Source: Anaerobacillus isosaccharinicus
Lineage (GTDB): Bacteria; Bacillota; Bacilli; Bacillales; Anaerobacillaceae
Assembly: GCF_001866075.3 (NCBI RefSeq)
Contig: NZ_CP063356.1
Location: 3,524,164-3,588,163, forward strand
Reading direction: 5' to 3'
Length of the DNA: 64,000 nt
Shown here: positions 1-64,000 of the stretch, one piece after another
How the letters are laid out: every line of letters begins with the position of its first letter
Numbering within the stretch: position 1 is the first letter of the stretch
Position numbers and translations under genes: made by a program
Notes under the pieces: generated by a model
Told to the model about the DNA's origin: nothing
Databases searched by the model: none
What the model saw: the letters and a program-made list of their open reading frames with translations, nothing else

Positions 1-255
1 TAGTACTCTTTTAGTCGTTCTAGGGCTATAGCTTCTTGATTCTGTCAGAATAGATAAATAACGTTGAATGTCATCATGTGTTAAATTAGCCCATGTTACA
101 AAAGATTGATTTCTTTTTTCGATTTCAAGCCAGATAAAGAAATCTTCAAGATCATATATGTAACGTTTAACTGTTGAAGGTTTACGTTTCTTTTTTACTA
201 AAGAATATAAATATTCCTTTACAAAGCTAGGCAAAGAGGTCTTAAAGCCATCCAT
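1..255 (-). CDS. Tyrosine recombinase, N-terminal part (runs off the window)
   Basis: The reverse strand reads open for 85 codons from an ATG with a good AGGAGG-type ribosome site about 10 bases upstream, and continues past base 1. The visible part has the helical layout of the SAM-like core-binding domain of XerC/XerD-type recombinases: an early K-P-S-T-V-x-x-Y motif, then W-L-E, then S-P-R-T. The catalytic domain (R-H-R-Y residues) lies outside the window, so activity cannot be judged. It is transcribed away from spoVK. It could be a phage-type integrase or a housekeeping Xer relative. It lies 42 kb from the selC-flanked island and is not evidently part of it. Confidence 0.7.
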   Translation of the reverse strand, partial: MDGFKTSLPSFVKEYLYSLVKKKRKPSTVKRYIYDLEDFFIWLEIEKRNQSFVTWANLTHDDIQRYLSILTESRSYSPRTTKRVL

Positions 256-447
256 TTAAATTCCTCCTATCATGGTATAAATGTATTATAACAATCATTT
301 TCACTACTCTGTTAGTTAGAAGTGAAAATGGGCATTTGTCACCTTTTTTAAGTTTACGAGTATAATGTCATATCGAATATATAGTCATCTTCAATAGTCA
401 CTGGATAAAACAAAGACTTATAATTCCTTTTTAGGGTGGTGAGGCTC

Positions 448-1398
448 TTGGAAAAACCCTTGTCTCTGAAGTCAAGAGGTCAGATTAATATAGTTCTAAA
501 TCAAAAAGAGTTGAAACAAAGTAGTGAATCGACGATTGGATTTTCAGAAGCAGATCGAGAAAAGCATTATATTCTTGAAAAAATAGAAAAAGAATTAGAG
601 GAGCTAGTTGGTTTAAAAGAAATGAAACGGTTTATTAAAGAAATTTACGCTTGGCTCTATATTAATAAATGTCGAAAAGAACAAGGATTAAAAACAGGAA
701 ATCAAGTATTGCATATGATTTTTAAAGGAAATCCAGGCACTGGAAAAACAACCGTCGCTAGATTATTAGCTAAATTATTTAAGGATATGGAAGTTTTATC
801 TAAAGGACATTTACATGAAGTGGAACGCGCAGATCTAGTTGGCGAATATATCGGTCATACAGCACAAAAAACACGTGACTTAGTTAAAAAATCGGTAGGT
901 GGTATTCTTTTTATAGACGAAGCTTATAGTCTAGCTAGAGGCGGGGAGAAAGATTTTGGCAAAGAAGCGATTGATACCCTTGTAAAAGCGATGGAAGACC
1001 AGCAACACGACTTTGTTTTAATCCTTGCCGGTTATTCAAGGGAGATGGACCACTTTCTATCATTAAATCCAGGTTTACCTTCAAGGTTTCCAATCACAAT
1101 GAAATTTCCCGATTATACAAATGATGAGCTGATTGAAATTGCTAGAAAAATGGTAGGAGATCGCCAGTATGAGCTTGAAAGAGAAGCTGAATTGAAATTA
1201 CGAGATTATCTACGAAGTCTAAAGGCAGAACGTAGCTTTAACTTTAGCAATGGTAGATTGATCCGAAATATCATTGAAAAAGCGGTGAGAGCACAAGCAG
1301 TAAGACTATTGTATCAAGGAAAGTATGATCGTAAAGCTCTACTTACTTTAACAAAGGACGATATTAAAGTGGAGAAAATGCAAAATGAGGAACTTTAG
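448..1398 (+). CDS. spoVK: Stage V sporulation protein K, AAA+ ATPase
   Basis: Mother-cell AAA+ ATPase (CbxX/CfqX family) needed for spore maturation; its exact substrate is not known. Walker A GNPGTGKT lies near residue 95, Walker B ILFIDEA near 155, and a long conserved tract through R-G-G-E-K-D-F-G matches B. subtilis SpoVK closely from Q-I-N-I near the N terminus to the C terminus. I chose the TTG at 448 because a GGTGGTGA-like ribosome site sits 5-6 bases before it; in-frame GTG codons at 436 and 439 fall inside that site. About 316 residues, normal for the family. It lies upstream of hflX as in B. subtilis, but a strong terminator separates the two. Confidence 0.93.
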   Translation: MEKPLSLKSRGQINIVLNQKELKQSSESTIGFSEADREKHYILEKIEKELEELVGLKEMKRFIKEIYAWLYINKCRKEQGLKTGNQVLHMIFKGNPGTGKTTVARLLAKLFKDMEVLSKGHLHEVERADLVGEYIGHTAQKTRDLVKKSVGGILFIDEAYSLARGGEKDFGKEAIDTLVKAMEDQQHDFVLILAGYSREMDHFLSLNPGLPSRFPITMKFPDYTNDELIEIARKMVGDRQYELEREAELKLRDYLRSLKAERSFNFSNGRLIRNIIEKAVRAQAVRLLYQGKYDRKALLTLTKDDIKVEKMQNEEL

Positions 1399-1425
1399 TC
1401 ATTATAGTTCCTCTAAAATTAGAGA

Positions 1426-1490
1426 AAAAGTAGTGCAAGTTTCCGGTAAAGAAAGTTATGAAACTTTACTAACCGTACTTGCACTTTTCT
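1426..1490 (+). terminator. Long hairpin terminator after spoVK
   Basis: Arms at 1432-1440 and 1477-1486 (AGTGCAAGT / ACTTGCACTT) pair, with further pairing inside the loop (GGT-AAAG with CTTTAC-ACC), followed by TTTTCTTATT. A second small hairpin (GAGGAACT / AGTTCCTC) at 1387-1413 overlaps the spoVK stop. Confidence 0.7.
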
Positions 1491-1564
1491 TATTGGAAAG
1501 ATTATAGTAAAGATTGGCAATAATATTTGGTAAGGCACAAGTTTAAAGAAAAGGTTGTGAAGCT

Positions 1565-2830
1565 TTGGTTGAAACAACTAAAAGTACGGAAGAAAAAGTA
1601 TTACTTGTCGGCTGTAAATTAACAGATGTACAAGAAGAACGCTTCCTCTATTCAATGCAAGAATTAGCAGCTCTTACGAAAACTGCAGGAGGGGTAATTT
1701 TTAGTACTGTTATTCAAAATCGACATAGCTTAGATCGAGCTACATATATCGGAAAAGGGAAAATTGAAGAAATTATTCCACTAGTAGAAGAACAAGAAAT
1801 TGATGTGGTCATTTTTAATGATGAGCTGTCAACTAGCCAAGTTCGAAATTTAACCGCACAAATACCAGCAAGAATTATTGATCGAACACAGCTTATTTTA
1901 GATATTTTTTCAAAACGTGCAAAATCAAAAGAAGGTAAGCTTCAGGTAGAATTGGCGCAGCTAAATTATTTGTTACCTCGTTTGTCAGGACAAGGCCACT
2001 CGTTATCGAGACTTGGAGGTGGAATTGGTACGAGGGGGCCAGGTGAAACTCAGCTTGAAACCGATCGCCGACATATTAGACGACGAATGGATGAGATAAA
2101 AGAACAATTAAAGGCAATTGTTAAGCATCGAGCATTATATCGTGAACGTAGAAAGGAAAATCGTGCTTTCCAAATCGCCTTAGTCGGTTATACGAATGCT
2201 GGTAAATCAACGCTTCATAATCGCTTAACATTGGCTGATGCACTAGAAGAAGACAAATTATTTGCTACATTAGACCCATTAACAAGAAGAGTAAAACTGC
2301 CTAGTGGATTTCAAGCCTTGCTTACAGATACAGTTGGCTTTATTCAAGACCTTCCGACAACATTAGTGGCAGCGTTTCGTTCGACGCTAGAAGAAGTACG
2401 TGAAGCAGATTTTTTATTACATGTCGTTGACGCCTCTAACGAAGATTATTTTAATCATGAAGAGACAGTCTTGGCATTATTAGATCAACTCGAAGTAAAG
2501 GATGTACCAATGTTAACGGTTTATAATAAAAGAGATGCCATGACATTACAGTTTGTCCCTTCAAATGGGAAACAATCCATTTTAATTTCTGCTCTTCAAG
2601 AAGAAGATTTATCGAAACTCTTACTTCGAGTGGAAGAGGAATTAAAAGGAAAATTTAACTACTTTGAAGCAAAAATCCATGCTAGTAACGGAAAGTTGTT
2701 AGCTAACTGTCAAATGGAAACGATTATCGAAAATCGAAGTTGGATTGAAGAAGAGGAAAGTTATTTGTTAAATGGCTACGTTTCGCCTACTTCATCAATG
2801 TTTAAACAAATACAACAATTCAAGGCATAA
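1565..2830 (+). CDS. hflX: GTPase HflX (ribosome splitting factor)
   Basis: HflX GTPase (YnbA in B. subtilis), which binds 50S or 70S ribosomes and splits stalled or heat-damaged ribosomes. The family hallmark glycine-rich segment G-G-G-I-G-T-R-G-P-G-E-T-Q lies before the G domain. G1 is GYTNAGKST near residue 208, G3 is DTVGF, and G4 is a YNKRD variant of NKxD. About 421 residues, usual length. The TTG start at 1565 follows AAGGTTGTGA. ynbB follows after 12 bases, so the two are probably co-transcribed. Confidence 0.93.
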   Translation: MVETTKSTEEKVLLVGCKLTDVQEERFLYSMQELAALTKTAGGVIFSTVIQNRHSLDRATYIGKGKIEEIIPLVEEQEIDVVIFNDELSTSQVRNLTAQIPARIIDRTQLILDIFSKRAKSKEGKLQVELAQLNYLLPRLSGQGHSLSRLGGGIGTRGPGETQLETDRRHIRRRMDEIKEQLKAIVKHRALYRERRKENRAFQIALVGYTNAGKSTLHNRLTLADALEEDKLFATLDPLTRRVKLPSGFQALLTDTVGFIQDLPTTLVAAFRSTLEEVREADFLLHVVDASNEDYFNHEETVLALLDQLEVKDVPMLTVYNKRDAMTLQFVPSNGKQSILISALQEEDLSKLLLRVEEELKGKFNYFEAKIHASNGKLLANCQMETIIENRSWIEEEESYLLNGYVSPTSSMFKQIQQFKA

Positions 2831-2842
2831 AAAGGAGTATAT

Positions 2843-4111
2843 ATGTACGATCAATTTTCAAATGGTGAAACATTAAAGCAAATCGTTTTAGAAGTTGAAG
2901 AACAAATTCAAGAAATACATAAAAAAATTGAAATGGTGATGGAAGAAAACCAGTTAAACGTCTTACAAGCGTTTCGAAGTCATCAAGTGTCTGATTTCCA
3001 CTTCACACCATCGACAGGTTATGGTTATGATGATGTTGGTCGAGATACGTTAGAATCAATTTATGCTCATGTATTTGGAGGAGAAGCAGCAATTGTTCGT
3101 CCTCAAATTATTTCAGGGACCCATGCTATAGCTACATGTTTATTTGGAGTCTTACGACCGGGTGATGAGCTGCTCTATATTACCGGTAAGCCATATGATA
3201 CGTTAGAGGAAGTTGTAGGGAGTAGAGGCAATGGCAATGGATCACTTAAGGAATTTGGAATTACTTATGACTGTGTTGACCTAACTTCTGAAGGTAAGGT
3301 AGATTTTGATGAAGTAGTGAAAAAAGTAAAAGGTAATACAAAAGTGATTGGGATCCAAAGATCTAAAGGATACGCTAATCGGCCGTCTTATACAATTAGT
3401 GAAATTAAAGAAATGATTACCTTCGTGAAAGAAATAAAGGAAGATGTCATTGTTTTCGTAGATAATTGCTATGGTGAATTTGTTGAGACGATGGAACCTT
3501 GTCACGTTGGAGCAGACTTAATAGCTGGATCGTTAATTAAAAATCCAGGCGGAGGAATCGTGAAAACTGGAGGCTATATTGTTGGAAAAGAAACGTTAGT
3601 AGATTTAGCCTCATATCGACTGGCTGCTCCAGGTATAGGGAAAGAAGGAGGAGCATCGTTATATAGTTTGCAAGAAATGTATCAAGGTTTTTTCCTTGCG
3701 CCTCATATCGTTGGACAAGCGTTGAAAGGAGCTGTTTTTACAGCCGCCTTTTTGGAAAAGTTACAATTTTCCACAAATCCAAAATGGGATGCAAAGCGTA
3801 CGGATCTCATTCAATCGGTCCAGTTTGATCAAGCAAGTACGATGATCGCTTTTTGCCAAGGTATTCAACAAGCGGCGCCAGTAAATGCACATGTTACTCC
3901 TTACCCTAGTCCTATGCCAGGTTACGTGGACGAAGTGATAATGGCGGCAGGTACATTTATTCAAGGAGCTAGTATTGAATTTTCTGCGGATGGACCTTTG
4001 CGCCCCCCTTATGTTGCTTATGTACAAGGTGGTCTTACTTATGGTCATGTCAAAATTGGTATATTAACAGCAGTTGATCATCTTGCAAAAAAAGGATTAC
4101 TAACATTCTAA
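2843..4111 (+). CDS. ynbB: PLP-dependent aminotransferase-fold protein YnbB
   Basis: Fold-type I PLP enzyme of the YnbB / 'aluminium resistance' / methionine gamma-lyase-like family, 422 residues; its physiological reaction is not established. Conserved features are S-G-T-H-A-I-A near residue 92, the aspartate region F-V-D-N-C-Y-G near 200, and the probable PLP lysine in G-S-L-I-K-N-P-G-G-G near 232. ATG start with AAAAGGAG 6-7 bases upstream. It sits directly between hflX and the glnR terminator, the B. subtilis order hflX-ynbB-glnR-glnA. Confidence 0.88.
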   Translation: MYDQFSNGETLKQIVLEVEEQIQEIHKKIEMVMEENQLNVLQAFRSHQVSDFHFTPSTGYGYDDVGRDTLESIYAHVFGGEAAIVRPQIISGTHAIATCLFGVLRPGDELLYITGKPYDTLEEVVGSRGNGNGSLKEFGITYDCVDLTSEGKVDFDEVVKKVKGNTKVIGIQRSKGYANRPSYTISEIKEMITFVKEIKEDVIVFVDNCYGEFVETMEPCHVGADLIAGSLIKNPGGGIVKTGGYIVGKETLVDLASYRLAAPGIGKEGGASLYSLQEMYQGFFLAPHIVGQALKGAVFTAAFLEKLQFSTNPKWDAKRTDLIQSVQFDQASTMIAFCQGIQQAAPVNAHVTPYPSPMPGYVDEVIMAAGTFIQGASIEFSADGPLRPPYVAYVQGGLTYGHVKIGILTAVDHLAKKGLLTF

Positions 4112-4140
4112 TTAAGTATAAACCAATATTAATTTTTAAC

Positions 4141-4168
4141 CACCCTATCCCTAGGGTGTCTTTTTTTG
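4141..4168 (+). terminator. Rho-independent terminator after ynbB
   Basis: CACCCTA (4141-4147), loop TCCC, TAGGGTG (4152-4158), then TCTTTTTTTG. Perfect 7-bp stem with T-tract; ends the hflX-ynbB unit. Confidence 0.9.
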
Positions 4169-4215
4169 TCTTGCGAAGACGGGTATAGAAACGGAAATTA
4201 AAGCTAAAATAGGGA

Positions 4216-4232
4216 TGTTAGATTATCTAACA
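4216..4232. promoter_or_regulatory. GlnR/TnrA operator, upstream copy
   Basis: TGTTAGATTATCTAACA fits the GlnR/TnrA consensus TGTNA-N7-TNACA with no mismatch. It lies upstream of the -35 of the glnR promoter, in the position of one of the two glnRA operators of B. subtilis. It implies autorepression of glnRA under nitrogen excess. Confidence 0.9.
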
Positions 4233-4241
4233 TAGTTTTCG

Positions 4242-4258
4242 TGTGAACTAAGCTCACA
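4242..4258. promoter_or_regulatory. GlnR/TnrA operator, promoter-proximal copy
   Basis: TGTGAACTAAGCTCACA is a second perfect TGTNA-N7-TNACA site. Its centre lies 26 bp from the first, and it ends 4 bp before the -35 hexamer. The paired arrangement is what cooperative GlnR repression uses. Confidence 0.9.
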
Positions 4259-4262
4259 TGTA

Positions 4263-4291
4263 TTGACAGCTTTTCTCTCCTGTTGTAACCT
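4263..4291 (+). promoter_or_regulatory. glnRA promoter
   Basis: Perfect -35 TTGACA at 4263-4268. The -10 at 17-bp spacing is TAACCT (4286-4291), a weak match. The GGGGGGAGG ribosome site of glnR lies about 20 bp further on. The two GlnR operators abut the -35 side. Confidence 0.7.
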
Positions 4292-4320
4292 AATAATAAT
4301 AAATCAAAGGGGGGAGGCAA

Positions 4321-4731
4321 TTGGGAGATCATATAAGACGAAACATGCCACTGTTTCCAATGAGTATCGTAAAGAAGCTTACTGAATTAACAGCGAGACA
4401 AATTAGATACTATGAAGAGCACGGGTTGATTTTTCCGGCTCGTACAGAAGGGAACCAACGTCTATTTTCCTTTAATGACGTTGATAGACTTTTAGAAATC
4501 AAAGAGTTAATCGATCAAGGTGTTAATATTTCTGGTGTAAAGCACGTTTTTCTAATGAAGCAGCAAGGGAAACTCGCAAACCCAGAAGTCCTCCAAAATA
4601 GTGATCCAAAAGTACGTAAAGAATTAACGGATCATCAGCTAAGAAGTTATTTAAAAAGTGAATTAATGATGGCAGGACGATTTGGTAAAGCATCGTTAAT
4701 ACAAGGAGAACTATCAAGATTTTTTCATTAA
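4321..4731 (+). CDS. glnR: MerR-family nitrogen regulator GlnR
   Basis: Represses glnRA, ureABC and tnrA in nitrogen excess when activated by feedback-inhibited glutamine synthetase. 136 residues. The MerR winged helix-turn-helix is clear ([12 protein letters not shown] near 24-36). The C-terminal tail ends in G-R-F...S-R-F-F-H, the segment that senses glutamine synthetase in the family. The TTG start at 4321 is chosen because it follows GGGGGGAGG and because the N-terminal residues (IRRxMPLFP) match B. subtilis GlnR. glnA follows after 99 bases without a terminator, so they form one operon. Confidence 0.95.
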
Positions 4732-4830
4732 GCTAAAATCATCATTTCGGTAAAACAACGTTTTGCTAAGATGGTTGTATAATAAATTATTAAAAAAAAT
4801 ATGGAAAATTAATTAGGAGGAGTATGAATT

Positions 4831-6168
4831 ATGGGAGCAAAATTTTCAAGAGAAGACATTATGAGATTGGCTGAAGAGGAGAATGTAAGGTTTTTACGTT
4901 TACAATTTACTGACTTATTAGGAATAATTAAAAATGTAGAAGTACCGATAAGCCAATTGACAAAAGTATTAGATAACTTAATGATGTTTGATGGTTCTTC
5001 AATTGAAGGGTTTGTTCGTATTGAAGAGTCTGATATGTACTTGTATCCTGATATAGATACATGGGTAGTGTTCCCATGGACAAGTGAAAAAGGGAAAGTT
5101 GCTCGTTTAATCTGTGATGTATATGATGCAACAGGTGCACCTTTTGCAGGTGACCCTCGTGGAGTACTAAAACGAGTATTAGCTGAAGCGAAAGAACTTG
5201 GCTTCACATCGTTCAATATCGGACCAGAGCCGGAGTTCTTCTTATTCAAAGTTGATGAAAAAGGCGAACCGACTTTAGAATTAAATGATAAAGGTGGCTA
5301 TTTTGACTTAGCGCCTACAGACTTAGGGGAAAATTGTCGTCGTGACATCGTTCTAGAACTTGAAGACATGGGCTTTGAAATTGAAGCTTCTCATCATGAA
5401 GTGGCGCCAGGACAACACGAAATTGACTTTAAATATGCCGATGCAATCACAACTTGTGATAACATTCAAACGTTTAAACTAGTTGTTAAAACAATTGCTA
5501 GAAAACATGGCTTACACGCTACATTCATGCCAAAACCTTTATTTGGAGTAAATGGTTCAGGAATGCATTGTAACATGTCATTATTTAAAGGGAATGAAAA
5601 CGTATTTTATGATAAATCAACTGAAACAGGTTTAAGTGAAACGGCAATGAGCTTCTTAGCAGGTATCCTCAAGCATGCTGAAGCGTTTACGGCAATCACA
5701 AACCCAACAGTCAACTCTTATAAACGCTTAGTGCCTGGGTATGAAGCACCTTGTTACGTAGCTTGGTCAATGCGTAACCGTAGTCCACTAATCCGTATTC
5801 CAGCTTCTCGTGGTTTAAGTACACGTATTGAAGTACGTAGCCCAGACCCAGCAGCTAACCCATATCTAGCAATGGCTACAATGCTTGCTGCAGGTCTTGA
5901 CGGAATTAAAAATAATCTTACTCCTCCTCCATCAACAGACCGTAACATCTATGTTATGAATAAGGAAGAGCGTATTGAAGCAGGGATCAATGATCTTCCT
6001 GCAACATTAAAAGAAGCACTTGATAAGCTTAGAGCTGATGAAGTAATCACAACTGCTCTTGGAGAGCACGCATTAGAACACTTCTGTGAAGCGAAGGAAA
6101 TCGAATGGGATATGTTCCGTACGCAAGTTCACCCTTGGGAGCGCGAGCAATACATGTCGAACTACTAA
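4831..6168 (+). CDS. glnA: Glutamine synthetase type I
   Basis: ATP-dependent synthesis of glutamine from glutamate and ammonia; cytosolic dodecamer. 445 residues, typical of the GSI-alpha (Bacillus) class without the adenylylation insert. Family signatures are visible: F-D-G-S-S-I-E-G near 53, the metal-ligand motif P-E-P-E-F near 133, [10 protein letters not shown] near 188, N-G-S-G-M-H near 240, and the N-R-S-P...R-I-P region near 315. AGGAGGAG ribosome site upstream of the ATG. Feedback-inhibited GlnA also controls GlnR and TnrA in Bacillus. Confidence 0.97.
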
Positions 6169-6176
6169 TCCTAAAG

Positions 6177-6210
6177 AAACCCTTGATGCCATTGGTATCA
6201 AGGGTTTTTT
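6177..6210 (+). terminator. Terminator after glnA
   Basis: AAACCCTTGATGCC / GGTATCAAGGGTTT hairpin with a 3-base loop, followed by TTTTTT. Confidence 0.9.
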
Positions 6211-6262
6211 CATCACACTTATAAACCTAGTTGTTTGCTGCCGTTAATTACCGTTAAATTGT

Positions 6263-6418
6263 CTACCAAGGATGTCCAGGTCTTCTAGGTCGCCTTCTTG
6301 GTGGTCTAGGGTAAAAAGGCGGATAGTAAGGTGGATAAAATGGCGGGTAGTATGGTGGTATATACGGTGGAAAAGGTGGCGGATAAAAAGGTGGCCGCCA
6401 TGGGTACCATGGATACAT
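6263..6418 (-). CDS. Small Pro/Tyr-rich protein, 51 residues
   Basis: An ATG at 6418 preceded by GGAGGTGA at good spacing opens a 51-codon frame of striking composition. I count 23 prolines and 10 tyrosines, arranged as repeats of F-Y-P-P / Y-Y-P-P, then an Arg-rich stretch (R-P-P-R-R-R-P-R-R-P) and a final G-H-P-W. There is no membrane segment or cysteine. Repeats of this kind are typical of spore surface or coat proteins in Bacillaceae, but I do not recognise a named family. An overlapping 62-codon frame starting from TTG at 6432 is an artefact: it uses the ribosome-binding site as codons. It stands alone between glnA and lexA. Confidence 0.72.
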   Translation of the reverse strand: MYPWYPWRPPFYPPPFPPYIPPYYPPFYPPYYPPFYPRPPRRRPRRPGHPW

Positions 6419-6608
6419 AAAATCACCTCCAACTAAAAGTAATATAGTTTATTCAGTGATCTTTTTTCAGAGCTTATTCAAATGAAAATAGGCTACTTGG
6501 TAGTGGTTGAATGTAATTAATCATTTAATAAGGGATATGAAAAAATAAATAAGAGAATGTTGGAATAAAATGTATGAAACTGTTAATAGTAATAAAGGTT
6601 GATAAGCT

Positions 6609-6647
6609 TAAAGCATTTACCTTTTGGAGGTGGGTGCTTTTTTATCT
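6609..6647 (+). terminator. Isolated terminator-like hairpin
   Basis: AAAGCATTTACC pairs with GGTGGGTGCTTT across a TTTTGGA loop and is followed by a T-rich tract. No coding frame precedes it on this strand; the 200 bases upstream hold nothing I can identify. It may end a small RNA or be a relic. Confidence 0.4.
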
Positions 6648-6655
6648 AGATAAAC

Positions 6656-6684
6656 AAAAAAGACCAACAAATTGCTGGTCCTTT
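6656..6684 (-). terminator. Terminator after lexA
   Basis: On the reverse strand, GGACCAGCAA / TTGTTGGTC with a short loop, followed by TTTTTTG. It lies about 20 bases past the lexA stop. Confidence 0.85.
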
Positions 6685-6702
6685 GTTTTAGAATTAAATT
6701 TT

Positions 6703-7326
6703 TTAATGTACTGAACGAAACACACCGATAACTTTACCTAAGATCGAACAGTTTTGTAGAATGATAGGCTCCATAGAAGAATTTTCTGGTTGAAGTCTAA
6801 TAAAATCTTTTTCTTTAAAGAAACGTTTTACCGTTGCTTCATCTTCTTCTGTCATCGCGACAACAATATCGCCGTTATTAGCAGTTTGCTGTTGTCTTAC
6901 GATCACCATGTCTCTATCGAAAATTCCAGCCTCAATCATACTATCTCCTTGGATAACAAGAACAAAGACTTTGTCATCACCGACAAATTTTTCGGGGAGG
7001 GGTAGATAGTCTTCGACATTTTCATAAGCAGTAATAGGCTCTCCGGCAGTTACTTTACCAATGATTGGAACGTAGGAAGTGTTAGGAGTTGCTTGTTCAA
7101 AATCTTCCCCTTTTAGATCTAGTACCTCAATTGCTCTAGGTTTAGTTGGGTCTCTTCGAATAAAACCTTTTTTTTCTAAACGAGATAAATGTCCATGAAC
7201 AGTAGAGCTAGATGCTAAACCTACTGCTTCACCGATCTCTCGAACTGAAGGTGGATACCCCTTTTTACGAACTTCATCCTTAATAAAGTCTAATATTTCT
7301 TGCTGCCGTTTTGATACCTTATTCAT
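6703..7326 (-). CDS. lexA: LexA repressor (SOS response)
   Basis: SOS repressor with self-cleaving S24 protease domain (DinR in B. subtilis), 207 residues. The N-terminal winged helix ([10 protein letters not shown] near 24-33) is intact. The Ala-Gly cleavage pair is at 94-95 (V-T-A-G-E-P), the catalytic Ser at 129 (G-D-S-M) and the catalytic Lys at 167 (A-T-V-K-R-F). I start at the ATG at 7326, preceded by GGGGTG, rather than the in-frame ATG at 7341: this gives the B. subtilis N terminus (M-x-K-x-S-K-R-Q). It is divergent from yneA, with an SOS box at each promoter. Confidence 0.96.
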
Positions 7327-7362
7327 TATGTAGCACCCCATTTTTTCTTTATCTTACCATAA

Positions 7363-7391
7363 ATTATACTTTAAATTAGGTTGTTATGCAA
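7363..7391 (-). promoter_or_regulatory. lexA promoter
   Basis: Reverse strand: -35 TTGCAT (7391-7386), 17-bp spacer, perfect -10 TATAAT (7368-7363). The SOS-like box at 7389-7402 overlaps the -35 element, which fits autorepression. Confidence 0.7.
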
Positions 7392-7402
7392 ACATAAGTT
7401 CT
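7389..7402. promoter_or_regulatory. SOS box, lexA side (imperfect)
   Basis: CAAACATAAGTTCT against the Bacillus consensus CGAAC-RNRY-GTTCG: 11 of 14 positions fit. It overlaps the -35 of the lexA promoter. Confidence 0.5.
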
Positions 7403-7411
7403 AAAAAACAG

Positions 7412-7440
7412 TTGACTAGAACGAATGTTCGTTTTATTAT
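7412..7440 (+). promoter_or_regulatory. yneA promoter
   Basis: -35 TTGACT (7412-7417) and -10 TATTAT (7435-7440) with exactly 17 bp between. The whole SOS box (7418-7431) lies inside the spacer, so LexA binding should block polymerase directly. Confidence 0.8.
7418..7431. promoter_or_regulatory. SOS box, yneA side
   Basis: AGAACGAATGTTCG matches CGAAC-RNRY-GTTCG at 13 of 14 positions. It fills the spacer of the yneA promoter. Confidence 0.85.
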
Positions 7441-7474
7441 AAAAGGGAACAAATATTCTTATGTGAGAAAGTGA

Positions 7475-8450
<976 letters not shown>

Positions 8451-8599
8451 AATGCTAGCAAACAAATTTCTTATCTTAATTATTACTCATACAAGTACAT
8501 AAATAGGAAATCATATATTGAAATGGTAAAAAAAGTTGAAAAGGTCCTTTACTTCATGTACATTTTGTATAGGTCTGATCAATTTTGGAGGTTTATTTA

Positions 8600-8842
8600 A
8601 TGTTATCTAAAGAAAAAATAAATCGAATTAACGAGCTGTCAAAAAAAGCAAAAGAAAACAATCTTACAACGGAGGAAGCTATTGAGCAACAACAATTGCG
8701 ACAAGAATATATTCAAACGTTTCGGTCTTCGTTTAATAACCAACTTCACTCGATTAAAGTTGTAGACGAAAAAGGTGAGGATGTTACCCCAGGTAAATTA
8801 AAAATGAGTAAGGAAAAAGGAAATAGTCATTTAAAGCATTAA
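8600..8842 (+). CDS. ynzC: YnzC family protein (DUF896)
   Basis: Small two-helix protein of the UPF0291/DUF896 family, 80 residues, third gene of the SOS operon in Bacillus; function unknown. Conserved L-R-Q-E-Y...F-R-S and D-x-x-G-x-D-V-T-P motifs are present. The ATG at 8600 follows TTTGGAGGTTT; the in-frame TTG at 8585 would read through the ribosome site and is rejected. It lies 150 bases after yneB with no terminator between. Confidence 0.9.
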   Translation: MLSKEKINRINELSKKAKENNLTTEEAIEQQQLRQEYIQTFRSSFNNQLHSIKVVDEKGEDVTPGKLKMSKEKGNSHLKH

Positions 8843-8888
8843 TGTTACTATTTTCGACAAAAATAAACCACTTTTCCCAGAGATATCC

Positions 8889-8917
8889 TTGTTAATTTGT
8901 GAAAGAAAGTATATGAT
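8889..8917 (+). promoter_or_regulatory. Probable tkt promoter
   Basis: TTGTTA (8889-8894), 17-bp spacer, TATGAT (8912-8917), about 50 bp before the tkt ATG. A good sigma-A match; it was not tested against other sigma factors. Confidence 0.55.
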
Positions 8918-8965
8918 GAAAAACGTAATAAAATGTTAAATGAGGAAAGAAAGGATGATCTTTAC

Positions 8966-10966
8966 ATGACGATTAATGTTGATGAATTAGCAATTAATAC
9001 GATACGTACTTTATCGATTGATAGTATTGAGAAAGCAAACTCTGGTCACCCAGGTATGCCTATGGGGGCGGCTCCGATGGCATATTCACTTTTTGCAAAG
9101 TATATGAATCATAACCCAAGTAATCCTAATTGGTTTAATAGGGATCGCTTTGTATTATCTGCAGGTCATGGCTCTATGCTGTTATATAGCTTACTACATC
9201 TTTCTGGATATGATTTATCATTAGAGGATCTACAAAGTTTCCGTCAGTGGGGAAGTAAAACACCAGGTCACCCTGAATTTGGACATACTCCAGGGGTAGA
9301 CGCAACAACTGGTCCTTTAGGACAAGGGGTTGCTATGGCAGTTGGAATCGCTATGGCTGAGAAACACCTAGCTGCTGTCTATAATAAAGAAGATCTACAA
9401 ATCGTTGATCATTATACATATTCAATTTGCGGTGACGGAGACTTAATGGAAGGTGTATCAGCTGAGGCTTCATCACTAGCTGGGCACTTAAAATTAGGCC
9501 GTTTAATCGTGTTGTACGATTCAAATGACATTTCTTTAGATGGTGAATTAAATAGATCTTTTAGCGAAAGCGTTGAAGATCGTTATAAAGCATACGGTTG
9601 GCAAGTTATTCGAGTAGAACAAGGAAACGACATCGAAGAAATTAATAAAGCAATTGAGCTTGCAAAGCAAGATGATCGTCCGACTTTAATCGAAGTGAAA
9701 ACAACAATCGGATATGGATCACCGAATAAAGCAGGGAAATCAGCATCACACGGTGCGCCACTTGGTAAAGATGAAATTAAGCTAACAAAAGAAGCTTATA
9801 AGTGGTCATACGAACAAGAGTTCCATATTCCTGAAGAAGTTTCAGAAGTTTTTGCTGCTGTAAAAAAATCGGGAATTACTAAAGAAGCACAGTGGAATGA
9901 GTTAATGAAGCAATATGAAGCACAGTACCCTGAGCTTGCTAGCGAATTAAAGCTCGCTATCAGTGGGGATCTTCCAGAAGGGTGGGACCAAAACCTACCT
10001 GTTTATGAAGGTGGCAAGGATAATGTTGCAACACGTTCTTCATCAGGAGAAGTACTTAATGCTTTAGCAAATAATATATCGCAAATCTTTGGAGGTTCTG
10101 CAGACTTAGCCTCTTCTAATAAAACAATGTTAAAAGGTAAAGGCGACTTCACAAGAGATGACTACAGTGGAAGAAACATTTGGTTTGGAGTAAGGGAATT
10201 TGCGATGGGAGCAGCCTTAAATGGTATGGCACTTCATGGTGGCGTAAAAGTATTTGGTGCAACATTCTTCGTCTTCTCTGATTACTTACGTGCGGCTATT
10301 CGCTTATCAGCACTTATGAAGTTACCTGTTACGTATGTGTTTACACATGACAGCATTGCTGTTGGTGAAGATGGTCCTACTCATGAGCCAGTTGAGCAAT
10401 TAGCTTCACTTCGTGCTATGCCTGGTATTTCAGTTATTAGACCTGGTGATAGCAACGAGACAGTTGCGGCTTGGAAACTTGCACTTGAAAGTAAAGATGA
10501 GCCAACAATTCTTGTATTATCACGTCAAGATTTAATGACTCAGGAAGCAACAAAAGAACTTGCTTATGAGGGTGTCAAGAAAGGTGCTTATGTTATCTCA
10601 CCTGCAAAAGGGGAGGCTAATGGTATCTTACTTGCATCAGGGTCTGAAGTTCAATTAGCTGTTGAGGCACAAAAACAACTTGAAACTGAAGGGATCTTTG
10701 TTTCTGTAGTAAGTATGCCAAGTTGGGATCGCTTTGAGAAGCAATCACAAGAATATAAGAACTCAGTTATTCCTCAAGATGTAAAAGCTCGTGTTGCAAT
10801 TGAAATGGGCTCATCTTTAGGATGGCATAAATACGCTGGTGATAAAGGTGCTGTTATTGCCATTGACCAATTTGGTGCATCAGCTCCAGGTGAAAAAATT
10901 ATGGCTGAGTATGGCTTTACTGTAGAAAACGTTATTGCAAAATTAAAAGCTACGTTTGAAAACTAA
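8966..10966 (+). CDS. tkt: Transketolase
   Basis: Thiamine-diphosphate enzyme of the non-oxidative pentose phosphate pathway, 666 residues (B. subtilis Tkt is similar in length). The N-terminal substrate region [11 protein letters not shown] near 27 is present. The thiamine site G-D-G-D-L-M-E-G is near 155, and the catalytic glutamate region F-G-V-R-E-F-A-M is near 406. I start at the ATG at 8966 (AAAGGATG upstream), dropping 11 extra residues of the longest frame; this restores the family N terminus. It cooperates with the zwf and gndA genes further along the window. Confidence 0.96.
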
Positions 10967-10977
10967 TTAAACAACTT

Positions 10978-11020
10978 ACGGGGCTGACTCATTATTCTTT
11001 GTCAGCCTCGTATTGTTTTC
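10978..11020 (+). terminator. Terminator after tkt
   Basis: ACGGGGCTGAC / GTCAGCCTCGT, an 11-bp stem with one G-U pair, then a T-rich tail (TATTGTTTTC). Confidence 0.7.
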
Positions 11021-11193
11021 TTCAATCTACAATTAAACCTTTAATATGACAAAAATAGTGCGGTATTTCTCCGTTATTTGACAATCATTTCTTTGGACAT
11101 GCTTTATAGTTTAGATAAGGGATAGCATTTTTCCCTTATTCCAATTAGATGCTTTTGTTTGTTTAAAGAATTGAGTCGATGGGGGAATAATAA

Positions 11194-11634
11194 ATGAGAC
11201 ACTATTACATTTATTTATTAAAGCCTGAAATTTCAACTAACTACTTTGGCAAGGAGTGGTTAATCTTTCAATTATTTGTTGAAGGGGAAACGGCTAATAA
11301 GGAACTTAGAGAAATAATTGAAAAGCAAATAAATTATATTAGTGGGACAATTCCTACATTACTAGTAAAAAAAGGCCTTGAGAAATCATTAAAAACTCGT
11401 AATGATTTTTATGTATTACAAGATCATTATTACTTAGATGTTAAAGCACTTGATAGCAAGGCTGTTTTGAAAGATCACGGGAATATGTTAACGATATCTG
11501 CCAGTGGTACTTATCAAGCTGAAACCGTCTTTTTTGAAGTGTTGCGGCAAATTAATCCTGCATTTTTTGCGATGGACTTTGAAAATAAAAATTTTGGCTG
11601 GTTAAACCCTGTTAAGCAAGTTAATTATATTTAA
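11194..11634 (+). CDS. sirA: Sporulation inhibitor of replication SirA
   Basis: Homologue of B. subtilis SirA (YneE), which binds DnaA domain I and blocks replication initiation once sporulation has begun. 146 residues, normal length. It shares the N-terminal R-H-Y-Y-x-Y-L pattern, N-x-Y-F-G-K-E, the A-S-G-x-Y-x-A-E-T-x-F-F-E-V-L block near 105-120, and the near-terminal Y/F-G-W-L-N-P. Position between tkt and yneF is as in B. subtilis. I found no clean Spo0A box in the 200 bases upstream. Confidence 0.9.
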   Translation: MRHYYIYLLKPEISTNYFGKEWLIFQLFVEGETANKELREIIEKQINYISGTIPTLLVKKGLEKSLKTRNDFYVLQDHYYLDVKALDSKAVLKDHGNMLTISASGTYQAETVFFEVLRQINPAFFAMDFENKNFGWLNPVKQVNYI

Positions 11635-11728
11635 TACTTTGATTCAATAATGTATTAGGGTATAATTAATTGGATGCAAATGCATGGCTGTCTATTCTTA
11701 GACACAACTAGAAGGAGGAAGAAGTTCA

Positions 11729-11944
11729 ATGACTTGGATGTATATTTTAGTCGGCTTGTTATCATTAATTGCCGGTGTTGCGATTGGCTTTTTTATTGCC
11801 CGCAAAACAATGATGAATTACCTTAAGAAAAACCCACCTATTAATGAAAAGATGTTACGCGTGATGATGATGCAAATGGGTATGAATCCATCGCAAAAGA
11901 AAATTACGCAAATGATGAAAGCAATGAACAATCAAACGAAGTAA
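11729..11944 (+). CDS. yneF: YneF family membrane protein (UPF0154)
   Basis: 71-residue protein with one N-terminal membrane helix (about residues 4-24, ending F-F-I-A-R-K) and the conserved K-N-P-P-I-N-E...M-M-x-Q-M-G block of UPF0154. Function unknown; present in nearly all Firmicutes. AGAAGGAGG ribosome site. Confidence 0.93.
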
Positions 11945-11954
11945 TAAAGGACAA

Positions 11955-11980
11955 GCACTCCGTTTTTGGAGTGTTTTTTC
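11955..11980 (+). terminator. Terminator after yneF
   Basis: CACTCC (11956-11961) / GGAGTG (11968-11973) and a T-tract. Confidence 0.85.
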
Positions 11981-12068
11981 ATATTTAAATGATTTTTTAG
12001 GTTTGCTTTATGAAGAAAAAATCATTATTGTAATAAGTAAATGGTCTAATTTATAGAGGATGAGATAA

Positions 12069-13160
12069 ATGGTTTCTGATGAATACAAAATACCTAAACT
12101 ATCTATTTTCCAGTGGAATTCAGAAAAATGTTTAACAATTGACGTTCGATCTCCACAAGAGTTTAATGAGGCAACTTTACCTAAAGCTATTAATGTACCA
12201 ATCTTTAATAATGAAGAACGGGTTAAGGTAGGTACTATCTATAAGCAAGTAGGAAAAGTTGAAGCAGTTAAGCTAGGATTATCAATTTATTCTAAGAAGA
12301 TACCTGATATTTTTGAAACTATCATAAAACTAAAAGAACAGCATCCTAAAAAGAAGATAGTTATTGTATGCGCTAGAGGTGGTATGAGAAGTCAAAGTAT
12401 TGCCTCTACATTAAATATGCTAGGTATTCATTGTTACCAGTTAGATGGCGGTTTTCGAACTTATCGTAGTTTAATTGTAGACAAGCTTAACGAGTATGCA
12501 AATGTAGAGAAGCGTTTTTTTATCGTTTCAGGAAATACAGGTTCGAAAAAAACGATTATCCTGCAAAAATTAAAACGAGAAGGATATCCTGTACTAGATC
12601 TTGAAGATTTAGCAGGGCATCGTGGTTCTGCCTTTGGTGGGATTGGTTTAGAAGTGAGATCGCAAAAGAAGTTTGAATCATTGTTAGTTGCTGAGCTAGA
12701 ATACTACCAGGATTCGCCTTACTATATTATTGAATCGGAAAGCAAACGGATAGGAAATATCATTGTGCCAGACTTTATTATTAATGGGAAAAAGACAGGT
12801 ATTAATATTGAATTAGTATATCCATTACAAAATAGAGTACAACATATAATGGAAACCTATCAACCAAATAAGTATGGAAAAGAAATTCTAGAGGCGTTTA
12901 TGGTCATAAAAAAACGGATGCCTGTGCCGATTGGGACAGAAATACACAACCTATTGCTAAACAAGCAATATGATTTAGCATTTGAACTACTACTAAAAAA
13001 CTACTATGATCCGCAATATGTTCATGCTTCATCGCAAAATGACCAGCTTCATCACCAACTTAAGTTTACACAAATTACTGAAGCAGTTGAAGGTGTAAAA
13101 AAAGTAATAGCTCATTATGAATATCAACTTAAAAAAATTGAAGGAATGGTTCAATTATGA
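12069..13160 (+). CDS. mnmH: tRNA 2-selenouridine synthase MnmH (SelU)
   Basis: Replaces sulfur by selenium at the wobble 2-thiouridine of some tRNAs, using selenophosphate. 363 residues: rhodanese domain (about 10-140) with the catalytic Cys101 in C-A-R-G-G-M-R-S, followed by the P-loop domain that binds the geranylated tRNA intermediate. The P-loop reads GNTGSKKT (155-162), where the usual pattern is GxTGxGKT, so the conserved Gly before Lys is replaced by Lys. The rest of the family pattern (D-L-E-D-L-A-x-H-R-G-S-x-F-G) is intact. It stands alone between terminators. Together with selC at the right end of the window it implies selenophosphate synthesis in this organism. Confidence 0.88.
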   Translation: MVSDEYKIPKLSIFQWNSEKCLTIDVRSPQEFNEATLPKAINVPIFNNEERVKVGTIYKQVGKVEAVKLGLSIYSKKIPDIFETIIKLKEQHPKKKIVIVCARGGMRSQSIASTLNMLGIHCYQLDGGFRTYRSLIVDKLNEYANVEKRFFIVSGNTGSKKTIILQKLKREGYPVLDLEDLAGHRGSAFGGIGLEVRSQKKFESLLVAELEYYQDSPYYIIESESKRIGNIIVPDFIINGKKTGINIELVYPLQNRVQHIMETYQPNKYGKEILEAFMVIKKRMPVPIGTEIHNLLLNKQYDLAFELLLKNYYDPQYVHASSQNDQLHHQLKFTQITEAVEGVKKVIAHYEYQLKKIEGMVQL

Positions 13161-13174
13161 CCATTCTTTTTTTA
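13145..13174 (+). terminator. Terminator overlapping the end of mnmH
   Basis: GAATGGT (within the last mnmH codons) pairs with ACCATTC (13161-13167), followed by seven T. Confidence 0.75.
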
Positions 13175-13323
13175 TTTCTATATTCTCGTGTAGAAACTTC
13201 GCCCAGTGTTTTTTTTGTATAAAAAATTATTTCGCCTCTAGAATTTTTTACTTCTAACAATCACAATACTCTGATAAAATTATCTTTATTATACAAATAT
13301 AAAAAGAACTCGAGGAGAAAAAT

Positions 13324-15081
13324 ATGAAGGTTTTTATCGATTTACTATGGTTCTTTAAGGAAGAAAAAAGAAAGTACCTAATGGGAATTTTGTTACTTGC
13401 CTTTGTGTCGCTACTTTCCCTACTTCCACCATATATAGTTGGGGTAATTGTCGACCATATTGAAAAGAGAACGTTAACGTTTACCACGCTTTTCTCGTGG
13501 GGGGGAGTTCTTTTCGCAGTTGCGGTGGCCGTTTATATTTTCCGTTATTTTTGGCGGATTATGATTTTTGGTGCATCGATCCGATTAGCGAGGAAACTGC
13601 GAAATCAACTATATGAACACTTTACTAAGATGTCGCCTAATTTTTATCATTCAAGACGTACTGGGGATTTAATGGCCCATTCCACAAACGACATAAGAGC
13701 TGTCGAACAAACAGCTGGAATTGGTGTCTTAACACTTGTGGACTCTTTACTAATGGGCAGCTTCGTTATTATCACAATGGCATTTACGATCAGTTGGAAA
13801 CTGACATTAATTTGCTTAATTCCAATGCCATTTATGGCCCTTGCTACAAGTTATTATGGCTCGTTACTTCACGAACGTTTTGGCAAAGCTCAAGCTGCCT
13901 TTTCTAGTTTAAATGATAAGGTACAAGAAAGTATGTCAGGAATTAGAGTTATTAAAACTTTTGGCTACGAAAAAGACGATGTTGAATCATTTCGAGAAAA
14001 GTCTGAAGATGTTGTTCAAAAAAACATCTCTGTTGCAAAGGTCGATGCATTATTTGATCCAACCATTTCTCTAATTGTCTCGATCTCTTTTTTCTTGTCA
14101 ATTCTTTTTGGGGCAAGGTATGTAGTCGCTGATGAATTAACAATTGGACAATTAACGAGTTTTACGATTTATTTAGGCTTATTGATTTGGCCAATGTTAG
14201 CATTTGGCTGGTTATTTAACATTGTTGAAAGGGGTCGTGCCTCTTATAATCGTGTATCTTCGTTACTAAGTGTAAAAGCCGATATTGAAGATGCAGAAAA
14301 AACAGTTTCAGAACAACCTATAGGAACCATCGAGTACAGAATTAATCGTTTTACATACACCGACGAAGAAGTTGTTCTACAAGATGTTTCGTTTCATTTA
14401 AATAAAGGTGAAACGTTAGGAGTAGTTGGTCGAACAGGAAGTGGAAAAACAACGTTAATGAAGTTATTTATGCGGCAGTTCGATTTAACAGACGGAGATA
14501 TTTATTTTTCAAATCGTCCTATTAAAGAATATTCAGTTGAAGCCCTTCGTAAATCAATTGGCTATGTACCGCAAGATCACTTTTTGTTTTCAGCAACGAT
14601 CGGTGACAATATTGCTTTTGCTAAACCGAAAGCAACAATGTCAGAAATTATTGAAGCGGCCAAACTTGCTTCCATTCATGAAGATATTATTAAACTACCT
14701 GATGGATATGAAACAATTGTCGGTGAACGGGGTGTGACGTTATCTGGAGGCCAAAAGCAGCGAATTTCGATTGCGCGAGCACTAATTGCCAATCCAGAAG
14801 TTCTAATTTTAGATGATAGTTTATCAGCTGTTGATGCAAAAACAGAAGAGGCGATATTAGAGGCACTGCGAGGCGTTCGTCGGGATAAAACGACCATGAT
14901 TACAGCTCACCGCTTAAGCGCCATCAAACATGCTAATCTCATTGTTGTTTTAGATCATGGAAAAATCGTTCAAAAAGGAACTCATGACGAGTTAATGTCT
15001 GTAGATGGTTGGTATAAAGAGATGTATGAAAAACAAAAGCTAGAAACGCTAGTAGAACAGGGAGGCTCAAAAGATGAGTGA
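13324..15081 (+). CDS. ABC exporter half-transporter, BmrC/YheI-like
   Basis: Six-helix membrane domain (about 1-315) fused to an ATPase domain: Walker A GRTGSGKT near 368, signature L-S-G-G-Q near 475, Walker B L-I-L-D-D. The residue after Walker B is Asp instead of the catalytic Glu (L-D-D-S-L-S-A-V-D), so its own ATP site is degenerate, as in BmrC and other heterodimeric exporters. 585 residues, the length of BmrC. The stop overlaps the next gene by 8 bases, and the pair forms a heterodimer. The substrate is unknown; multidrug efflux is typical of the family. Confidence 0.85.
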   Translation: MKVFIDLLWFFKEEKRKYLMGILLLAFVSLLSLLPPYIVGVIVDHIEKRTLTFTTLFSWGGVLFAVAVAVYIFRYFWRIMIFGASIRLARKLRNQLYEHFTKMSPNFYHSRRTGDLMAHSTNDIRAVEQTAGIGVLTLVDSLLMGSFVIITMAFTISWKLTLICLIPMPFMALATSYYGSLLHERFGKAQAAFSSLNDKVQESMSGIRVIKTFGYEKDDVESFREKSEDVVQKNISVAKVDALFDPTISLIVSISFFLSILFGARYVVADELTIGQLTSFTIYLGLLIWPMLAFGWLFNIVERGRASYNRVSSLLSVKADIEDAEKTVSEQPIGTIEYRINRFTYTDEEVVLQDVSFHLNKGETLGVVGRTGSGKTTLMKLFMRQFDLTDGDIYFSNRPIKEYSVEALRKSIGYVPQDHFLFSATIGDNIAFAKPKATMSEIIEAAKLASIHEDIIKLPDGYETIVGERGVTLSGGQKQRISIARALIANPEVLILDDSLSAVDAKTEEAILEALRGVRRDKTTMITAHRLSAIKHANLIVVLDHGKIVQKGTHDELMSVDGWYKEMYEKQKLETLVEQGGSKDE

Positions 15082-16891
15082 TAAAAATAAAGAATCATTG
15101 CTGTTTGAGCCAATGAACCAAAAGCTCGTTTTTAAGCGATTAATTACTTATACGAAGCCGCATATACGTTGGCTTACAATTGCCTTTGTTTTACTACTTC
15201 TTGGGACTGGCGCGCAAATCTTAGGACCAATTCTAGTAAAAATATTTATTGATGATTACTTAACACCGAGAATTTTTGACTTTCAACCATTACTATGGTT
15301 AGGGGCAGGGTATTTAGGGTTGCATTTTGCTAGTGTGGCAATTACGTATGTGCAATTATTCTTGTTTCAGAAGATCGCTTTACAAATTATTCAACAATTA
15401 CGTATTGATGTGTTTGAGAAAGTTCAAAACTTAGGGTTAGCTTTTTTTGATAAGTTCCCAACCGGGGGACTTGTCTCAAGGATTACCAATGACACAGAGA
15501 CAATTAAAGACCTTTATGTCAGTGTTCTTTCAAATTACGTGCAAAACGGGATGTTTTTAATTGGTGTTTTTGTGGCAATGTTTTATTTAAATGTTCAACT
15601 AGCCCTCTTTTGTTTGTTTATATTGCCGATTTTGCTTATTTTAATGCAAGCATATCGCCGTTTTAGTTCGAAGTTTTACGCTGAAATGAGTGAAAAATTA
15701 AGTCAGCTAAATGCGAAGATTAGTGAATCAATCCAAGGAATGACAGTTATCCAAATCTTTCGCCAAGAGAAAAGACTAAGAAAAGAGTTTGAAAAAATTA
15801 ACGATGAACACCAAAAAGCTTGGTTGAAAAGTATTAAGCTTGATGGATTATTATTAAGGCCTGCTGTTGATTTTGTTTCAATTATGGCTTTAGTTCTTGT
15901 ATTAAGCTTTTTTGGAATTACTTCCTTCAATAGCCCGGTTGAAATAGGTGTCCTGTACGCATTCATTAATTATTTAGATCGCTTTTTTGAGCCAGTTAAT
16001 CAAATGATGATGCGATTATCAATTTTTCAACAAGCAATTGTCTCAGCTAGCCGTGTTTTTCGCCTGTTAGACCATGATGAAATTGCTCCTGGCCAAAAAG
16101 GCGAGGGGTATCCGCTAATTGAAAAAGGAGAAGTTGAGTTCCGTAACGTTAGTTTCTCTTATGATGGAAAGCATGAAGTTTTGAAAAATATTTCTTTTAC
16201 CGCCAAAAAGGGAGAAACGATCGCCCTTGTGGGCCATACAGGTAGTGGGAAAAGTTCGATCATTAACTTATTAATGCGGTTTTATCCGGGTGTTAAAGGG
16301 GATATTCTCCTTGATGGTGTTCCCATTGAAAAATTTACTAATGAAGAGTTAAGAAAAAAGATGGGACTTGTTCTCCAAGATCCATTTTTGTTTGTAGGTA
16401 CGGTAGAAGATAATATTAGGTTCTATAGCCATGAATTAACCAAAGAAGAGATTATTCATGCGGCGAAATTTGTTCATGCAGAAAGCTTTATTAAAAATCT
16501 CCCTGAGGGGTATGACGCGAAAATTGGTGAGCGCGGTTCAACGCTGTCAAGTGGTCAACGGCAGTTGCTTTCTTTTGCTAGAACGATTGCTCTAAATCCT
16601 AGTATTCTTGTTTTAGATGAAGCAACAGCAAACGTTGATACAGAAACAGAAGGAGAAATTCAAAAAGCGTTAGAGAAGATGCGTTTAGGTAGAACGACGA
16701 TAGCAATCGCCCACCGCCTATCAACAATCCAAGATGCTGACCAAATTTTAGTGTTACACCAAGGTGAAATAGTTGAACGGGGGAACCACCAAGAGTTGAT
16801 TAAACAAGGCGGTTTATACCATAAAATGTATCTACTCCAACAAGGTGACCCAGAAGAAATTGAACAGGTGACAACCTCTGAATTCGCATAA
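15074..16891 (+). CDS. ABC exporter half-transporter, BmrD/YheH-like
   Basis: Partner of the preceding gene. 605 residues: six-helix membrane domain, then an ATPase with Walker A GHTGSGKS near 395 and Walker B L-V-L-D-E followed by the catalytic Glu (D-E-A-T-A-N-V-D). The signature motif is L-S-S-G-Q instead of L-S-G-G-Q. The pair therefore has one canonical and one degenerate ATP site, the arrangement known from BmrCD and TM287/288. BmrD of B. subtilis is longer (about 670), so orthology is not certain; a YknUV-like pair is the alternative. Confidence 0.83.
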   Translation: MSDKNKESLLFEPMNQKLVFKRLITYTKPHIRWLTIAFVLLLLGTGAQILGPILVKIFIDDYLTPRIFDFQPLLWLGAGYLGLHFASVAITYVQLFLFQKIALQIIQQLRIDVFEKVQNLGLAFFDKFPTGGLVSRITNDTETIKDLYVSVLSNYVQNGMFLIGVFVAMFYLNVQLALFCLFILPILLILMQAYRRFSSKFYAEMSEKLSQLNAKISESIQGMTVIQIFRQEKRLRKEFEKINDEHQKAWLKSIKLDGLLLRPAVDFVSIMALVLVLSFFGITSFNSPVEIGVLYAFINYLDRFFEPVNQMMMRLSIFQQAIVSASRVFRLLDHDEIAPGQKGEGYPLIEKGEVEFRNVSFSYDGKHEVLKNISFTAKKGETIALVGHTGSGKSSIINLLMRFYPGVKGDILLDGVPIEKFTNEELRKKMGLVLQDPFLFVGTVEDNIRFYSHELTKEEIIHAAKFVHAESFIKNLPEGYDAKIGERGSTLSSGQRQLLSFARTIALNPSILVLDEATANVDTETEGEIQKALEKMRLGRTTIAIAHRLSTIQDADQILVLHQGEIVERGNHQELIKQGGLYHKMYLLQQGDPEEIEQVTTSEFA

Positions 16892-16898
16892 CTTAAAA

Positions 16899-16927
16899 AA
16901 CAGTCGACGACGATCGGCTGTTTTTTT
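16899..16927 (+). terminator. Terminator after the ABC exporter
   Basis: ACAGTCG (16900-16906) pairs with CGGCTGT (16915-16921), one G-U pair, then T7. The T-tract runs almost into the csoR -35 element. Confidence 0.85.
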
Positions 16928-16928
16928 A

Positions 16929-16957
16929 TTGACAAAAATACTGTGTGGGGGTATGGT
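16929..16957 (+). promoter_or_regulatory. csoR-copAZ promoter
   Basis: Perfect -35 TTGACA (16929-16934), 17-bp spacer, -10 TATGGT (16952-16957). The G-rich spacer holds the probable CsoR operator. Confidence 0.65.
16938..16954. promoter_or_regulatory. Probable CsoR operator
   Basis: ATACTGTGTGGGGGTAT is an imperfect inverted repeat with ATAC/GTAT ends and a G-rich right half. It resembles the TACCC-N4-GGGTA-type site of Bacillus CsoR and lies in the promoter spacer. The left half is poor (TACTG in place of TACCC). Confidence 0.5.
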
Positions 16958-16975
16958 ATATATAGAGGTGATGAC

Positions 16976-17302
16976 ATGGAAAAAGACATTTTAAATATTC
17001 CCCTTCATCCAGAGAAGAGTCCAGCTGTAAAAAGACGAGAAGAAGAAAAACAAAAATTAGTAAATCGTCTGAAGCGGGTTGAGGGACAAGTTAGAGGTAT
17101 ACAACGCATGATTGAAGATGATCGCTATTGTGTTGATGTTTTAGTTCAAGTGTCAGCTGTATCAGCAGCATTAAAAAAAGTCGGCTATACGCTTTTAGAG
17201 CATCATACTAGAGGTTGTGTTAGTCAGGCAGTTAGTGAAGGTGATGGCGACGAAGCAATTGAAGAGTTGATGAAAGTAATCCAGCAGTTTTCCAAATCAT
17301 AA
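16976..17302 (+). CDS. csoR: Copper-sensing repressor CsoR
   Basis: All-helical DUF156 repressor that releases DNA on binding Cu(I), 108 residues. The Cu(I) ligands are visible as Cys52 (R-Y-C-V-D), His77 (E-H-H) and Cys81 (R-G-C-V), with the same spacing as C45/H70/C74 of B. subtilis CsoR. Conserved R-L-K-R-V-E-G-Q-V-R-G lies near 31-41. I use the ATG at 16976 preceded by AGAGGTGA; the longer frame from GTG 16943 would start inside the promoter. First gene of csoR-copA-copZ. Confidence 0.93.
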   Translation: MEKDILNIPLHPEKSPAVKRREEEKQKLVNRLKRVEGQVRGIQRMIEDDRYCVDVLVQVSAVSAALKKVGYTLLEHHTRGCVSQAVSEGDGDEAIEELMKVIQQFSKS

Positions 17303-17321
17303 ATAGACTAGGTGATGATAA

Positions 17322-19703
17322 ATGGGAGAAAAGAACGTCCAATTAACGATCGGAGGAATGACGTGTGCTGCGTGTTCTTCAAGGATTGAAAGAGTGCTAA
17401 ATAAACAGGAAAGTGTAACGGCTTCTGTTAATCTAGCAATGGAAAAAGCAACAATTAGCTTTGACCCTACGCAAACATCTTTAAAAGACATTGAAGGAAA
17501 GATCGAAAAGCTAGGGTTTGAAGTGAAAAAGACTAAATTAGAGTTAGATGTCAAGGGGATGACTTGTGCAGCTTGTTCTGCTCGCATTGAAAAGGTTGTT
17601 AATAAACTAGAAGGTGTCGTGCTTGCGACGGTTAATTTACCCCTTGAACGAGGTACGGTTGAATACGTAACGGGGGTAACTTCAGAAGAAGAAATTATAA
17701 AACGGATTGAAAAAATCGGTTTTCAAGCTTCTGTCCGAAAAGAAGAAAAAGAAGAGTTGTCTAAGGATAAAGAAGTAGCGCGCCAGAAACGAATGTTTTT
17801 GATCGCCCTAATCTTTTCTTTACCATTATTTGTAACAATGGTGGATCACTTTTACCCTGAAGAGATGCTTTTACCCCATTGGTTTATGAATGGCTATCTA
17901 CAATGGGCGCTTGCAACACCAGTTCAGTTTTACGCGGGACTACAATTTTATAAAGGTGCATTTAAGTCTCTACGTGGTGGTAGTTCGAACATGGATGTAC
18001 TTGTTGCAATGGGAACGTCAGCCGCTTACTTCTACTCAGTATGGCTTGTGCTACAAGGAGAGGTTTATCTTTTCTTTGAAACAAGTGCTGTGATTATTAC
18101 ATTAATTTTACTTGGTAAACTACTAGAAGCAAGAGCAAAAGGACGTACGTCGGAAGCAATTAAAAAACTAATGGGATTACAAGCAAAAAAAGCGATCGTC
18201 ATCCGCGATGGTGTAGAAAGTGAAATTGCCATTGAAGATGTTCGAATGAATGATGTTGTCGTTGTTAAACCTGGAGAGAAAATTCCTGTTGATGGGATTG
18301 TTGTTGAAGGGTATACAACGATCGATGAATCAATGCTGACAGGAGAAAGTATTCCTGTCGATAAAACGATTGATGATGAAGTCATTGGGGCAACGATAAA
18401 TAAGCATGGCTCATTTAAATTTAAAGCAACAAAGGTTGGTAAAGAAACAACTTTGGCGCAAATTATAAAAGTGGTCGAAGATGCCCAAGGATCTAAAGCA
18501 CCAATCCAACGTTTAGCAGATATTATTTCAGGTTATTTTGTACCTGTTGCTGTTTTAATTGCGGTGATCTCGTTTGTTACGTGGTATTTTATTCTTGGAG
18601 CAAGTTTCCAAGATGCCTTAATTAATTTTACTGCTGTTCTAGTAATAGCTTGTCCATGTGCCTTAGGTTTAGCAACACCAACATCGATTATGGTAGGGAC
18701 AGGTAGAGGTGCTGAAAATGGTATTTTGTATAAAGGCGGAGAGCATTTAGAGCGAGCTCACAAAACAGATACAGTTGTGTTAGATAAAACAGGGACAATC
18801 ACGAAAGGCGAACCTGAACTAACAGACGTGATCCCTGTACAAAATTGGGAAAAAGCAGAGTTGTTAAGGTTGGCAGCTTCCATTGAGAAGGGCTCTGAGC
18901 ATCCTCTTGGTCAAGCGATTGTGAAAGCAGCTAAAGAGAAAGACATTGTCCTAAGTAGCGTCGAACAATTTGAGGCCATTCCAGGACATGGGTTAAAAGC
19001 AGTTTTTGAAGGAAAGGAAGTCCTAATCGGTACGAGAAAGCTTTTGCGTGAAAATAGTATTGACTTTAAAGACCTTGAAGCTGAAATGACTAAATTAGAG
19101 TCTGATGGAAAAACAGCGATGCTTGTAAGTGTTAATGGACAATTAAGTGGAGTAATTGCTGTAGCTGACCAAGTAAAGGAAAGCTCTAAAGAAGCTGTCC
19201 ACCAATTAAAGAAAATGGGCTATACTGTGATTATGCTTACTGGAGATAATGAACGTACGGCCAAGGCCATTGCAAAGCAAGTTGATATTGATCATGTATT
19301 TTCAGAAGTATTACCAGATCAAAAGGCATTTAAGATCAAAGAATTAAAAGACCAAGGTAAGAAAGTTATTATGGTTGGGGATGGCATTAACGATGCCCCA
19401 GCGTTAGCCTTAGCTGATATTGGAATGGCAATTGGTACTGGTACAGACGTTGCCATGGAAGCTGCGGATATTACATTAATGCGTGGTGACTTGCGTTCCA
19501 TTCCTGAAGCGATAAAATTAAGTAGAGCAACCATGCGTAATATTAAGCAAAACTTGTTCTGGGCATTTATTTATAACTCAATTGGCTTACCAATTGCAGC
19601 CATGGGCCTACTGGCACCTTGGATTGCCGGAGCCGCGATGGCATTTAGTTCCGTTTCTGTTGTTAGTAACTCTTTACGCCTAAAACGCGTAAAAATCAAA
19701 TAA
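17322..19703 (+). CDS. copA: Copper-exporting P-type ATPase CopA
   Basis: P1B-1 ATPase pumping Cu(I) out of the cell, 793 residues. Two N-terminal metal-binding domains each carry G-M-T-C-A-A-C (near 12 and 79). The membrane CPC motif is in I-A-C-P-C-A-L-G (near 444). Phosphorylation site D-K-T-G-T is near 488, T-G-E-S near 345, the S-E-H-P nucleotide motif near 525 and T-G-D-N near 640. 19 bases after csoR, and followed at 36 bases by copZ. Here the order is csoR-copA-copZ, whereas in B. subtilis copZ precedes copA. Confidence 0.96.
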   Translation: MGEKNVQLTIGGMTCAACSSRIERVLNKQESVTASVNLAMEKATISFDPTQTSLKDIEGKIEKLGFEVKKTKLELDVKGMTCAACSARIEKVVNKLEGVVLATVNLPLERGTVEYVTGVTSEEEIIKRIEKIGFQASVRKEEKEELSKDKEVARQKRMFLIALIFSLPLFVTMVDHFYPEEMLLPHWFMNGYLQWALATPVQFYAGLQFYKGAFKSLRGGSSNMDVLVAMGTSAAYFYSVWLVLQGEVYLFFETSAVIITLILLGKLLEARAKGRTSEAIKKLMGLQAKKAIVIRDGVESEIAIEDVRMNDVVVVKPGEKIPVDGIVVEGYTTIDESMLTGESIPVDKTIDDEVIGATINKHGSFKFKATKVGKETTLAQIIKVVEDAQGSKAPIQRLADIISGYFVPVAVLIAVISFVTWYFILGASFQDALINFTAVLVIACPCALGLATPTSIMVGTGRGAENGILYKGGEHLERAHKTDTVVLDKTGTITKGEPELTDVIPVQNWEKAELLRLAASIEKGSEHPLGQAIVKAAKEKDIVLSSVEQFEAIPGHGLKAVFEGKEVLIGTRKLLRENSIDFKDLEAEMTKLESDGKTAMLVSVNGQLSGVIAVADQVKESSKEAVHQLKKMGYTVIMLTGDNERTAKAIAKQVDIDHVFSEVLPDQKAFKIKELKDQGKKVIMVGDGINDAPALALADIGMAIGTGTDVAMEAADITLMRGDLRSIPEAIKLSRATMRNIKQNLFWAFIYNSIGLPIAAMGLLAPWIAGAAMAFSSVSVVSNSLRLKRVKIK

Positions 19704-19739
19704 AGATCAAAATAATAATATTTAGGGAGTTGTTGAAAA

Positions 19740-19946
19740 ATGGTAGAAGTAACAATTTCAGTTGAAGGTATGAGTTGTGGTCATTGCAAAGCTGCAGTAG
19801 AAGGAGCTTTATCAAAAGTTGATGGTGTTGCTAGTGCAGAAGTTAATTTAGCTGCAAAAAATGTAACCGTACAATTTGATAGTGGCAAAGTAAGTGAAGA
19901 AAATCTTAAAAATGAAATTGAAGAAGCAGGTTATGACGTAGTCTAA
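19740..19946 (+). CDS. copZ: Copper chaperone CopZ
   Basis: 68-residue HMA-fold chaperone that passes Cu(I) to CopA. Binding motif G-M-S-C-G-H-C-K at 10-17, and the C-terminal E-E-A-G-Y-D-V of the family. AGGGAG ribosome site. Last gene of the copper operon, closed by a strong terminator. Confidence 0.95.
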   Translation: MVEVTISVEGMSCGHCKAAVEGALSKVDGVASAEVNLAAKNVTVQFDSGKVSEENLKNEIEEAGYDVV

Positions 19947-19968
19947 TCGTTACGTTACTTAATACAAA

Positions 19969-20003
19969 GGGAAGGAGGTGAGTATGCCTCTTTCTCTTTT
20001 TTA
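19969..20003 (+). terminator. Terminator after copZ that mimics a start site
   Basis: GGGAAGGAGG (19969-19978) pairs with CCTCTTTCTC (19987-19996) over 10 bp with two G-U pairs, followed by six T. The 5' arm looks like a perfect Shine-Dalgarno and the loop contains an ATG, so an apparent 27-codon frame begins here; the hairpin explains the sequence better. Confidence 0.8.
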
Positions 20004-20080
20004 CTTTAAATCGCGTTTTCTTTACAAATCAGGCAATTTTATTTTATTGTTGTATTATCTTTTATGAAGGTGGTTTTTTA

Positions 20081-20644
20081 GTGATCATTAAACGCTTTCT
20101 TATTATTTTAAATATCGTTGTCATCCTTCTATTTGTATGGATGGGACAAAAACAGCATGGATTTGAACTGAATAACGATCGCCCAACTTTGCCTTTAGTG
20201 GGCTACTTAGGACCATCCTTTAGTCTAGAGAGTTTCGATGGTGAACAAATATCCTATGATAATGACTTGTTAGCTTTAGGTAAACCAATATTGATAAATT
20301 TTTGGGCCTCATGGTGTCCCCCTTGCAAAGCCGAGATGCCAGATTTAGTTGAAGTGGCTCACCTTTTTGAACATGAAGTTACTTTTATTGGAATTAATGT
20401 AGCAAGTCAAGATAGTCTGAGTCAAAGTAAGGAGTTTCTAGCAAGATTTCATGTTCAATATATGAATTTAAAGGATCCAAATGGTGACGTATCAAGGTTA
20501 TATCAAGTACCTCCTATTCCTACCACTTTAGTGATTGATAAAGACGGTACAGTCGTTTATCGAAAACTTGGCGGTATGACGAAATCAGAAATGATTGCGG
20601 CTATTCAAAGAGGGATTGAAGGAGGAGAAACGAATGCTCAATGA
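20081..20644 (+). CDS. Membrane-anchored thioredoxin-like protein (TlpA/ResA type)
   Basis: Thiol-disulfide oxidoreductase facing outside the membrane. One N-terminal membrane helix (about 5-21), then a thioredoxin fold with active site W-C-P-P-C (Cys78/Cys81) and the cis-proline loop P-P-I-P-T-T near 148. 187 residues. The active site is CPPC, not the CEPC of B. subtilis ResA, so calling it resA would be too precise; YneN- or StoA-like roles are equally possible. GTG start after GAAGGTGG. It overlaps the next gene by 11 bases and lies just upstream of ccdC, which suggests a cytochrome c maturation or envelope thiol role. Confidence 0.8.
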   Translation: MIIKRFLIILNIVVILLFVWMGQKQHGFELNNDRPTLPLVGYLGPSFSLESFDGEQISYDNDLLALGKPILINFWASWCPPCKAEMPDLVEVAHLFEHEVTFIGINVASQDSLSQSKEFLARFHVQYMNLKDPNGDVSRLYQVPPIPTTLVIDKDGTVVYRKLGGMTKSEMIAAIQRGIEGGETNAQ

Positions 20645-21245
20645 GTTAGATGGAGTACAGTTAGGGCCAATTTTCTTATCATTCTCTATCCTAAGTTTAG
20701 GTGTTAGTATGTTGTTTGCATATATTGCATTTGCATACCTTGTAAAGAAAAATGCGCCTAGTATAAGTAATAGAGCTCTTAACACAATTCAAACCAGTGG
20801 CCTTATCTTCTTGGTAACCTATAAATTAATGCCATTTATGATGCATCCTTCTTACTTATTGTCACCTTCAAAACTACTCATCTACGCAGGTGGACCTTTT
20901 GCCGTACAACTGTCTGCATTAGTGTCACTCATTTATTTTTCCTATTGTTTTTATAAGGAGAAGTGGTCGTTTAAATTAGTCGATTATCTGGCTATTTCTG
21001 GTTATATTTTTTTAATTTTAGATAGTATTTTGATTAAAAAATACGGAACTGTGACGCCTCTTCAAATAGGATTTACTATTGAGGGGGTCATGTATCATCC
21101 TCTAAACCTATATCACTTGGTATTATATAGTCTTTTTTTCGTCACATTATTTACATTATTAAGAGGCCAAAAATCAGGGGTTTTAGCAGTAATCCTCTTT
21201 ATTGCTTACTTTTTCATAAAAGCGCTCATTAGCCCCTTCATGTAA
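20634..21245 (+). CDS. Six-helix membrane protein of unknown function
   Basis: 203 residues from the ATG at 20634, which follows GGAGGAGA inside the preceding thioredoxin gene; the longer frame from 20595 has no support. Six hydrophobic segments are visible (about 10-35, 48-68, 80-103, 112-130, 152-171, 178-200). A Y-H-P-L-N-L-Y-H motif precedes segment 5 and faintly recalls Lgt-type proteins. It has a single cysteine, so it is not CcdA, which needs a pair. Overlap with the thioredoxin-like gene suggests they act together at the membrane. Confidence 0.7.
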   Translation: MLNELDGVQLGPIFLSFSILSLGVSMLFAYIAFAYLVKKNAPSISNRALNTIQTSGLIFLVTYKLMPFMMHPSYLLSPSKLLIYAGGPFAVQLSALVSLIYFSYCFYKEKWSFKLVDYLAISGYIFLILDSILIKKYGTVTPLQIGFTIEGVMYHPLNLYHLVLYSLFFVTLFTLLRGQKSGVLAVILFIAYFFIKALISPFM

Positions 21246-21332
21246 TCAAATCATTGAAATTTTTTAATAAAATAAAATAGGTTATGTTATAATTATGGAT
21301 ATAGTTTTTTTAGAAAAAGGAGGTCCAGCTTT

Positions 21333-21851
21333 ATGACCTATTTAGCAACTGGGGTTGCCATTTTTATGGCTTTTATGGCTTTTTTTATAAGAATGAGGGC
21401 AACAAAGAAACCGGCCACAGTCAAGAAAATTGTTTTACCACCGATGTTTATGTCAACTGGTTTTCTTATGTTTTTATATGAACCAGCTCAAATAAGCTAT
21501 CTTCAGGTAGCAGAGGCATTAGCTGTAGGGTTGTTTTTTTCATTATTTTTAGTGAGAACTTCAAAGTTCGAAATTAAAGAAAATCAAATATACTTAAAGA
21601 AAACAAAAGCGTTCTTATTTATTTTAATTGGACTTTTACTTGTTCGTTTGATTTTAAAGCATATTTTAGGCTACTACATTGACCCAATTCATTTAAGTGG
21701 AATGTTCTTTATTGTTGCTTATGGAATGATTGTTCCTTGGCGTATTTCTATGTATATGGGCTTTAAAAAGCTCGAGAAAGAGCTAAAGAAAGAGCTAAAG
21801 AACGAAAACCAAGTAACTAAATCTGTTGAAGAGGCAGTTGTTACAAATTAA
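21333..21851 (+). CDS. ccdC: Cytochrome c biogenesis-associated protein CcdC (YneJ)
   Basis: Membrane protein of 172 residues with four or five helices. It matches the CcdC family in the N-terminal A-x-F-x-x-F-I-R-M-x-A-x-K-K-P-A-x-V-K-K-I-x-L-P-P-x-F-M-S-T-G region and in the later G-M-F-F-I-x-A-x-x-M-I-V-P-W-R. In B. subtilis it follows ccdA; its biochemical role is not known. AAAGGAGG ribosome site. The C-terminal 25 residues (E-K-E-L-K-K-E-L repeats) are a charged tail. ccdA is not in this window. Confidence 0.85.
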   Translation: MTYLATGVAIFMAFMAFFIRMRATKKPATVKKIVLPPMFMSTGFLMFLYEPAQISYLQVAEALAVGLFFSLFLVRTSKFEIKENQIYLKKTKAFLFILIGLLLVRLILKHILGYYIDPIHLSGMFFIVAYGMIVPWRISMYMGFKKLEKELKKELKNENQVTKSVEEAVVTN

Positions 21852-21901
21852 AAAACAAGCTACCTACTTGTGAAGAGACACAAAGTAGTAGCTTGTTTTT
21901 T
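21851..21901 (+). terminator. Terminator after ccdC
   Basis: ACAAGCTAC-TACTTGTG pairs with CACAAAGTA-GTAGCTTGT with small bulges, followed by TTTTTTC. The mirrored A-run allows use from the opposite strand too. Confidence 0.88.
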
Positions 21902-21921
21902 CATGTAGGGAGCGAGAATAT

Positions 21922-21985
21922 GTAACTATAGTTTTTATAGCACTCTAGCACATTTAAGGTGCTAGAACATGCTATTTGTAGTTAC
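21922..21985. repeat. Nested inverted repeat at the 3' end of yneK
   Basis: Three collinear arms pair in order: GTAACTA with TAGTTAC, ATAGCA with TGCTAT, and CTAGCAC with GTGCTAG, separated by short internal loops. The outer arm contains the yneK stop codon. There is no T-tract on either side, so it is not a simple terminator; it may stabilise the yneK mRNA 3' end. Confidence 0.55.
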
Positions 21986-22407
21986 AAGTACTGGCTATAT
22001 GCAGACCTATCAATATTCTTTTCAGTCAGTTTCTTAACTAAAAATTTATGATCTCGCTTTGGTGTTGCTAAGCAATAGCCTTTAATGATGTAGTCTCTCG
22101 TAATAAGCTCTGCGTTATCTTCTAATGCGAGCTCACCAATTTTTCCTTTAATTTTATCTCTAGCAACGTCTCTAAAAAGAGAGGGAACTGGTTCAACTAA
22201 TTCTTCTAGAAAAGCTTTACCTTCCTCATCCCATAAGGATTTCGTCTGTTCAATATAGTAATCTTGCCAGTCAAGAATTGACTTTCCATCTGCTTTTGGC
22301 ATCTTTTTTAAGAACTTTCGAAACATAAAATAGCCGCCAATCGACATAAGTACAAAAATAAAAACTGACCAAAAAAGCATGAACCACATGAAATATTCAT
22401 TTGGCAT
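21982..22407 (-). CDS. yneK: YneK family protein (DUF2621)
   Basis: 141 residues: one N-terminal membrane helix (about 6-28), then a soluble charged domain with the conserved L-D-W-Q-D-Y-Y and a Pro-rich V-E-P-V-P-S-L-F-R segment. Matches B. subtilis YneK and lies next to ccdC as there, but on the opposite strand. Function unknown. I start at the ATG at 22407, preceded by AGAGGTGA; the in-frame upstream extension to 22506 has no ribosome site and no conservation that I recognise. Confidence 0.82.
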   Translation of the reverse strand: MPNEYFMWFMLFWSVFIFVLMSIGGYFMFRKFLKKMPKADGKSILDWQDYYIEQTKSLWDEEGKAFLEELVEPVPSLFRDVARDKIKGKIGELALEDNAELITRDYIIKGYCLATPKRDHKFLVKKLTEKNIDRSAYSQYL

Positions 22408-22580
22408 TTCAAAGTCACCTCTAAATAGTTTGCAATTTATAACTTTCATAATTGTCATTATTATGTTGTCATTATGAAAGTCACTCAATAAAAAATATTG
22501 TAGCATAAAAAAGTGTGAGAATGTTAATTTGATGTTTCCAATCCCAATACATAGTTATTTAGTACTAAAAAATAACAAAA

Positions 22581-22594
22581 AGAAAGCGTTTCCA
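22581..22594. promoter_or_regulatory. cre-like site upstream of megL
   Basis: AGAAAGCGTTTCCA fits TGWAANCGNTNWCA at 12 of 14 positions, 60 bp before megL. It may be a CcpA site or chance. Confidence 0.3.
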
Positions 22595-22652
22595 TTTAGG
22601 TTTTTCTAAGCATATGGTATAAATATAAGGTAGAGAAAGAGGAGGAGAAAAA

Positions 22653-23846
22653 ATGGAGAGAAAATACAAACATTTTGAAACAAAGGTCATTCACGCAGGT
22701 TATGATTCAAAAGAGCATTTAAACAGTTTATCGACACCGATTTATCAAACATCAACGTTTACGTTTGATACGGCAGAACAAGGGGAACGCTTTTTTGCTG
22801 GTGAAGAAAAAGGATACATTTATTCTAGATTAGGAAACCCAACCGTTTCAGTTTTACAAGAAAAAGTAGCTGAGATTGAAGAAGGTGAAGCTTGTTTAGC
22901 CTTTGGTTCAGGTATGGCAGCAATTTCTGCAGTACTTCTCTCATTAACGAAAGCAAATGATCATGTACTTGTCTCTCAAGGTGTTTATGGTTGTACTTAT
23001 GGCTTATTAAAATTGATGGAAGAAAAATATAATGTGTCTCATGATTTTTCATTTATGGAAAATGAAGAGCAAATTCGAACATTCATTAGACCTGAAACAA
23101 CTTGCATTTACATTGAAACTCCAATTAACCCAACAATGAAATTGATTGATCTAGAAATGGTCGTAAAAGTGGCCAAGGAACATAACATTCCGGTTGTCGT
23201 TGATAATACATTCTGTTCCCCTTATTTACAAAAACCACTAGTAATAGGTTGTGATGTGGTCATTCATAGTGCGACAAAGTATATTTGTGGTCACGGTGAT
23301 GTGGTTGCAGGGTTAGCCATTGCTAGCCAGGAGCTAATTAGCAAAATCGCTATGACGACCCAAAAAGATATTGGTGGCATTTTAGCTCCTTTTGACGCTT
23401 GGTTGTTACTTAGAGGGCTAAAAACATTGCCGATTCGTATGGACAGACACTGCGATAATACGACAAAACTTGTAGAGTGGATGAAAAATGAACCACAAAT
23501 TAAATCAGTTTATTATCCAGGAGATGAAAACCATCCTGACTATGGAATTATGAAAAAACAAATGAAACATGGTGGAGGTCTCTTCTCTTTTGAGCTTGAC
23601 GGGACTAAACAGCAAATCCAACGCTTTATGAATGGTTTGAAGATGATTAAGATCGCTGTTAGTTTAGGCGATGCTGAAACATTAATTCAACATCCAGCCA
23701 CAATGACTCATTCAGTTATTCCTGAGGACGTAAGATTATCGATGGGAATTACTGATCAACTTATTCGTTTATCTGTGGGACTTGAATCTTGGGAAGATAT
23801 TCGTGATGATATTAAACAAAGTCTTGATCAAATGAAAAAAAACTAA
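22653..23846 (+). CDS. megL: Methionine gamma-lyase (Cys/Met PLP enzyme)
   Basis: Cleaves methionine to methanethiol, 2-oxobutyrate and ammonia; 397 residues. PLP lysine at 209 in H-S-A-T-K-Y. The V-Y-G-C-T motif (Cys114) is the hallmark that separates methionine gamma-lyases from cystathionine gamma-synthases and lyases. Y-I-Y-S-R-L-G-N-P-T near 55-64 is the family cofactor loop. ATG with GAGGAGGAG upstream. Monocistronic, with its own terminator. Homocysteine or cystathionine activity cannot be excluded. Confidence 0.87.
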   Translation: MERKYKHFETKVIHAGYDSKEHLNSLSTPIYQTSTFTFDTAEQGERFFAGEEKGYIYSRLGNPTVSVLQEKVAEIEEGEACLAFGSGMAAISAVLLSLTKANDHVLVSQGVYGCTYGLLKLMEEKYNVSHDFSFMENEEQIRTFIRPETTCIYIETPINPTMKLIDLEMVVKVAKEHNIPVVVDNTFCSPYLQKPLVIGCDVVIHSATKYICGHGDVVAGLAIASQELISKIAMTTQKDIGGILAPFDAWLLLRGLKTLPIRMDRHCDNTTKLVEWMKNEPQIKSVYYPGDENHPDYGIMKKQMKHGGGLFSFELDGTKQQIQRFMNGLKMIKIAVSLGDAETLIQHPATMTHSVIPEDVRLSMGITDQLIRLSVGLESWEDIRDDIKQSLDQMKKN

Positions 23847-23859
23847 TGAGGATTAAAAA

Positions 23860-23893
23860 AGAGCGATGCTGTAACTTTACAGTATCGCTTTTA
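23860..23893 (+). terminator. Terminator after megL
   Basis: AGCGATGCTGTAA / TTACAGTATCGCT hairpin followed by TTTTAT. Confidence 0.85.
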
Positions 23894-24050
23894 TATTGGT
23901 ACAATTTTCGAGGGGAATCAATAAAAAAAGATCATCATTTGAAAAACTACAACGATCATTGCTTAATTAATGTCCTCTTGAGGTAAAATAAACATTATGG
24001 TTAAGAAAAATTGCCAATGGCAATAAGAGAAGAAGGGAAGTTGAACAACT

Positions 24051-25463
24051 ATGTCAAAACAACAAATCGGAGTTGTCGGAGTTGGGGTTATGGGAAAAAG
24101 TCTTGCCCTCAATTTTGAAAGTAATGGCTTTTCCGTTGCTATTTATGATATAGCAAAAAAAACAATCGACGAGCTCTTGATTGAACATAAAGATAAAAAC
24201 ATGATCGGAACAGTTGATGTGAAGGAATTTGTCAATTCTTTAGAAACACCAAGAAAAATATTATTAATGGTAAATGCTGGTGAAATTACTGATAAAGCCA
24301 TTAACTCTTTGGTACCTTATTTAGAAACAGGCGACATTCTCATTGATGGGGGAAATACATACTTTGAAGATACAATTCGTCGAAATAAATTTCTAGCAGA
24401 AACGGGGATTAACTTTATTGGTGCTGGAGTTTCAGGTGGGGAAGAAGGAGCATTAAAGGGACCGGCGATTATGCCTGGTGGGCAAAAAGAAGCTTATGAA
24501 AAAGTTCAAGACATGCTTGAGAAGATCTCAGCTAAGGTCGACGGTGAACCATGTTGTACTTACATTGGTCCAGACGGAGCAGGACATTACGTAAAGATGG
24601 TTCATAACGGAATTGAATATGGGGATATGCAGTTAATTTGTGAAGCCTACTTTTTTCTGAAACATACGTTAGATTTAAGTGCCGACGAACTTCATCAAAC
24701 GTTTTCAGAGTGGAACAAAGGCGAACTAGATAGTTATTTAATCGAGATTACAGCAAATATTTTTAAGAAAATCGATGAAGAGACAGGAAAACCTTTAGTC
24801 GATGTTATATTAGATACGGCAGGGCAAAAAGGGACAGGAAAATGGACAAGTGTAAGTGCTCTTGATCTTGGCGTTGCATTACCAATCATCACAGAATCTG
24901 TCTTCGCTCGCTTTCTGTCTGCAATAAAAGAAGAGCGGGTCCATGCAAGTACGATTTTAAAAGGCCCAGAAAAGCCGTCCCTCAATGTGGAAAAAGCTGA
25001 TCTGATTGAAGCTGTTCGAAAAGCCTTGTATATGAGTAAGATCTGTTCGTATGCTCAAGGCCTAGCACAATTAAAAGCGGCATCCCAAGAGTACCAATGG
25101 AATTTAGATATTGGAAGCATCACAATGATTTGGAGAGACGGTTGTATTATTCGGGCGCGTTTTTTACAAAACATTAAAGAAGCTTATGATGCCAATCCTA
25201 ACATGGCAAACTTATTATTAGATCAGTACTTTAAAAAAATCGTCATTTCCTACCAAGGTGCTTTACGTGATGTCATCTCGATTGCAGTACAGCATGGTAT
25301 TCCAGTGCCTGCATTCTCAGCGGCACTTTCCTACTATGACAGCTATCGTTCAGCAACGTTACCAGCAAATCTTCTGCAAGCACAACGTGACTATTTCGGA
25401 GCCCATACTTATCAGCGATTTGATAAAGCAGGATCATTTCATACGAATTGGTTAGACAAGTAA
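24051..25463 (+). CDS. gndA: 6-phosphogluconate dehydrogenase, decarboxylating
   Basis: Oxidative pentose phosphate pathway: 6-phosphogluconate to ribulose 5-phosphate with reduction of NAD(P). 470 residues. Rossmann motif G-V-G-V-M-G near 9-14, then D-G-G-N-T near 102-106, G-A-G-V-S-G-G-E near 126-133, catalytic H-N-G-I-E-Y region with K-M-V-H-N near 186, and the C-terminal H-T-Y-Q-R. It converges on zwf, the preceding enzyme of the pathway, with a shared terminator and the small cyclase gene between. Confidence 0.95.
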
Positions 25464-25490
25464 TAGCGCGACTGACGCTCTAAATAGTAC

Positions 25491-25541
25491 AAAAAGGAGC
25501 GATCTCATCGGGACTGATGTCCATTAAGATCGCTCCTTTTT
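25491..25541. terminator. Bidirectional terminator between gndA and the cyclase/zwf unit
   Basis: AAAAAGGAGCGATCT pairs with AGATCGCTCCTTTTT, a perfect 15-bp stem with A-run and T-run on opposite sides, serving both convergent units. Confidence 0.9.
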
Positions 25542-25549
25542 CATTTAAA

Positions 25550-26170
25550 TTAAACATTTAACCCTTCAAACAAAAGAACACGGGCAGGTGCAGCGTCTGT
25601 GCCAATTAATTTCAAAGGTGCAGCTACCATAAAGTAAGGTCCTTCTTTGACCTCTTTTAGTTGTAAACCTTCAATGACAATAATGCCACTACCAAATAAC
25701 GTTTTATGAGTTGGATGTCCTTCTTGGCTTCGTTCCACACCAAGCGCATCAATTCCGACACCACGAATTTTTTTCTCAGCTAAAAGCTTTGCGCTACATT
25801 CAGCTAGATAGACAAATTCAAAATTAAATTCTTCATCGTAAGAATTTTTTGTTTTAAACAAAATAAAATCATTTGCTTCGATATCGAAGCGTTGAAGATG
25901 ATCTTGTGTGATCCCACCATCTACTTCAGAGAGATCCAGTACTTTACAAGCCCCAACGAGTTTTTCTAAATCCAGTGTTTCAAATGTTTCACCCTCATTA
26001 ATCATGTGTAGAGGCGCATCAATATGCGTTCCGGTATGAACATCGATAGATAGTCTTGACTCCGTTACATGAGCGTTAGTTACCTGCTCCAACTTCGGTT
26101 GCTTTTCTGGCTTATTTTTATAAACTGGCATTCCTTCATAAATCGGAACCGTAATATCATACATTTTCAT
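25550..26170 (-). CDS. Cyclase-family metal hydrolase (kynurenine formamidase-like)
   Basis: 206 residues with the family metal motif H-T-G-T-H-I-D-A-P-L-H near 45-55 and the later G-I-D-A-L-G-V-E region. The fold is that of KynB and related Mn/Zn hydrolases acting on formamides, lactones or cyclic compounds. It overlaps zwf by 14 bases and is translated after it. Coupling to zwf makes a sugar-lactone or similar substrate conceivable, but a kynurenine role has no support from neighbours. The specificity is unknown. Confidence 0.8.
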   Translation of the reverse strand: MKMYDITVPIYEGMPVYKNKPEKQPKLEQVTNAHVTESRLSIDVHTGTHIDAPLHMINEGETFETLDLEKLVGACKVLDLSEVDGGITQDHLQRFDIEANDFILFKTKNSYDEEFNFEFVYLAECSAKLLAEKKIRGVGIDALGVERSQEGHPTHKTLFGSGIIVIEGLQLKEVKEGPYFMVAAPLKLIGTDAAPARVLLFEGLNV

Positions 26171-27692
26171 TAATATTCTCCCCTTTCAAAATTGAGTACG
26201 GACTATCGTCAGAAATTGGCCACCAATGAAAGCCATCATCTGCAAGTAGCTTGTCTGAAATTTTCGGACCCATTGACTGTGCTTCATAATTAGGAAAATC
26301 AGTAGGTATAGAATTTTCCCATACTTTTGAGATTGTATCGACAAAACTCCATGAAAGGGAAACTTCATCCCAATGGGTAAAGTTTGTAGCGTCTCCTAAT
26401 ATGCAGTCATACAAAAGCTTCTCATAGGCTTCAGGTGTATTCAGTACATCTTGGCAGCTACTGCAGTAATCAAGCTTTACAGGCGTTGTTTCACCGGATA
26501 AGGCAACTTTCTTTCCGTTCAATACAATCGATAAGCCCTCATCTTGTTGAATATGAATAATAAGTAAGTTTGGATGCATTTCGTCTTTTGATTTGTAGTA
26601 TAAGTTCATTGGTAGTTCCTTAAATTCAATGACAATTTTTGTAGACTTCTCCGTCATCCTTTTTCCAGTACGTATATAAAAAGGTACACCAGCCCATCTG
26701 AAATTATCAATTAAAAGCTTTCCAGCGACAAACGTCTCAGTTGCTGAGTTAGGGTCGACGTTACTTTCTTCACGGTAGCCATTCACTTCTTTCCCATTCA
26801 CCATACCACGACCATATTGCCCACGCACGAAATAACGATCGACATCTTCTGATTTCATTGGTCGCAATGCCCGTAGTGCTTTAATTTTTTCAGTTCGGAC
26901 TTCTTCTGTTGTTAAACGGTTTGGAGGTTCCATCGCGAGTAAAGCAACCATTTGCAACATATGATTTTGAACCATGTCTCTTAAGGCACCGGCATGATCA
27001 TAATAGCCACCACGATCCTCGACACCAAGAGATTCGCTTGAAGTCACTTGAATGTTAGAGATGTAGCGATTGTTCCATAAAGGTTCAAATATCGCATTAG
27101 CAAAGCGAATAACCTCAATATTTTGAACCATTTCTTTGCCAAGATAGTGATCAATCCGATAAATTTCATCTTCAGCAAACGCTTCACGAAGATCGATATT
27201 TAATTTCTGTGCTGATTCTAGATTATGACCAAAAGGCTTTTCGATAATTAGGCGACTCCAGCCAATTGTAGTTGTGACTTCATTAGACTTTAAATACGAG
27301 GCAATCGTCCCAAAAAATTGGGGTGCCATTGCCATGTAAAAAATCCGATTACCAGGTATGTTAAACTGCTCATCTAATTCATTAATGAGTTCGTGTAAAT
27401 TCTGATAAGAAGATGTATTCGTTACATCAAACGATAAATAATGAAAGTGTTTAAGAAAATCATCTAAGTCCGCATCTACATTAATTTTTGAATCTTGAAT
27501 GGAAGTTGCAACATTTTCTCTAAACGTATTATCTGACCATTCACGACGGGCAGCTCCGACAATGGCGAAATTTTCTGATAAACTTCCCTTTTTGTATAAG
27601 TTATAAATCGATGGAAAAAGTTTTCGTTTTGCTAAATCTCCGGTAGCGCCAAAGATGACGATTACGCATTTGTTGTTTTCCTCTTTCTGCAC
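26157..27692 (-). CDS. zwf: Glucose-6-phosphate 1-dehydrogenase
   Basis: First step of the oxidative pentose phosphate pathway; 511 residues. N-terminal nucleotide motif G-A-T-G-D-L-A near 14-20, the substrate motif R-I-D-H-Y-L-G-K-E near 178-186, and E-K-P-F-G-H near 151. GTG start at 27692 preceded by TGAGGA. It overlaps the cyclase gene downstream. Opposite gndA, so both oxidative steps are clustered. Confidence 0.95.
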   Translation of the reverse strand: MQKEENNKCVIVIFGATGDLAKRKLFPSIYNLYKKGSLSENFAIVGAARREWSDNTFRENVATSIQDSKINVDADLDDFLKHFHYLSFDVTNTSSYQNLHELINELDEQFNIPGNRIFYMAMAPQFFGTIASYLKSNEVTTTIGWSRLIIEKPFGHNLESAQKLNIDLREAFAEDEIYRIDHYLGKEMVQNIEVIRFANAIFEPLWNNRYISNIQVTSSESLGVEDRGGYYDHAGALRDMVQNHMLQMVALLAMEPPNRLTTEEVRTEKIKALRALRPMKSEDVDRYFVRGQYGRGMVNGKEVNGYREESNVDPNSATETFVAGKLLIDNFRWAGVPFYIRTGKRMTEKSTKIVIEFKELPMNLYYKSKDEMHPNLLIIHIQQDEGLSIVLNGKKVALSGETTPVKLDYCSSCQDVLNTPEAYEKLLYDCILGDATNFTHWDEVSLSWSFVDTISKVWENSIPTDFPNYEAQSMGPKISDKLLADDGFHWWPISDDSPYSILKGENINENV

Positions 27693-28010
27693 AATTCAGT
27701 CCTCAATTCTTTCGTTAATTTATAATTAGAGTTTCCCAATAGTGGCTTAGGTATTGATTACTTTAGGTAAAATAATACCACGAGTAGTAGTTTTTACGTT
27801 AATTTAATTTACAATGAGAATAATTCATTTTTTATTGAAGAATTTTAGAAAAGTAAATGCCTCCACAGGTTTATTTTTCTAATATTACCATCATCTCCAC
27901 AATTTTGTTATGATTAGGGGGATCATGTCCTGTTGATTTATCAGTGTAAGAAATTGGTGATAGCTCCGTTAAATTGGGACATACTAGGAAGTAAAAGGGA
28001 GGAATGTAAA

Positions 28011-28292
28011 ATGGCAGTAGAAATTGGCGAAGAATTGATGTTTGGTGAAGAAGGTAGCGAACAAATGTATGAGGTCGTGTACACTTGTGAAATAAATGAA
28101 AAGAACTACCTAATGGCAGCCCTTAGCGAAGAATTGGATGATGAGGACAAAGAACCTGAAATCATTGCTTTTAGCTACACAGAAGATGAAGAAGGAACAC
28201 TTTTCTTTGATGAGATTGAAAATGATGAAGAGTGGAAGCAAGTTGAAGCGAAATTTAACTCGTACATAGAAGAGTTAGAAAAAGAGGCTTAA
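28011..28292 (+). CDS. DUF1292 protein
   Basis: 93-residue acidic protein of the DUF1292 (YrzB-like) family. Typical L-F-G-E-E-x-x-E...V-Y-T-C-E-I-N-E-K-N-Y opening and the F-S-Y-T-E-D-E-E-G core followed by I-E-N-D-E-E-W. Function unknown. I start at the ATG at 28011 after GGGAGGAA; the longer frame from 27933 reads through non-coding sequence. The 318 bases between zwf and this gene hold divergent promoters that I cannot define confidently. Confidence 0.82.
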   Translation: MAVEIGEELMFGEEGSEQMYEVVYTCEINEKNYLMAALSEELDDEDKEPEIIAFSYTEDEEGTLFFDEIENDEEWKQVEAKFNSYIEELEKEA

Positions 28293-28305
28293 TCCTTAAT
28301 TAGTA

Positions 28306-28347
28306 AAGCAGCAACCACAAGAGGATGTTCCTTTGTGGTTGCTTTTT
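28306..28347 (+). terminator. Terminator after the DUF1292 gene
   Basis: AGCAACCACAA / TTGTGGTTGCT hairpin with T5. Confidence 0.88.
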
Positions 28348-28364
28348 ACAGGATGAATATACGA

Positions 28365-28688
28365 TTATTCAATTTCATCCACTTTAATCGTAATTTCTTC
28401 ACCTTTTTCTTCTAACGAACGAAGGTATGTACGATAAGCGCTCCACTTTTCTAGCTTCTTCAATGCTTCTTCCTTTGTAGTCACCTGAGTAACACGGAAC
28501 TCATGGTCATTGACTGTTACAAGAAATTTTGGTTGGTTCGCCTTTGCTTCTTTTCTTGATTGCTCTCTTTGAAGATGACGGTTAATTCTACGAATGCTTT
28601 TTGCCCGTTTCTTTAGGTGTGAACCTTCTGTTGAAAAATGAGATTGCTCCATTAAATTTTGATTTTTCTTCTTTAATGTATCGCTCAT
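28365..28688 (-). CDS. Basic protein of unknown function, 107 residues
   Basis: I do not recognise the family. The first half (about 1-48) is helical and strongly basic (K-K-R-A-K-S-I-R-R-I-N-R-H). The second half looks like a small alpha/beta domain (K-F-L-V-T-V-N-D-H-E-F, then a helix, then I-T-I-K-V-D). AAGGAGAG precedes the ATG. It follows a 49-residue basic protein at a 12-base gap, so the two are probably one operon. It converges on the DUF1292 gene. Confidence 0.6.
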   Translation of the reverse strand: MSDTLKKKNQNLMEQSHFSTEGSHLKKRAKSIRRINRHLQREQSRKEAKANQPKFLVTVNDHEFRVTQVTTKEEALKKLEKWSAYRTYLRSLEEKGEEITIKVDEIE

Positions 28689-28700
28689 ATTGAACTCTCC

Positions 28701-28850
28701 TTATCCTCGTCCATTTTTTCGATGTGTGTTGCTTTTTGTTTTTGATCTTGCTGTGTTTAAACGACTAGTGTGCCCAATCGCTTGCGTTGGTGCCATCGCC
28801 TTAGCTTCAGCATTCTTCTTGGCTATTTTGTTTTTTAAACGTTTCTTCAT
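28701..28850 (-). CDS. Small basic protein, 49 residues
   Basis: ATG at 28850 with a perfect AGGAGG ribosome site 8 bases upstream opens 49 codons, ending at 28701. Very Lys/Arg-rich at both ends (M-K-K-R-L-K-N-K at the start, K-N-G-R-G at the end) with no hydrophobic core. Size and composition recall minor small acid-soluble spore proteins or other spore-core proteins, but I cannot match a family. First gene of a two-gene unit with the 107-residue protein. Confidence 0.62.
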   Translation of the reverse strand: MKKRLKNKIAKKNAEAKAMAPTQAIGHTSRLNTARSKTKSNTHRKNGRG

Positions 28851-29039
28851 GAAATTACCTCCTAGTAATATGTACCCTAAATATATGAAATAGTAACAAC
28901 AAAAATGTCAAATAACGATTAATAGATAAAAGTGGTAGGGAAATCTATTATAGGTAAGAGGCTCTCTTGACCACGAGAGTTTATGTTAAATATAACTGGT
29001 GATCCGCCGTTCTACTTTTTTTAGTCTATAAAAAAATGT

Positions 29040-29366
29040 TTACTTTTGCAGCTGTTCTTCGCCCACAACAATACGGAAATCATCAATTTCTATTGTGTAC
29101 GCACTGTCTTTACATCGATAAACTACTTTGTTATCATCTTTATTTTCTTCAAGTGTACTTTCGGGGTAGTGGATGACTAATACATCTTCATGGTATTCAT
29201 AGGGGAGTTTTATAGCAGAAATAGCTCGTTCAAGTATAGATAAGCCATTTTCTACAAACTCTCCTTGCCCATTTGTTTCACGAAAGATTTTTTCAATTTC
29301 AACAATTTCAGCATCTTTTTTCTCCCCTTGAAAGTCGGCAATGATTTTATCTCCTATTTGATACAA
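29040..29366 (-). CDS. Hypothetical protein, 108 residues
   Basis: Unrecognised. It begins with a beta-rich segment resembling a small SH3-like barrel (I-G-D-K-I-I-A-D-F-Q), then a helical middle and a C-terminal beta hairpin (Y-T-I-E-I-D-D-F-R-I-V-V). TTG start at 29366 with GGAATGA upstream is the best option seen. No membrane segment. Isolated on the reverse strand; the 300 bases to the next gene (29400-29690) hold no feature I can support. Confidence 0.5.
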   Translation of the reverse strand: MYQIGDKIIADFQGEKKDAEIVEIEKIFRETNGQGEFVENGLSILERAISAIKLPYEYHEDVLVIHYPESTLEENKDDNKVVYRCKDSAYTIEIDDFRIVVGEEQLQK

Positions 29367-29689
29367 TCTAAAGTCATTCCTTTCTATGATTCGTTGTCAA
29401 TTAGCTAGTTTTTCTATTTAAACAATTCGTCCACTAATTCATATCTTTTCCGAAGTGGATCTATTTCTATCATACAATTCACGTCATTGACAATCAAACT
29501 TGAGAACTAGACTGTTATATATTGATCTTTGATTTTTCTTGCATCTTGCTTTACTTATTCGCTAGTTTTGTGCCAAAATTTAATTAGACTGTTGATGAGG
29601 TATCACTCAAAGATACTATTTTTTATTACATACAATCGATTAATTCCTTATAGAAAAATGAATTTCCCAAAACTAAAGAAAAGGGTGAA

Positions 29690-30160
29690 ATGATGACTAA
29701 CAATATAAACTTTGAACAAATTACATACAGCGATGAGACAGAAACAGGCTATATTTATTTTACTGAACCAGAAAAATTCGAATATTACTCAGAACTATTG
29801 CCTGAAAACCAGGAAATTATTATCGACTTAGGGAAAGAAGTTCCAGTAGTTGGGATCGAGCTTGACGGAAAATCGGCAAAGAAAATCGCTAAACTACCTA
29901 TTGAACAGAGGAGTTTTATCAAAAAATCGGACAACGATGGACATGACTATTACTCTTTGAGCTTTGAAGATAAACCAGTAAAACAGTCGATCAGTTATGA
30001 GCGAATCGTCGAGGTGAAATTCCTTTTTGCTGATGATGAGTGCTTAGATTTAATCGGGATAGAGGTATACAGTGACAATCCAGACTATATTTTCATACAA
30101 CAAAAAGAGAGAGAATCAAAAGGTATGCTCAAAAAAATATTAGGTCGATTTGGTAAATAA
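29690..30160 (+). CDS. Hypothetical protein with two DUF2283-like repeats
   Basis: 156 residues. Two parts look alike: residues 15-65 (G-Y-I-Y-F-T-E...P-V-V-G-I-E-L-D) and residues 85-135 (D-Y-Y-S-L-S-F...L-D-L-I-G-I-E-V-Y). Each resembles the DUF2283 pattern, in which a Y-I/L strand pair is followed by a hydrophobic strand and G-I-E-[IVL]. Basic C-terminal tail. AAAAGGGTGA precedes ATG 29690 and ATG 29693. Function unknown. Confidence 0.55.
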   Translation: MMTNNINFEQITYSDETETGYIYFTEPEKFEYYSELLPENQEIIIDLGKEVPVVGIELDGKSAKKIAKLPIEQRSFIKKSDNDGHDYYSLSFEDKPVKQSISYERIVEVKFLFADDECLDLIGIEVYSDNPDYIFIQQKERESKGMLKKILGRFGK

Positions 30161-30228
30161 TAAATAAAATGGTGTCCTACTCTCATCGCAAAGCGGCACG
30201 ATGCTAATTGAAAGGAGAATATTCGTTC

Positions 30229-31725
30229 ATGAATAAACAGAAGTTACAGCTACCTCTACAAACCTCAAGCCTTTTTGTTGGGTTTATGGTTTGGGTTATT
30301 ATTTCTTCTTTAATGCCATACATAAGAGAGGACATTTTATTAACTAATAATGAAGTAGCATTGGTGACAGCTGTCCCTGTAATATTAGGTTCCTTATTGC
30401 GAATCCCATTAGGCTATTGGACAAACCGATATGGGTCGAGAATTATTTTTTTAGTAAGTTTTATTTTTTTAATATTTCCGGTCTTTTTTATAAGTACTGC
30501 AAGTTCTATGATCGATCTTGTTATTGGGGGGTTACTATTAGGGCTAGCGGGTGCGTTATTTTCGATCGGTGTCACATCACTTCCAAAATATTATCCAAAA
30601 GAGCGCCAAGGGTTTGTAAACGGTATATATGGCACAGGAAATTTAGGAACAGCTATTACTGCATTTGCTGCACCGGCACTGGCCAATAGTATTGGCTGGG
30701 AAAATACGGTGCGTTTATTTTTAGTCCCGCTTTTGTTATTCATCATTTTAAATTTATTGTTTGGTGATCGAATTGAAAAAAAAGTAAAAAGCCCTTTGGG
30801 ACAGCAAATCAAATCTGTTTATCGTAATCAAAAGCTTTGGTTTTTAAGCTTGTTTTACTTTATTACTTTTGGTTCTTTCGTAGCCTTTACAGTATATCTT
30901 CCGAACTTTTTAGTTGTTAACTTTGGGTTAACATCATTAGATGCTGGACTACGTACGGCGGGTTTTATTACATTAGCTACGCTAATAAGGCCTTTCGGTG
31001 GCTGGCTTGGAGATAAATATAACCCATTAATCATTTTAATGTTTGTATTTATTGGTTTTTCTTTTTCAGGAGTTTTATTGTCTTTTTCACCAAATATTGC
31101 TTTATATACGGTTGGCTGTTTAACTATAGCGGCTTGTGCAGGAGTAGGTAATGGAATAGTATTTAAACTTGTTCCTTACTATTTCACTAAAGAAGCAGGA
31201 ATTGTTAACGGAATTGTGTCTGCAACAGGGGGCTTCGGAGGTTTTTTCCCACCAATTGTACTGGCAATCGTATTTAACCTAACTGGGCATTATGCTATAG
31301 GATTTATGTCGCTGGCAATGTTTTCACTATCTAGCTTTGTCGTTGTTGTTTGGATGTATTACCTTGAGAAGTTGAACATAGAGACAAGTATTTTTGACAA
31401 TGTTGCCCAAGGCATGATGGTTACTAATAAAGGTGGAGTAATTGTAAAAGTAAACCAAGCTTTTACGAGGGTAACAGGTTATTCCTCCGATGAAAGTGTC
31501 GGTAAAACACCGAGCATAATTAAGTCAGGAAAGCATGGAGATCAATTTTATGAAGATATGTGGAAGTCGATAAGAGAAAAGGGATATTGGCAAGGGCAAA
31601 TATGGAATAAACGGAAAAACAATGAGAATTATGTACAACTGCTAACAATTAGCGAAGTAAAAGATGAGGCTGGAGAAATATCTCACTATATCGGTTCATT
31701 TAATGATATTACAGATAGTAAATAA
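30229..31725 (+). CDS. NarK-like MFS transporter with C-terminal PAS domain
   Basis: 498 residues. Residues 1-385 form a 12-helix MFS carrier of the nitrate/nitrite porter (NNP) type: R-I-P-L-G-Y-W-T-N-R-Y-G near 55, and G-G-F-G-G-F-F-P-P near 335, matching the NNP glycine-rich signatures. Residues 385-498 form a PAS domain (N-x-A-x-G-M-M-V-T-N...N-Q-A-F-T-R-V-T-G-Y...G-K-T-P-S-I-I-K-S-G-K-H) with a PAC end (Y-I-G-S-F-N-D-I-T). Such a sensor tail is unusual on a NarK-type porter. The ATG at 30229 follows AAAGGAGA. The stop is followed by its own terminator, so no kinase is fused. Confidence 0.85.
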   Translation: MNKQKLQLPLQTSSLFVGFMVWVIISSLMPYIREDILLTNNEVALVTAVPVILGSLLRIPLGYWTNRYGSRIIFLVSFIFLIFPVFFISTASSMIDLVIGGLLLGLAGALFSIGVTSLPKYYPKERQGFVNGIYGTGNLGTAITAFAAPALANSIGWENTVRLFLVPLLLFIILNLLFGDRIEKKVKSPLGQQIKSVYRNQKLWFLSLFYFITFGSFVAFTVYLPNFLVVNFGLTSLDAGLRTAGFITLATLIRPFGGWLGDKYNPLIILMFVFIGFSFSGVLLSFSPNIALYTVGCLTIAACAGVGNGIVFKLVPYYFTKEAGIVNGIVSATGGFGGFFPPIVLAIVFNLTGHYAIGFMSLAMFSLSSFVVVVWMYYLEKLNIETSIFDNVAQGMMVTNKGGVIVKVNQAFTRVTGYSSDESVGKTPSIIKSGKHGDQFYEDMWKSIREKGYWQGQIWNKRKNNENYVQLLTISEVKDEAGEISHYIGSFNDITDSK

Positions 31726-31752
31726 TAGTCGGTAAATTTACCGGCTATTTTC
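31724..31752 (+). terminator. Terminator after the NarK-PAS gene
   Basis: AATAGTCGGTAAA / TTTACCGGCTATT hairpin without a real loop excess, followed by TTTC. Confidence 0.8.
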
Positions 31753-31901
31753 AATCTAGGCATGTTTCTCTCCATTGCATTCATTTAGGTGAATATAATG
31801 TTACATTTTCTATGCAATTTCCATAGTTTGGGCGGATGGGCAAGTTACGAAAACTAACTTCAGGTAATAGATTACTTGTATAAGCCGAAAGAGGTGAGAA
31901 A

Positions 31902-32378
31902 ATGGGTAGACGAATAAAACATACTACAAGTGACGTAGAGTCGTTAGCAAGGCTCATGTTGGCGGAGGCGATCGGTGAGGGAGCCGAAGGAATGGATTTA
32001 GTAGGAACGGTAGTGGCCAATCGGGTCGAGGCAGACTGTGAGCCGGACTTCAGAAATTTGCGTACGATCAACCATGCCATCTATCAAACGATACCGGGAA
32101 CTGGAATTCCTCACTTTGAGCCTGTTTTAAATGGTTCATTGTATACACAGCGGCCCAATGAAGAAGACCTCCAAAGGGCGAGGAACTTGTTGAATGGTCA
32201 TAGGAATCCTCGTGCGAGAATGAGTTTGTGGTTTTATAATCCGAGTCCAGGGCAAGCATACCGCGATCCTTGTACCGTCACAATGCCAAGATCTCCCTTG
32301 ACGCAGTTTGACTTTGCGTACAAAAATCATTGCTTCTATGTCGCTGTTCCGGGCTACTGCCCAGAGTTTTATAGATGA
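31902..32378 (+). CDS. cwlJ: Spore cortex-lytic hydrolase CwlJ-like
   Basis: Cell wall hydrolase of the SleB/CwlJ (Hydrolase_2) family, 158 residues with no signal peptide, as in CwlJ. The catalytic-domain opening E-S-L-A-R-L-M-L-A-E-A-I-G-E-G near 14-28 carries the key Glu. V-A-N-R-V near 40 and the W-F-Y-N-P region near 110 are also family features. It works in cortex breakdown during Ca-DPA germination. AGAGGTGA ribosome site. gerQ, needed for CwlJ placement, follows after 23 bases. The DNA here is visibly richer in GC than the neighbours. Confidence 0.88.
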   Translation: MGRRIKHTTSDVESLARLMLAEAIGEGAEGMDLVGTVVANRVEADCEPDFRNLRTINHAIYQTIPGTGIPHFEPVLNGSLYTQRPNEEDLQRARNLLNGHRNPRARMSLWFYNPSPGQAYRDPCTVTMPRSPLTQFDFAYKNHCFYVAVPGYCPEFYR

Positions 32379-32401
32379 AATAATAAGGAGACGATTTTCT
32401 C

Positions 32402-32863
32402 ATGAATTATGGAAACTCTAGTTGTCAGATGAATTATTCTGCTGGTTATTATCCAGCTCCCATGATGGGAAGTACAACCGCACCACAACCAATCGGATTC
32501 CCGATGGATATGCATTCTGGTCCCTCCTATTCTGTGCCAGTGGTTCCGATAGGGACTGGGCAACAGCTACCGACAGGCAGAGTGGAAGAATCGTTTATCG
32601 AAAATATCCTGCGCTTCAACAAAGGTAAAATTGGTACATTCTACTTTACTTACCAAGGGAATAATAAATGGAATGCAATGGTTTACCACGGGCGTGTTGA
32701 AACGGCTGGACGTGATCATATCATCATCAGCGACCCTGCCAGCGGTAAACGGTACCTGCTGATGATGGCAAATCTCGACTGGGTAGAATTTGAAGAACGA
32801 ATTAACTATCCCCACATGGAAATTAGTCCGGCTATCCAGGCTTCGTTGGATATATCGGAGTGA
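32402..32863 (+). CDS. gerQ: Spore coat protein GerQ
   Basis: 153 residues: a variable Pro/Tyr/Met-rich N terminus (1-60), then the conserved GerQ domain (E-E-S-F-I-E-N-I-L-R-F-N-K-G-K near 63-78, D-H-I-I-I-S-D-P near 105, Y-L-L-M-M-A-N-L-D-W near 117). In B. subtilis GerQ is crosslinked in the coat and required for CwlJ localisation. The N-terminal part is poor in the lysines used for transglutaminase crosslinking. Same operon as cwlJ. Confidence 0.9.
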   Translation: MNYGNSSCQMNYSAGYYPAPMMGSTTAPQPIGFPMDMHSGPSYSVPVVPIGTGQQLPTGRVEESFIENILRFNKGKIGTFYFTYQGNNKWNAMVYHGRVETAGRDHIIISDPASGKRYLLMMANLDWVEFEERINYPHMEISPAIQASLDISE

Positions 32864-32987
32864 TGTTGTAGAAATTTAAAAACTCGCTGACTTTAATAAT
32901 TCTCCCAATAAATTAAATAAAAATAACCGAAATCTATTCATCTAACTTCATTAACCAAGCAAGTTAGAGTGTGGGTCCATCGAAAAT

Positions 32988-33030
32988 AAGGCTTTGGCAA
33001 CAGTCAATCTGTTTCCAAAGCTTTTTTCTT
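32988..33030 (+). terminator. Terminator after gerQ
   Basis: AAGGCTTTGG-AACAG pairs with CTGTT-CCAAAGCTT, followed by TTTTTTCTTTTT. A smaller perfect hairpin, TCTAACTT/AAGTTAGA, lies just before at 32941-32968. The region 32864-33317 holds no gene. Confidence 0.85.
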
Positions 33031-33098
33031 TTTCCCTACCAACAACCCCCTCCCACCCTATGATAGAAGGCTAGCTCTGTTCTGGGAATGTTAATTAA

Positions 33099-33136
33099 AA
33101 TAGGTTACTCGTTGTGAGTGACCTATTTGTTTTTAG
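33099..33136 (+). terminator. Orphan terminator-like hairpin
   Basis: AATAGGTTACTC / GAGTGACCTATT around GTTGT, a 12-bp stem with one mismatch or wobble, then TGTTTTTAG. No gene lies between this and the gerQ terminator. Confidence 0.6.
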
Positions 33137-33317
33137 TAAGGTTTATTTCATAATCGCATTAAAGCCAGTTAGTTAATGGCATCTGCGCATCAATGAAACA
33201 ATTTTGTGAAACGATATTTTTCGAGGAGTGCCAGGTACCTGATTAGTAGTAATAAAACCAATATAACAGACCATATAATTATTAAAATGACTTTTTAAAA
33301 ATTGGGGGCTACTCAAT

Positions 33318-33527
33318 ATGGTTCGTATACAATTAAATAAAATTATCGTTGACCAAATTGAAAATTCATCTGGTCTTCTAACAGGTAAAAACTTTCCCAT
33401 TAAATGGAGATCTGAAAAAAAGTTAACAGAAGGTATAGGTTCTATCGTTGGAGACCAAAATCAAATAATAGAAAATGAAAGTTTTATAATTTCAAGTCAA
33501 AAGGTTAAAAAAACGGAAAATCAATAG
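33318..33527 (+). CDS. GerPA/GerPF-like small protein (copy 1)
   Basis: 69 residues. It shares with three neighbours the pattern N-x-S-G/A-x-x-x-G-x-N-x-x-x-x-W/F-x-S-x-x-K-x-x-x-G-x-G-x-x-x-G-x-x-N. This resembles the GerPA/GerPF spore-germination family, in which a glycine/aspartate strand is followed by K-x-x-x-G-x-G-x-G-N. Ribosome site TGGGGG. It is followed one base after its stop by a GerPC-like gene. A role in spore coat permeability is an inference from the family. Confidence 0.6.
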   Translation: MVRIQLNKIIVDQIENSSGLLTGKNFPIKWRSEKKLTEGIGSIVGDQNQIIENESFIISSQKVKKTENQ

Positions 33528-33528
33528 T

Positions 33529-33906
33529 ATGAGTTGGTTTAAACGAGTTTTTTTGAAAAAAGAAAAAGAAGATAAGCAAGCTGAAGAATTACTAAAAAAG
33601 TTGGATAATTTAGAGCAGTTGTTATTGAAATTAAATGGAAAAGAATTCGTCTATAGTATTACTATTGAAAAACTTGACATTCAAAATCCTGCGTTAGAAA
33701 ATCTAACCTTTCGTTTAGATAATATTGATATTGATGAGCTTAGCGGGGCATTAAATCTAGGAAATAATATAGGTGTTCGTGTTAATCAAGAAAAAAGTAA
33801 AGTTAAAAATACAAATACCACTGAAACTAAAAAGCACGAAAAAAAAGCTTCTGTAAAAACAAATGAAAAAGGATTTACAGTTTCACTAAATAAGAATGGA
33901 GGGTAA
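33529..33906 (+). CDS. GerPC-like coiled-coil protein
   Basis: 125 residues: a basic N terminus, a coiled coil near 12-40 (K-K-L-D-N-L-E-Q-L-L-L-K-L), then a block F-R-L-D-N-I-D-I-D-E-L-S-G-A-L-N-L-G near 68-85. That block parallels the F-D-Q-L-K-V-E-x-L-x-G-T-L-N-I-G hallmark of GerPC. It ends in a Lys-rich tail. Shorter than typical GerPC (about 200). The start lies one base after the stop of the previous gene, which suggests translational coupling. Confidence 0.6.
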   Translation: MSWFKRVFLKKEKEDKQAEELLKKLDNLEQLLLKLNGKEFVYSITIEKLDIQNPALENLTFRLDNIDIDELSGALNLGNNIGVRVNQEKSKVKNTNTTETKKHEKKASVKTNEKGFTVSLNKNGG

Positions 33907-33910
33907 ATTA

Positions 33911-34216
33911 ATGTCATCTCTTAATCCGAACTTCTTAATAGGGAATTTACGTATTGGATCTGTAGAAGGAGCTTCCTGTATTAATTTAGGTAACAACTTT
34001 CCCATTGATTTTCAAAGTTTTAAAAAACAAAATCAAGGCTTTGGTAATATGACAGGTGATAACAACCAATCAAGTGATATGAAATCATTTTTGGCTGATA
34101 TTGAGAATCAAGAAGAATTTTTAGAAATAATAAAAAATTTAAACGACGAGGACTTACCAAAATGGTTTAAAGACCTAATTGCTTCGGAATATTGTAAAGA
34201 TATTGAAGTGGTTTAA
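33911..34216 (+). CDS. GerPA/GerPF-like protein with C-terminal extension (copy 2)
   Basis: 101 residues from the ATG at 33911, which follows GGAGGG lying in the end of the preceding gene. Residues 5-50 carry the shared motif (N-L-G-N-N-F-P-I-D-F-Q-S...G-F-G-N-M-T-G-D-N-N). The extra acidic C terminus (about 60-101) is not found in the other copies. Third gene of the small operon. Confidence 0.6.
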   Translation: MSSLNPNFLIGNLRIGSVEGASCINLGNNFPIDFQSFKKQNQGFGNMTGDNNQSSDMKSFLADIENQEEFLEIIKNLNDEDLPKWFKDLIASEYCKDIEVV

Positions 34217-34292
34217 TCCAATGGTATATACTCTCCAAAGGTTTTATTTAAAGTGCACATAGACAATAAAATACTGTTTGTGGATCGAAACA

Positions 34293-34487
34293 TTAAAAGT
34301 CCTTTTTTACAATTGATGTTATATTTCGTGCAGCTAGGTTTTTTGAACCTTTTATACTAAATCCAGTAGTTGTATTTACTGTTGACTTCCAATTGTATTG
34401 TTTGTTTTCCCCAACAAAAATACCTGAATTGGTATCAATAATATTTACATTTATGCTTTGTAGGATTACATTCGTATTTTTATCCAC
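34293..34487 (-). CDS. GerPA/GerPF-like small protein (copy 3)
   Basis: 64 residues on the reverse strand. Motif: D-T-N-S-G-I-F-V-G-E-N-x-x-Y-N-W-K-S near 18-35, then T-G-F-S-I-K-G-S-K-N. GTG start preceded by GAGGTGAGAA. It converges on copy 2 and diverges from copy 4. Confidence 0.6.
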   Translation of the reverse strand: MDKNTNVILQSINVNIIDTNSGIFVGENKQYNWKSTVNTTTGFSIKGSKNLAARNITSIVKKDF

Positions 34488-34590
34488 AGAATTCTCACCT
34501 CAAGGTAAACTATGCCCAAAAATAAAAAAAGTTACCTATTCACATTTTGAATAACTCCGAATAACATAATTATTGTGAGGAGTGATCACC

Positions 34591-34839
34591 TTGGCTATAA
34601 ACTTTGTTTTGGGAGCTGTAAATGTTAACGTAAATAATACAAATGCTGGTGTGTTTATTGGACAGAATAGTCAAACAAACTGGGATTCACATCAAAAAAG
34701 GATGCCTGGAGTAGGTGTAGTAAACGGTGTTTCTAACATGGCGATGGGAAATTTAGTATCGCTAATTGATAATGATCTTGCCGATATGCCGATTAGTGAA
34801 ATGGAAAATGTACCGAGTCCTAATACGCAAACATTGTAA
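34591..34839 (+). CDS. GerPA/GerPF-like small protein (copy 4)
   Basis: 82 residues from TTG 34591, which is correctly placed after GGAGTGA; GTG 34582 is inside that site. N-N-T-N-A-G-V-F-I-G-Q-N-S-Q-T-N-W-D-S-H near 12-31, then G-V-G-V-V-N-G-V-S-N. An acidic tail follows. Closest to copy 3, from which it is divergently transcribed. Confidence 0.6.
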   Translation: MAINFVLGAVNVNVNNTNAGVFIGQNSQTNWDSHQKRMPGVGVVNGVSNMAMGNLVSLIDNDLADMPISEMENVPSPNTQTL

Positions 34840-34924
34840 TAAAATATTTACGTTCTGATTAAACTAATAAAATTATCCATTTTTTCGTTTTGTAAGGTAC
34901 TTTAACTAAATTCAAGATACTGGA

Positions 34925-34958
34925 AAACATGTACTTTAAAGAGAGTACATGTTTTTTT
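34925..34958 (+). terminator. Terminator after copy 4
   Basis: AAACATGTACT / AGTACATGTTT hairpin with T7. Confidence 0.88.
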
Positions 34959-35157
34959 GATCTTGATTTCCTTGAAACGAACCAATCAAGTCTAATGGTT
35001 ATATACTAAAACCTTTTTTAACCTAGAATTCCTACTGTTTTTATCTATATATATCCAATTTACTTTGGAAAATTATTCTTTACATGTATAACATATAATT
35101 TTAAAATATGAATTGGTAGTAAATTTTACCAAAAATATTTGAAAGGGGGAAATAGCG

Positions 35158-35226
35158 ATGAAAATAATCGTTAATGTTTGGAATCAAGTAATTAGAAATG
35201 GTGAGGTTAGACATATAAAAACGTAG
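35158..35226 (+). CDS. Possible 22-codon leader peptide
   Basis: ATG with AAAGGGGGAAA upstream opens 22 codons and stops 14 bases before the start of the 1024-residue gene. The reading frame has no family match. The strong ribosome site is the only support. Confidence 0.35.
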   Translation: MKIIVNVWNQVIRNGEVRHIKT

Positions 35227-35240
35227 TGTAGGAGGAACTT

Positions 35241-38200
35241 ATGAAAACTTGCGAGCAAGTGAAAATTGTAGAATACCATGAAGGTCTAGCAAAAGGGATC
35301 GCCAAAATGTGGAATGAAAGCCGAGAAAATTGGGGCGGAGATTCCATTGTTACGACAGAAGAAGAGGTAAAAGAGAAAGAAGCCAATTCTACCAATCTTT
35401 ATTTATTTTTAGCATTAGTTGGCGAAGAGGTAGTTGGTTACTGTGGTCTTTCAGAATATCGTGAAGATACAGAGGCACTTTATATACCTTTATTAAACGT
35501 CCACCCAGCCTACCAAGGCTTGAAAATTGGGAAGCAACTTGTATTAAAAGCAGTAGAAAAAACAGTTGAATTAAATTGGCCAAGATTAGATTTATTTACG
35601 TGGGCTGGTAATACGAAGGCTGTGCCTTTATACAAAAAATGTGGATTCTTTTGGGAAGATAGAGAAAATACAACGCATTTAATGAATTTTATCCCGATGG
35701 TTCTACAAATAGATTGGTTAAAGCCTTTCTTTGAAAAACATGATTGGTATACGACGAGTCAACGTGTAATCGAGGTTAAGCCTGACGGGATTAAAGAAAA
35801 CGATCATACTTATTATGAGTATATATGGGAAGCAGGAGAAGAATTTGTCCGTATTCAAATTGAACGAACAGGAAGGGCAATTCGACTTATTGAAACTCAT
35901 GAAATTTTAGTAGAAATGAAGCTCCCTTCTTTTAAACTTTTAGAAAAAGAAAAACATATTGTATCATATCGTATTATCAATAAATCACAGTTACCGCTTG
36001 ATGTTTCAATCTCAGGGATGTCATCAGAACTTGTTGAACATAATTTCAATGAAATGTTTGTTGTTAATGAAGAGTGGAGTGGGGAATTTCCTGTCAAACT
36101 TACAATGCCTAGTAGTGAACCAAGTCCTTGGAAAACGCATCCTGTTGTTTGGGCACATCTCGTGATTAATGGCAATCAAATCCCATTAAAAATGGGGGTA
36201 TTTCCTAAAAAGGCAGGAAGGCTTCACTTACGTACTGTAAAAACAAATTGGCGTGCTAAAGAAACAGGTCTGTTATATCTCGATTTAGAAAGCCAATTAG
36301 AGGAAGATTCTACGTGGACAATTGAGCTTCCCGACAATCTGGTTGTTCAATGGGAGCAGTCGGTAGTAAAAACAGAAATCAAGGGAAACACACGTCTTTC
36401 AATCCCATTGCCAATCAAGCTATTAAAAAACCATTTCCTAACTGAAGATTTAGAAGTAGAGGTCAAACGGGAGACGGGAGAATCTTTTACATTCAATAGT
36501 CGATTAGCGTTAGCATTCCCGGGCTATGGTGCAAAATTCGGTGGAGAAACTGAGGAATATTGGTATGGCTATAATGGTCCTTATTATGTCAGAATTGAAA
36601 GAAGAAACCATAATGTAACTATTGGCTCTATCCGGTCTGACCAAGATCCAGTGCCATTTTTCACTCCGAAGCTAGGAAAACCGTTTAGCGAAGATTTTTC
36701 AAAGAAGGAAGCTAGTTTTGTTGAATATATTGAAGCTACCCAAGCGTTTATTTTAAAAACTTCATTACAATCTGATACATTTACACCATTGATATTAAAT
36801 ACGTCATTTAAAATTTATGGTGATGGATTGGTAGAAATTTATCACGACTTAGCAAACGAAGGAAACGAAAGTAAAAAAGATATCTTCCTTCGCCAGCCTT
36901 TATATATTCAATTATACGGCTTAAGTATTCCACAAAAAGACGGAGTCATGACGAGCAAAGAAGCATCCTTACCGTTTATAGACTATATTCGAGATAAAGA
37001 CATTTCGGAAAGGTGGCTTTTTACGTCTCTAAAAGGTGATACGAAGGCATTAAGCTGGCCTGAAAAAGCAGTAGGAAAAAAAGATGATTGGCGTTTTGGA
37101 ATTGAATATTTGGTAAACGAAATTGAAGCAAAGGGAAAAGTTCATTTTGGCCCAATTCAAGTAGGTCTGAATACGGCTTCTACATGGCCTGAGTGGCGAA
37201 AGTTTGTCCTTGGGGAAGAAGCAAAAACTATAAATGAAACCCGAACCTATACGTTGGACGCTCATAATCATAATATCGTAACAACTGTTGGGGAAGAAAT
37301 TGACTACTCTTTTCAATCGATGCTTACTCCCTACCTAAATGGAAAGCTATCTCTAAATCATGAGGGTGAAACTTTAGTAACAGAGGTTTGTAAAGAGGAT
37401 GCAATAACAAAAATGAATATAACCGTTACGCATCATTCAGCTGGCATAAAAAACATTTCAGGAAACTACTCTTCAGTTGGGCAGCATGGGGAAGTTCGAA
37501 CAGTTCAAATTATTAAAGGATTAGGTGAAGTTTCAATTAAAAATGATGGTGATAACTGGATCTTAGATAATGATGTGCTAACATTTAAAGCTTCATCTCT
37601 TTATTATCCGAATATTTATTCCTTAACACATAAAGGGAAGGAAATATTTGATCATCAATATCCAAAAGCAGGTCCTAAAGCTTGGTGGAACCCATGGGGT
37701 GGAGGACTGCATTATAAATTTTCAAATGTCAGCCATCGCACCATGTTCAAAGAAGCAGTATCCATTGAACCGGTTCACAAGCTCGACCAATTCGGAAACC
37801 GTTGGTCAGGTCTTTGTTTATCAACCAAAATTACTGATCACGAATCGATGAATGGTGTCGTCCTCAGACAATTTGCATTAACTTTACCAGAGGTTCCCGT
37901 CTTAGTTTCTTATGGTGAAATTCATCAAGGATCTGGTCGGACGTTTGCAAAAGAGGAAATTGAACTAAATGCCTTCTTTAAACCAGCAGAAAATTTAGCT
38001 TCATGCTATGCGAAAATACCAACTGACGGAATGTTCCAAACCTATTATGCCGGTGTGGAGGAAGTTTTACAGGATACATCGTTTGTAACAATTGGATCTG
38101 ATGAGCGAAGCGAAAAAATTTCGGTCATCCATCCAAGTATAAGAAAAATGTCAGAAGTTTATATGAATCAAGAAGTTTTAGTTGTAGCATCTGCACAGTA

Positions 38201-38315
38201 CTGGTCGGCTTTATCTGGTGAAATAACAGTTCTAAAACCAACGATTATCGTTATCGGTGACGAGCCTATCCATTCATCCTTTGCACACCAATTTCAAAAT
38301 ATATCATTTAAATAG
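35241..38315 (+). CDS. GNAT acetyltransferase fused to a large beta-rich region, 1024 residues
   Basis: Residues 1-150 are a GNAT domain: V-V-G-Y-C-G-L near 62, and the acetyl-CoA loop V-H-P-A-Y-Q-G-L-K-I-G near 88-99 (the Q-x-x-G-x-G/A pattern has I in place of the usual R/G step), then A-V-P-L-Y-K-K-C-G-F near 129. The remaining about 870 residues are beta-rich with many aromatic residues. They include Y-G-Y-N-G-P-Y-Y near 437 and a C-terminal part (about 780-900: W-W-N-P-W-G-G-G-L-H-Y, then L-T-L-P-E-V-P-V-L-V-S-Y-G) that resembles carbohydrate-processing beta-sandwich folds. No signal peptide. The substrate is unknown. AGGAGGAA ribosome site. Confidence 0.75.
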   Translation: MKTCEQVKIVEYHEGLAKGIAKMWNESRENWGGDSIVTTEEEVKEKEANSTNLYLFLALVGEEVVGYCGLSEYREDTEALYIPLLNVHPAYQGLKIGKQLVLKAVEKTVELNWPRLDLFTWAGNTKAVPLYKKCGFFWEDRENTTHLMNFIPMVLQIDWLKPFFEKHDWYTTSQRVIEVKPDGIKENDHTYYEYIWEAGEEFVRIQIERTGRAIRLIETHEILVEMKLPSFKLLEKEKHIVSYRIINKSQLPLDVSISGMSSELVEHNFNEMFVVNEEWSGEFPVKLTMPSSEPSPWKTHPVVWAHLVINGNQIPLKMGVFPKKAGRLHLRTVKTNWRAKETGLLYLDLESQLEEDSTWTIELPDNLVVQWEQSVVKTEIKGNTRLSIPLPIKLLKNHFLTEDLEVEVKRETGESFTFNSRLALAFPGYGAKFGGETEEYWYGYNGPYYVRIERRNHNVTIGSIRSDQDPVPFFTPKLGKPFSEDFSKKEASFVEYIEATQAFILKTSLQSDTFTPLILNTSFKIYGDGLVEIYHDLANEGNESKKDIFLRQPLYIQLYGLSIPQKDGVMTSKEASLPFIDYIRDKDISERWLFTSLKGDTKALSWPEKAVGKKDDWRFGIEYLVNEIEAKGKVHFGPIQVGLNTASTWPEWRKFVLGEEAKTINETRTYTLDAHNHNIVTTVGEEIDYSFQSMLTPYLNGKLSLNHEGETLVTEVCKEDAITKMNITVTHHSAGIKNISGNYSSVGQHGEVRTVQIIKGLGEVSIKNDGDNWILDNDVLTFKASSLYYPNIYSLTHKGKEIFDHQYPKAGPKAWWNPWGGGLHYKFSNVSHRTMFKEAVSIEPVHKLDQFGNRWSGLCLSTKITDHESMNGVVLRQFALTLPEVPVLVSYGEIHQGSGRTFAKEEIELNAFFKPAENLASCYAKIPTDGMFQTYYAGVEEVLQDTSFVTIGSDERSEKISVIHPSIRKMSEVYMNQEVLVVASAQYWSALSGEITVLKPTIIVIGDEPIHSSFAHQFQNISFK

Positions 38316-38410
38316 CTAAGTGGTAAAATGTTGCTGTACATCGGACTAGATAAGGAAAGTAATGAATGATATCGTGCTCTTTTTATTTTTACAAATTACC
38401 ATGTTAATAA

Positions 38411-38442
38411 AAAAGCGATGCAGGTTTTCTGCATCGCTTTTG
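38411..38442. terminator. Bidirectional terminator
   Basis: AAAAGCGATGCAG / CTGCATCGCTTTT, perfect 13-bp stem, serving the GNAT fusion and the convergent symporter. Confidence 0.9.
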
Positions 38443-38500
38443 CATACTTAAAGAACTAGCGCTAGCTATATTTAATAGTTTCAAAATTCCGTTTTATCTG

Positions 38501-39862
38501 CTATATTAACCCAATTTTTTCTAAGAAAATAATAAAGATAACAATTGGGATGACGTACTTAATTAAGAAACTCCAAATTTTAAAGAACGGAAAGGTGTTA
38601 TTTTCTCTTTCAATTTCTTCTTTTACTCCTAGTGGCTTCCAAATCCAACCTAAGAAAATACTTAACAATAAACCTGAGATTGGCAGTAAGACTTGTGCTG
38701 CAACAAAATCAAACAAACCAAAGATGGTACGGTCAAAGATTTGAATATGTGATAAAGGGCCAAAAGATAAACTACAGAAGATCCCTAACACAGTGATGAT
38801 CATAGCAGTGATCGGTGTTGCTATTTTACGAGAAATCCGAAACTTCTCTTTAGCAAACGCAACTGGCACCTCTAATAATGAAATTGCTGAAGTTAACGCT
38901 GCAACGAATACGAAGAAAAAGAAGAAAACCGCAAAGATAGAACCAAAAGGCATATCTGTAAAAATAGTTGGGAAAGTAATGAATGCTAAATCAGGGCCTC
39001 TACCAGGGTCAATCCCATAATGGAATACAGCAGGGAAAATAATTAAACCAGCCATAATTGCCACTACTACATCTAGGAAAACAACTCCAGCTGCATTTTT
39101 TGGGATGCTACTTTGACTTTGATTATAGCTACCATACGTAACGTATAACCCTGTTGCTATGCTTAAGCTAAAGAACGCTTGTCCGAGAGCGGCAAGAACG
39201 ATGGTTGAAGTAATTGCCGAAAAGTCAGGGTTTAAGAAGAAATGTAGGCCTTCTTTTGCTCCGTCTAGTGTTACACTTCGGAAAACTAGTATAATTAGTA
39301 AAATAAAAAGGGTAGGCATTAAAATATTATTCCATTTTTCAATTCCTTTTCTAACTCCACCTACTACAATCAGTGCAACAATGGTCATTAATAAAATTTG
39401 CGTGATAATTGGTAAAAAGGGGTGAGAAATAAATTGACTAAATGCTGCTCCGTAATCTTTATCATTAGAGATAATTTGTCCTGTCAGAGCTAAAAGGAAG
39501 TAATAAAATGCCCAGCCTGCGATAACAGAATAAAAGGCTAGAATCATAAAGTTAATGATTACGCCAAGTAAACCGTTTACATACCACTTTGACTTAGGAG
39601 AGATGACTTTGTAGCTATCCATTGCATTAGCACGACCTTTACGTCCAATACTAATCTCACCAATCATCAACGGGAGCCCAATGCCAAGGACGAATAATAA
39701 ATACAATAAAACGAAAGCGGCTCCACCTCCTTCACCTACAACAAAAGGGAACCTCCAAATATTTCCTAGTCCTACTGCTGAACCGGCAGCAGCTAACATA
39801 AACCCAAATTTAGTACCCCATTGTTCCCGAGGTTCAATAGGGGTCATTGTGTTTTTTACCAT
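38501..39862 (-). CDS. Sodium-dependent amino-acid symporter (NSS family)
   Basis: Sodium:neurotransmitter symporter family (LeuT/MhsT type), 453 residues with about 11 helices. The signature A-G-S-A-V-G-L-G-N-I-W-R-F-P-F near 26-40 forms the unwound first helix that binds sodium and substrate; G-G-G-A-A-F follows. It likely imports an amino acid; the substrate is not predictable. ATG with GAGAGGAG upstream. No linked partner gene. Confidence 0.9.
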   Translation of the reverse strand: MVKNTMTPIEPREQWGTKFGFMLAAAGSAVGLGNIWRFPFVVGEGGGAAFVLLYLLFVLGIGLPLMIGEISIGRKGRANAMDSYKVISPKSKWYVNGLLGVIINFMILAFYSVIAGWAFYYFLLALTGQIISNDKDYGAAFSQFISHPFLPIITQILLMTIVALIVVGGVRKGIEKWNNILMPTLFILLIILVFRSVTLDGAKEGLHFFLNPDFSAITSTIVLAALGQAFFSLSIATGLYVTYGSYNQSQSSIPKNAAGVVFLDVVVAIMAGLIIFPAVFHYGIDPGRGPDLAFITFPTIFTDMPFGSIFAVFFFFFVFVAALTSAISLLEVPVAFAKEKFRISRKIATPITAMIITVLGIFCSLSFGPLSHIQIFDRTIFGLFDFVAAQVLLPISGLLLSIFLGWIWKPLGVKEEIERENNTFPFFKIWSFLIKYVIPIVIFIIFLEKIGLI

Positions 39863-40153
39863 AATTTTTTTCTCCTCTCAACAATATTAGTTACTCTTCT
39901 CTTTACACAATACTAACATGCAAAAACGCTAAAACGCGTTAATCTAGTAAAGTAAAACTATTTATTAATGTTATCAGATTACTCTTAATATGCAATATAT
40001 TATTTAAAAATAATATTATTTTGAATTTTCAAATTAATAACTGGTCAGTAATCATTCAATAGTTTTTTAATCCTTCTTCTTAAGACGGTAAAAGATAAAG
40101 TCTTCATACCTGATGTAGTCATTCTCATATGTGAATTGACATGTACGAAGTAG

Positions 40154-40402
40154 GTTTACCGTAAACCACTTGCAATTAATATCAAACAAGGCGTAATAGA
40201 ATGGGGCATTCCCACAGCATTTCTTGTTTTTATTTTCACTAGATTGTTTGAATTTGGCTTAGAATTTTCAATGTACTTAACGGGAGAGTGGGCAAAAGAT
40301 TTGTTGATAAATCTTATTCTGTTTCCTCTAGGTGGGGGAGGTTTTGGTTGGTGGATGTGGAAAATTGAAGAAAATAATAAGGATAGTTTAGATGTAAGGT
40401 AA
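40154..40402 (+). pseudogene. Remnant of a small membrane-protein gene
   Basis: An 82-codon open stretch between stop codons has no usable start near its beginning, but reads like a complete conserved C-terminal body. It runs K-P-L-A-I-N-I-K-Q-G-V-I-E-W-G-I-P-T, a first membrane helix, then L-I-N-L-I-L-F-P-L-G-G-G-G-F-G-W-W-M-W-K. I recall similar short Bacillaceae membrane proteins beginning at about this point. The 5' end with its start has been lost (TAG directly upstream). The rest of the 39863-40598 gap shows nothing else I can name. Confidence 0.45.
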
Positions 40403-40598
40403 AAACGTAAAAATTTTTCTTCGAACTATTCGGGGAGTTACTGTGAAGAAAATTTTCTTTAAAAGCTCGGGGTTTCACAAGTTTTTTTACATTTGTTGTT
40501 GGAACTCGTCGTTATATTGTTTTCTTGCTATCACATTCGAAAGCTATTGCCTATACTTTGAATTTTGGTATCTTAGAAGATAGGGAAGAGGTGTTCGA

Positions 40599-41171
40599 GT
40601 GAAACAGGAAATACTAGAAGAATACTGGAGAGCAATCTTAGAAAATGATTCGAGTTATGATGGAGTTTTTTATTATGCTGTCAAAACGACAGGAATATTC
40701 TGCCGGCCATCATGTCATTCAAGACCACCTAATAAAGATAATGTTAGGATATTCCATGAGGTGAACGTTGCACAATCCTTTCAATACAGACCTTGTAAAC
40801 GATGTAGACCGGATGGGATCGAACTTCCTGAGGAGAAGTGGGTGAATTCCATTGTAGGTTGGTTAAACTTAAACTATAGGAAAGATATTACGTTAACGAC
40901 CCTTGGAGAATCTTTTCATGTGAGTCCATATCATCTTCAGAGAACGTTCAAGCGGGCAAGAGGAATTAGTCCAGTAGAATATCTTCGGAAAATTCGAGTA
41001 GAAAAAGCGATCTATTACTTGGAAAACACAAACGAAACAGTATCAAGTATTGGCTCGGCGGTAGGGTATGCGAATACCTCTTACTTCGTAACCTTGTTTA
41101 AAAAGGAAAAGCTGTTGTCACCGACCGCTTATAGAAAAATATACAAGCAAGACAAGGGAGTTAGCTTATGA
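40599..41171 (+). CDS. adaA: Methylphosphotriester-DNA methyltransferase AdaA
   Basis: Adaptive-response protein: repairs methylphosphotriesters by methyl transfer to Cys and then activates transcription. 190 residues. The Ada zinc/methyl-acceptor domain (F-C-R-P-S-C near 33-38, P-C-K-R-C near 64-68) is complete, followed by two AraC-type helix-turn-helix motifs near 100-180. GTG start after GAGGTG. It overlaps the DMT permease gene by 4 bases; the usual partner adaB is absent here. Confidence 0.9.
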   Translation: MKQEILEEYWRAILENDSSYDGVFYYAVKTTGIFCRPSCHSRPPNKDNVRIFHEVNVAQSFQYRPCKRCRPDGIELPEEKWVNSIVGWLNLNYRKDITLTTLGESFHVSPYHLQRTFKRARGISPVEYLRKIRVEKAIYYLENTNETVSSIGSAVGYANTSYFVTLFKKEKLLSPTAYRKIYKQDKGVSL

Positions 41172-42088
41172 GATTAATCGGGCCTTTAATAGTTTTAGGG
41201 TTAATATGGGGATTATCATTTGTATTTATAGAAAATTTAATTGGTACAGCTGGTGTATGGGGAACGGTATTTTTACGCTGTCTCGCGGGTGCTATCATCC
41301 TATTACCATTTCTATTAATAAAGTTAAAGAAAAAAGAGGTTCCGAAACGTCTACCATGGAAAGCACTAGTGATCGTTGGAATTTTTAATGCAGGTTTGCC
41401 ATGGGGACTAATTGCACTTAGTCAAACGAATATTACTAGTAACACAGCAGCAGTCCTTAATGCCTTGACGCCAATAATGACAGGTTTGATTGGATTTATT
41501 ATCTTTTCAGCCTATCTTAACAAAAGGCAATGGGGAGGCATTTTTCTTGGTTTTATTGGGATTTTAATTCTGATGAATTTTAACTTTAACGATTTATTTT
41601 CTAGCAATTTCATTGGAATTGGAACAATGATCCTAGCGACCACTTGTTATGGATTCGCTTCTCACTTCACTAGAAGATACCTCCAAAGTTTAAATGTCGT
41701 TATCATTACAATATTCTCTCTACTTGTTGGTGCTTGTATAGGGGCAATAGGAGTAGCTATAACAGATACTTCATCATTTGCAAACATAATTCAATCAATT
41801 GATTTATTATTTATTATTTCTGTAATAGGTTTAGGCTGTTTAGGATCAGGGATTGCACATTTACTCTATTATTATTTGATTAACCATTGTGGGGCGGAAT
41901 TTGCTAGTACAGTCACTTACCTAATTCCCCTCACTGCACTTTTATGGGGAAATGTATTATTAGGTGAACCACTCACTAGCAACCTAATTATCGGCTTAAT
42001 AACAATCTTTTTCGGAGTTTTTCTTGCTAATCAAAAATCAAAAGCTATAGTTAAAACAAAATCATTAGAGGATATCAGACAAAATTAG
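41168..42088 (+). CDS. EamA/DMT-family transporter
   Basis: 306 residues with ten hydrophobic helices in two EamA repeats (about 1-140 and 150-290). The first helix has G-L-I-W-G-L-S-F. ATGA overlap with adaA means coupled translation, so it may be induced with the alkylation response. The substrate is unknown. Confidence 0.85.
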   Translation: MRLIGPLIVLGLIWGLSFVFIENLIGTAGVWGTVFLRCLAGAIILLPFLLIKLKKKEVPKRLPWKALVIVGIFNAGLPWGLIALSQTNITSNTAAVLNALTPIMTGLIGFIIFSAYLNKRQWGGIFLGFIGILILMNFNFNDLFSSNFIGIGTMILATTCYGFASHFTRRYLQSLNVVIITIFSLLVGACIGAIGVAITDTSSFANIIQSIDLLFIISVIGLGCLGSGIAHLLYYYLINHCGAEFASTVTYLIPLTALLWGNVLLGEPLTSNLIIGLITIFFGVFLANQKSKAIVKTKSLEDIRQN

Positions 42089-42168
42089 TAAGCATAGTTT
42101 GGATTTTAGAAAATTTATAAATTAAAACCCAAGAAATTTTCATGTGCAGTATGGATACAATTTAACAT

Positions 42169-42203
42169 AAAATAACCTTCAGCTTAGAACTGAAGGTTAT
42201 TTT
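42169..42203. terminator. Terminator after the DMT permease
   Basis: AAAATAACCTTCAG / CTGAAGGTTATTTT, perfect 14-bp stem with A- and T-runs, usable from both sides. Confidence 0.9.
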
Positions 42204-42271
42204 GCATAGATGCATAAAGTCAAAAATCGCACCTTTTCGGGCACCACTTGTGAATTTTTCTCCTCGCAGGA

Positions 42272-42310
42272 CCAAAAATAAAAGGGTTTGGAACATGTCC
42301 AAACCCTTTA
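42272..42310 (-). terminator. Original selC terminator, now separated from its gene
   Basis: A perfect 12-bp stem, AAAGGGTTTGGA (42281-42292) with TCCAAACCCTTT (42298-42309); on the reverse strand it is followed by TATTTTTGG. It begins 13 bases past the CCA end of the truncated selC copy, the normal place for a tRNA terminator. The intact selC lies 21 kb away. Confidence 0.8.
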
Positions 42311-42320
42311 TAAGTATGTT

Positions 42321-42383
42321 TTTGGCGGGACTGTGTGGGAATCGAACCCACCGAAGACGGCACGCGCCTCCCTAAGGTTTTGA
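42321..42383 (-). repeat. Left boundary repeat: 3' part of selC (att-like)
   Basis: This matches the intact selC copy at 63553-63616 base for base over the first 52 bp, then over 11 more bp after a single-base gap. It covers the tRNA from the UCA anticodon to the CCA end and stops matching exactly at the anticodon. It cannot be a working tRNA. It is a direct repeat of the selC 3' end, as left by site-specific integration into a tRNA gene. The 335 bases from here to the first island gene hold only a possible promoter. Confidence 0.88.
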
Positions 42384-42648
42384 GATAGTCTGTTTTCAAT
42401 GTGGTGTATAGTGCTTTGTTAATGCGGTTTGGATGATTTATATATATCTGTAGTATATTTAAATTTAAAAACTTGGGCAGCGAGGCTTGGGTGGTTCCTT
42501 TTAAATCGAATATACTAATAAATCATTAATACTTCACCGTAGTCTATACTTTTTAGCTCATTAAAACTAGAAATGATTTTAAGCAATTGAGAAATTTTAA
42601 CTCAATTTGAAAAAAAAATTAATTGTTTCATATAGTGAAATTTCGCAA

Positions 42649-42677
42649 TTGTCATTATATTCAGATTTAATTAAGAT
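42649..42677 (+). promoter_or_regulatory. Possible promoter of the oxygenase operon
   Basis: TTGTCA (42649-42654), 17-bp spacer, TAAGAT (42672-42677), 40 bp before the Rieske gene. Candidate only. Confidence 0.4.
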
Positions 42678-42717
42678 TAATTTAACACTTAGTTATGTTG
42701 TAAAGGGGGATATTAAT

Positions 42718-43989
42718 ATGTTGAAACGCAAAGATAATGAGCTTTTGACTAGGACTGGACCTGAAACACCGATGGGAGAGATGTTTAGAAGATATTGGAT
42801 TCCTGCATTATTATCAAGTGAGGTAGTAGAGGATGGCAAACCGAAGAAAGTAAAGTTACTGAGTGAGAATTTAGTTGCTTTTCGTGATACCGAAGGAAAA
42901 GTCGGTTTATTAGATGAAGCGTGTCCGCATCGGGGAACTTCGTTATACTACGGAATAAATGAGGGTTGTGGGCTTCGCTGTATGTATCATGGTTGGAAAT
43001 TTGATGTTGAGGGTGAATGTGTAGAACTGCCATCTGAGCCTGAGGAAAGCAATTTTAGACAATCAATTGAAATGAAATCGTATCCTATTAAAGAAAAAAA
43101 TGGAATTATTTGGACATATATGGGACCGAAAGAAAAAACCCCACCATTTCCTGAATTTTATTGGATGGGGCTACCACAAGAAAACCTTCTAGCCGAGCGC
43201 GTGTGGCAAGAATGTAACTACTTACAAGTTATTGAAAACGACCTGGACTTTGTACACGCAGCATTTCTACACAAGGCTCACAGTAAACAACAAACTGGTG
43301 AAGGGATTCTAAGTAGTGATCTTGGTATTGACCCAAATCATCCACTTGTTAAAAACCCTCCAGTAAAACAGGAATATGAAAATACAAATTACGGTAAACG
43401 TTGTATTGCAGTAGGTATTGGAAACGAAACACAAAATGCATTTATGGAAATACATTATATTTTTCCGTTTTATACGTTTCCACCTCGTTTCGGTGGAGAA
43501 GATGGGATGTGGCATGCATTTATCCCGCGTGACGACTATAGTACATGGAGTTGGGATGTGCAGTTTGCTCATGACAGACCGATCAATGTTGAGGCCCAAC
43601 ATGCAAGACGTGGTCTTGAGTTAGATGAACACTTTAAAAAGCACCGAAATCTTCAAAATGATTACGAACAAGACATTGAATTAATGAGAACAGGTAATTT
43701 TACTGGTATTAGAGGTATTGCAAACCAAGATCATGCAGCAACAGAAACGATGGGTGCAATTGTTGATCGTTCGAAAGAGCGTCTAGGAACAAGTGATTTA
43801 CCTGTTATTCAAATGAGGAGACTTTTATTACAATCAGTAAAAGATTTCCAAAATGGAATTGATCCGATGCAGCTAAATAATACATCATTAAAGAAACTCT
43901 ATAGTGAAGGAATTTATGATTCGAGAGAAAAGGGATGGCAAGAAGCATTACCCTTACATGAAGACTTCAGTTTAGAGGTAAAAAATTGA
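42718..43989 (+). CDS. Rieske non-haem iron oxygenase, large subunit
   Basis: Aromatic-ring hydroxylating or demethylating oxygenase of the phthalate-dioxygenase-like group, 423 residues. The Rieske cluster ligands are Cys69, His71, Cys88 and His91 (C-P-H-R-G...C-M-Y-H-G-W). The mononuclear iron site is in E-N-D-L-D-F-V-H-A-A-F-L-H near 173-186. I start at the ATG at 42718 after AAAGGGGGA; the frame extends to 42607 without support. First gene of the island's long operon. No flavin/NADH reductase gene for it is visible; the ferredoxin-fusion protein at 61.2 kb is the only candidate electron donor nearby. Confidence 0.88.
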   Translation: MLKRKDNELLTRTGPETPMGEMFRRYWIPALLSSEVVEDGKPKKVKLLSENLVAFRDTEGKVGLLDEACPHRGTSLYYGINEGCGLRCMYHGWKFDVEGECVELPSEPEESNFRQSIEMKSYPIKEKNGIIWTYMGPKEKTPPFPEFYWMGLPQENLLAERVWQECNYLQVIENDLDFVHAAFLHKAHSKQQTGEGILSSDLGIDPNHPLVKNPPVKQEYENTNYGKRCIAVGIGNETQNAFMEIHYIFPFYTFPPRFGGEDGMWHAFIPRDDYSTWSWDVQFAHDRPINVEAQHARRGLELDEHFKKHRNLQNDYEQDIELMRTGNFTGIRGIANQDHAATETMGAIVDRSKERLGTSDLPVIQMRRLLLQSVKDFQNGIDPMQLNNTSLKKLYSEGIYDSREKGWQEALPLHEDFSLEVKN

Positions 43990-43998
43990 GGGATTTCG

Positions 43999-45210
43999 AT
44001 GAATGATAAAAACTATGATGGATATCAATCTTTTCAGTACTTAGAGGCAGGGAAGCATTATAAATCGTTTCAGTTAGCTGATAAAGGTAGACATAAAAAA
44101 ACGCATGCAATTGCATTAACGATTGATCAACAAAAGAAGCTCGAAACAATCTTTAACTATTATCCAATTATTTCGTTAAGGGATCATGGCTTTATTGTGC
44201 CCAAAAAACAAGATGATATATTACCATATTGTCGTCAGTTACACACAATCTATGATTATGAGGGCTTAGCACAATCAGGAATTGATGTTATTTTTGAGAA
44301 TTTTATGGATGGCATTGCGATAGTAACTTCCAATAATGGTTTGAAATGGGACGATGTTATCTATACGCTTGGTATGCGTTTTTGTGATATTTCAAAACAA
44401 CATACGGTGTACTTAGCAAAAACATGGAACGATTTAATAGAGGCTAAGAGTAAAAGGAAAATTGCTCTTTTGCCTTCATTAGAAGCTGCAAGCATATTAG
44501 AAAATGAAGTGGACCGTGTCGATATCCTTTATGGATTAGGTATCCGTTGTATGGGAATAACTTACAACGAATCTAATACTTTAGGCTCGGGATTGACTGA
44601 AAAAAATGATGGTGGACTAACAAAATTCGGGAGAAAAGTTATAGAACGAATGAATGTGTTAGGAATGGCGATCGATATCTCACATTGTGGTGATCAAACG
44701 AGTTTAGATGTAATCAAGGCGAGCAGTGATCCTGTTTTCATTACTCATGCTGGGGCTAGAGGAGTTTGGGACACACCTCGAATGAAATCGGATGAAGTAT
44801 TAAAAGCTTGTGCAGAGAAGGGAGGCATAATAGGAGTATGTGCTGCTCCTAATACCACCCTTTCTCCAAAAAGTCCTAATAAACATACTATTGACTCAGT
44901 CATGGAGCATTTTGAATATTTAGTTGATTTGGTCGGTATCAATCATGTTGGTTTAGGGCCTGACACGTTCTTTGGAGATCATGTAGGTTTACAAAATGCA
45001 TTCGATTCCATTCTAGCAATCTCTGAGTCTCATAGTGGTCAGCACTTTGAAGAGTCTCCTTACGTTTTAGGTTTAGAAAACCCAACTGAGGCGATGGAAA
45101 ATATGTTGCGTTGGCTGTTAGTAAAGAATTATTCTGTGCAGGACATCGCTAAAGTTTCTGGGGAAAACGCTCTAGTAGCGTTAGAAAGAATTTTAGATAA
45201 AGAAAATTAG
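43999..45210 (+). CDS. M19 (renal dipeptidase-like) metal hydrolase
   Basis: 403 residues, amidohydrolase-fold peptidase family M19. Recognisable are G-L-T-K-F-G-R-K-V-I-E-R-M-N near 210, the metal His in I-D-I-S-H near 231, I-T-H-A-G-A-R near 250, and H-V-G-L-G-P-D near 315. The usual first metal motif H-x-D at the N terminus is replaced by R-D-H-G near 61-64, so the binuclear site may be changed. It starts 9 bases after the Rieske gene. It probably hydrolyses an amide or similar bond in a pathway intermediate rather than a dipeptide. Confidence 0.75.
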   Translation: MNDKNYDGYQSFQYLEAGKHYKSFQLADKGRHKKTHAIALTIDQQKKLETIFNYYPIISLRDHGFIVPKKQDDILPYCRQLHTIYDYEGLAQSGIDVIFENFMDGIAIVTSNNGLKWDDVIYTLGMRFCDISKQHTVYLAKTWNDLIEAKSKRKIALLPSLEAASILENEVDRVDILYGLGIRCMGITYNESNTLGSGLTEKNDGGLTKFGRKVIERMNVLGMAIDISHCGDQTSLDVIKASSDPVFITHAGARGVWDTPRMKSDEVLKACAEKGGIIGVCAAPNTTLSPKSPNKHTIDSVMEHFEYLVDLVGINHVGLGPDTFFGDHVGLQNAFDSILAISESHSGQHFEESPYVLGLENPTEAMENMLRWLLVKNYSVQDIAKVSGENALVALERILDKEN

Positions 45211-45225
45211 GGGTGGTGTGCTGCT

Positions 45226-45987
45226 ATGAATATAGATGGTTATGGAAGAATTGCAGTTGTAACAGGAGCTGGTCAAGGACTTGGCCTCTCTATTGCAAAG
45301 GATCTCTTAGAGTCTGGTAAAAAGGTTGTTTTAATTGATGTTAATAAGCAAGCCTTAGAGGAAATAAAGAACTCCGAGTTCATTCAAAGTAAATATGAAG
45401 CTAGGTCGATGTTTTTAGAGATCGATGTAGCAAATGTTCAAGAAATTAGGAGTGGTGTAGGCGCTATTATTCAGAAGTGGGGTAGGATTGATATTTTAGT
45501 TAATAATGCAGGTGTTCGTAAAGAAACAGCCATTGAAGATATTGATATCGAAGAGTGGAATGATATAGTATCTGTCAATTTAGGAGGTACCTTCTTTTTT
45601 TCACAGGCAGTAATTGATACCATGAAAAAACAAAAGTGGGGTCGCATTATTAACATGTCTTCTTTTGGTGGTCAATTTGGTCCTTTAACTTCAGGGGCGC
45701 ACTATTGTGCTTCAAAGGCAGGTCAACTTGTGTTAACGAAAGTATTTGCTAGAGAATTAGCAGATAAGGGAATTACGGTGAATACAATTGCCCCAGCAGC
45801 TATCCGTACCCCTGAAATGGAGAAAATTGATCCTCAAAAATTAGAAAAAATAATTAGTAATATACCAGTTGGTCGGGTTGGTGAGGAGACAGAAGTTTCT
45901 AAACTAGTATCCTATCTGATTTCAGAATCAGCAGGTTATATTACTGGTTCAACTTTTGATATTAATGGTGGACTTCTAATGAGGTAA
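45226..45987 (+). CDS. SDR-family oxidoreductase
   Basis: Classical short-chain dehydrogenase, 253 residues. Cofactor motif T-G-A-G-Q-G-L-G near 15-22, N-N-A-G near 92-95, and catalytic Ser with Y-x-x-x-K (Y-C-A-S-K) near 163-167. ATG after GGGGTGG. Next to a Rieske oxygenase it could be a cis-dihydrodiol dehydrogenase or an IacE-like enzyme; fatty-acid FabG is unlikely in this setting. Confidence 0.85.
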   Translation: MNIDGYGRIAVVTGAGQGLGLSIAKDLLESGKKVVLIDVNKQALEEIKNSEFIQSKYEARSMFLEIDVANVQEIRSGVGAIIQKWGRIDILVNNAGVRKETAIEDIDIEEWNDIVSVNLGGTFFFSQAVIDTMKKQKWGRIINMSSFGGQFGPLTSGAHYCASKAGQLVLTKVFARELADKGITVNTIAPAAIRTPEMEKIDPQKLEKIISNIPVGRVGEETEVSKLVSYLISESAGYITGSTFDINGGLLMR

Positions 45988-46011
45988 ATTTTAAAAAAGG
46001 AGAGGATTATT

Positions 46012-46377
46012 TTGGGAATTAAACATGGTGCTCCACAAGTACCTTCACCGTTAAGGGTGATAATTTATTTCGAGTCAACTGGCTGGTTTAATACAACGAC
46101 AGATGAAAAAACAAATGAAATTTTACCTCAGCTAAATGAGGTAATCCAACAATGGAAATTAAATGGTTCAGAATTATTAGGAACGTTTGACCGTGATATC
46201 CTTACTGCCGGTCCTGCTGGAAACACAGGTTGGCACGCCTGCTTCTTATATAATGTGCCTGACTTACAAACGGTTGCTGATATGACACATTCTTTTCGTG
46301 CAACAGGTTTAGATATGTATTTTAGGTTAGAGGCAACAGTTGGTCGACCGTTCTTCTTATTAGAAAAAGCTGAATAA
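46012..46377 (+). CDS. Small conserved-looking island protein, 121 residues
   Basis: I do not recognise it with certainty. TTG start after AAAGGAGAGG. Pattern: I-I-Y-F-E-S-T-G-W-F strand, a helix (N-E-I-L-P-Q-L-N-E-V), strand with L-G-T-F-D-R-D, G-W-H-A-C-F-L-Y strand, a helix, then R-L-E-A-T-V-G-R-P-F-F. This alternation suggests a dimeric alpha-beta barrel like other small aromatic-pathway proteins. Its place next to Rieske and SDR genes invites comparison with IacB of the indole-acetate pathway, which I cannot confirm without an alignment. Confidence 0.6.
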   Translation: MGIKHGAPQVPSPLRVIIYFESTGWFNTTTDEKTNEILPQLNEVIQQWKLNGSELLGTFDRDILTAGPAGNTGWHACFLYNVPDLQTVADMTHSFRATGLDMYFRLEATVGRPFFLLEKAE

Positions 46378-46406
46378 AAAAGTGGGAAATTGGAGGATGA
46401 CCATTA

Positions 46407-47456
46407 ATGAAGAAAATTAGCTTGCTTATAGTGTTTATGTCGTTGTTGATTGTAGCCGCTTGTGGTAATGAAGGAGTTTCACAGCAAGACAATGTAAACG
46501 ATCAAAATGGTGCAAATTCTGAAAAAAAAATTGAGTTAACTTATGCATTCTTTGCCCCAGCCAATACATTCCCGGCAGTACAAATGGAAAAATGGGCTGA
46601 AGAACTTGAAGCCAGAACAAACGGGAGAGTTAAGGTAAATACATTCCCTGGCGGTTCATTATTAACTGCTGAAAATATGTATCAAGGAGTGGCAAATGGT
46701 ATTGCTGATATCGGACTTTCCTCAACAACGTACGAACCAGGTCGTTTCCCTTTACTTGCGATCGCTGATATGCCATCAGGTTATCCGAATGCTACTGTTG
46801 CAAGTAAAGTGCTTCATCAACTAGTAAGTGAATATCCACCTGAAGCCTTTAATAATTTTAAAATCATTACGACTTTTGCGACAGAACCGAGTTTCATTCA
46901 AAGTCAATTGCCTATTTCGAACTTAAATGAATTAAAAGGAAAACAACTCCGCATTGCTGGTGCAGCTACTCCGATTATGGAGAAATTAGGTGCTGCTCCA
47001 GTTGGAATGTCTCAGGCTGAAGTGCCAGAAGCTCTTCAAACAGGGATCGTTAATGGCTTTGTTTCTTCACGTGAGGTTTTACAAGATTTAAAATTAGCAG
47101 AAATGGTTAGTTATATTACTGATTATCCATTAACAATCAATACATTTGTTGCGGTTATGAATCAAGATGTTTGGAATTCTTTACCGAAGGATGTACAACA
47201 AGTCATTGATGAATTAAATGCTGAAATGGCAACATTCACAGGAGAATATTTAGATAATCATGTAAAAAATTCAATTAAATGGAGTCAGCAAGAGCATGGG
47301 GTAGAAGTTATCACTCTTACTGAATCTGAAAAAGAAACATGGGATAAAATTTTAAGAGAGATGCAAGAAGATTATGTAAATAGCTTAGAAGCTCAAGGGT
47401 TACCAGGAAAAGAGTTTCAAGAAAAGCTATACGAATTAATTAGCCAGTTCAACTAA
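46407..47456 (+). CDS. dctP: TRAP transporter solute-binding lipoprotein (DctP)
   Basis: 349 residues. Signal peptide with lipobox V-A-A-C at about 16-19, so it is a membrane-anchored lipoprotein. The mature part has the DctP fold: a conserved G-I-A-D-I-G segment near 90, L-K-G-K-Q-L-R-I-A-G near 170-180 and Q-T-G-I-V-N-G-F near 210. It binds the substrate, usually a carboxylate, for DctQM. This is probably the uptake system for the compound degraded by the island. Confidence 0.9.
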   Translation: MKKISLLIVFMSLLIVAACGNEGVSQQDNVNDQNGANSEKKIELTYAFFAPANTFPAVQMEKWAEELEARTNGRVKVNTFPGGSLLTAENMYQGVANGIADIGLSSTTYEPGRFPLLAIADMPSGYPNATVASKVLHQLVSEYPPEAFNNFKIITTFATEPSFIQSQLPISNLNELKGKQLRIAGAATPIMEKLGAAPVGMSQAEVPEALQTGIVNGFVSSREVLQDLKLAEMVSYITDYPLTINTFVAVMNQDVWNSLPKDVQQVIDELNAEMATFTGEYLDNHVKNSIKWSQQEHGVEVITLTESEKETWDKILREMQEDYVNSLEAQGLPGKEFQEKLYELISQFN

Positions 47457-47548
47457 AAATGCCTGATTAAGAAAAAGATTTTAAATAAAGGTGCAAATTA
47501 GAAAGTGGCACTTGTTAGGTGCCACTTCTTCATAGGAGGAGGTGCCTA

Positions 47549-48124
47549 ATGAGTAATGCTAATTCCGTAGAAATATTGAAAAAGTCAATTGTCAATGAAG
47601 GCAAGGCTCCTATCGTAGGAAAGGTACCAAACATTCACGTCAAGAAAACATTGTTCGATCAGTTTGTTGTAAAGTTAAGCCAGACATTTGCCTGTATATC
47701 AGGTTCGTCTTTAGTTGCAATGATGCTTTTGATCGTATTTAATGCCATTAAACGTACGGTTTCAACACCTTTTGTCGGAACGACAGAAATAGTTGGTTGG
47801 TTAGCAGCTATAACTTTTTCATTTGGGTTAGCATACACCCAACTACATCGAGGACACGTAGATATTGACTTACTTGTAAAAAAATTACCTCAGCGATTTG
47901 AAAAAGCACTAAAAATATTATTTTTGTCTATTAGTATATCTTTCTTCACAATGGTTGTTTGGCAATTAATACAGTTCGGATTGACGTTAATGAATAATAA
48001 TAATCTATCTCAAACATTACGGATCATTTTTTATCCATTTGTTTTCATCACCTCCATTGGTTTTATGGCTTTTGTATTCGTTCTAGTTAACCAATTTATT
48101 GCTGAATTTAGAAGGAGGGTGTAG
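47549..48124 (+). CDS. dctQ: TRAP transporter small permease (DctQ)
   Basis: 191 residues with four membrane helices (about 45-70, 80-100, 125-145, 160-185) and the family loop H-R-G-H-V-D-I-D-L-L near 103-112. Start ATG 47549 follows AGGAGGAGG; the longer frame to 47519 reads through it. Two bases separate it from dctM. Confidence 0.9.
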   Translation: MSNANSVEILKKSIVNEGKAPIVGKVPNIHVKKTLFDQFVVKLSQTFACISGSSLVAMMLLIVFNAIKRTVSTPFVGTTEIVGWLAAITFSFGLAYTQLHRGHVDIDLLVKKLPQRFEKALKILFLSISISFFTMVVWQLIQFGLTLMNNNNLSQTLRIIFYPFVFITSIGFMAFVFVLVNQFIAEFRRRV

Positions 48125-48126
48125 AC

Positions 48127-49416
48127 ATGGATCCAAATCTACTAGCGCTATTAGGTATTGCTGTACTATTCCTATTATTCTTTCTCCGAATGCCAATAAG
48201 CTTTGCGATGTTTATGGTAGGCTTTTTTGGATTTATGATTCATTCTACACCTAAATCTGCCTTTAATATATTAAGCTCTGATATTTGGGGTCAATTTTCA
48301 AGTTATACCCTTAGTGTTATTCCTCTATTTATTTTAATGGGAGAGCTTATTTACAGGTCAGGTATTACCGAAAAATTATTTGATGCAGCTTATAAGTGGC
48401 TCGGACATTATAAAGGAGGAATGGCGAGTACAACGATATTAGCAAGTTCAGGGTTTGCTTCTATTTGTGGCTCAAATACAGCTACCGCTGCAACAATGGG
48501 AACGATGGCCTTACCCGAGTTAAAGAAGTACAAATATGATGAAGCACTAAGTACAGGAAGCGTTGCGACTGGTGGTACTTTAGGAATTATTATTCCTCCT
48601 AGTACTGTACTAATTGTCATTGCTCTTCAAACACAACTTTCAGTTAAAGATCTCTTTATTGCCAGCATTTTGCCAGCAGTTATTTTAACGCTGTTATTAT
48701 TGCTAACGATTACTTTTCTATGTTATCGAAACCCAGAGTTAGGCCCGCCAGGACCCAATCATTCTCTTAAAGAAAAAATAATCTCTTTAAAGGGCGTTAT
48801 CCCTGTTTTTCTCTTGTTCGCATTTGTCATTGGTGGACTTTACCTTGGCTGGTTTACGCCAACGGAGTCTGGGGCATTCGGAGCGTTTGGTGCATTAGTT
48901 CTTACCTTACTTATGAACAAAATGACATGGGATAAATTTATTTTAGCTGTATCGCATACAATTCGTTCGTCGGTAATGGTTATCCTACTCATTGTTGGTG
49001 CAATCGTGTTTGGAAGATTTCTAACAGTTACACGCTTACCTTTTGCTGTAGCTGACTTTGTTAACTCGTTACCTGTACCTCCAGTTGTCATTCTTATTGC
49101 GATCATCTTTATATATATTATTGGTGGAGCAATTATGGATGCTTTAGGATTTTTAATTTTATCGATCCCGATATTCTATCCGACAATTATTATGCTTGGG
49201 TATGACCCAATCTGGTTTGCGATTATATTATGTATCGTAACAAGCATGGGGGCAATTACTCCTCCAGTCGGCGTTAATGCCTTTATAGTCCAAGGCATAA
49301 CACCGAATATACCAATCACGACGGTATATAAAGGGACTTCTTATTTCTTAGTGGCCTACTCAGTCTTAATAACATTCCTAATTCTATTCCCACAAATAAT
49401 TTTATTTATCTTATAG
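48127..49416 (+). CDS. dctM: TRAP transporter large permease (DctM)
   Basis: 429 residues and about 12 hydrophobic segments. Family motifs G-S-N-T-A-T-A-A-T-M-G near 115-125, G-G-T-L-G-I-I-I-P-P-S near 148-158 and S-M-G-A-I-T-P-P-V-G-V-N near 376-388 form the substrate and sodium-binding hairpins. Sodium-driven uptake together with DctP and DctQ. Confidence 0.93.
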   Translation: MDPNLLALLGIAVLFLLFFLRMPISFAMFMVGFFGFMIHSTPKSAFNILSSDIWGQFSSYTLSVIPLFILMGELIYRSGITEKLFDAAYKWLGHYKGGMASTTILASSGFASICGSNTATAATMGTMALPELKKYKYDEALSTGSVATGGTLGIIIPPSTVLIVIALQTQLSVKDLFIASILPAVILTLLLLLTITFLCYRNPELGPPGPNHSLKEKIISLKGVIPVFLLFAFVIGGLYLGWFTPTESGAFGAFGALVLTLLMNKMTWDKFILAVSHTIRSSVMVILLIVGAIVFGRFLTVTRLPFAVADFVNSLPVPPVVILIAIIFIYIIGGAIMDALGFLILSIPIFYPTIIMLGYDPIWFAIILCIVTSMGAITPPVGVNAFIVQGITPNIPITTVYKGTSYFLVAYSVLITFLILFPQIILFIL

Positions 49417-49430
49417 GGGCGGTGTGGTTT

Positions 49431-49535
49431 ATGCTTAGTTTAACTGATTTTATAAAGGAACTACTTGATGAAGATGAATACGATAACTTGATAGAAGTTG
49501 AACCAGCTTTCCAATTCTCTCTAGAAAAGGAATGA
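49431..49535 (+). CDS. Acidic small ORF, 34 codons
   Basis: ATG at 49431 preceded by GGGGCGG; stop 7 bases before the amidase start. The product is acidic (D-E-D-E-Y-D near 13-18) and has no family match. It fills an otherwise empty 126-base gap within a tightly packed operon, so it is plausible as a small protein or a coupling ORF. Confidence 0.45.
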   Translation: MLSLTDFIKELLDEDEYDNLIEVEPAFQFSLEKE

Positions 49536-49542
49536 ATAGATA

Positions 49543-50949
49543 ATGACTGAGTTATTTATGGAATCAATTTCAACGGTATCACAATTTATTAAGGAAAAAC
49601 GACTTTCACCGGTTGAGTTAACGAATCAAATTTTAAAAAGGATTTCTAAGATTGATACTGAGTTAAATAGTTTTATAACCGTAATGGAAACTGATGCAAC
49701 TAAACAGGCAAAATTACTTGAAGAAGAAATGATGGCTGGGAAAATCCGAGGCCCGCTACACGGTATTCCAATTGCGGTAAAGGATATCATTCAAGTTCAA
49801 GGCCAGCCAACAACATCTGGCTCTATAATTTTTGAAAAATGGGTTCCGGATGAGGATGCCACTGTTGTAAAAAAATTAAAAAAAGCTGGGGCAATTATTA
49901 TTGGAAAAGCAAATTTACATGAATTTGCAATGGGAGCAACAACTGAAAATCCGCATTACGGCAATGTGAAAAACCCTTGGAATTTAAATAAAATCCCAGG
50001 TGGCTCTAGTGGAGGATCAGCAGTTGCAGTTGCAGCAGGATTATCCTACGGTGCACTAGGTACAGATACTGCAGGTTCAATTAGACTACCGGCAGCATTA
50101 TGTGGAATTGTAGGGATAAAACCTACCTACGGAAGAGTAAGTAGAAATGGTTGCCTTCCATTTAGTTGGTCGTTAGATCACATTGGCCCGATGACAAGAA
50201 CCGTAAAAGATGCAGCGATCATGTTAGAGGCGATCTCAGGCTACGATTCAAAAGATACATCTTCAGTTAAACATTGTGAATCTATCAATTTTGCTGATCC
50301 ATTAATTCATTTAAAAGGGATTAGAATAGGTATTTGTAAAGACTATTTATTTGACGATTTAAATGAAGAAGTTCAACTAGCAATAACACGAGCGATTGAA
50401 CGTCTAAGAGAACTAGGTGCTCAAATTATTGAAATAGAACTAAAAAACTTATCAATGGCATTAAATTCACTTAAAGTGATTGCTCAGTCAGAGGTTGTTT
50501 CATTTCACCAGCCTTTATTAAACCAATATGGTCATTTGTATGGTGATGATTTAAAATACCGATTTAAATTTGGTAAGGCGATCAGTGCTGTCGACTATAT
50601 AAATGCGCAACGCCTTCGAAACCTGTTTATAGAACAAACATTAGAATCTTTACAAAACGTTGACGTATTAATCGGACCGACTAATTCACAGCCTCCATTT
50701 GATATTGGTTCTGTTTTGCCAGAAGAGGCGATTAACAATATGTTTTCGTTAGGAAAAACACCATTAGCAAACATTCTCGGGTTCCCAGCATTAACGGTTC
50801 CATGTGGAATTATTAACGGTCATTTACCTACTGGTATGCAATTAATCGGAAAGCCATTTTCTGAAAAATTATTACTTCAAATTGGAGACTGTTATGAAAG
50901 GCAAGAAACATGGTTTGAACAGTATATGGCGAAGTTAGCAGAAAATTAA
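49543..50949 (+). CDS. Amidase (amidase-signature family)
   Basis: 468 residues, full-length amidase-signature enzyme with catalytic triad Lys80 (I-A-V-K-D-I), cis-Ser155 (G-G-S-S-G-G-S) and Ser179 (D-T-A-G-S-I-R). It hydrolyses an amide to acid and ammonia or amine. Resembles GatA but has no gatB/gatC beside it, so a catabolic role is likely. In the iac pathway the comparable enzyme is IacH. ATG 49543 or 49558; weak ribosome site. Confidence 0.88.
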   Translation: MTELFMESISTVSQFIKEKRLSPVELTNQILKRISKIDTELNSFITVMETDATKQAKLLEEEMMAGKIRGPLHGIPIAVKDIIQVQGQPTTSGSIIFEKWVPDEDATVVKKLKKAGAIIIGKANLHEFAMGATTENPHYGNVKNPWNLNKIPGGSSGGSAVAVAAGLSYGALGTDTAGSIRLPAALCGIVGIKPTYGRVSRNGCLPFSWSLDHIGPMTRTVKDAAIMLEAISGYDSKDTSSVKHCESINFADPLIHLKGIRIGICKDYLFDDLNEEVQLAITRAIERLRELGAQIIEIELKNLSMALNSLKVIAQSEVVSFHQPLLNQYGHLYGDDLKYRFKFGKAISAVDYINAQRLRNLFIEQTLESLQNVDVLIGPTNSQPPFDIGSVLPEEAINNMFSLGKTPLANILGFPALTVPCGIINGHLPTGMQLIGKPFSEKLLLQIGDCYERQETWFEQYMAKLAEN

Positions 50950-50966
50950 TTTTTGGAGGGGTCTAA

Positions 50967-52445
50967 ATGATTCAAAAATCAGTAATTGAAAGAACGAAAA
51001 CGAGCAAAATTAATTGCCTCCATTTTATCAATGGAAAATACACCGCTTCAATAAATAACAAGTTGTTTGAAAATATTAATCCAGCAACACAGGAAATCAT
51101 TGGGCATGTGGCAGAAGGAGGCTATGAAGAAATTGATCTAGCGGTACAAGCGGCGAAAAACGCTTTCGAAAATGGGTGGAAACAAATTCCCTCACGAGAG
51201 CGGGCAGCCATTCTAAGAAAAATAGGTGATTTGATTTTAGAAAGAAAAGAAGAGTTAGCAACATTAGAGGCAATTGATACTGGGAAACCTTACTGGTTAA
51301 CTAGTTCAGTTGATATTCCACGTGCAGCATACAATTTTCACTTTTTTTCAGAATATATGACCTCTTTAGGTACAGAGGCATACCAAATGGATAATGTTGC
51401 CTTAAACTATGCTGTTCGCAAACCTTTAGGTGTTGTTGGTTTAATTAATCCTTGGAATCTCCCTTTGTTTCTCCTAACTTGGAAACTTGCTCCATGTTTA
51501 GCTGCTGGAAATACAGCTGTATTAAAACCTGCAGAATGGACACCGCTTACAGCTACAATTCTAGGAGAAATTTGTAAAGAAGCTGGAGTTCCTGACGGTG
51601 TCGTCAATATTGTACATGGGTTTGGACCTGATTCAGCGGGGTCAGCACTTACTGAACATCCAGATGTTAAAGCGATTACTTTTACTGGTGAAACTAGTAC
51701 AGGGAAACAAATTATGAAAACAGCTGCAAATTCTCTTAAACGACTTTCTTATGAATTAGGTGGTAAAAATCCCAATATTATTTTTGCTGATGCTAATCTT
51801 GATGAAGTGATTGAGACAACAATAAAATCGAGTTTTGTCAATCAAGGTCAAGTATGTTTGTGTGGATCAAGAATTTATGTGCAAAGAGAATCTTACGATG
51901 AATTTGTTGAAAAGTTTGTTAATAAAACGAAAGAATTAGTCGTTGGAGATCCATTTGCTGAAGATACGTTTATGGGAGCAATGATTAGCGAAGAACATTA
52001 TAACCGTGTTCTCAGTTATATTGAACTAGCAAAAGAAGAAGGTGGAACAATCTTGACAGGTGGTAAAAAGCCTAGCCATTTAGATAAAGGATTTTATTTA
52101 GAACCAACAATTATAGTGGATTTAAACAACGATTGTCGTCTTATTCGCGAAGAAATCTTTGGGCCAGTAGTTACGGTATTACCTTTTGATACGGAAGAGG
52201 AAGTCATTGGATACGCAAATGATACAGTCTACGGGTTAAGTGCTTCTATTTGGACAAATGATGTTCGAAGAGCGCATCGAGTAGCCGATCAAGTAGAGGC
52301 TGGTATCGTTTGGGTTAACACGTGGTTCTTACGTGACTTACGAACACCTTTTGGTGGTATGAAGCAAAGTGGTGTTGGTAGAGAAGGTGGCATGCATAGC
52401 TTCGAATTTTACTCTGAACTAAAAAACATTTGTATAAAGTTATAA
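50967..52445 (+). CDS. dmpC: 2-hydroxymuconic semialdehyde dehydrogenase
   Basis: NAD-dependent aldehyde dehydrogenase, 492 residues. F-T-G-E-T-S-T-G near 238, catalytic Glu in Y-E-L-G-G-K-N near 263, catalytic Cys near 297 in G-Q-V-C. F-T-G-E (not F-T-G-S) and the meta-cleavage neighbours fit DmpC/XylG, which oxidises the ring-cleavage product to 2-hydroxymuconate. A betaine-aldehyde type specificity is the sequence alternative. GGAGGGG ribosome site. Confidence 0.83.
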   Translation: MIQKSVIERTKTSKINCLHFINGKYTASINNKLFENINPATQEIIGHVAEGGYEEIDLAVQAAKNAFENGWKQIPSRERAAILRKIGDLILERKEELATLEAIDTGKPYWLTSSVDIPRAAYNFHFFSEYMTSLGTEAYQMDNVALNYAVRKPLGVVGLINPWNLPLFLLTWKLAPCLAAGNTAVLKPAEWTPLTATILGEICKEAGVPDGVVNIVHGFGPDSAGSALTEHPDVKAITFTGETSTGKQIMKTAANSLKRLSYELGGKNPNIIFADANLDEVIETTIKSSFVNQGQVCLCGSRIYVQRESYDEFVEKFVNKTKELVVGDPFAEDTFMGAMISEEHYNRVLSYIELAKEEGGTILTGGKKPSHLDKGFYLEPTIIVDLNNDCRLIREEIFGPVVTVLPFDTEEEVIGYANDTVYGLSASIWTNDVRRAHRVADQVEAGIVWVNTWFLRDLRTPFGGMKQSGVGREGGMHSFEFYSELKNICIKL

Positions 52446-52465
52446 ATAGAGGGAGAGAAGTGTAT

Positions 52466-53260
52466 ATGAATAAAGTAACAGCAAGTAACAAAATTATTGA
52501 ATTTTCGAACCTGTTGTATGAAGTAGAGCAAGTAAGGGTCCCTAGCCCACCCCTAACAGAGCTAGATAAAGAACTAACAATTACTGATGCTTATCACATC
52601 CAATTAACGAATATAGAAAAGAAAAAGGAAGCAGGACAAAAAGTGATTGGAAAGAAGATTGGTCTAACTTCCTTAGCTATGCAAAAATTACTCAATGTTG
52701 ATCAGCCTGATTACGGCCATTTACTAGATAGAATGGTTATTGAAAATCAAGGCGTAGTTACAAAAGAGAAAGTATTGCAACCAAAAGTTGAAGGTGAAAT
52801 TGCTTTTGTACTTAAAGATGATTTAAAAGGGCCAAATGTTACGGCGATGGATGTGTTGATGGCTACCGATTATATATTACCTGCGATTGAAATAGTAGAT
52901 AGTAGAATCAAGGATTGGAAGATTAAATTAGCAGATACAATAGCTGATAATGCATCATCTGGACTATATGTATTAGGTGGAAAGCCTACACCAGTCGATT
53001 CTGTCGACCTTGCCCAAATTGGAATGGTATTAGAAAAAAACGGTGAAATTGTCAATACTGGTGTTGGAGCAGCAGCCTTAGGAAATCCAGCTAATTGTGT
53101 AGCATGGCTTGCAAACAAACTCTACGAATTTGGGATTACGTTGAAAAAAGGTGAAGTCATTCTATCAGGGGCATTGTCAGCAGCTGTAGACGCGAAATCA
53201 GGTGATTATTTTACAATAAGGTTGGCTCATTTAGGTAGTGTCAGTGTTCGATTTGAATAG
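52466..53260 (+). CDS. dmpE: 2-oxopent-4-enoate hydratase
   Basis: Adds water to 2-hydroxypenta-2,4-dienoate to give 4-hydroxy-2-oxovalerate. 264 residues in the MhpD/XylJ/FAH-like family: G-K-K-I-G-L-T-S near 66-73, P-K-V-E-G-E-I-A-F with metal-ligand glutamates near 105-113, and E-I-V-D-S-R near 143-148. Start ATG 52466 after GAGGGAGAG; the longer frame overlaps the dehydrogenase. Paralogue of the decarboxylase gene at 55.2 kb. Confidence 0.87.
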   Translation: MNKVTASNKIIEFSNLLYEVEQVRVPSPPLTELDKELTITDAYHIQLTNIEKKKEAGQKVIGKKIGLTSLAMQKLLNVDQPDYGHLLDRMVIENQGVVTKEKVLQPKVEGEIAFVLKDDLKGPNVTAMDVLMATDYILPAIEIVDSRIKDWKIKLADTIADNASSGLYVLGGKPTPVDSVDLAQIGMVLEKNGEIVNTGVGAAALGNPANCVAWLANKLYEFGITLKKGEVILSGALSAAVDAKSGDYFTIRLAHLGSVSVRFE

Positions 53261-53278
53261 ATAGAAGGGAGATTTTCC

Positions 53279-54157
53279 GTGAATAAAATAAAAGTAGGAA
53301 TTATCGGCTCTGGAAATATTGGGACAGATCTTATGTATAAGATTGAACGTAGTAATGTACTAGAAATGGGGGTTATGATAGGTATTGATCCAAGATCAGA
53401 TGGTTTAAAGCGAGCAAGAGATAGAGGCTATACAATTATTGATAATGGAATAGAGGGTTTTCAAGAGCAACCAGAGTTAGCGGATATTCTTTTTGATGCA
53501 ACGATGGCTCAAGCTCATCTCCATCATTCAGAGATTTTAAGTAAATTAAATAAGCAAGTCATTGATTTAACACCTGCTGGACTAGGGCCGTTTGTAGTCC
53601 CAGTTGTTAATCTAGAGGAGCATGTAAAAGCTCCAAATGTTAATATGATTACTTGCGGCGGGCAAGCAACGATTCCTATCGTTCATGCGATTAATCGTAT
53701 CGTTGCAGTTGAGTATGGAGAAATTGTTGCGACCGTATCAAGTAAAAGTGCAGGGCCAGGAACAAGAGCAAATATAGATGAATTTACACGAACAACTGCA
53801 AAAGGAATCGTAGAAATCGGTGGCGCAAAAAAAGGAAAAGCAATTATCATTTTAAATCCTGCTGATCCACCTGTTTGTATGCGTGATACAGTTCACGTAC
53901 TTGTAGAACGAATCGGAAAAGAGAAAGAAATTATAGCATCGATTCGCCAAATCGTAACTGAAATTCAAAAGTACGTGCCTGGATATCGGTTACGAACAGA
54001 ACCTTTAATCGATGGTAAAAAAATTACTGTTTTTCTTGAAGTAGAAGGTGCAGGTGATTACTTCCCTCCATATTCAGGTAATTTAGATATTATGACCGCT
54101 GCAGCAACAAAAGTTGGAGAAGAAATTGCTAAAATGCAGTTGAAACAATTGACGTAA
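53279..54157 (+). CDS. dmpF: Acetaldehyde dehydrogenase (acylating)
   Basis: Converts acetaldehyde, channelled from the aldolase, to acetyl-CoA with NAD and CoA. 292 residues: Rossmann motif G-S-G-N-I-G-T-D near 10-17, catalytic Cys in I-T-C-G-G-Q-A-T near 128-135. GTG start after AAGGGAG. Translated directly before its complex partner, the aldolase. Confidence 0.95.
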
Positions 54158-54169
54158 GGAGGTAGACGT

Positions 54170-55171
54170 GTGAATAGTAAAAATCTATATTTAGTTGATG
54201 TTACGTTGCGAGATGGAAGTCACGCTGTGAAGCACGCTTTTACAGAGGAACAAATCCGTGTAGTTGCAAGAAGCCTTGATCAAGCAGGTGTTAAATTTTT
54301 TGAAGTTTCTCATGGTGATGGTTTAGGTGGTTCTTCCCTCCAATATGGTTTGTCATTTGTTAATGAAATGAAACTAATTGAAGCTGCTGTTGATGAATGT
54401 CGTCAATCTGAGGTTTCTGTTCTATTAATTCCTGGTATAGGGACAAAAGATCATTTAGATGAAGCAGCGAAGCTTGGTGCTAAAATGGTTCGTGTTGCCA
54501 CCCATGTGACAGAAGCAGATGTGGCACAACAACATATTCAACTAGGGCGTGAGCTTGGTCTTAAAACAGCTGGTTTTTTAATGATGGCGCATATGGCACC
54601 AGTTGATAAGCTAGTTCAACAAGCTAAATTATTTGAGAGTTATGGAGCAGAAATTGTTTACATTGTCGATTCTGCCGGAACTCTTCTTCCTCATCAAGTT
54701 AAAGATAGAACGGCAGCTCTTCGTCAAGTGTTAACTTGTGACATTGGTTTTCATGGTCATAATAATTTATCTCTAGCTATGGCTAACACTATTGAAGCAA
54801 TTAATGAAGGAGCAACTTATGTCGATGGAAGTTTAAGATGCTTAGGTGCAGGAAGTGGCAATACGCAAACTGAAGTGATGGTTGCTGTATTCGAGCGACT
54901 AGGTTTTTTGACTGGTATTGATCTTTATCCAATTATGGATGCTGCTAATGGAGTTGCAGCTCAGATCATGCAAAGACCGCAAGAAGTTACCGGAACTAGT
55001 TTGATCATGGGTTATTCTGGGGTGTATTCAAGCTTTTTATTACATACTCAGGATGCAGCAAAACGATTTGGTGTTGATGAAAGAGATATTTTAGTAGAGC
55101 TAGGAAAGCGACAAGCGGTTGGTGGTCAAGAAGATCTGATTTTTCAAGTAGCTGCTGAACTAGCAAACTAA
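54170..55171 (+). CDS. dmpG: 4-hydroxy-2-oxovalerate aldolase
   Basis: Splits 4-hydroxy-2-oxovalerate into pyruvate and acetaldehyde; HMGL-like TIM barrel, 333 residues. D-V-T-L-R-D-G-S-H near 9-17 (metal Asp, catalytic His and Arg), G-F-H-G-H-N-N near 197-203 (metal histidines). Forms a channelling complex with the acylating dehydrogenase 12 bases upstream. Confidence 0.95.
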   Translation: MNSKNLYLVDVTLRDGSHAVKHAFTEEQIRVVARSLDQAGVKFFEVSHGDGLGGSSLQYGLSFVNEMKLIEAAVDECRQSEVSVLLIPGIGTKDHLDEAAKLGAKMVRVATHVTEADVAQQHIQLGRELGLKTAGFLMMAHMAPVDKLVQQAKLFESYGAEIVYIVDSAGTLLPHQVKDRTAALRQVLTCDIGFHGHNNLSLAMANTIEAINEGATYVDGSLRCLGAGSGNTQTEVMVAVFERLGFLTGIDLYPIMDAANGVAAQIMQRPQEVTGTSLIMGYSGVYSSFLLHTQDAAKRFGVDERDILVELGKRQAVGGQEDLIFQVAAELAN

Positions 55172-55194
55172 TTCTACTATTCTGGGAGGGTAAA

Positions 55195-55977
55195 ATGAAG
55201 ACATGTAATTACAATGATATTGCTCAGATTTTATATGAAGCGGAAAGAAATAAACAAGAAATCACGAGAATTACGTTGGAATATCCTGATTTAACTATTG
55301 AAGAAGCTTATGAAATTCAGGAAAGATTAGTAAGTTTAAAGAAGAAGGCTCATACACGAGTTTTCGGTCCAAAAATGGGATTGACAAGTCGAGCAAAAAT
55401 GGAACAAATGAATGTTAAAGATCCGATTTATGGTTACATCTTAGATCATATGGTACACGAAAATAATAAAACCATCCCAATAGAAGAATTTATCCATCCA
55501 AAAGTTGAAGCAGAAATTGCCTTTATACTAGAAAATGACATTGAAGGTCCTGGTATTACTGGTGCACAGGTACTTGCAAATACGAAATATGTCGTGGGTG
55601 CATTGGAAATCATCGATAGTCGTTATGAAAACTTTCAGTTTACCCTCCCGGATGTTATTGCTGATAACGCATCTTCTTCTAAGGTTGTCTTAGGGGACAA
55701 AATTATCAATGCAAAAGAATTAGAGTTAGATTTAGTAGGAGTAACACTATCGATTAACGGCAATATCGTGGAAATGGGAGCTGGTGCAGCAGTGTTAAGT
55801 CACCCAGCGAATTCTGTAGCTACACTAGCAAATATGCTTGCTAGAAAAGGTGGAAAGCTTAACAAAGGTGAAATTATACTAACTGGGGGCATTACAAGCG
55901 CAGTCATGATAAACCGTGGTGATTATGTTTCTGCAAAGTTTGATGGAATTGGTGAGGTCAATTTTAAGATGAAATAA
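55195..55977 (+). CDS. dmpH: 2-oxo-3-hexenedioate (4-oxalocrotonate) decarboxylase
   Basis: Removes CO2 from 4-oxalocrotonate, yielding the hydratase substrate. 260 residues, same fold as the hydratase: G-P-K-M-G-L-T-S near 60-67, P-K-V-E-A-E-I-A-F near 101-109, I-I-D-S-R near 138. The lysine and K-M-G rather than K-I-G in the N-terminal motif go with the decarboxylase group, but the split from the hydratase rests mainly on gene order. GGGAGG ribosome site. Confidence 0.83.
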   Translation: MKTCNYNDIAQILYEAERNKQEITRITLEYPDLTIEEAYEIQERLVSLKKKAHTRVFGPKMGLTSRAKMEQMNVKDPIYGYILDHMVHENNKTIPIEEFIHPKVEAEIAFILENDIEGPGITGAQVLANTKYVVGALEIIDSRYENFQFTLPDVIADNASSSKVVLGDKIINAKELELDLVGVTLSINGNIVEMGAGAAVLSHPANSVATLANMLARKGGKLNKGEIILTGGITSAVMINRGDYVSAKFDGIGEVNFKMK

Positions 55978-56052
55978 TTGTAAAGTTTTTTTAGTTACTT
56001 ATGAAAATCCGTTTTTGGTAACCATAATTAATTGGAATAGGAGGAATATTTT

Positions 56053-56250
56053 ATGCCAATAGTTCAAATATCATTAATTGAAGGACGAGAATTAGAGAAA
56101 ATAAATAAATTAATTGTTGAAGTGACGAAGACAGTCTCAGAGTCTTTAGATTCTCCTGTTGAAAATGTTCGTGTCATTATTAATGAAGTGCCTAATACAC
56201 ACTGGGGTATAGGTGGAAGACCTGCTTCAGAAGTAAGGAAAAGTAAGTAA
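56053..56250 (+). CDS. dmpI: 4-oxalocrotonate tautomerase
   Basis: 65 residues. Pro follows the initiator Met (M-P-I-V), giving the catalytic Pro1 of the family after Met removal; an Arg in V-R-V-I-I-N-E near 38 supplies the substrate contact. Converts 2-hydroxymuconate to 4-oxalocrotonate. AGGAGGAA ribosome site. Last gene before the operon terminator. Confidence 0.9.
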   Translation: MPIVQISLIEGRELEKINKLIVEVTKTVSESLDSPVENVRVIINEVPNTHWGIGGRPASEVRKSK

Positions 56251-56290
56251 GAATTGTAAGAGAGAAATAGTAACGATTTTTAATTAAATC

Positions 56291-56320
56291 GTGATCCTAT
56301 GCATCTGCATAGGATTTTTT
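56291..56320 (+). terminator. Terminator of the main island operon
   Basis: ATCCTATGC / GCATAGGAT with loop ATCT, then TTTTTTG. It closes the run of genes from the Rieske oxygenase to the tautomerase. Confidence 0.92.
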
Positions 56321-56494
56321 GCTCATATCAGGGACAGAAATACGAAGTGATGTGATTATCCCCATAAAAATAACTATAACTTAATAGGATTTTATGGTTA
56401 AAGGATAGAAACTATTAAAAAACTGTTTGAAGATGGTGGTCTACAAAAATAAATAGGTGTATTTGCTTGCTGTTTTATAGCATGATAATTGGTA

Positions 56495-56518
56495 TAATAA
56501 ATTTTACCAAATTTATTA
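56495..56518. promoter_or_regulatory. 24-bp palindrome, possible operator
   Basis: TAATAAATTT and AAATTTATTA are perfect inverted arms around TACC. No T-tract follows. It lies in the 616-base gap upstream of the XylR/PucR hybrid gene and may bind a regulator. The rest of the gap is AT-rich, with a 10-codon ORF (56810-56842) after GAAGGAG and nothing else I can name. Confidence 0.35.
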
Positions 56519-56866
56519 TTAGTACGAATCAGCTAAAATAAAGCCGCTACTTAGACAGTTTAGGTTGTAGCTATCGTTAAGCAAATCAATTAATATATAT
56601 TTACAAGGTTCCGACAGTGAAAATGATAGATATTAAATTTCGATCAACCTAGAAATTAGTCTAATTATGCCGATAAAAGACTGAATATTGGGTATTATCA
56701 GAATATTTAATAAGAATTTTATTATCAATTATGTAAGCCGTCTTAAATTGAATAGGAGAAAGATTTACTAAGACAGCGCTTTTAATTGTTTTGAAGGAGT
56801 TTAAAGGTTATGAAGAATGAAATTAATACATTAAAAAAATAATCGTTTAAAAGGAGGGGAAAACAT

Positions 56867-58789
56867 ATGACCAATTCGAGTGAATTGACTTTTGATAAGT
56901 TAACTACCATCTTTAATCCAGAAGTTGAAGGTTTCTTTAAAGACAACAATATGATGGTGTCTAGTACAGATGCATGGGGGGTTTTACGAAGGGATTTAAT
57001 CCTAGCCCTTGGAGTAGAAAGAGCGAAACGTTTTTTGCTTCGTTATGGTTGGCATTGCGGGAAGAATGAGGCACGAATTCTAAAAAATGTGTTTGATTGG
57101 TCCGACGATATAGAGTGGCTATTGGCAGGATCAAAAATGCATAATATTGGAGGTCGTGTTTTTTCCTATCCTATTAAATTTAATGTAAGTATTTCAGAAG
57201 GGAAATTTGATGTATCAGGGTATTGGGTCGATTCGTATGAGGCAAAACAACATCTTCACCATTTTTCGTATTATCATGAACCTGTTTGTCACTTTCTAGT
57301 TGGATATGCTGGGGGATATACGAGTGAATGTCTAGGAAAGAAAATCATCTTTAAGGAAACACACTGTGTTGGAAAAGGAGATAAACAATGCAGATACACA
57401 GGTAAAACGATCGAACAATGGGGCGATGAAATTACGGAAAATCTTTACGATTATGAGGAACAAGATATCTCTGATGAGCTAGACCGAGTATACCGTCGCG
57501 TTGAAAAACAGAAAGAAGCGTTAAAAATCGGATCATCAATAAGCAAAAAATTGACCCATGCCCTTTTGCAAGGTAAGGGGTTAGATGATTTTGCGAACTT
57601 ATTAAGTAAAGAAGTTCATTATCCAGTCATCATTCATAACCAATATTTTGATTGTATTGCAAGCTTCATAGATGAGAACGTGGAAGCGGAAACATTAAAT
57701 TATTTTAACGAGTTGCCAATAGAAGAAAAGCTTGAACGAACAACTCAATTAGAGCTTGAAAATAATCTCAATATTTTAATAACTCCAATTGTAATTCGTC
57801 GAGAAATTTTCGGTTTTATCTCTTTCATTAAACAAGGTGTAAAGTTTGAAGAGCCTGAATTCGACTTTTTAGAAAGGGCAGCAACGATTTGTGCACTTCA
57901 AGTTCTAAATGAAAAAACGGCCCTTGAAACGGAAGAAAGAATGAAAGGTGAACTACTAGAAGAACTTATCAATAGTAATGAGGCTGATGTTACTTTGATT
58001 TCTCAAAAACTGTCATACCTAGGTTACAACCTAAGAGAGCCACATTATGTACTAGTTTTCCAATTAGATGTGGAAACGAATATTAGTACTGCAATTAACA
58101 CAGATGCTGATCCTTTTCAATCAGCAAAGGTAAAATTATTAAATTTTATCCAAAGGGAAAATGAACTCTATCATTGCAAAACGTTGACATCTGTAAGAAT
58201 GAATAAAATTCATGCGTTAATACCATACACATTGATAAAGAAAAGAAATATGGATATTAAAGCATTTGCTAAACATTGTTACGATATTCTAGTGGGTGAG
58301 AAAGCAATCAAACCATCATCATTTTATATCGGTATTAGTACGAAAAGCGAAGGTATTAATAGCTTTAATAAAAAATTTCTTGAGGCCAATAAAGCGATTG
58401 AAGTAGCAAAAGTTCGAGCAGTTACCTCCTCAACAGAAAATAAAGAAGCGATTATTAGTGCAAATGATCTAGGGCATTTATTGATGTTATTGGATGCTAG
58501 GAATCCAGAGGAATTAAAACACTATGCAGATCAAAAATTAGGAGTCATTGCTACATATGACGAAAAAAATGATACCGAGCTCTTAAAAACACTTTATTTT
58601 TATATGGATAATGAATGTAATCTTCATAAAACATCTCGTGCCATGAATGTTTCAATTAGTGGAATGAGATACCGAATACAGCGTTTCCAAGAACTTGCGG
58701 AAATTGATTTATCCAATTCATCCTGTCGGTTTGAAGTGCAAATTGCTTTACAAATTTATTTAGTGTTTGGGTTTTTGAAGTTGACTTAA
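56867..58789 (+). CDS. Hybrid regulator: XylR-type sensor with PucR/CdaR output
   Basis: 640 residues. Residues about 15-130 match the XylR/DmpR aromatic-sensing N-terminal domain (L-R-R-D-L...G-V-E-R-A-K-R-F-L-L-R-Y-G-W), and 130-195 a V4R domain (H-E-P-V-C-H-F-L-V-G-Y-A-G-G-Y, then C-V-G-K-G-D-K-Q-C). Next come a short coiled coil and a GAF-like region (about 240-350). A CdaR-type GGDEF-like part (about 370-520) and a PucR helix-turn-helix (H-K-T-S-R-A-M-N-V-S near 585-600) follow. The AAA+ domain that contacts sigma-54 in XylR is missing. It probably senses an aromatic effector and activates sigma-A promoters of the island. AAAGGAGGGG ribosome site. Confidence 0.83.
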   Translation: MTNSSELTFDKLTTIFNPEVEGFFKDNNMMVSSTDAWGVLRRDLILALGVERAKRFLLRYGWHCGKNEARILKNVFDWSDDIEWLLAGSKMHNIGGRVFSYPIKFNVSISEGKFDVSGYWVDSYEAKQHLHHFSYYHEPVCHFLVGYAGGYTSECLGKKIIFKETHCVGKGDKQCRYTGKTIEQWGDEITENLYDYEEQDISDELDRVYRRVEKQKEALKIGSSISKKLTHALLQGKGLDDFANLLSKEVHYPVIIHNQYFDCIASFIDENVEAETLNYFNELPIEEKLERTTQLELENNLNILITPIVIRREIFGFISFIKQGVKFEEPEFDFLERAATICALQVLNEKTALETEERMKGELLEELINSNEADVTLISQKLSYLGYNLREPHYVLVFQLDVETNISTAINTDADPFQSAKVKLLNFIQRENELYHCKTLTSVRMNKIHALIPYTLIKKRNMDIKAFAKHCYDILVGEKAIKPSSFYIGISTKSEGINSFNKKFLEANKAIEVAKVRAVTSSTENKEAIISANDLGHLLMLLDARNPEELKHYADQKLGVIATYDEKNDTELLKTLYFYMDNECNLHKTSRAMNVSISGMRYRIQRFQELAEIDLSNSSCRFEVQIALQIYLVFGFLKLT

Positions 58790-58824
58790 AGCTATAACAA
58801 TAGTAGAAAGGAGCCGGTGTAAGA

Positions 58825-59562
58825 ATGATTAATTCTATTACTAATGCCGTTAAAGTCATTAACTGTTTTTCAATAGAACAGCCTGAAGTAGGAGTATCTG
58901 ATCTTTCAATTAAATTAGAGATGAACAAAAGTACTGTTCATCATATTGTTAAAGCCCTTCACAATGAAGGAGTTTTAGTACGTACACCGAGTAGGAAGTA
59001 TCGATTAGGCTCAAGGTTGTTAGGTTGGGGAAACTTGGTTACTGAACAATACAAATCATTTTTTAATGCGACACCTTATATTGATAATTTGGTAAAACTA
59101 ACAAATGAAGTTGTTCATTTAGCTGTTCGAGAAAATAACGAAGTAAGTTATTTAGCAAAAATTGAACCGAAAACTCCTGTACGAATTAAAACAACTATAG
59201 GAGATAGAAACCCACTTTATTGTACAGCTTTAGGTAAGGTCCTGCTAGCAAGTAATATAGATAAAGATCTTGGCATGATAAATGACCTGATTTTAATTCC
59301 ATTAACTAGTCAGACCATTACCAATCACGAAAGGTTAATAGATGAATTAAGGAAAATAAATGAACAAGGTTATGCTATCGATGACGAAGAGTTTGAAATA
59401 GGATTGTTTTGTATTGCAGTACCTATTAAAGATTTTATGGGCAATGTTGTCTGTGCAATTAGTATTTCAGGTCCAGAGTATCGAATTAAAGAGAACAAGG
59501 ATCACTTGATAAAAAAATTATTGTTAACTGCTTCAAAGATTTCAACGTTTTGTGATCTTTAG
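58825..59562 (+). CDS. IclR-family transcriptional regulator
   Basis: 245 residues: N-terminal winged helix (S-D-L-S-I-K-L-E-M-N-K-S-T-V-H-H near 30-45) and the C-terminal effector domain with G-D-R-N-P-L-Y-C-T-A-L-G-K-V-L-L-A near 130-146. IclR proteins commonly control aromatic catabolism operons. It lies 36 bases after the hybrid regulator and ahead of the monooxygenase/dioxygenase operon. The 213 bases after it hold no gene I can support. Confidence 0.9.
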   Translation: MINSITNAVKVINCFSIEQPEVGVSDLSIKLEMNKSTVHHIVKALHNEGVLVRTPSRKYRLGSRLLGWGNLVTEQYKSFFNATPYIDNLVKLTNEVVHLAVRENNEVSYLAKIEPKTPVRIKTTIGDRNPLYCTALGKVLLASNIDKDLGMINDLILIPLTSQTITNHERLIDELRKINEQGYAIDDEEFEIGLFCIAVPIKDFMGNVVCAISISGPEYRIKENKDHLIKKLLLTASKISTFCDL

Positions 59563-59775
59563 GAGGTGAGCGTTTAAAGAACTGGAAATCCCATTAAGAT
59601 TTGGTTGGCAAATGATAAATGAAAACAATAGTAACTCATTACTCGAATAGGGGATCACGTTAAATATGAGCATTCAGTAAAATTAGGAATATTGTAAATC
59701 TGAAGGTTGAATTATCAGAAAATATTAAATAATTAAACATTAATATTATAATACTATAATTAGGAGTTGTTTACA

Positions 59776-60261
59776 ATGGATCAAAGAGAGTTTAGAAACA
59801 CTTTAGGTCAATTTGCTACAGGTGTAACTGTAATTACAACGATTGGTGATGATCATGAATTGATTGGTTTAACAGCTAATGCATTTTCTTCCCTTTCACT
59901 AGAACCGCCTCTTATTCTTGTATGTATTGATAAAAAGAGTGGTAGTGCACCTGTTTTTGTAAAAGAGAAACCTTTTGTCGTAAATATTTTAACAGAAAAT
60001 CAGGAAGATGAATGCTGGGCATTCGCGAAAAAAGGAACAGATAAATTCAAAAATATTGCGTATACTCTATCAGAATTTGGTGTTCCAATCATAGAACAGA
60101 ATTTAGCAACGATAGAATGTGAAGTAAATGAGGTCCTTGAAGGCGGAGACCATCTTATCGTCACTGGACTAGTTAAAAATGTTCAACAAAATGATATAGG
60201 GGAGCCACTTATCTTTTTCAAAGGGAGAATTTGCAGATTAAATAGTCCTTCGACAATCTAA
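59776..60261 (+). CDS. Flavin reductase (HpaC/RutF-type)
   Basis: 161 residues, flavin reductase-like domain: the opening F-R-N-T-L-G-Q-F-A-T-G-V-T-V-I-T-T and G-L-T-A-N-A-F-S-S-L-S-L-E-P-P near 33-47 are diagnostic. Supplies reduced flavin to a two-component monooxygenase, most likely the acyl-CoA-dehydrogenase-like oxygenase at the end of this operon; IacG has this role in the iac pathway. ATG 59776 is used; the three upstream codons in frame fall between it and GGAG. Confidence 0.9.
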   Translation: MDQREFRNTLGQFATGVTVITTIGDDHELIGLTANAFSSLSLEPPLILVCIDKKSGSAPVFVKEKPFVVNILTENQEDECWAFAKKGTDKFKNIAYTLSEFGVPIIEQNLATIECEVNEVLEGGDHLIVTGLVKNVQQNDIGEPLIFFKGRICRLNSPSTI

Positions 60262-60286
60262 AAATATTTTGAATGGGGGTAAAAAA

Positions 60287-61198
60287 ATGACAGTAATGAG
60301 ACTAGGGCGAGTTGAATTAAGAGTTTTGGACTTGGAAAAATCGGTTGAATATTATACGAATGTGATTGGTTTAGAAGAAACCGGAAGAACGCAAGATCGA
60401 GTATATTTAAAAGCCTGGGATGAGTATGATCACCATAGTTTAATTTTAAAGAAAGCTGATTCAGCTGGTCTAGAGCACTTTGCCTTTAAAGTGAGAAACG
60501 AAACAGACCTAAGTTATTTCGAGAAAAAAGTTGAACAATTTGGCTTAACAACAAGTCGTGTCTCAAAGAATACGCGATTAGCAGAAGGCCAAGCGGTAAG
60601 GTTTATCTTACCTACTGGACATCAAGTTGAACTTTATTATGAGATTGGATATCTAGGAACGGCGGTTGGTACATTAAATCCTCATCCATGGCCAATGAAC
60701 GCGAAAGGAATCGCTCCACACCGCTTAGACCATGTTCTTTTAACGGGAGATGATTTAAAGAGTGTAACGCGCTTTTTTATGGAGGTTCTTGGATTTAATC
60801 AAAGCGAGAAGATTACGACGGTAGGTGGCGAAGAATTATTAGGAAGTTTCCTTTTTGCTACAAACAAAGCGCATGATCTAGCTTTCGTAAAAGGCCCAGA
60901 TGCTAAACTTCATCATGCTGCATTTTTCGTAGACTCCATTCATGATGTATTTAAGGCTGCGGATTTATTAACGATGAATGAAGTACCAATTGAGGTAACA
61001 CCTACTAGACACGGTATTTCAAGGGGAGAAACGATTTATTTCTTTGATCCATCAGGTAATCGCAATGAAGCGTTTGCCAATGGGTATATAACGTATCCTG
61101 ATTTTCCAACAATCACATGGACCGAAGATAAGATTGGTCAAGGGATCTTTTATCATCGTCGTGAATTATTGGAATCCTTTATGAAAGCGTTAACGTAA
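60287..61198 (+). CDS. dmpB: Catechol 2,3-dioxygenase (extradiol, type I)
   Basis: Cleaves the catechol ring next to the hydroxyls to give 2-hydroxymuconic semialdehyde. 303 residues, two vicinal-oxygen-chelate repeats. The iron ligands align in spacing with those of XylE: His149 (P-H-R-L-D-H-V), His210 (L-H-H-A-A-F) and Glu261 (G-N-R-N-E-A-F); the F-F-D-P-S-G-N-R-N-E block is typical. Start ATG 60287 after GGGGGT. It precedes the ferredoxin fusion that may reactivate it. Confidence 0.93.
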   Translation: MTVMRLGRVELRVLDLEKSVEYYTNVIGLEETGRTQDRVYLKAWDEYDHHSLILKKADSAGLEHFAFKVRNETDLSYFEKKVEQFGLTTSRVSKNTRLAEGQAVRFILPTGHQVELYYEIGYLGTAVGTLNPHPWPMNAKGIAPHRLDHVLLTGDDLKSVTRFFMEVLGFNQSEKITTVGGEELLGSFLFATNKAHDLAFVKGPDAKLHHAAFFVDSIHDVFKAADLLTMNEVPIEVTPTRHGISRGETIYFFDPSGNRNEAFANGYITYPDFPTITWTEDKIGQGIFYHRRELLESFMKALT

Positions 61199-61211
61199 AG
61201 GAGGGTGAACG

Positions 61212-62003
61212 ATGTATAAAATAAATTTTGAGTATGCTGATGAAACTTATGAATACACTTGTCAAAGTGAAGAAGATGTATTAAGTGCAGCACGTAAAAA
61301 TTTTATCCCATTACCAACAGGCTGTCGTAGAGGTGGATGTGGGATGTGTAAAGTTAAAGTAGTTGAAGGAAAGTTTGAACATGACCCACTTTACTCAAAA
61401 GATGCTCTTACTGATGAAGAAGTGAAAGAAAAGTATGCTTTAGCTTGCAAAGTATATCCTTCTAGTAATATTAAAATGGTGATTAATTCCTCAAAAAAAG
61501 AAGAAAAAAAGGTAACTCCAAAAACTAATATGACGAATGCATTAAAAGATAGTAAGTGGAATGGTGGTATTTATGAGCGGCCAGTCCTTACTCAAAAAAT
61601 TGCTGCTAGGATGTTAGATAGTGCTTGTCAAAAAGCAAAAGAATTAGGAATATTAATCAATGTAGCTATTGTTGATGATGGAGCAAACTTAAAATCATTT
61701 ACGAGAATGGACGAATCTCCATTACTCAGTGGAACGATTGCGCAAAATAAAGCATATACAGCAGCAAGTTTTGGAGTGCCTACTCATGATTGGTATCCAA
61801 TGATTAAAGATGAACCATCTCTACTACATGGTATTGTTCATACTGATCGATTAGTGGTATTCGGAGGAGGTATCCCAATTAAACTTAATGGCTTTATTAT
61901 TGGAGGAATTGGTGTTTCAGGTGGAACTGCTGACCAAGATATCAACTGTGCTAGTGCAGGACTAAAAGTCTTCGAATCTATTATTAAGGAGGAAAGATCA
62001 TGA
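61212..62003 (+). CDS. 2Fe-2S ferredoxin fused to a GlcG/HbpS-like domain
   Basis: 263 residues. Residues 1-95 are a chloroplast-type ferredoxin with cluster Cys38, Cys43, Cys46 and Cys79 (T-G-C-R-R-G-G-C-G-M-C). Residues 120-260 match the GlcG/HbpS (DUF336) domain: A-I-V-D-D-G-A-N-L near 157, the A-x-x-K-A-Y-T-A-A region near 190, G-G-I-P-I and I-G-G-I-G-V-S-G-G near 233-243. XylT-type ferredoxins reactivate oxidised catechol 2,3-dioxygenase, so its place just after that gene suggests this job. The fused domain's role is unknown. AAGGAGGG ribosome site; ATGA overlap with the next gene. Confidence 0.85.
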   Translation: MYKINFEYADETYEYTCQSEEDVLSAARKNFIPLPTGCRRGGCGMCKVKVVEGKFEHDPLYSKDALTDEEVKEKYALACKVYPSSNIKMVINSSKKEEKKVTPKTNMTNALKDSKWNGGIYERPVLTQKIAARMLDSACQKAKELGILINVAIVDDGANLKSFTRMDESPLLSGTIAQNKAYTAASFGVPTHDWYPMIKDEPSLLHGIVHTDRLVVFGGGIPIKLNGFIIGGIGVSGGTADQDINCASAGLKVFESIIKEERS

Positions 62004-63127
62004 CTGTTGAAATTCAAAACCAGAAATTACTCAACCGAGTGTTGAATGAAATCCGCTCCCGACGGGACGAATTTGAGGAGAAGCGGCACGTGCCTCGAGA
62101 CATGGTAGCGCAACTAAAACAGCTGGGTGTATATCGCGCTCACACGCCGCGCTGCTTTGGAGGTGATGCCTGCTCACCCACGGAGTTCCTAAGGCTGATT
62201 GAAGACATATCCGAAGCTGACGGCTCAGCAGGATGGGTGGCTAGCTTTGGTTCTGCTGCGGTATACTTAGCGTCACTACCACGTGATACGCTTGCACGCA
62301 TATACGCAAATGGCCCGGACGTGTCTTTCGCTGGCGGTCTGTTTCCAGTCCAGCCGGCAGAGAAGGTAGCGAGTGGTTGGCGTGTGAACGGTCTCTGGAA
62401 GTTTGCAAGCGGGTGTAAGGGCGCTGACATTCTCGGCGTCGGTATTGGTACTGGGGATGGTGGCAAGCCGCTCACGGCAGTACTCATGCCCGAGGACGTG
62501 GAAATTGTTGAGAACTGGGAAGTTTTCGGGATGCGTGGAACGGGAAGTCATGACTTGCGAGTGAAAGACGCATTCGTCTCTGACGATTGGACATTTGTCC
62601 GTGGAGGTGTACCTTCTATTGAAGAGCCGATCTTTCAGTATCCATCCATTGCTTATGCATCACAGGTACTGGCGGTAGTCAATCTTGGCGTAGCCCGCGC
62701 AGCGCTAAATGAAGTTTCTCAAATGGCAGGGGGCCATCCTAGCATCACTGGTGCACCGAAAATGGCCGATCGCGCTTACATCCGAATCGCCGTGGCAAAG
62801 GCAGAAGCTTCGCTAAGGTCGGCGCGTGCCTTCTTCTACGAGGCCACCGACTCTGCTTGGGACTCGATCTTGAGGGGAGATGGTGTCTCCGCTGACCAAA
62901 CAAGCATGCTGCGTCTGGCAGCCGTAAAAGCTGCCCGCGCAGGTGCAAGTGCCGTGCAGTCTGCCTACCTGCTTGCCGGAACCGCGGCGATCTACGATGG
63001 GCACCCGCTACAGCGCTATCTGCGCGACGCAATGGTCGTGACCCAGCATGCGTTCCTCAGCGAGGGAATTTATGACGGAGCAGGCTCGGTATTCCTAGGA
63101 GTTCCACCGATGCCAGGCTACATCTAA
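62000..63127 (+). CDS. Flavin monooxygenase of acyl-CoA dehydrogenase fold
   Basis: 375 residues, class D flavin-dependent monooxygenase (HsaA/HpaB/IacA-like), which uses reduced flavin from the reductase in the same operon. Seen: R-D-M-V-A-Q-L-K near 33, G-G-D-A...F-L-R-L near 54-65, A-D-G-S-A-G-W near 73, G-x-W-x-F-A-S-G near 131-138, and the G-M-R-G-T-G-S-H-D motif near 178-186 of acyl-CoA dehydrogenases acting as hydroxylases. The first about 45 bases match the AT-rich local style, after which the gene turns visibly GC-rich until its stop, unlike every neighbour. That suggests recent transfer from a high-GC donor. Probable role: hydroxylating the aromatic substrate on the way to a catechol. 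Confidence 0.83.
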   Translation: MTVEIQNQKLLNRVLNEIRSRRDEFEEKRHVPRDMVAQLKQLGVYRAHTPRCFGGDACSPTEFLRLIEDISEADGSAGWVASFGSAAVYLASLPRDTLARIYANGPDVSFAGGLFPVQPAEKVASGWRVNGLWKFASGCKGADILGVGIGTGDGGKPLTAVLMPEDVEIVENWEVFGMRGTGSHDLRVKDAFVSDDWTFVRGGVPSIEEPIFQYPSIAYASQVLAVVNLGVARAALNEVSQMAGGHPSITGAPKMADRAYIRIAVAKAEASLRSARAFFYEATDSAWDSILRGDGVSADQTSMLRLAAVKAARAGASAVQSAYLLAGTAAIYDGHPLQRYLRDAMVVTQHAFLSEGIYDGAGSVFLGVPPMPGYI

Positions 63128-63157
63128 TTCCTAGACTGATAAGTACGATTGAGCGAG

Positions 63158-63203
63158 TTAAACCCATTACATTTAACCAAAAGATGTAATGGGTTTAATT
63201 TGT
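63158..63203 (+). terminator. Terminator after the monooxygenase operon
   Basis: TTAAACCCATTACAT / ATGTAATGGGTTTAA, a perfect 15-bp stem with a short loop; the T-tract is weak (TTTG). Confidence 0.7.
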
Positions 63204-63398
63204 TAATAATTCTAATAAAATTGTTTTATTTAAGCACAGATTGTATAGATGCGTACAAATTATGTTGCTGCTTTACATCAGTGTTCGTCAATTGTATATT
63301 TTTGAACTATTGACTATCGTTTAGTTGATTTCTGTGAGCCCTTCAGTTGCTTTAAAAACCATAAGTTTTCTAAGCCTTTTCTGCCCGTTTTTCTCCAT

Positions 63399-63431
63399 AA
63401 AAAAAACCTCCCTATTTGTATAAAGGAGGAT
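63399..63431 (-). terminator. Possible present-day selC terminator
   Basis: On the reverse strand CCTCC and GGAGG are separated by about 13 bases and followed by eight T. It lies about 130 bases beyond the selC 3' end and could replace the displaced original terminator. A 25-codon ORF starting just after it (63398-63321) uses the same GGAGG and is doubtful. Confidence 0.4.
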
Positions 63432-63464
63432 ACAGTTTGAATATTTATGTAATTGAGCCCCAAT

Positions 63465-63498
63465 GGTCAGCCAAAAAGGTCTCCCAAGGTTAGCCAAA
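63465..63498. repeat. Pair of 11-bp repeats near the island's right end
   Basis: GGTCAGCCAAA (63465-63475) and GGTTAGCCAAA (63488-63498), 23 bp apart, with an inverted partial copy (TTGGCTA, around 63700) on the other side of selC. Short repeats flanking an attachment site are typical arm-type integrase sites. Confidence 0.35.
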
Positions 63499-63552
63499 GT
63501 CAGCCCTGAAACCTCTTGATATCTAAAACCACAAAAGCCATGAAAACCTTGA

Positions 63553-63616
63553 TTTGGCGGGACTGTGTGGGAATCGAACCCACCGAAGACGGCACGCGCC
63601 TCCCATAAGGTTTTGA
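63553..63616 (-). repeat. Right boundary repeat (3' part of the intact selC)
   Basis: Counterpart of the repeat at 42321-42383, in the same orientation. Here it is the 3' part of the whole selC gene, so the gene stays complete on this side. Confidence 0.88.
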
Positions 63617-63651
63617 AGACCTCGGCAAACACCAGTTACACAACCAGCCCC
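63555..63651 (-). tRNA. selC: tRNA-Sec (anticodon UCA)
   Basis: 97-nt tRNA on the reverse strand with encoded CCA. The anticodon stem GAGGT/ACCTT carries the loop CTTCAAA with anticodon TCA, which reads UGA. A long variable arm of about 20 nt follows, with a G-A-G-G-C/G-C-C-type stem. T arm GTGGG-TTCGATT-CCCAC. The acceptor stem has seven pairs (one G-U) plus an apposed G and A in the eighth position, where bacterial tRNA-Sec usually has a pair. The D arm pairs poorly in my hand fold. Anticodon, variable arm and length make the assignment firm. It marks the right end of the island. Confidence 0.9.
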
Positions 63652-63821
63652 ATTAAAGGTTAATTTAACAGGCTTCTTGGGCTTTATCAAGAGGTTACGT
63701 TGGCTACTCCCCAAAGGTTTCAACTGTATCTCCTATGGTCTATTATACATCATAAAAAACAAAAATAGAAAAATAAAAAAGACAGTTAATTTAAGTTTTT
63801 TAGTGATTATTGTTGGATAAG

Positions 63822-63852
63822 TAATAAAAGGGGCTTTACTAAAGCCCTTTGG
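63822..63852 (-). terminator. Terminator of the gene at the window end
   Basis: On the reverse strand AAAGGGCTTTA / TAAAGCCCCTTTT, followed by ATTACTT, 15 bases past the stop at 63866. Confidence 0.75.
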
Positions 63853-63865
63853 CTGGGTTTACCTT

Positions 63866-64000
63866 CTAGATTATGGCTCTATATTTTTCTACATTGAAAA
63901 CCCGAGTTGGCTTTGCTTCAGTCATAGATTTTGCTACTAACAATTTTTTAATTTCTTCTACTGTTTTGCCATGCTCAAGATTATCTTTAATTAATACCCA
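63866..64000 (-). CDS. C-terminal end of an unidentified protein (cut by the window)
   Basis: The last 44 codons and stop of a reverse-strand gene, followed by its own terminator. The visible part has a Lys/Glu-rich helix (G-K-T-V-E-E-I-K-K-L-L near the middle) and ends E-K-Y-R-A-I-I. Too little to name. Being next to selC, a selA or selB link was considered, but the segment does not look like either end. Confidence 0.5.
   Translation of the reverse strand, partial: WVLIKDNLEHGKTVEEIKKLLVAKSMTEAKPTRVFNVEKYRAII

Follow-up and report, generated by a model that had tools for sequence, protein, structure and literature searches.

Two related integrative elements probably lie in tandem in the selenocysteine tRNA gene of Anaerobacillus isosaccharinicus

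The selenocysteine tRNA gene (selC) of Anaerobacillus isosaccharinicus carries a 158.5-kb insertion, and it is highly likely that this insertion consists of two related integrative elements, A and B, in tandem within one selC gene. The window (the whole stretch of DNA that was analysed, 64,000 nucleotides) contains the left part of the insertion, segment A (42384-63554), which carries catabolic genes. The right part, element B, is 137 kb long (63652 to C1:3725083) and extends beyond the window. Features are listed in Table 1.

We propose that the tyrosine recombinase of these elements, which is intact in B only, would recombine in selC, the exchange point probably being the anticodon loop. Element A is bounded on the left by the host hairpin and a selC 3' fragment, and on the right by a whole selC. 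Element B would carry, at its left end, the 5' half of selC behind a promoter-like flank of its own and, at its right end, the 3' half next to the integrase, so that a whole selC stands at each of its ends. As judged from sequence, A or B may still be mobile and the promoter-like flank of selC#1 (the whole selC in the window) may be active; the order in which A and B arrived is one that we infer.

Table 1. Features of the insertion located in the window
Feature	Position	Strand	Remarks
Hairpin following selC, on the host (left) side	42281..42311	-	terminator called by eye
3' fragment of selC from the anticodon loop to CCA; att site at the left of segment A	42321..42383	-	
Left arm of element A, without selC 5' half	42384..42600		extent approximate; by eye, resembles sequence next to L036 and L038 fragments
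Rieske oxygenase, LigXa_C-like	42718..43989	+	Pfam PF00355, PF19301
Membrane dipeptidase family M19	43999..45210	+	Pfam PF01244
Short-chain dehydrogenase	45226..45987	+	
121-aa protein	46012..46377	+	unmatched in both Pfam (E 0.001) and NCBIfam (E 1e-15)
TRAP transporter DctP, DctQ, DctM (three genes)	46407..49416	+	
Amidase	49543..50949	+	Pfam PF01425
2-hydroxymuconic semialdehyde dehydrogenase-like	50967..52445	+	TIGR03216, 660.7 bits, cut-off 693.25
2-oxopent-4-enoate hydratase-like	52430..53260	+	330.3 bits, cut-off 408.8
Acetaldehyde dehydrogenase (acetylating)	53279..54157	+	TIGR03215, above cut-off
4-hydroxy-2-oxovalerate aldolase	54170..55171	+	TIGR03217, above cut-off
2-oxo-3-hexenedioate decarboxylase-like	55195..55977	+	283.7 bits, cut-off 350.55
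4-oxalocrotonate tautomerase	56053..56250	+	NF002524, TIGR00013, above cut-off
XylR_N-V4R regulator with PucR-type HTH	56867..58789	+	
IclR/PcaR-type regulator	58825..59562	+	below cut-offs
Flavin reductase of two-component monooxygenase	59767..60261	+	below cut-offs
Catechol 2,3-dioxygenase	60269..61198	+	TIGR03211, above cut-off
2Fe-2S ferredoxin domain and HbpS-like domain, single ORF	61212..62003	+	
HsaA-like flavin-dependent oxygenase, 55% GC	62000..63127	+	below cut-off
Remnant of element A integrase gene, 5' end, internal deletion	63316..63418	-	
Integrase-side arm of element A	63419..63554		63401-63554 aligned with 200765-200920
Whole selC#1, A/B junction	63555..63651	-	the one whole tRNA-Sec found in the window by ARAGORN; identical to selC#2 over 97 nt
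Left arm of element B with TATAAT; 5' flank of selC#1	63652..63801	-	profile 30.3 bits (bias 6.7)

The selC copies and the extent of the insertion

The sequence-only reading had described the 3' part of selC as direct repeats around the catabolic genes, the right copy belonging to a whole gene and the left being a fragment left by integration, with a terminator hairpin, and all of this is borne out. The repeats (42321-42381 and 63553-63613) are 93% identical over 61 nt without gaps; their initial 52 nt are identical, and the alignment resumes past a one-base gap (63 versus 64 nt, 98.4%). They lie 21,232 bp apart, start to start, and no other family of direct repeats of 25 nt or more was found in 38000-64000. 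Part of a tRNA gene is thus repeated at both ends of segment A, as in integrative elements.

The same reading took these two repeats to bound a single, complete 21-kb island. The repeats themselves, with a 3' fragment on one side and a whole gene on the other, have the pattern of such an island, but a third copy of the selC block lies beyond the window, 137 kb to the right of selC#1. It is a second whole selC (selC#2, C1:3725082-3725180), and it is past this copy that the flank and genes common to congeners are found, leading to selB, selD and selA (NCBIfam cut-offs are passed by SelD and SelA from this genome and by SelB from the congener G005). The first gene to the right of selC#2 has a homologue to the right of selC in all six congeners.

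One of the six congeners, G005, has the same short left flank and provides an empty site. Its single selC has a homologue of window 42148-42383 immediately to the left (82.5%, 240 columns; L034 8088-8316) and a homologue of 200920-205777 to the right, and the hairpin that had been predicted next to selC in a relative is present there, similar to that of the window. It had also been predicted that sequence left of 42320 would join sequence right of 63616; in G005 it joins the right side of the outer selC#2 instead. The insertion therefore does not end at 63616 but spans 158.5 kb, the catabolic stretch being one part of a tandem. This weighs against the single island as a full account, which is now very unlikely, and that account may hold for segment A alone. 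Outside selC, the left flank common with G005 measures only some 170 bp and might itself have been left behind by an older element; the homologue of window 40510-42135 is on a different contig in G005.

It is improbable in the extreme that the selC copies are artefacts of assembly. A single assembly was examined, and the A/B junction is known from it alone, but this assembly is one 5.2-Mb contig, a duplicated assembly would not produce the 5-7% difference seen between the arms that adjoin the two whole copies, and the same kind of junction occurs in G003 and G006.

Segment A and its catabolic cargo

The cargo of segment A is a predicted catechol meta-cleavage set, in agreement with the sequence-only reading: four enzymes score above their cut-offs and three lower-pathway enzymes score below theirs. 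The further proposal, joint arrival of the whole set, is unsupported. Gene 62000-63127 has a GC content of 55%, where the other catabolic genes that were scanned have 32-39%. Its best match among plasmids is from Cupriavidus (77%), and it probably came from a high-GC donor; the nearest relatives of the catechol dioxygenase are on Parageobacillus plasmids (70%). The families found in A include no relaxase, coupling protein or type IV secretion genes.

The meta-cleavage cluster of plasmid pPthBH4-1 from Parageobacillus thermoglucosidasius is similar to this set. Its catechol 2,3-dioxygenase is 70.5% identical to that of segment A, and the two also share a tautomerase, a flavin monooxygenase with its reductase, a ferredoxin, an XylR_N regulator, two enzymes of the fumarylacetoacetate hydrolase type, an aldolase and an acetaldehyde dehydrogenase. 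The gene order differs, however, and segment A is a chromosomal selC island which has in addition the TRAP transporter, amidase, Rieske oxygenase, M19 peptidase and GC-rich oxygenase.

Element B, its integrase and the flank of selC#1

No integrase had been noticed inside the catabolic stretch. Segment A does contain a remnant of one, and element B encodes an intact 327-aa tyrosine recombinase outside the window, 157 bp from the outer selC#2 and hence next to a restored tRNA gene. Two pieces of the A remnant match the intact B gene and arm (93% over 193 columns, 86% over 59 columns), and the two elements share 93-95% identity in their arms. Residues R174, K201, H268, R271, H294 and Y303 of the integrase, which we take to be the catalytic residues, are invariant across 15 aligned sequences. 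Element B has a GC content of 29-38% per 3 kb and numerous internal repeats. A family search of 19 of its 117 listed ORFs, with the others inspected by eye, gave no relaxase, coupling protein or type IV secretion families.

Element B might instead have been a circular plasmid-like molecule with a whole selC that recombined selC with selC, or selC#1 might be a duplication; a special left arm would then be unnecessary. B contains a ParA-like gene, and selC is matched in 23 of 72,556 plasmid records, 22 of them over at least 80% of selC, including one from Cytobacillus spongiae. That record, however, is linear, 690 kb long and in our judgement chromosomal in its genes, no replication gene was recognised in the 18 B ORFs run against Pfam, and the flank of selC#1 is similar to element arms. 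We consider this course unlikely, and a plasmid origin of B was rejected, the ParA-like gene being the only plasmid-type gene among the ORFs searched and selC-like matches being rare among plasmids. The phage collection gave no selC-like match at the sensitivity used. The gene at 63866-64522, to the right of selC#1, was considered as a clue to a donor; it is without a Pfam match and is found in one of 199 genomes, its own.

A local alignment of the selC#1 flank with inverted integrase-side arms is not significant (score 31, where the best of 300 shuffles score 32 and 33), and this reading gave way to a comparison with the far-end flanks of other elements. Against a profile of far-end arms it scores 30.3 bits, where the maximum of 300 shuffles (of letters, not dinucleotides) is 8.2 and the native flank of selC#2 scores -5.3. 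The flanks of seven split copies score -0.4 to 12.3, the highest, that of L109, being above the shuffles. Eight other real flanks, out of 51, also beat every shuffle, namely that of G001 selC (29.0) and those of seven integrase-side copies, and one training arm scores just 7.1 when left out. The aligned part stops about 20 nt short of the gene, and a short pre-gene signature matches selC#1 no better than with two mismatches, a level that 8 of 44 integrase-side copies also attain. The resemblance to the far-end type would explain the whole gene at the internal junction.

An alternative history would have B arrive first as an element that restores selC at its far end, splitting selC and supplying the whole copy selC#1; A would then have entered selC#1, and gene conversion with the similar A arm would have given the right end its 3' half back. 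This is consistent with the identity of the A and B arms and with the far-end-restoring state seen in seven relatives, but it requires one extra step, and we regard it as quite unlikely.

The integrase family and selC in Bacillales

The tandem reading can be set beside relatives of the integrase. A survey kept 80 of 145 matches, and 58 relatives were counted, those from named genomes with at least 44% integrase identity. Fifty-five adjoin selC (40 a whole gene, 8 a 3' part and 7 a 5' part); the other three lie on contigs that are too short (two) or beside tRNA-Ser (one). The sequence-only reading was right about integration in selC but incomplete, as in Bacillales this integrase family often targets selC. 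Among viral contigs, relatives are found at two loci (58% and 56%).

Where the integrase adjoins a 5' part, in seven genomes that include those of Sutcliffiella deserti and Sporosarcina globispora, the split in selC is near the anticodon. Each has one selC above the Rfam cut-off, 6.8-20.7 kb away on the expected side, among 150 candidates scored per genome (out of 189 to 278 in six genomes and 359 in one). This whole selC lies at the far end, behind a common type of flank with promoter-like sequence, and its 5' half matches that of the split gene in 43-45 of 45 nt. In all seven the element thus brings the 5' half of its target and the upstream region; for element B the corresponding evidence is profile likeness only. 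In Neobacillus pocheonensis two selC genes with identical 97-letter sequences are separated by 9.1 kb, and one has an arm-type flank in front of it. It was also considered whether the split genomes had lost the use of selenocysteine; this was rejected, because all seven have both a selC and a selB match above cut-off.

These observations are best read as an island family specific to selC in Bacillales, whose members restore selC next to the integrase, at the far end or in both places. We further suggest, tentatively and at slightly less than an even chance, that Bacillales mobile elements specialise in selC and take over its transcription by means of a 5' half with an element-borne promoter. 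The element would become the sole source of tRNA-Sec or provide its host with an additional copy, which would make selenoprotein synthesis dependent on the element; selC#1 would be such a second copy. Control of the hosts' only selenocysteine tRNA by mobile elements is now directly testable, and an integrase with a defined target is available in many Bacillaceae. A literature search, at the level of titles and abstract openings, found no description of a selC island family in Bacillales.

The enterobacterial selC islands are tRNA-gene genomic islands with a tyrosine recombinase. The Bacillales elements are like them in the target gene, the 3' fragment on one side, the whole gene beside the integrase and tandem accretion. 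With them the hosts in which selC serves as an island target come to include Bacillales as well as enterobacteria, and the Bacillales have their own integrase family for it. They differ in their hosts and in this family, adjoining selC in nearly all relatives; moreover, selC is split in some members, with a whole copy at the far end, and in others each end has a whole gene. Integrative elements that use the 5' part of a tRNA gene for recombination have been described (Zhao and Williams 2002, and archaeal cases, cited in PMC6563490). Those elements too are reported to supply the 5' part of the tRNA gene and the sequence preceding it, whereas here one integrase family, at the one gene selC, displays the 3' type, the 5' type and the both-ends type, so that the whole target gene is found beside the integrase, at the far end or in both positions.

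Layout of the insertion at selC

The sequence-only reading had described an island of 21 kb between two selC repeats. A repeat search of the window sequence confirmed both repeats at the positions proposed, and ARAGORN assigned the right one to a whole tRNA-Sec gene. The genome (one contig of 5,227,144 bases, NZ_CP063356.1, here C1) holds three selC sites, however: the window's whole gene and left fragment, and a second whole gene further right at C1:3725082-3725180. The insertion is described as a catabolic segment A and a repeat-rich segment B, separated by the inner gene selC#1 and closed by the outer gene selC#2. The two whole genes are identical over 97 nt. Together with its 3'-side sequence, selC#1 (63363-63651) is 95% identical to 200728-201017, and the 3'-side arms alone are ~93% identical. 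Beyond selC#2, SelD and SelA score above NCBIfam cut-offs; so does the SelB homologue of the congener G005, which was scored in place of the local SelB-like ORF.

Features of the insertion (window numbering, continued beyond 64000, unless marked C1)
Feature	Coordinates	Strand	Remarks
Left selC fragment	42321-42383		
Segment A	42384-63554		21,171 bp
Whole selC#1	63555-63651		
Segment B	63652-200920		137,269 bp
Wadjet-type JetD, JetA, JetB, then 1522-aa ORF	C1:3701799-3709751		in B; Jet genes by PADLOC
Tyrosine recombinase	199780-200763	minus	327 aa; PF00589; 157 bp from selC#2
Whole selC#2	200921-201017		
ORF	201517-202785		followed by SelB-like ORF, SelD, SelA

The genus was represented by seven genomes, including this one. 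Whole selC is present in all six congeners, with an additional separate 3' fragment in G003 and G006. G005 has one selC only, with a homologue of 42148-42320, including the hairpin, to its left and a homologue of the stretch past selC#2 to its right; G005 thus lacks both A and B. The hairpin adjoins selC in this relative, as had been predicted, but the left flank joins sequence beyond selC#2 rather than sequence right of 63616. The left flank common to G005 and the window is short, and the left side of selC is variable among congeners. In both G005 and G002, the homologue of 40510-42135 sits on a contig other than that of selC, and the homologue of gene 35241-38315 is ~12 kb to the left of G002's selC. 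The distance from selC to the homologue of the ORF at 201517 is 217-896 bp in G002, G003, G004 and G005; in G001 it is 3.4 kb and in G006 9.2 kb. Left of selC in G003 and G006 (loci L035 and L037) lie ORFs of 387 and 400 aa, by eye another integrase type, which end ~100-110 bp short of the gene. Next to them stands a trio of recombinase-like ORFs, and L032 in G001 may hold a remnant. A tRNA-like gene near selC#2 (C1:3725366-3725435) has a counterpart in G005 (L034 8650-8719) and so lies beside selC in two species. These genes score 59.5 and 54.8 bits against an Rfam tRNA cut-off of 29; ARAGORN assigns no amino acid, only a two-base anticodon.

Gene content of the two segments

Segment A encodes catechol 2,3-dioxygenase, 4-oxalocrotonate tautomerase, aldolase and acetaldehyde dehydrogenase above cut-off, additional lower-pathway enzymes below it, and regulators, a TRAP transporter, an amidase, a Rieske oxygenase and others. 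A Parageobacillus plasmid carries a core similar to this cargo. Within the genus, a 5-kb piece of A matches one stretch of G002 at 68%, which shares the contig of selC yet lies ~464 kb from it, and gives short matches in G003 and G006; it was not found in G001, G004 or G005. The last gene of A, an oxygenase (62000-63127), has 55% GC with sharp edges between neighbours of 32-39%, and its nearest match in plasmid records is from Cupriavidus (77%).

Segment B has a GC content of 29-38% per 3 kb and numerous internal repeats, recombinase genes among them. A 1522-aa ORF follows its Wadjet-type genes. A GTPase in B (C1:3717597-3718703) weakly matches the LeoA and LeoBC defence models.

The integrase family and its target

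The recombinase of B stays under the cut-offs for XerC, XerD and further NCBIfam models. Contrary to the sequence-only reading, which saw no integrase inside the island, the start of a similar gene, with an internal deletion, persists in A at 63316-63418. Segment A was therefore probably once the same kind of element and has since lost its integrase.

In 299 genomes, the 13 best integrase matches outside this genome (49-64% identity) come from other families of the order; ARAGORN found tRNA-Sec beside eight, tRNA-Ser beside one and no tRNA beside four. A named-genome scan was analysed for the best 80 of 145 loci. Among the 58 of these with at least 44% identity, 40 have a whole selC no more than 450 bp upstream, eight a 3' part and seven a 5' part; two contigs are too short to tell and one locus is at tRNA-Ser. 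At 40-43% identity (n=7) there are two whole selC, one nearly whole, one tRNA-Arg, two with none and one contig too short, and below 40% (n=15) two whole selC, three other tRNAs and ten with none. The 3' parts beside integrases, like those in G003 (L036) and G006 (L038), fit internal junctions of tandem arrays. Two IMG/VR contigs classed as viral (L091, L092) carry integrase relatives of 58% and 56%, and the circular 176-kb Peribacillus simplex plasmid pSHB26 carries a selC 3' fragment (L174 6001-6066; nt 32-97, 81%). No description of a selC island family in Bacillales was found in the titles and abstract beginnings searched.

Split selC genes and the inner selC copy

At the seven loci with a 5' part, the upstream flank and the gene are kept to about the anticodon stem, with other sequence thereafter until the integrase; at L095 likeness to selC runs up to nt 61. 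These loci do not form one clade in a quick tree read for topology only. Each genome has one selC above the Rfam cut-off and has selB, and the whole selC lies 6.8-20.7 kb away on the expected far-end side. Split and far-end copies have 43-45 of the 45 nt of their 5' halves in common. A promoter-like TTG...TATAAT region and repeats recur in the far-end 5' flanks, with AACGTTGATNTAAC immediately before selC (six of seven by signature). The host's front half of selC would stay at the integrase side, and at the far end the element would supply a front half of its own. A passage of PMC6563490, citing Zhao and Williams 2002, describes recombination at the 5' part of tRNA genes as considerably rarer than at the 3' part.

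A flank profile was built from nine flanks, the seven far ends and one copy each from Neobacillus pocheonensis and Alkalihalobacillus deserti; training arms scored 7.1 to 86.9 bits when left out. Six of the seven split-copy flanks score outside the far-end type (-0.4 to 3.9 bits), and L109 scores 12.3. The selC#1 flank scores 30.3 bits, second among 51 real test flanks, against a maximum of 8.2 for 300 letter shuffles and -5.3 for the selC#2 flank. Scores above all shuffles were also reached by eight more real flanks: L112 (38.1), L032 in G001 (29.0), L125 (27.5), L126 (20.3), L105 (16.0), L094 (12.4), L141 (9.3) and L108 (8.5). In G001 this score and the 3.4-kb gap would fit a decayed element at its selC.

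In a usual tandem, a junction between elements such as that of A and B holds just a 3' fragment. Segment B fits best as an element that carries the 5' half of selC at its left end and the 3' half at its right end. Its two whole selC copies have parallels in N. pocheonensis, where two whole selC with the same letters lie 9.1 kb apart, the integrase adjoining one and an arm-type flank the other, and in A. deserti, which has two selC 23 kb apart on one contig and a third elsewhere.
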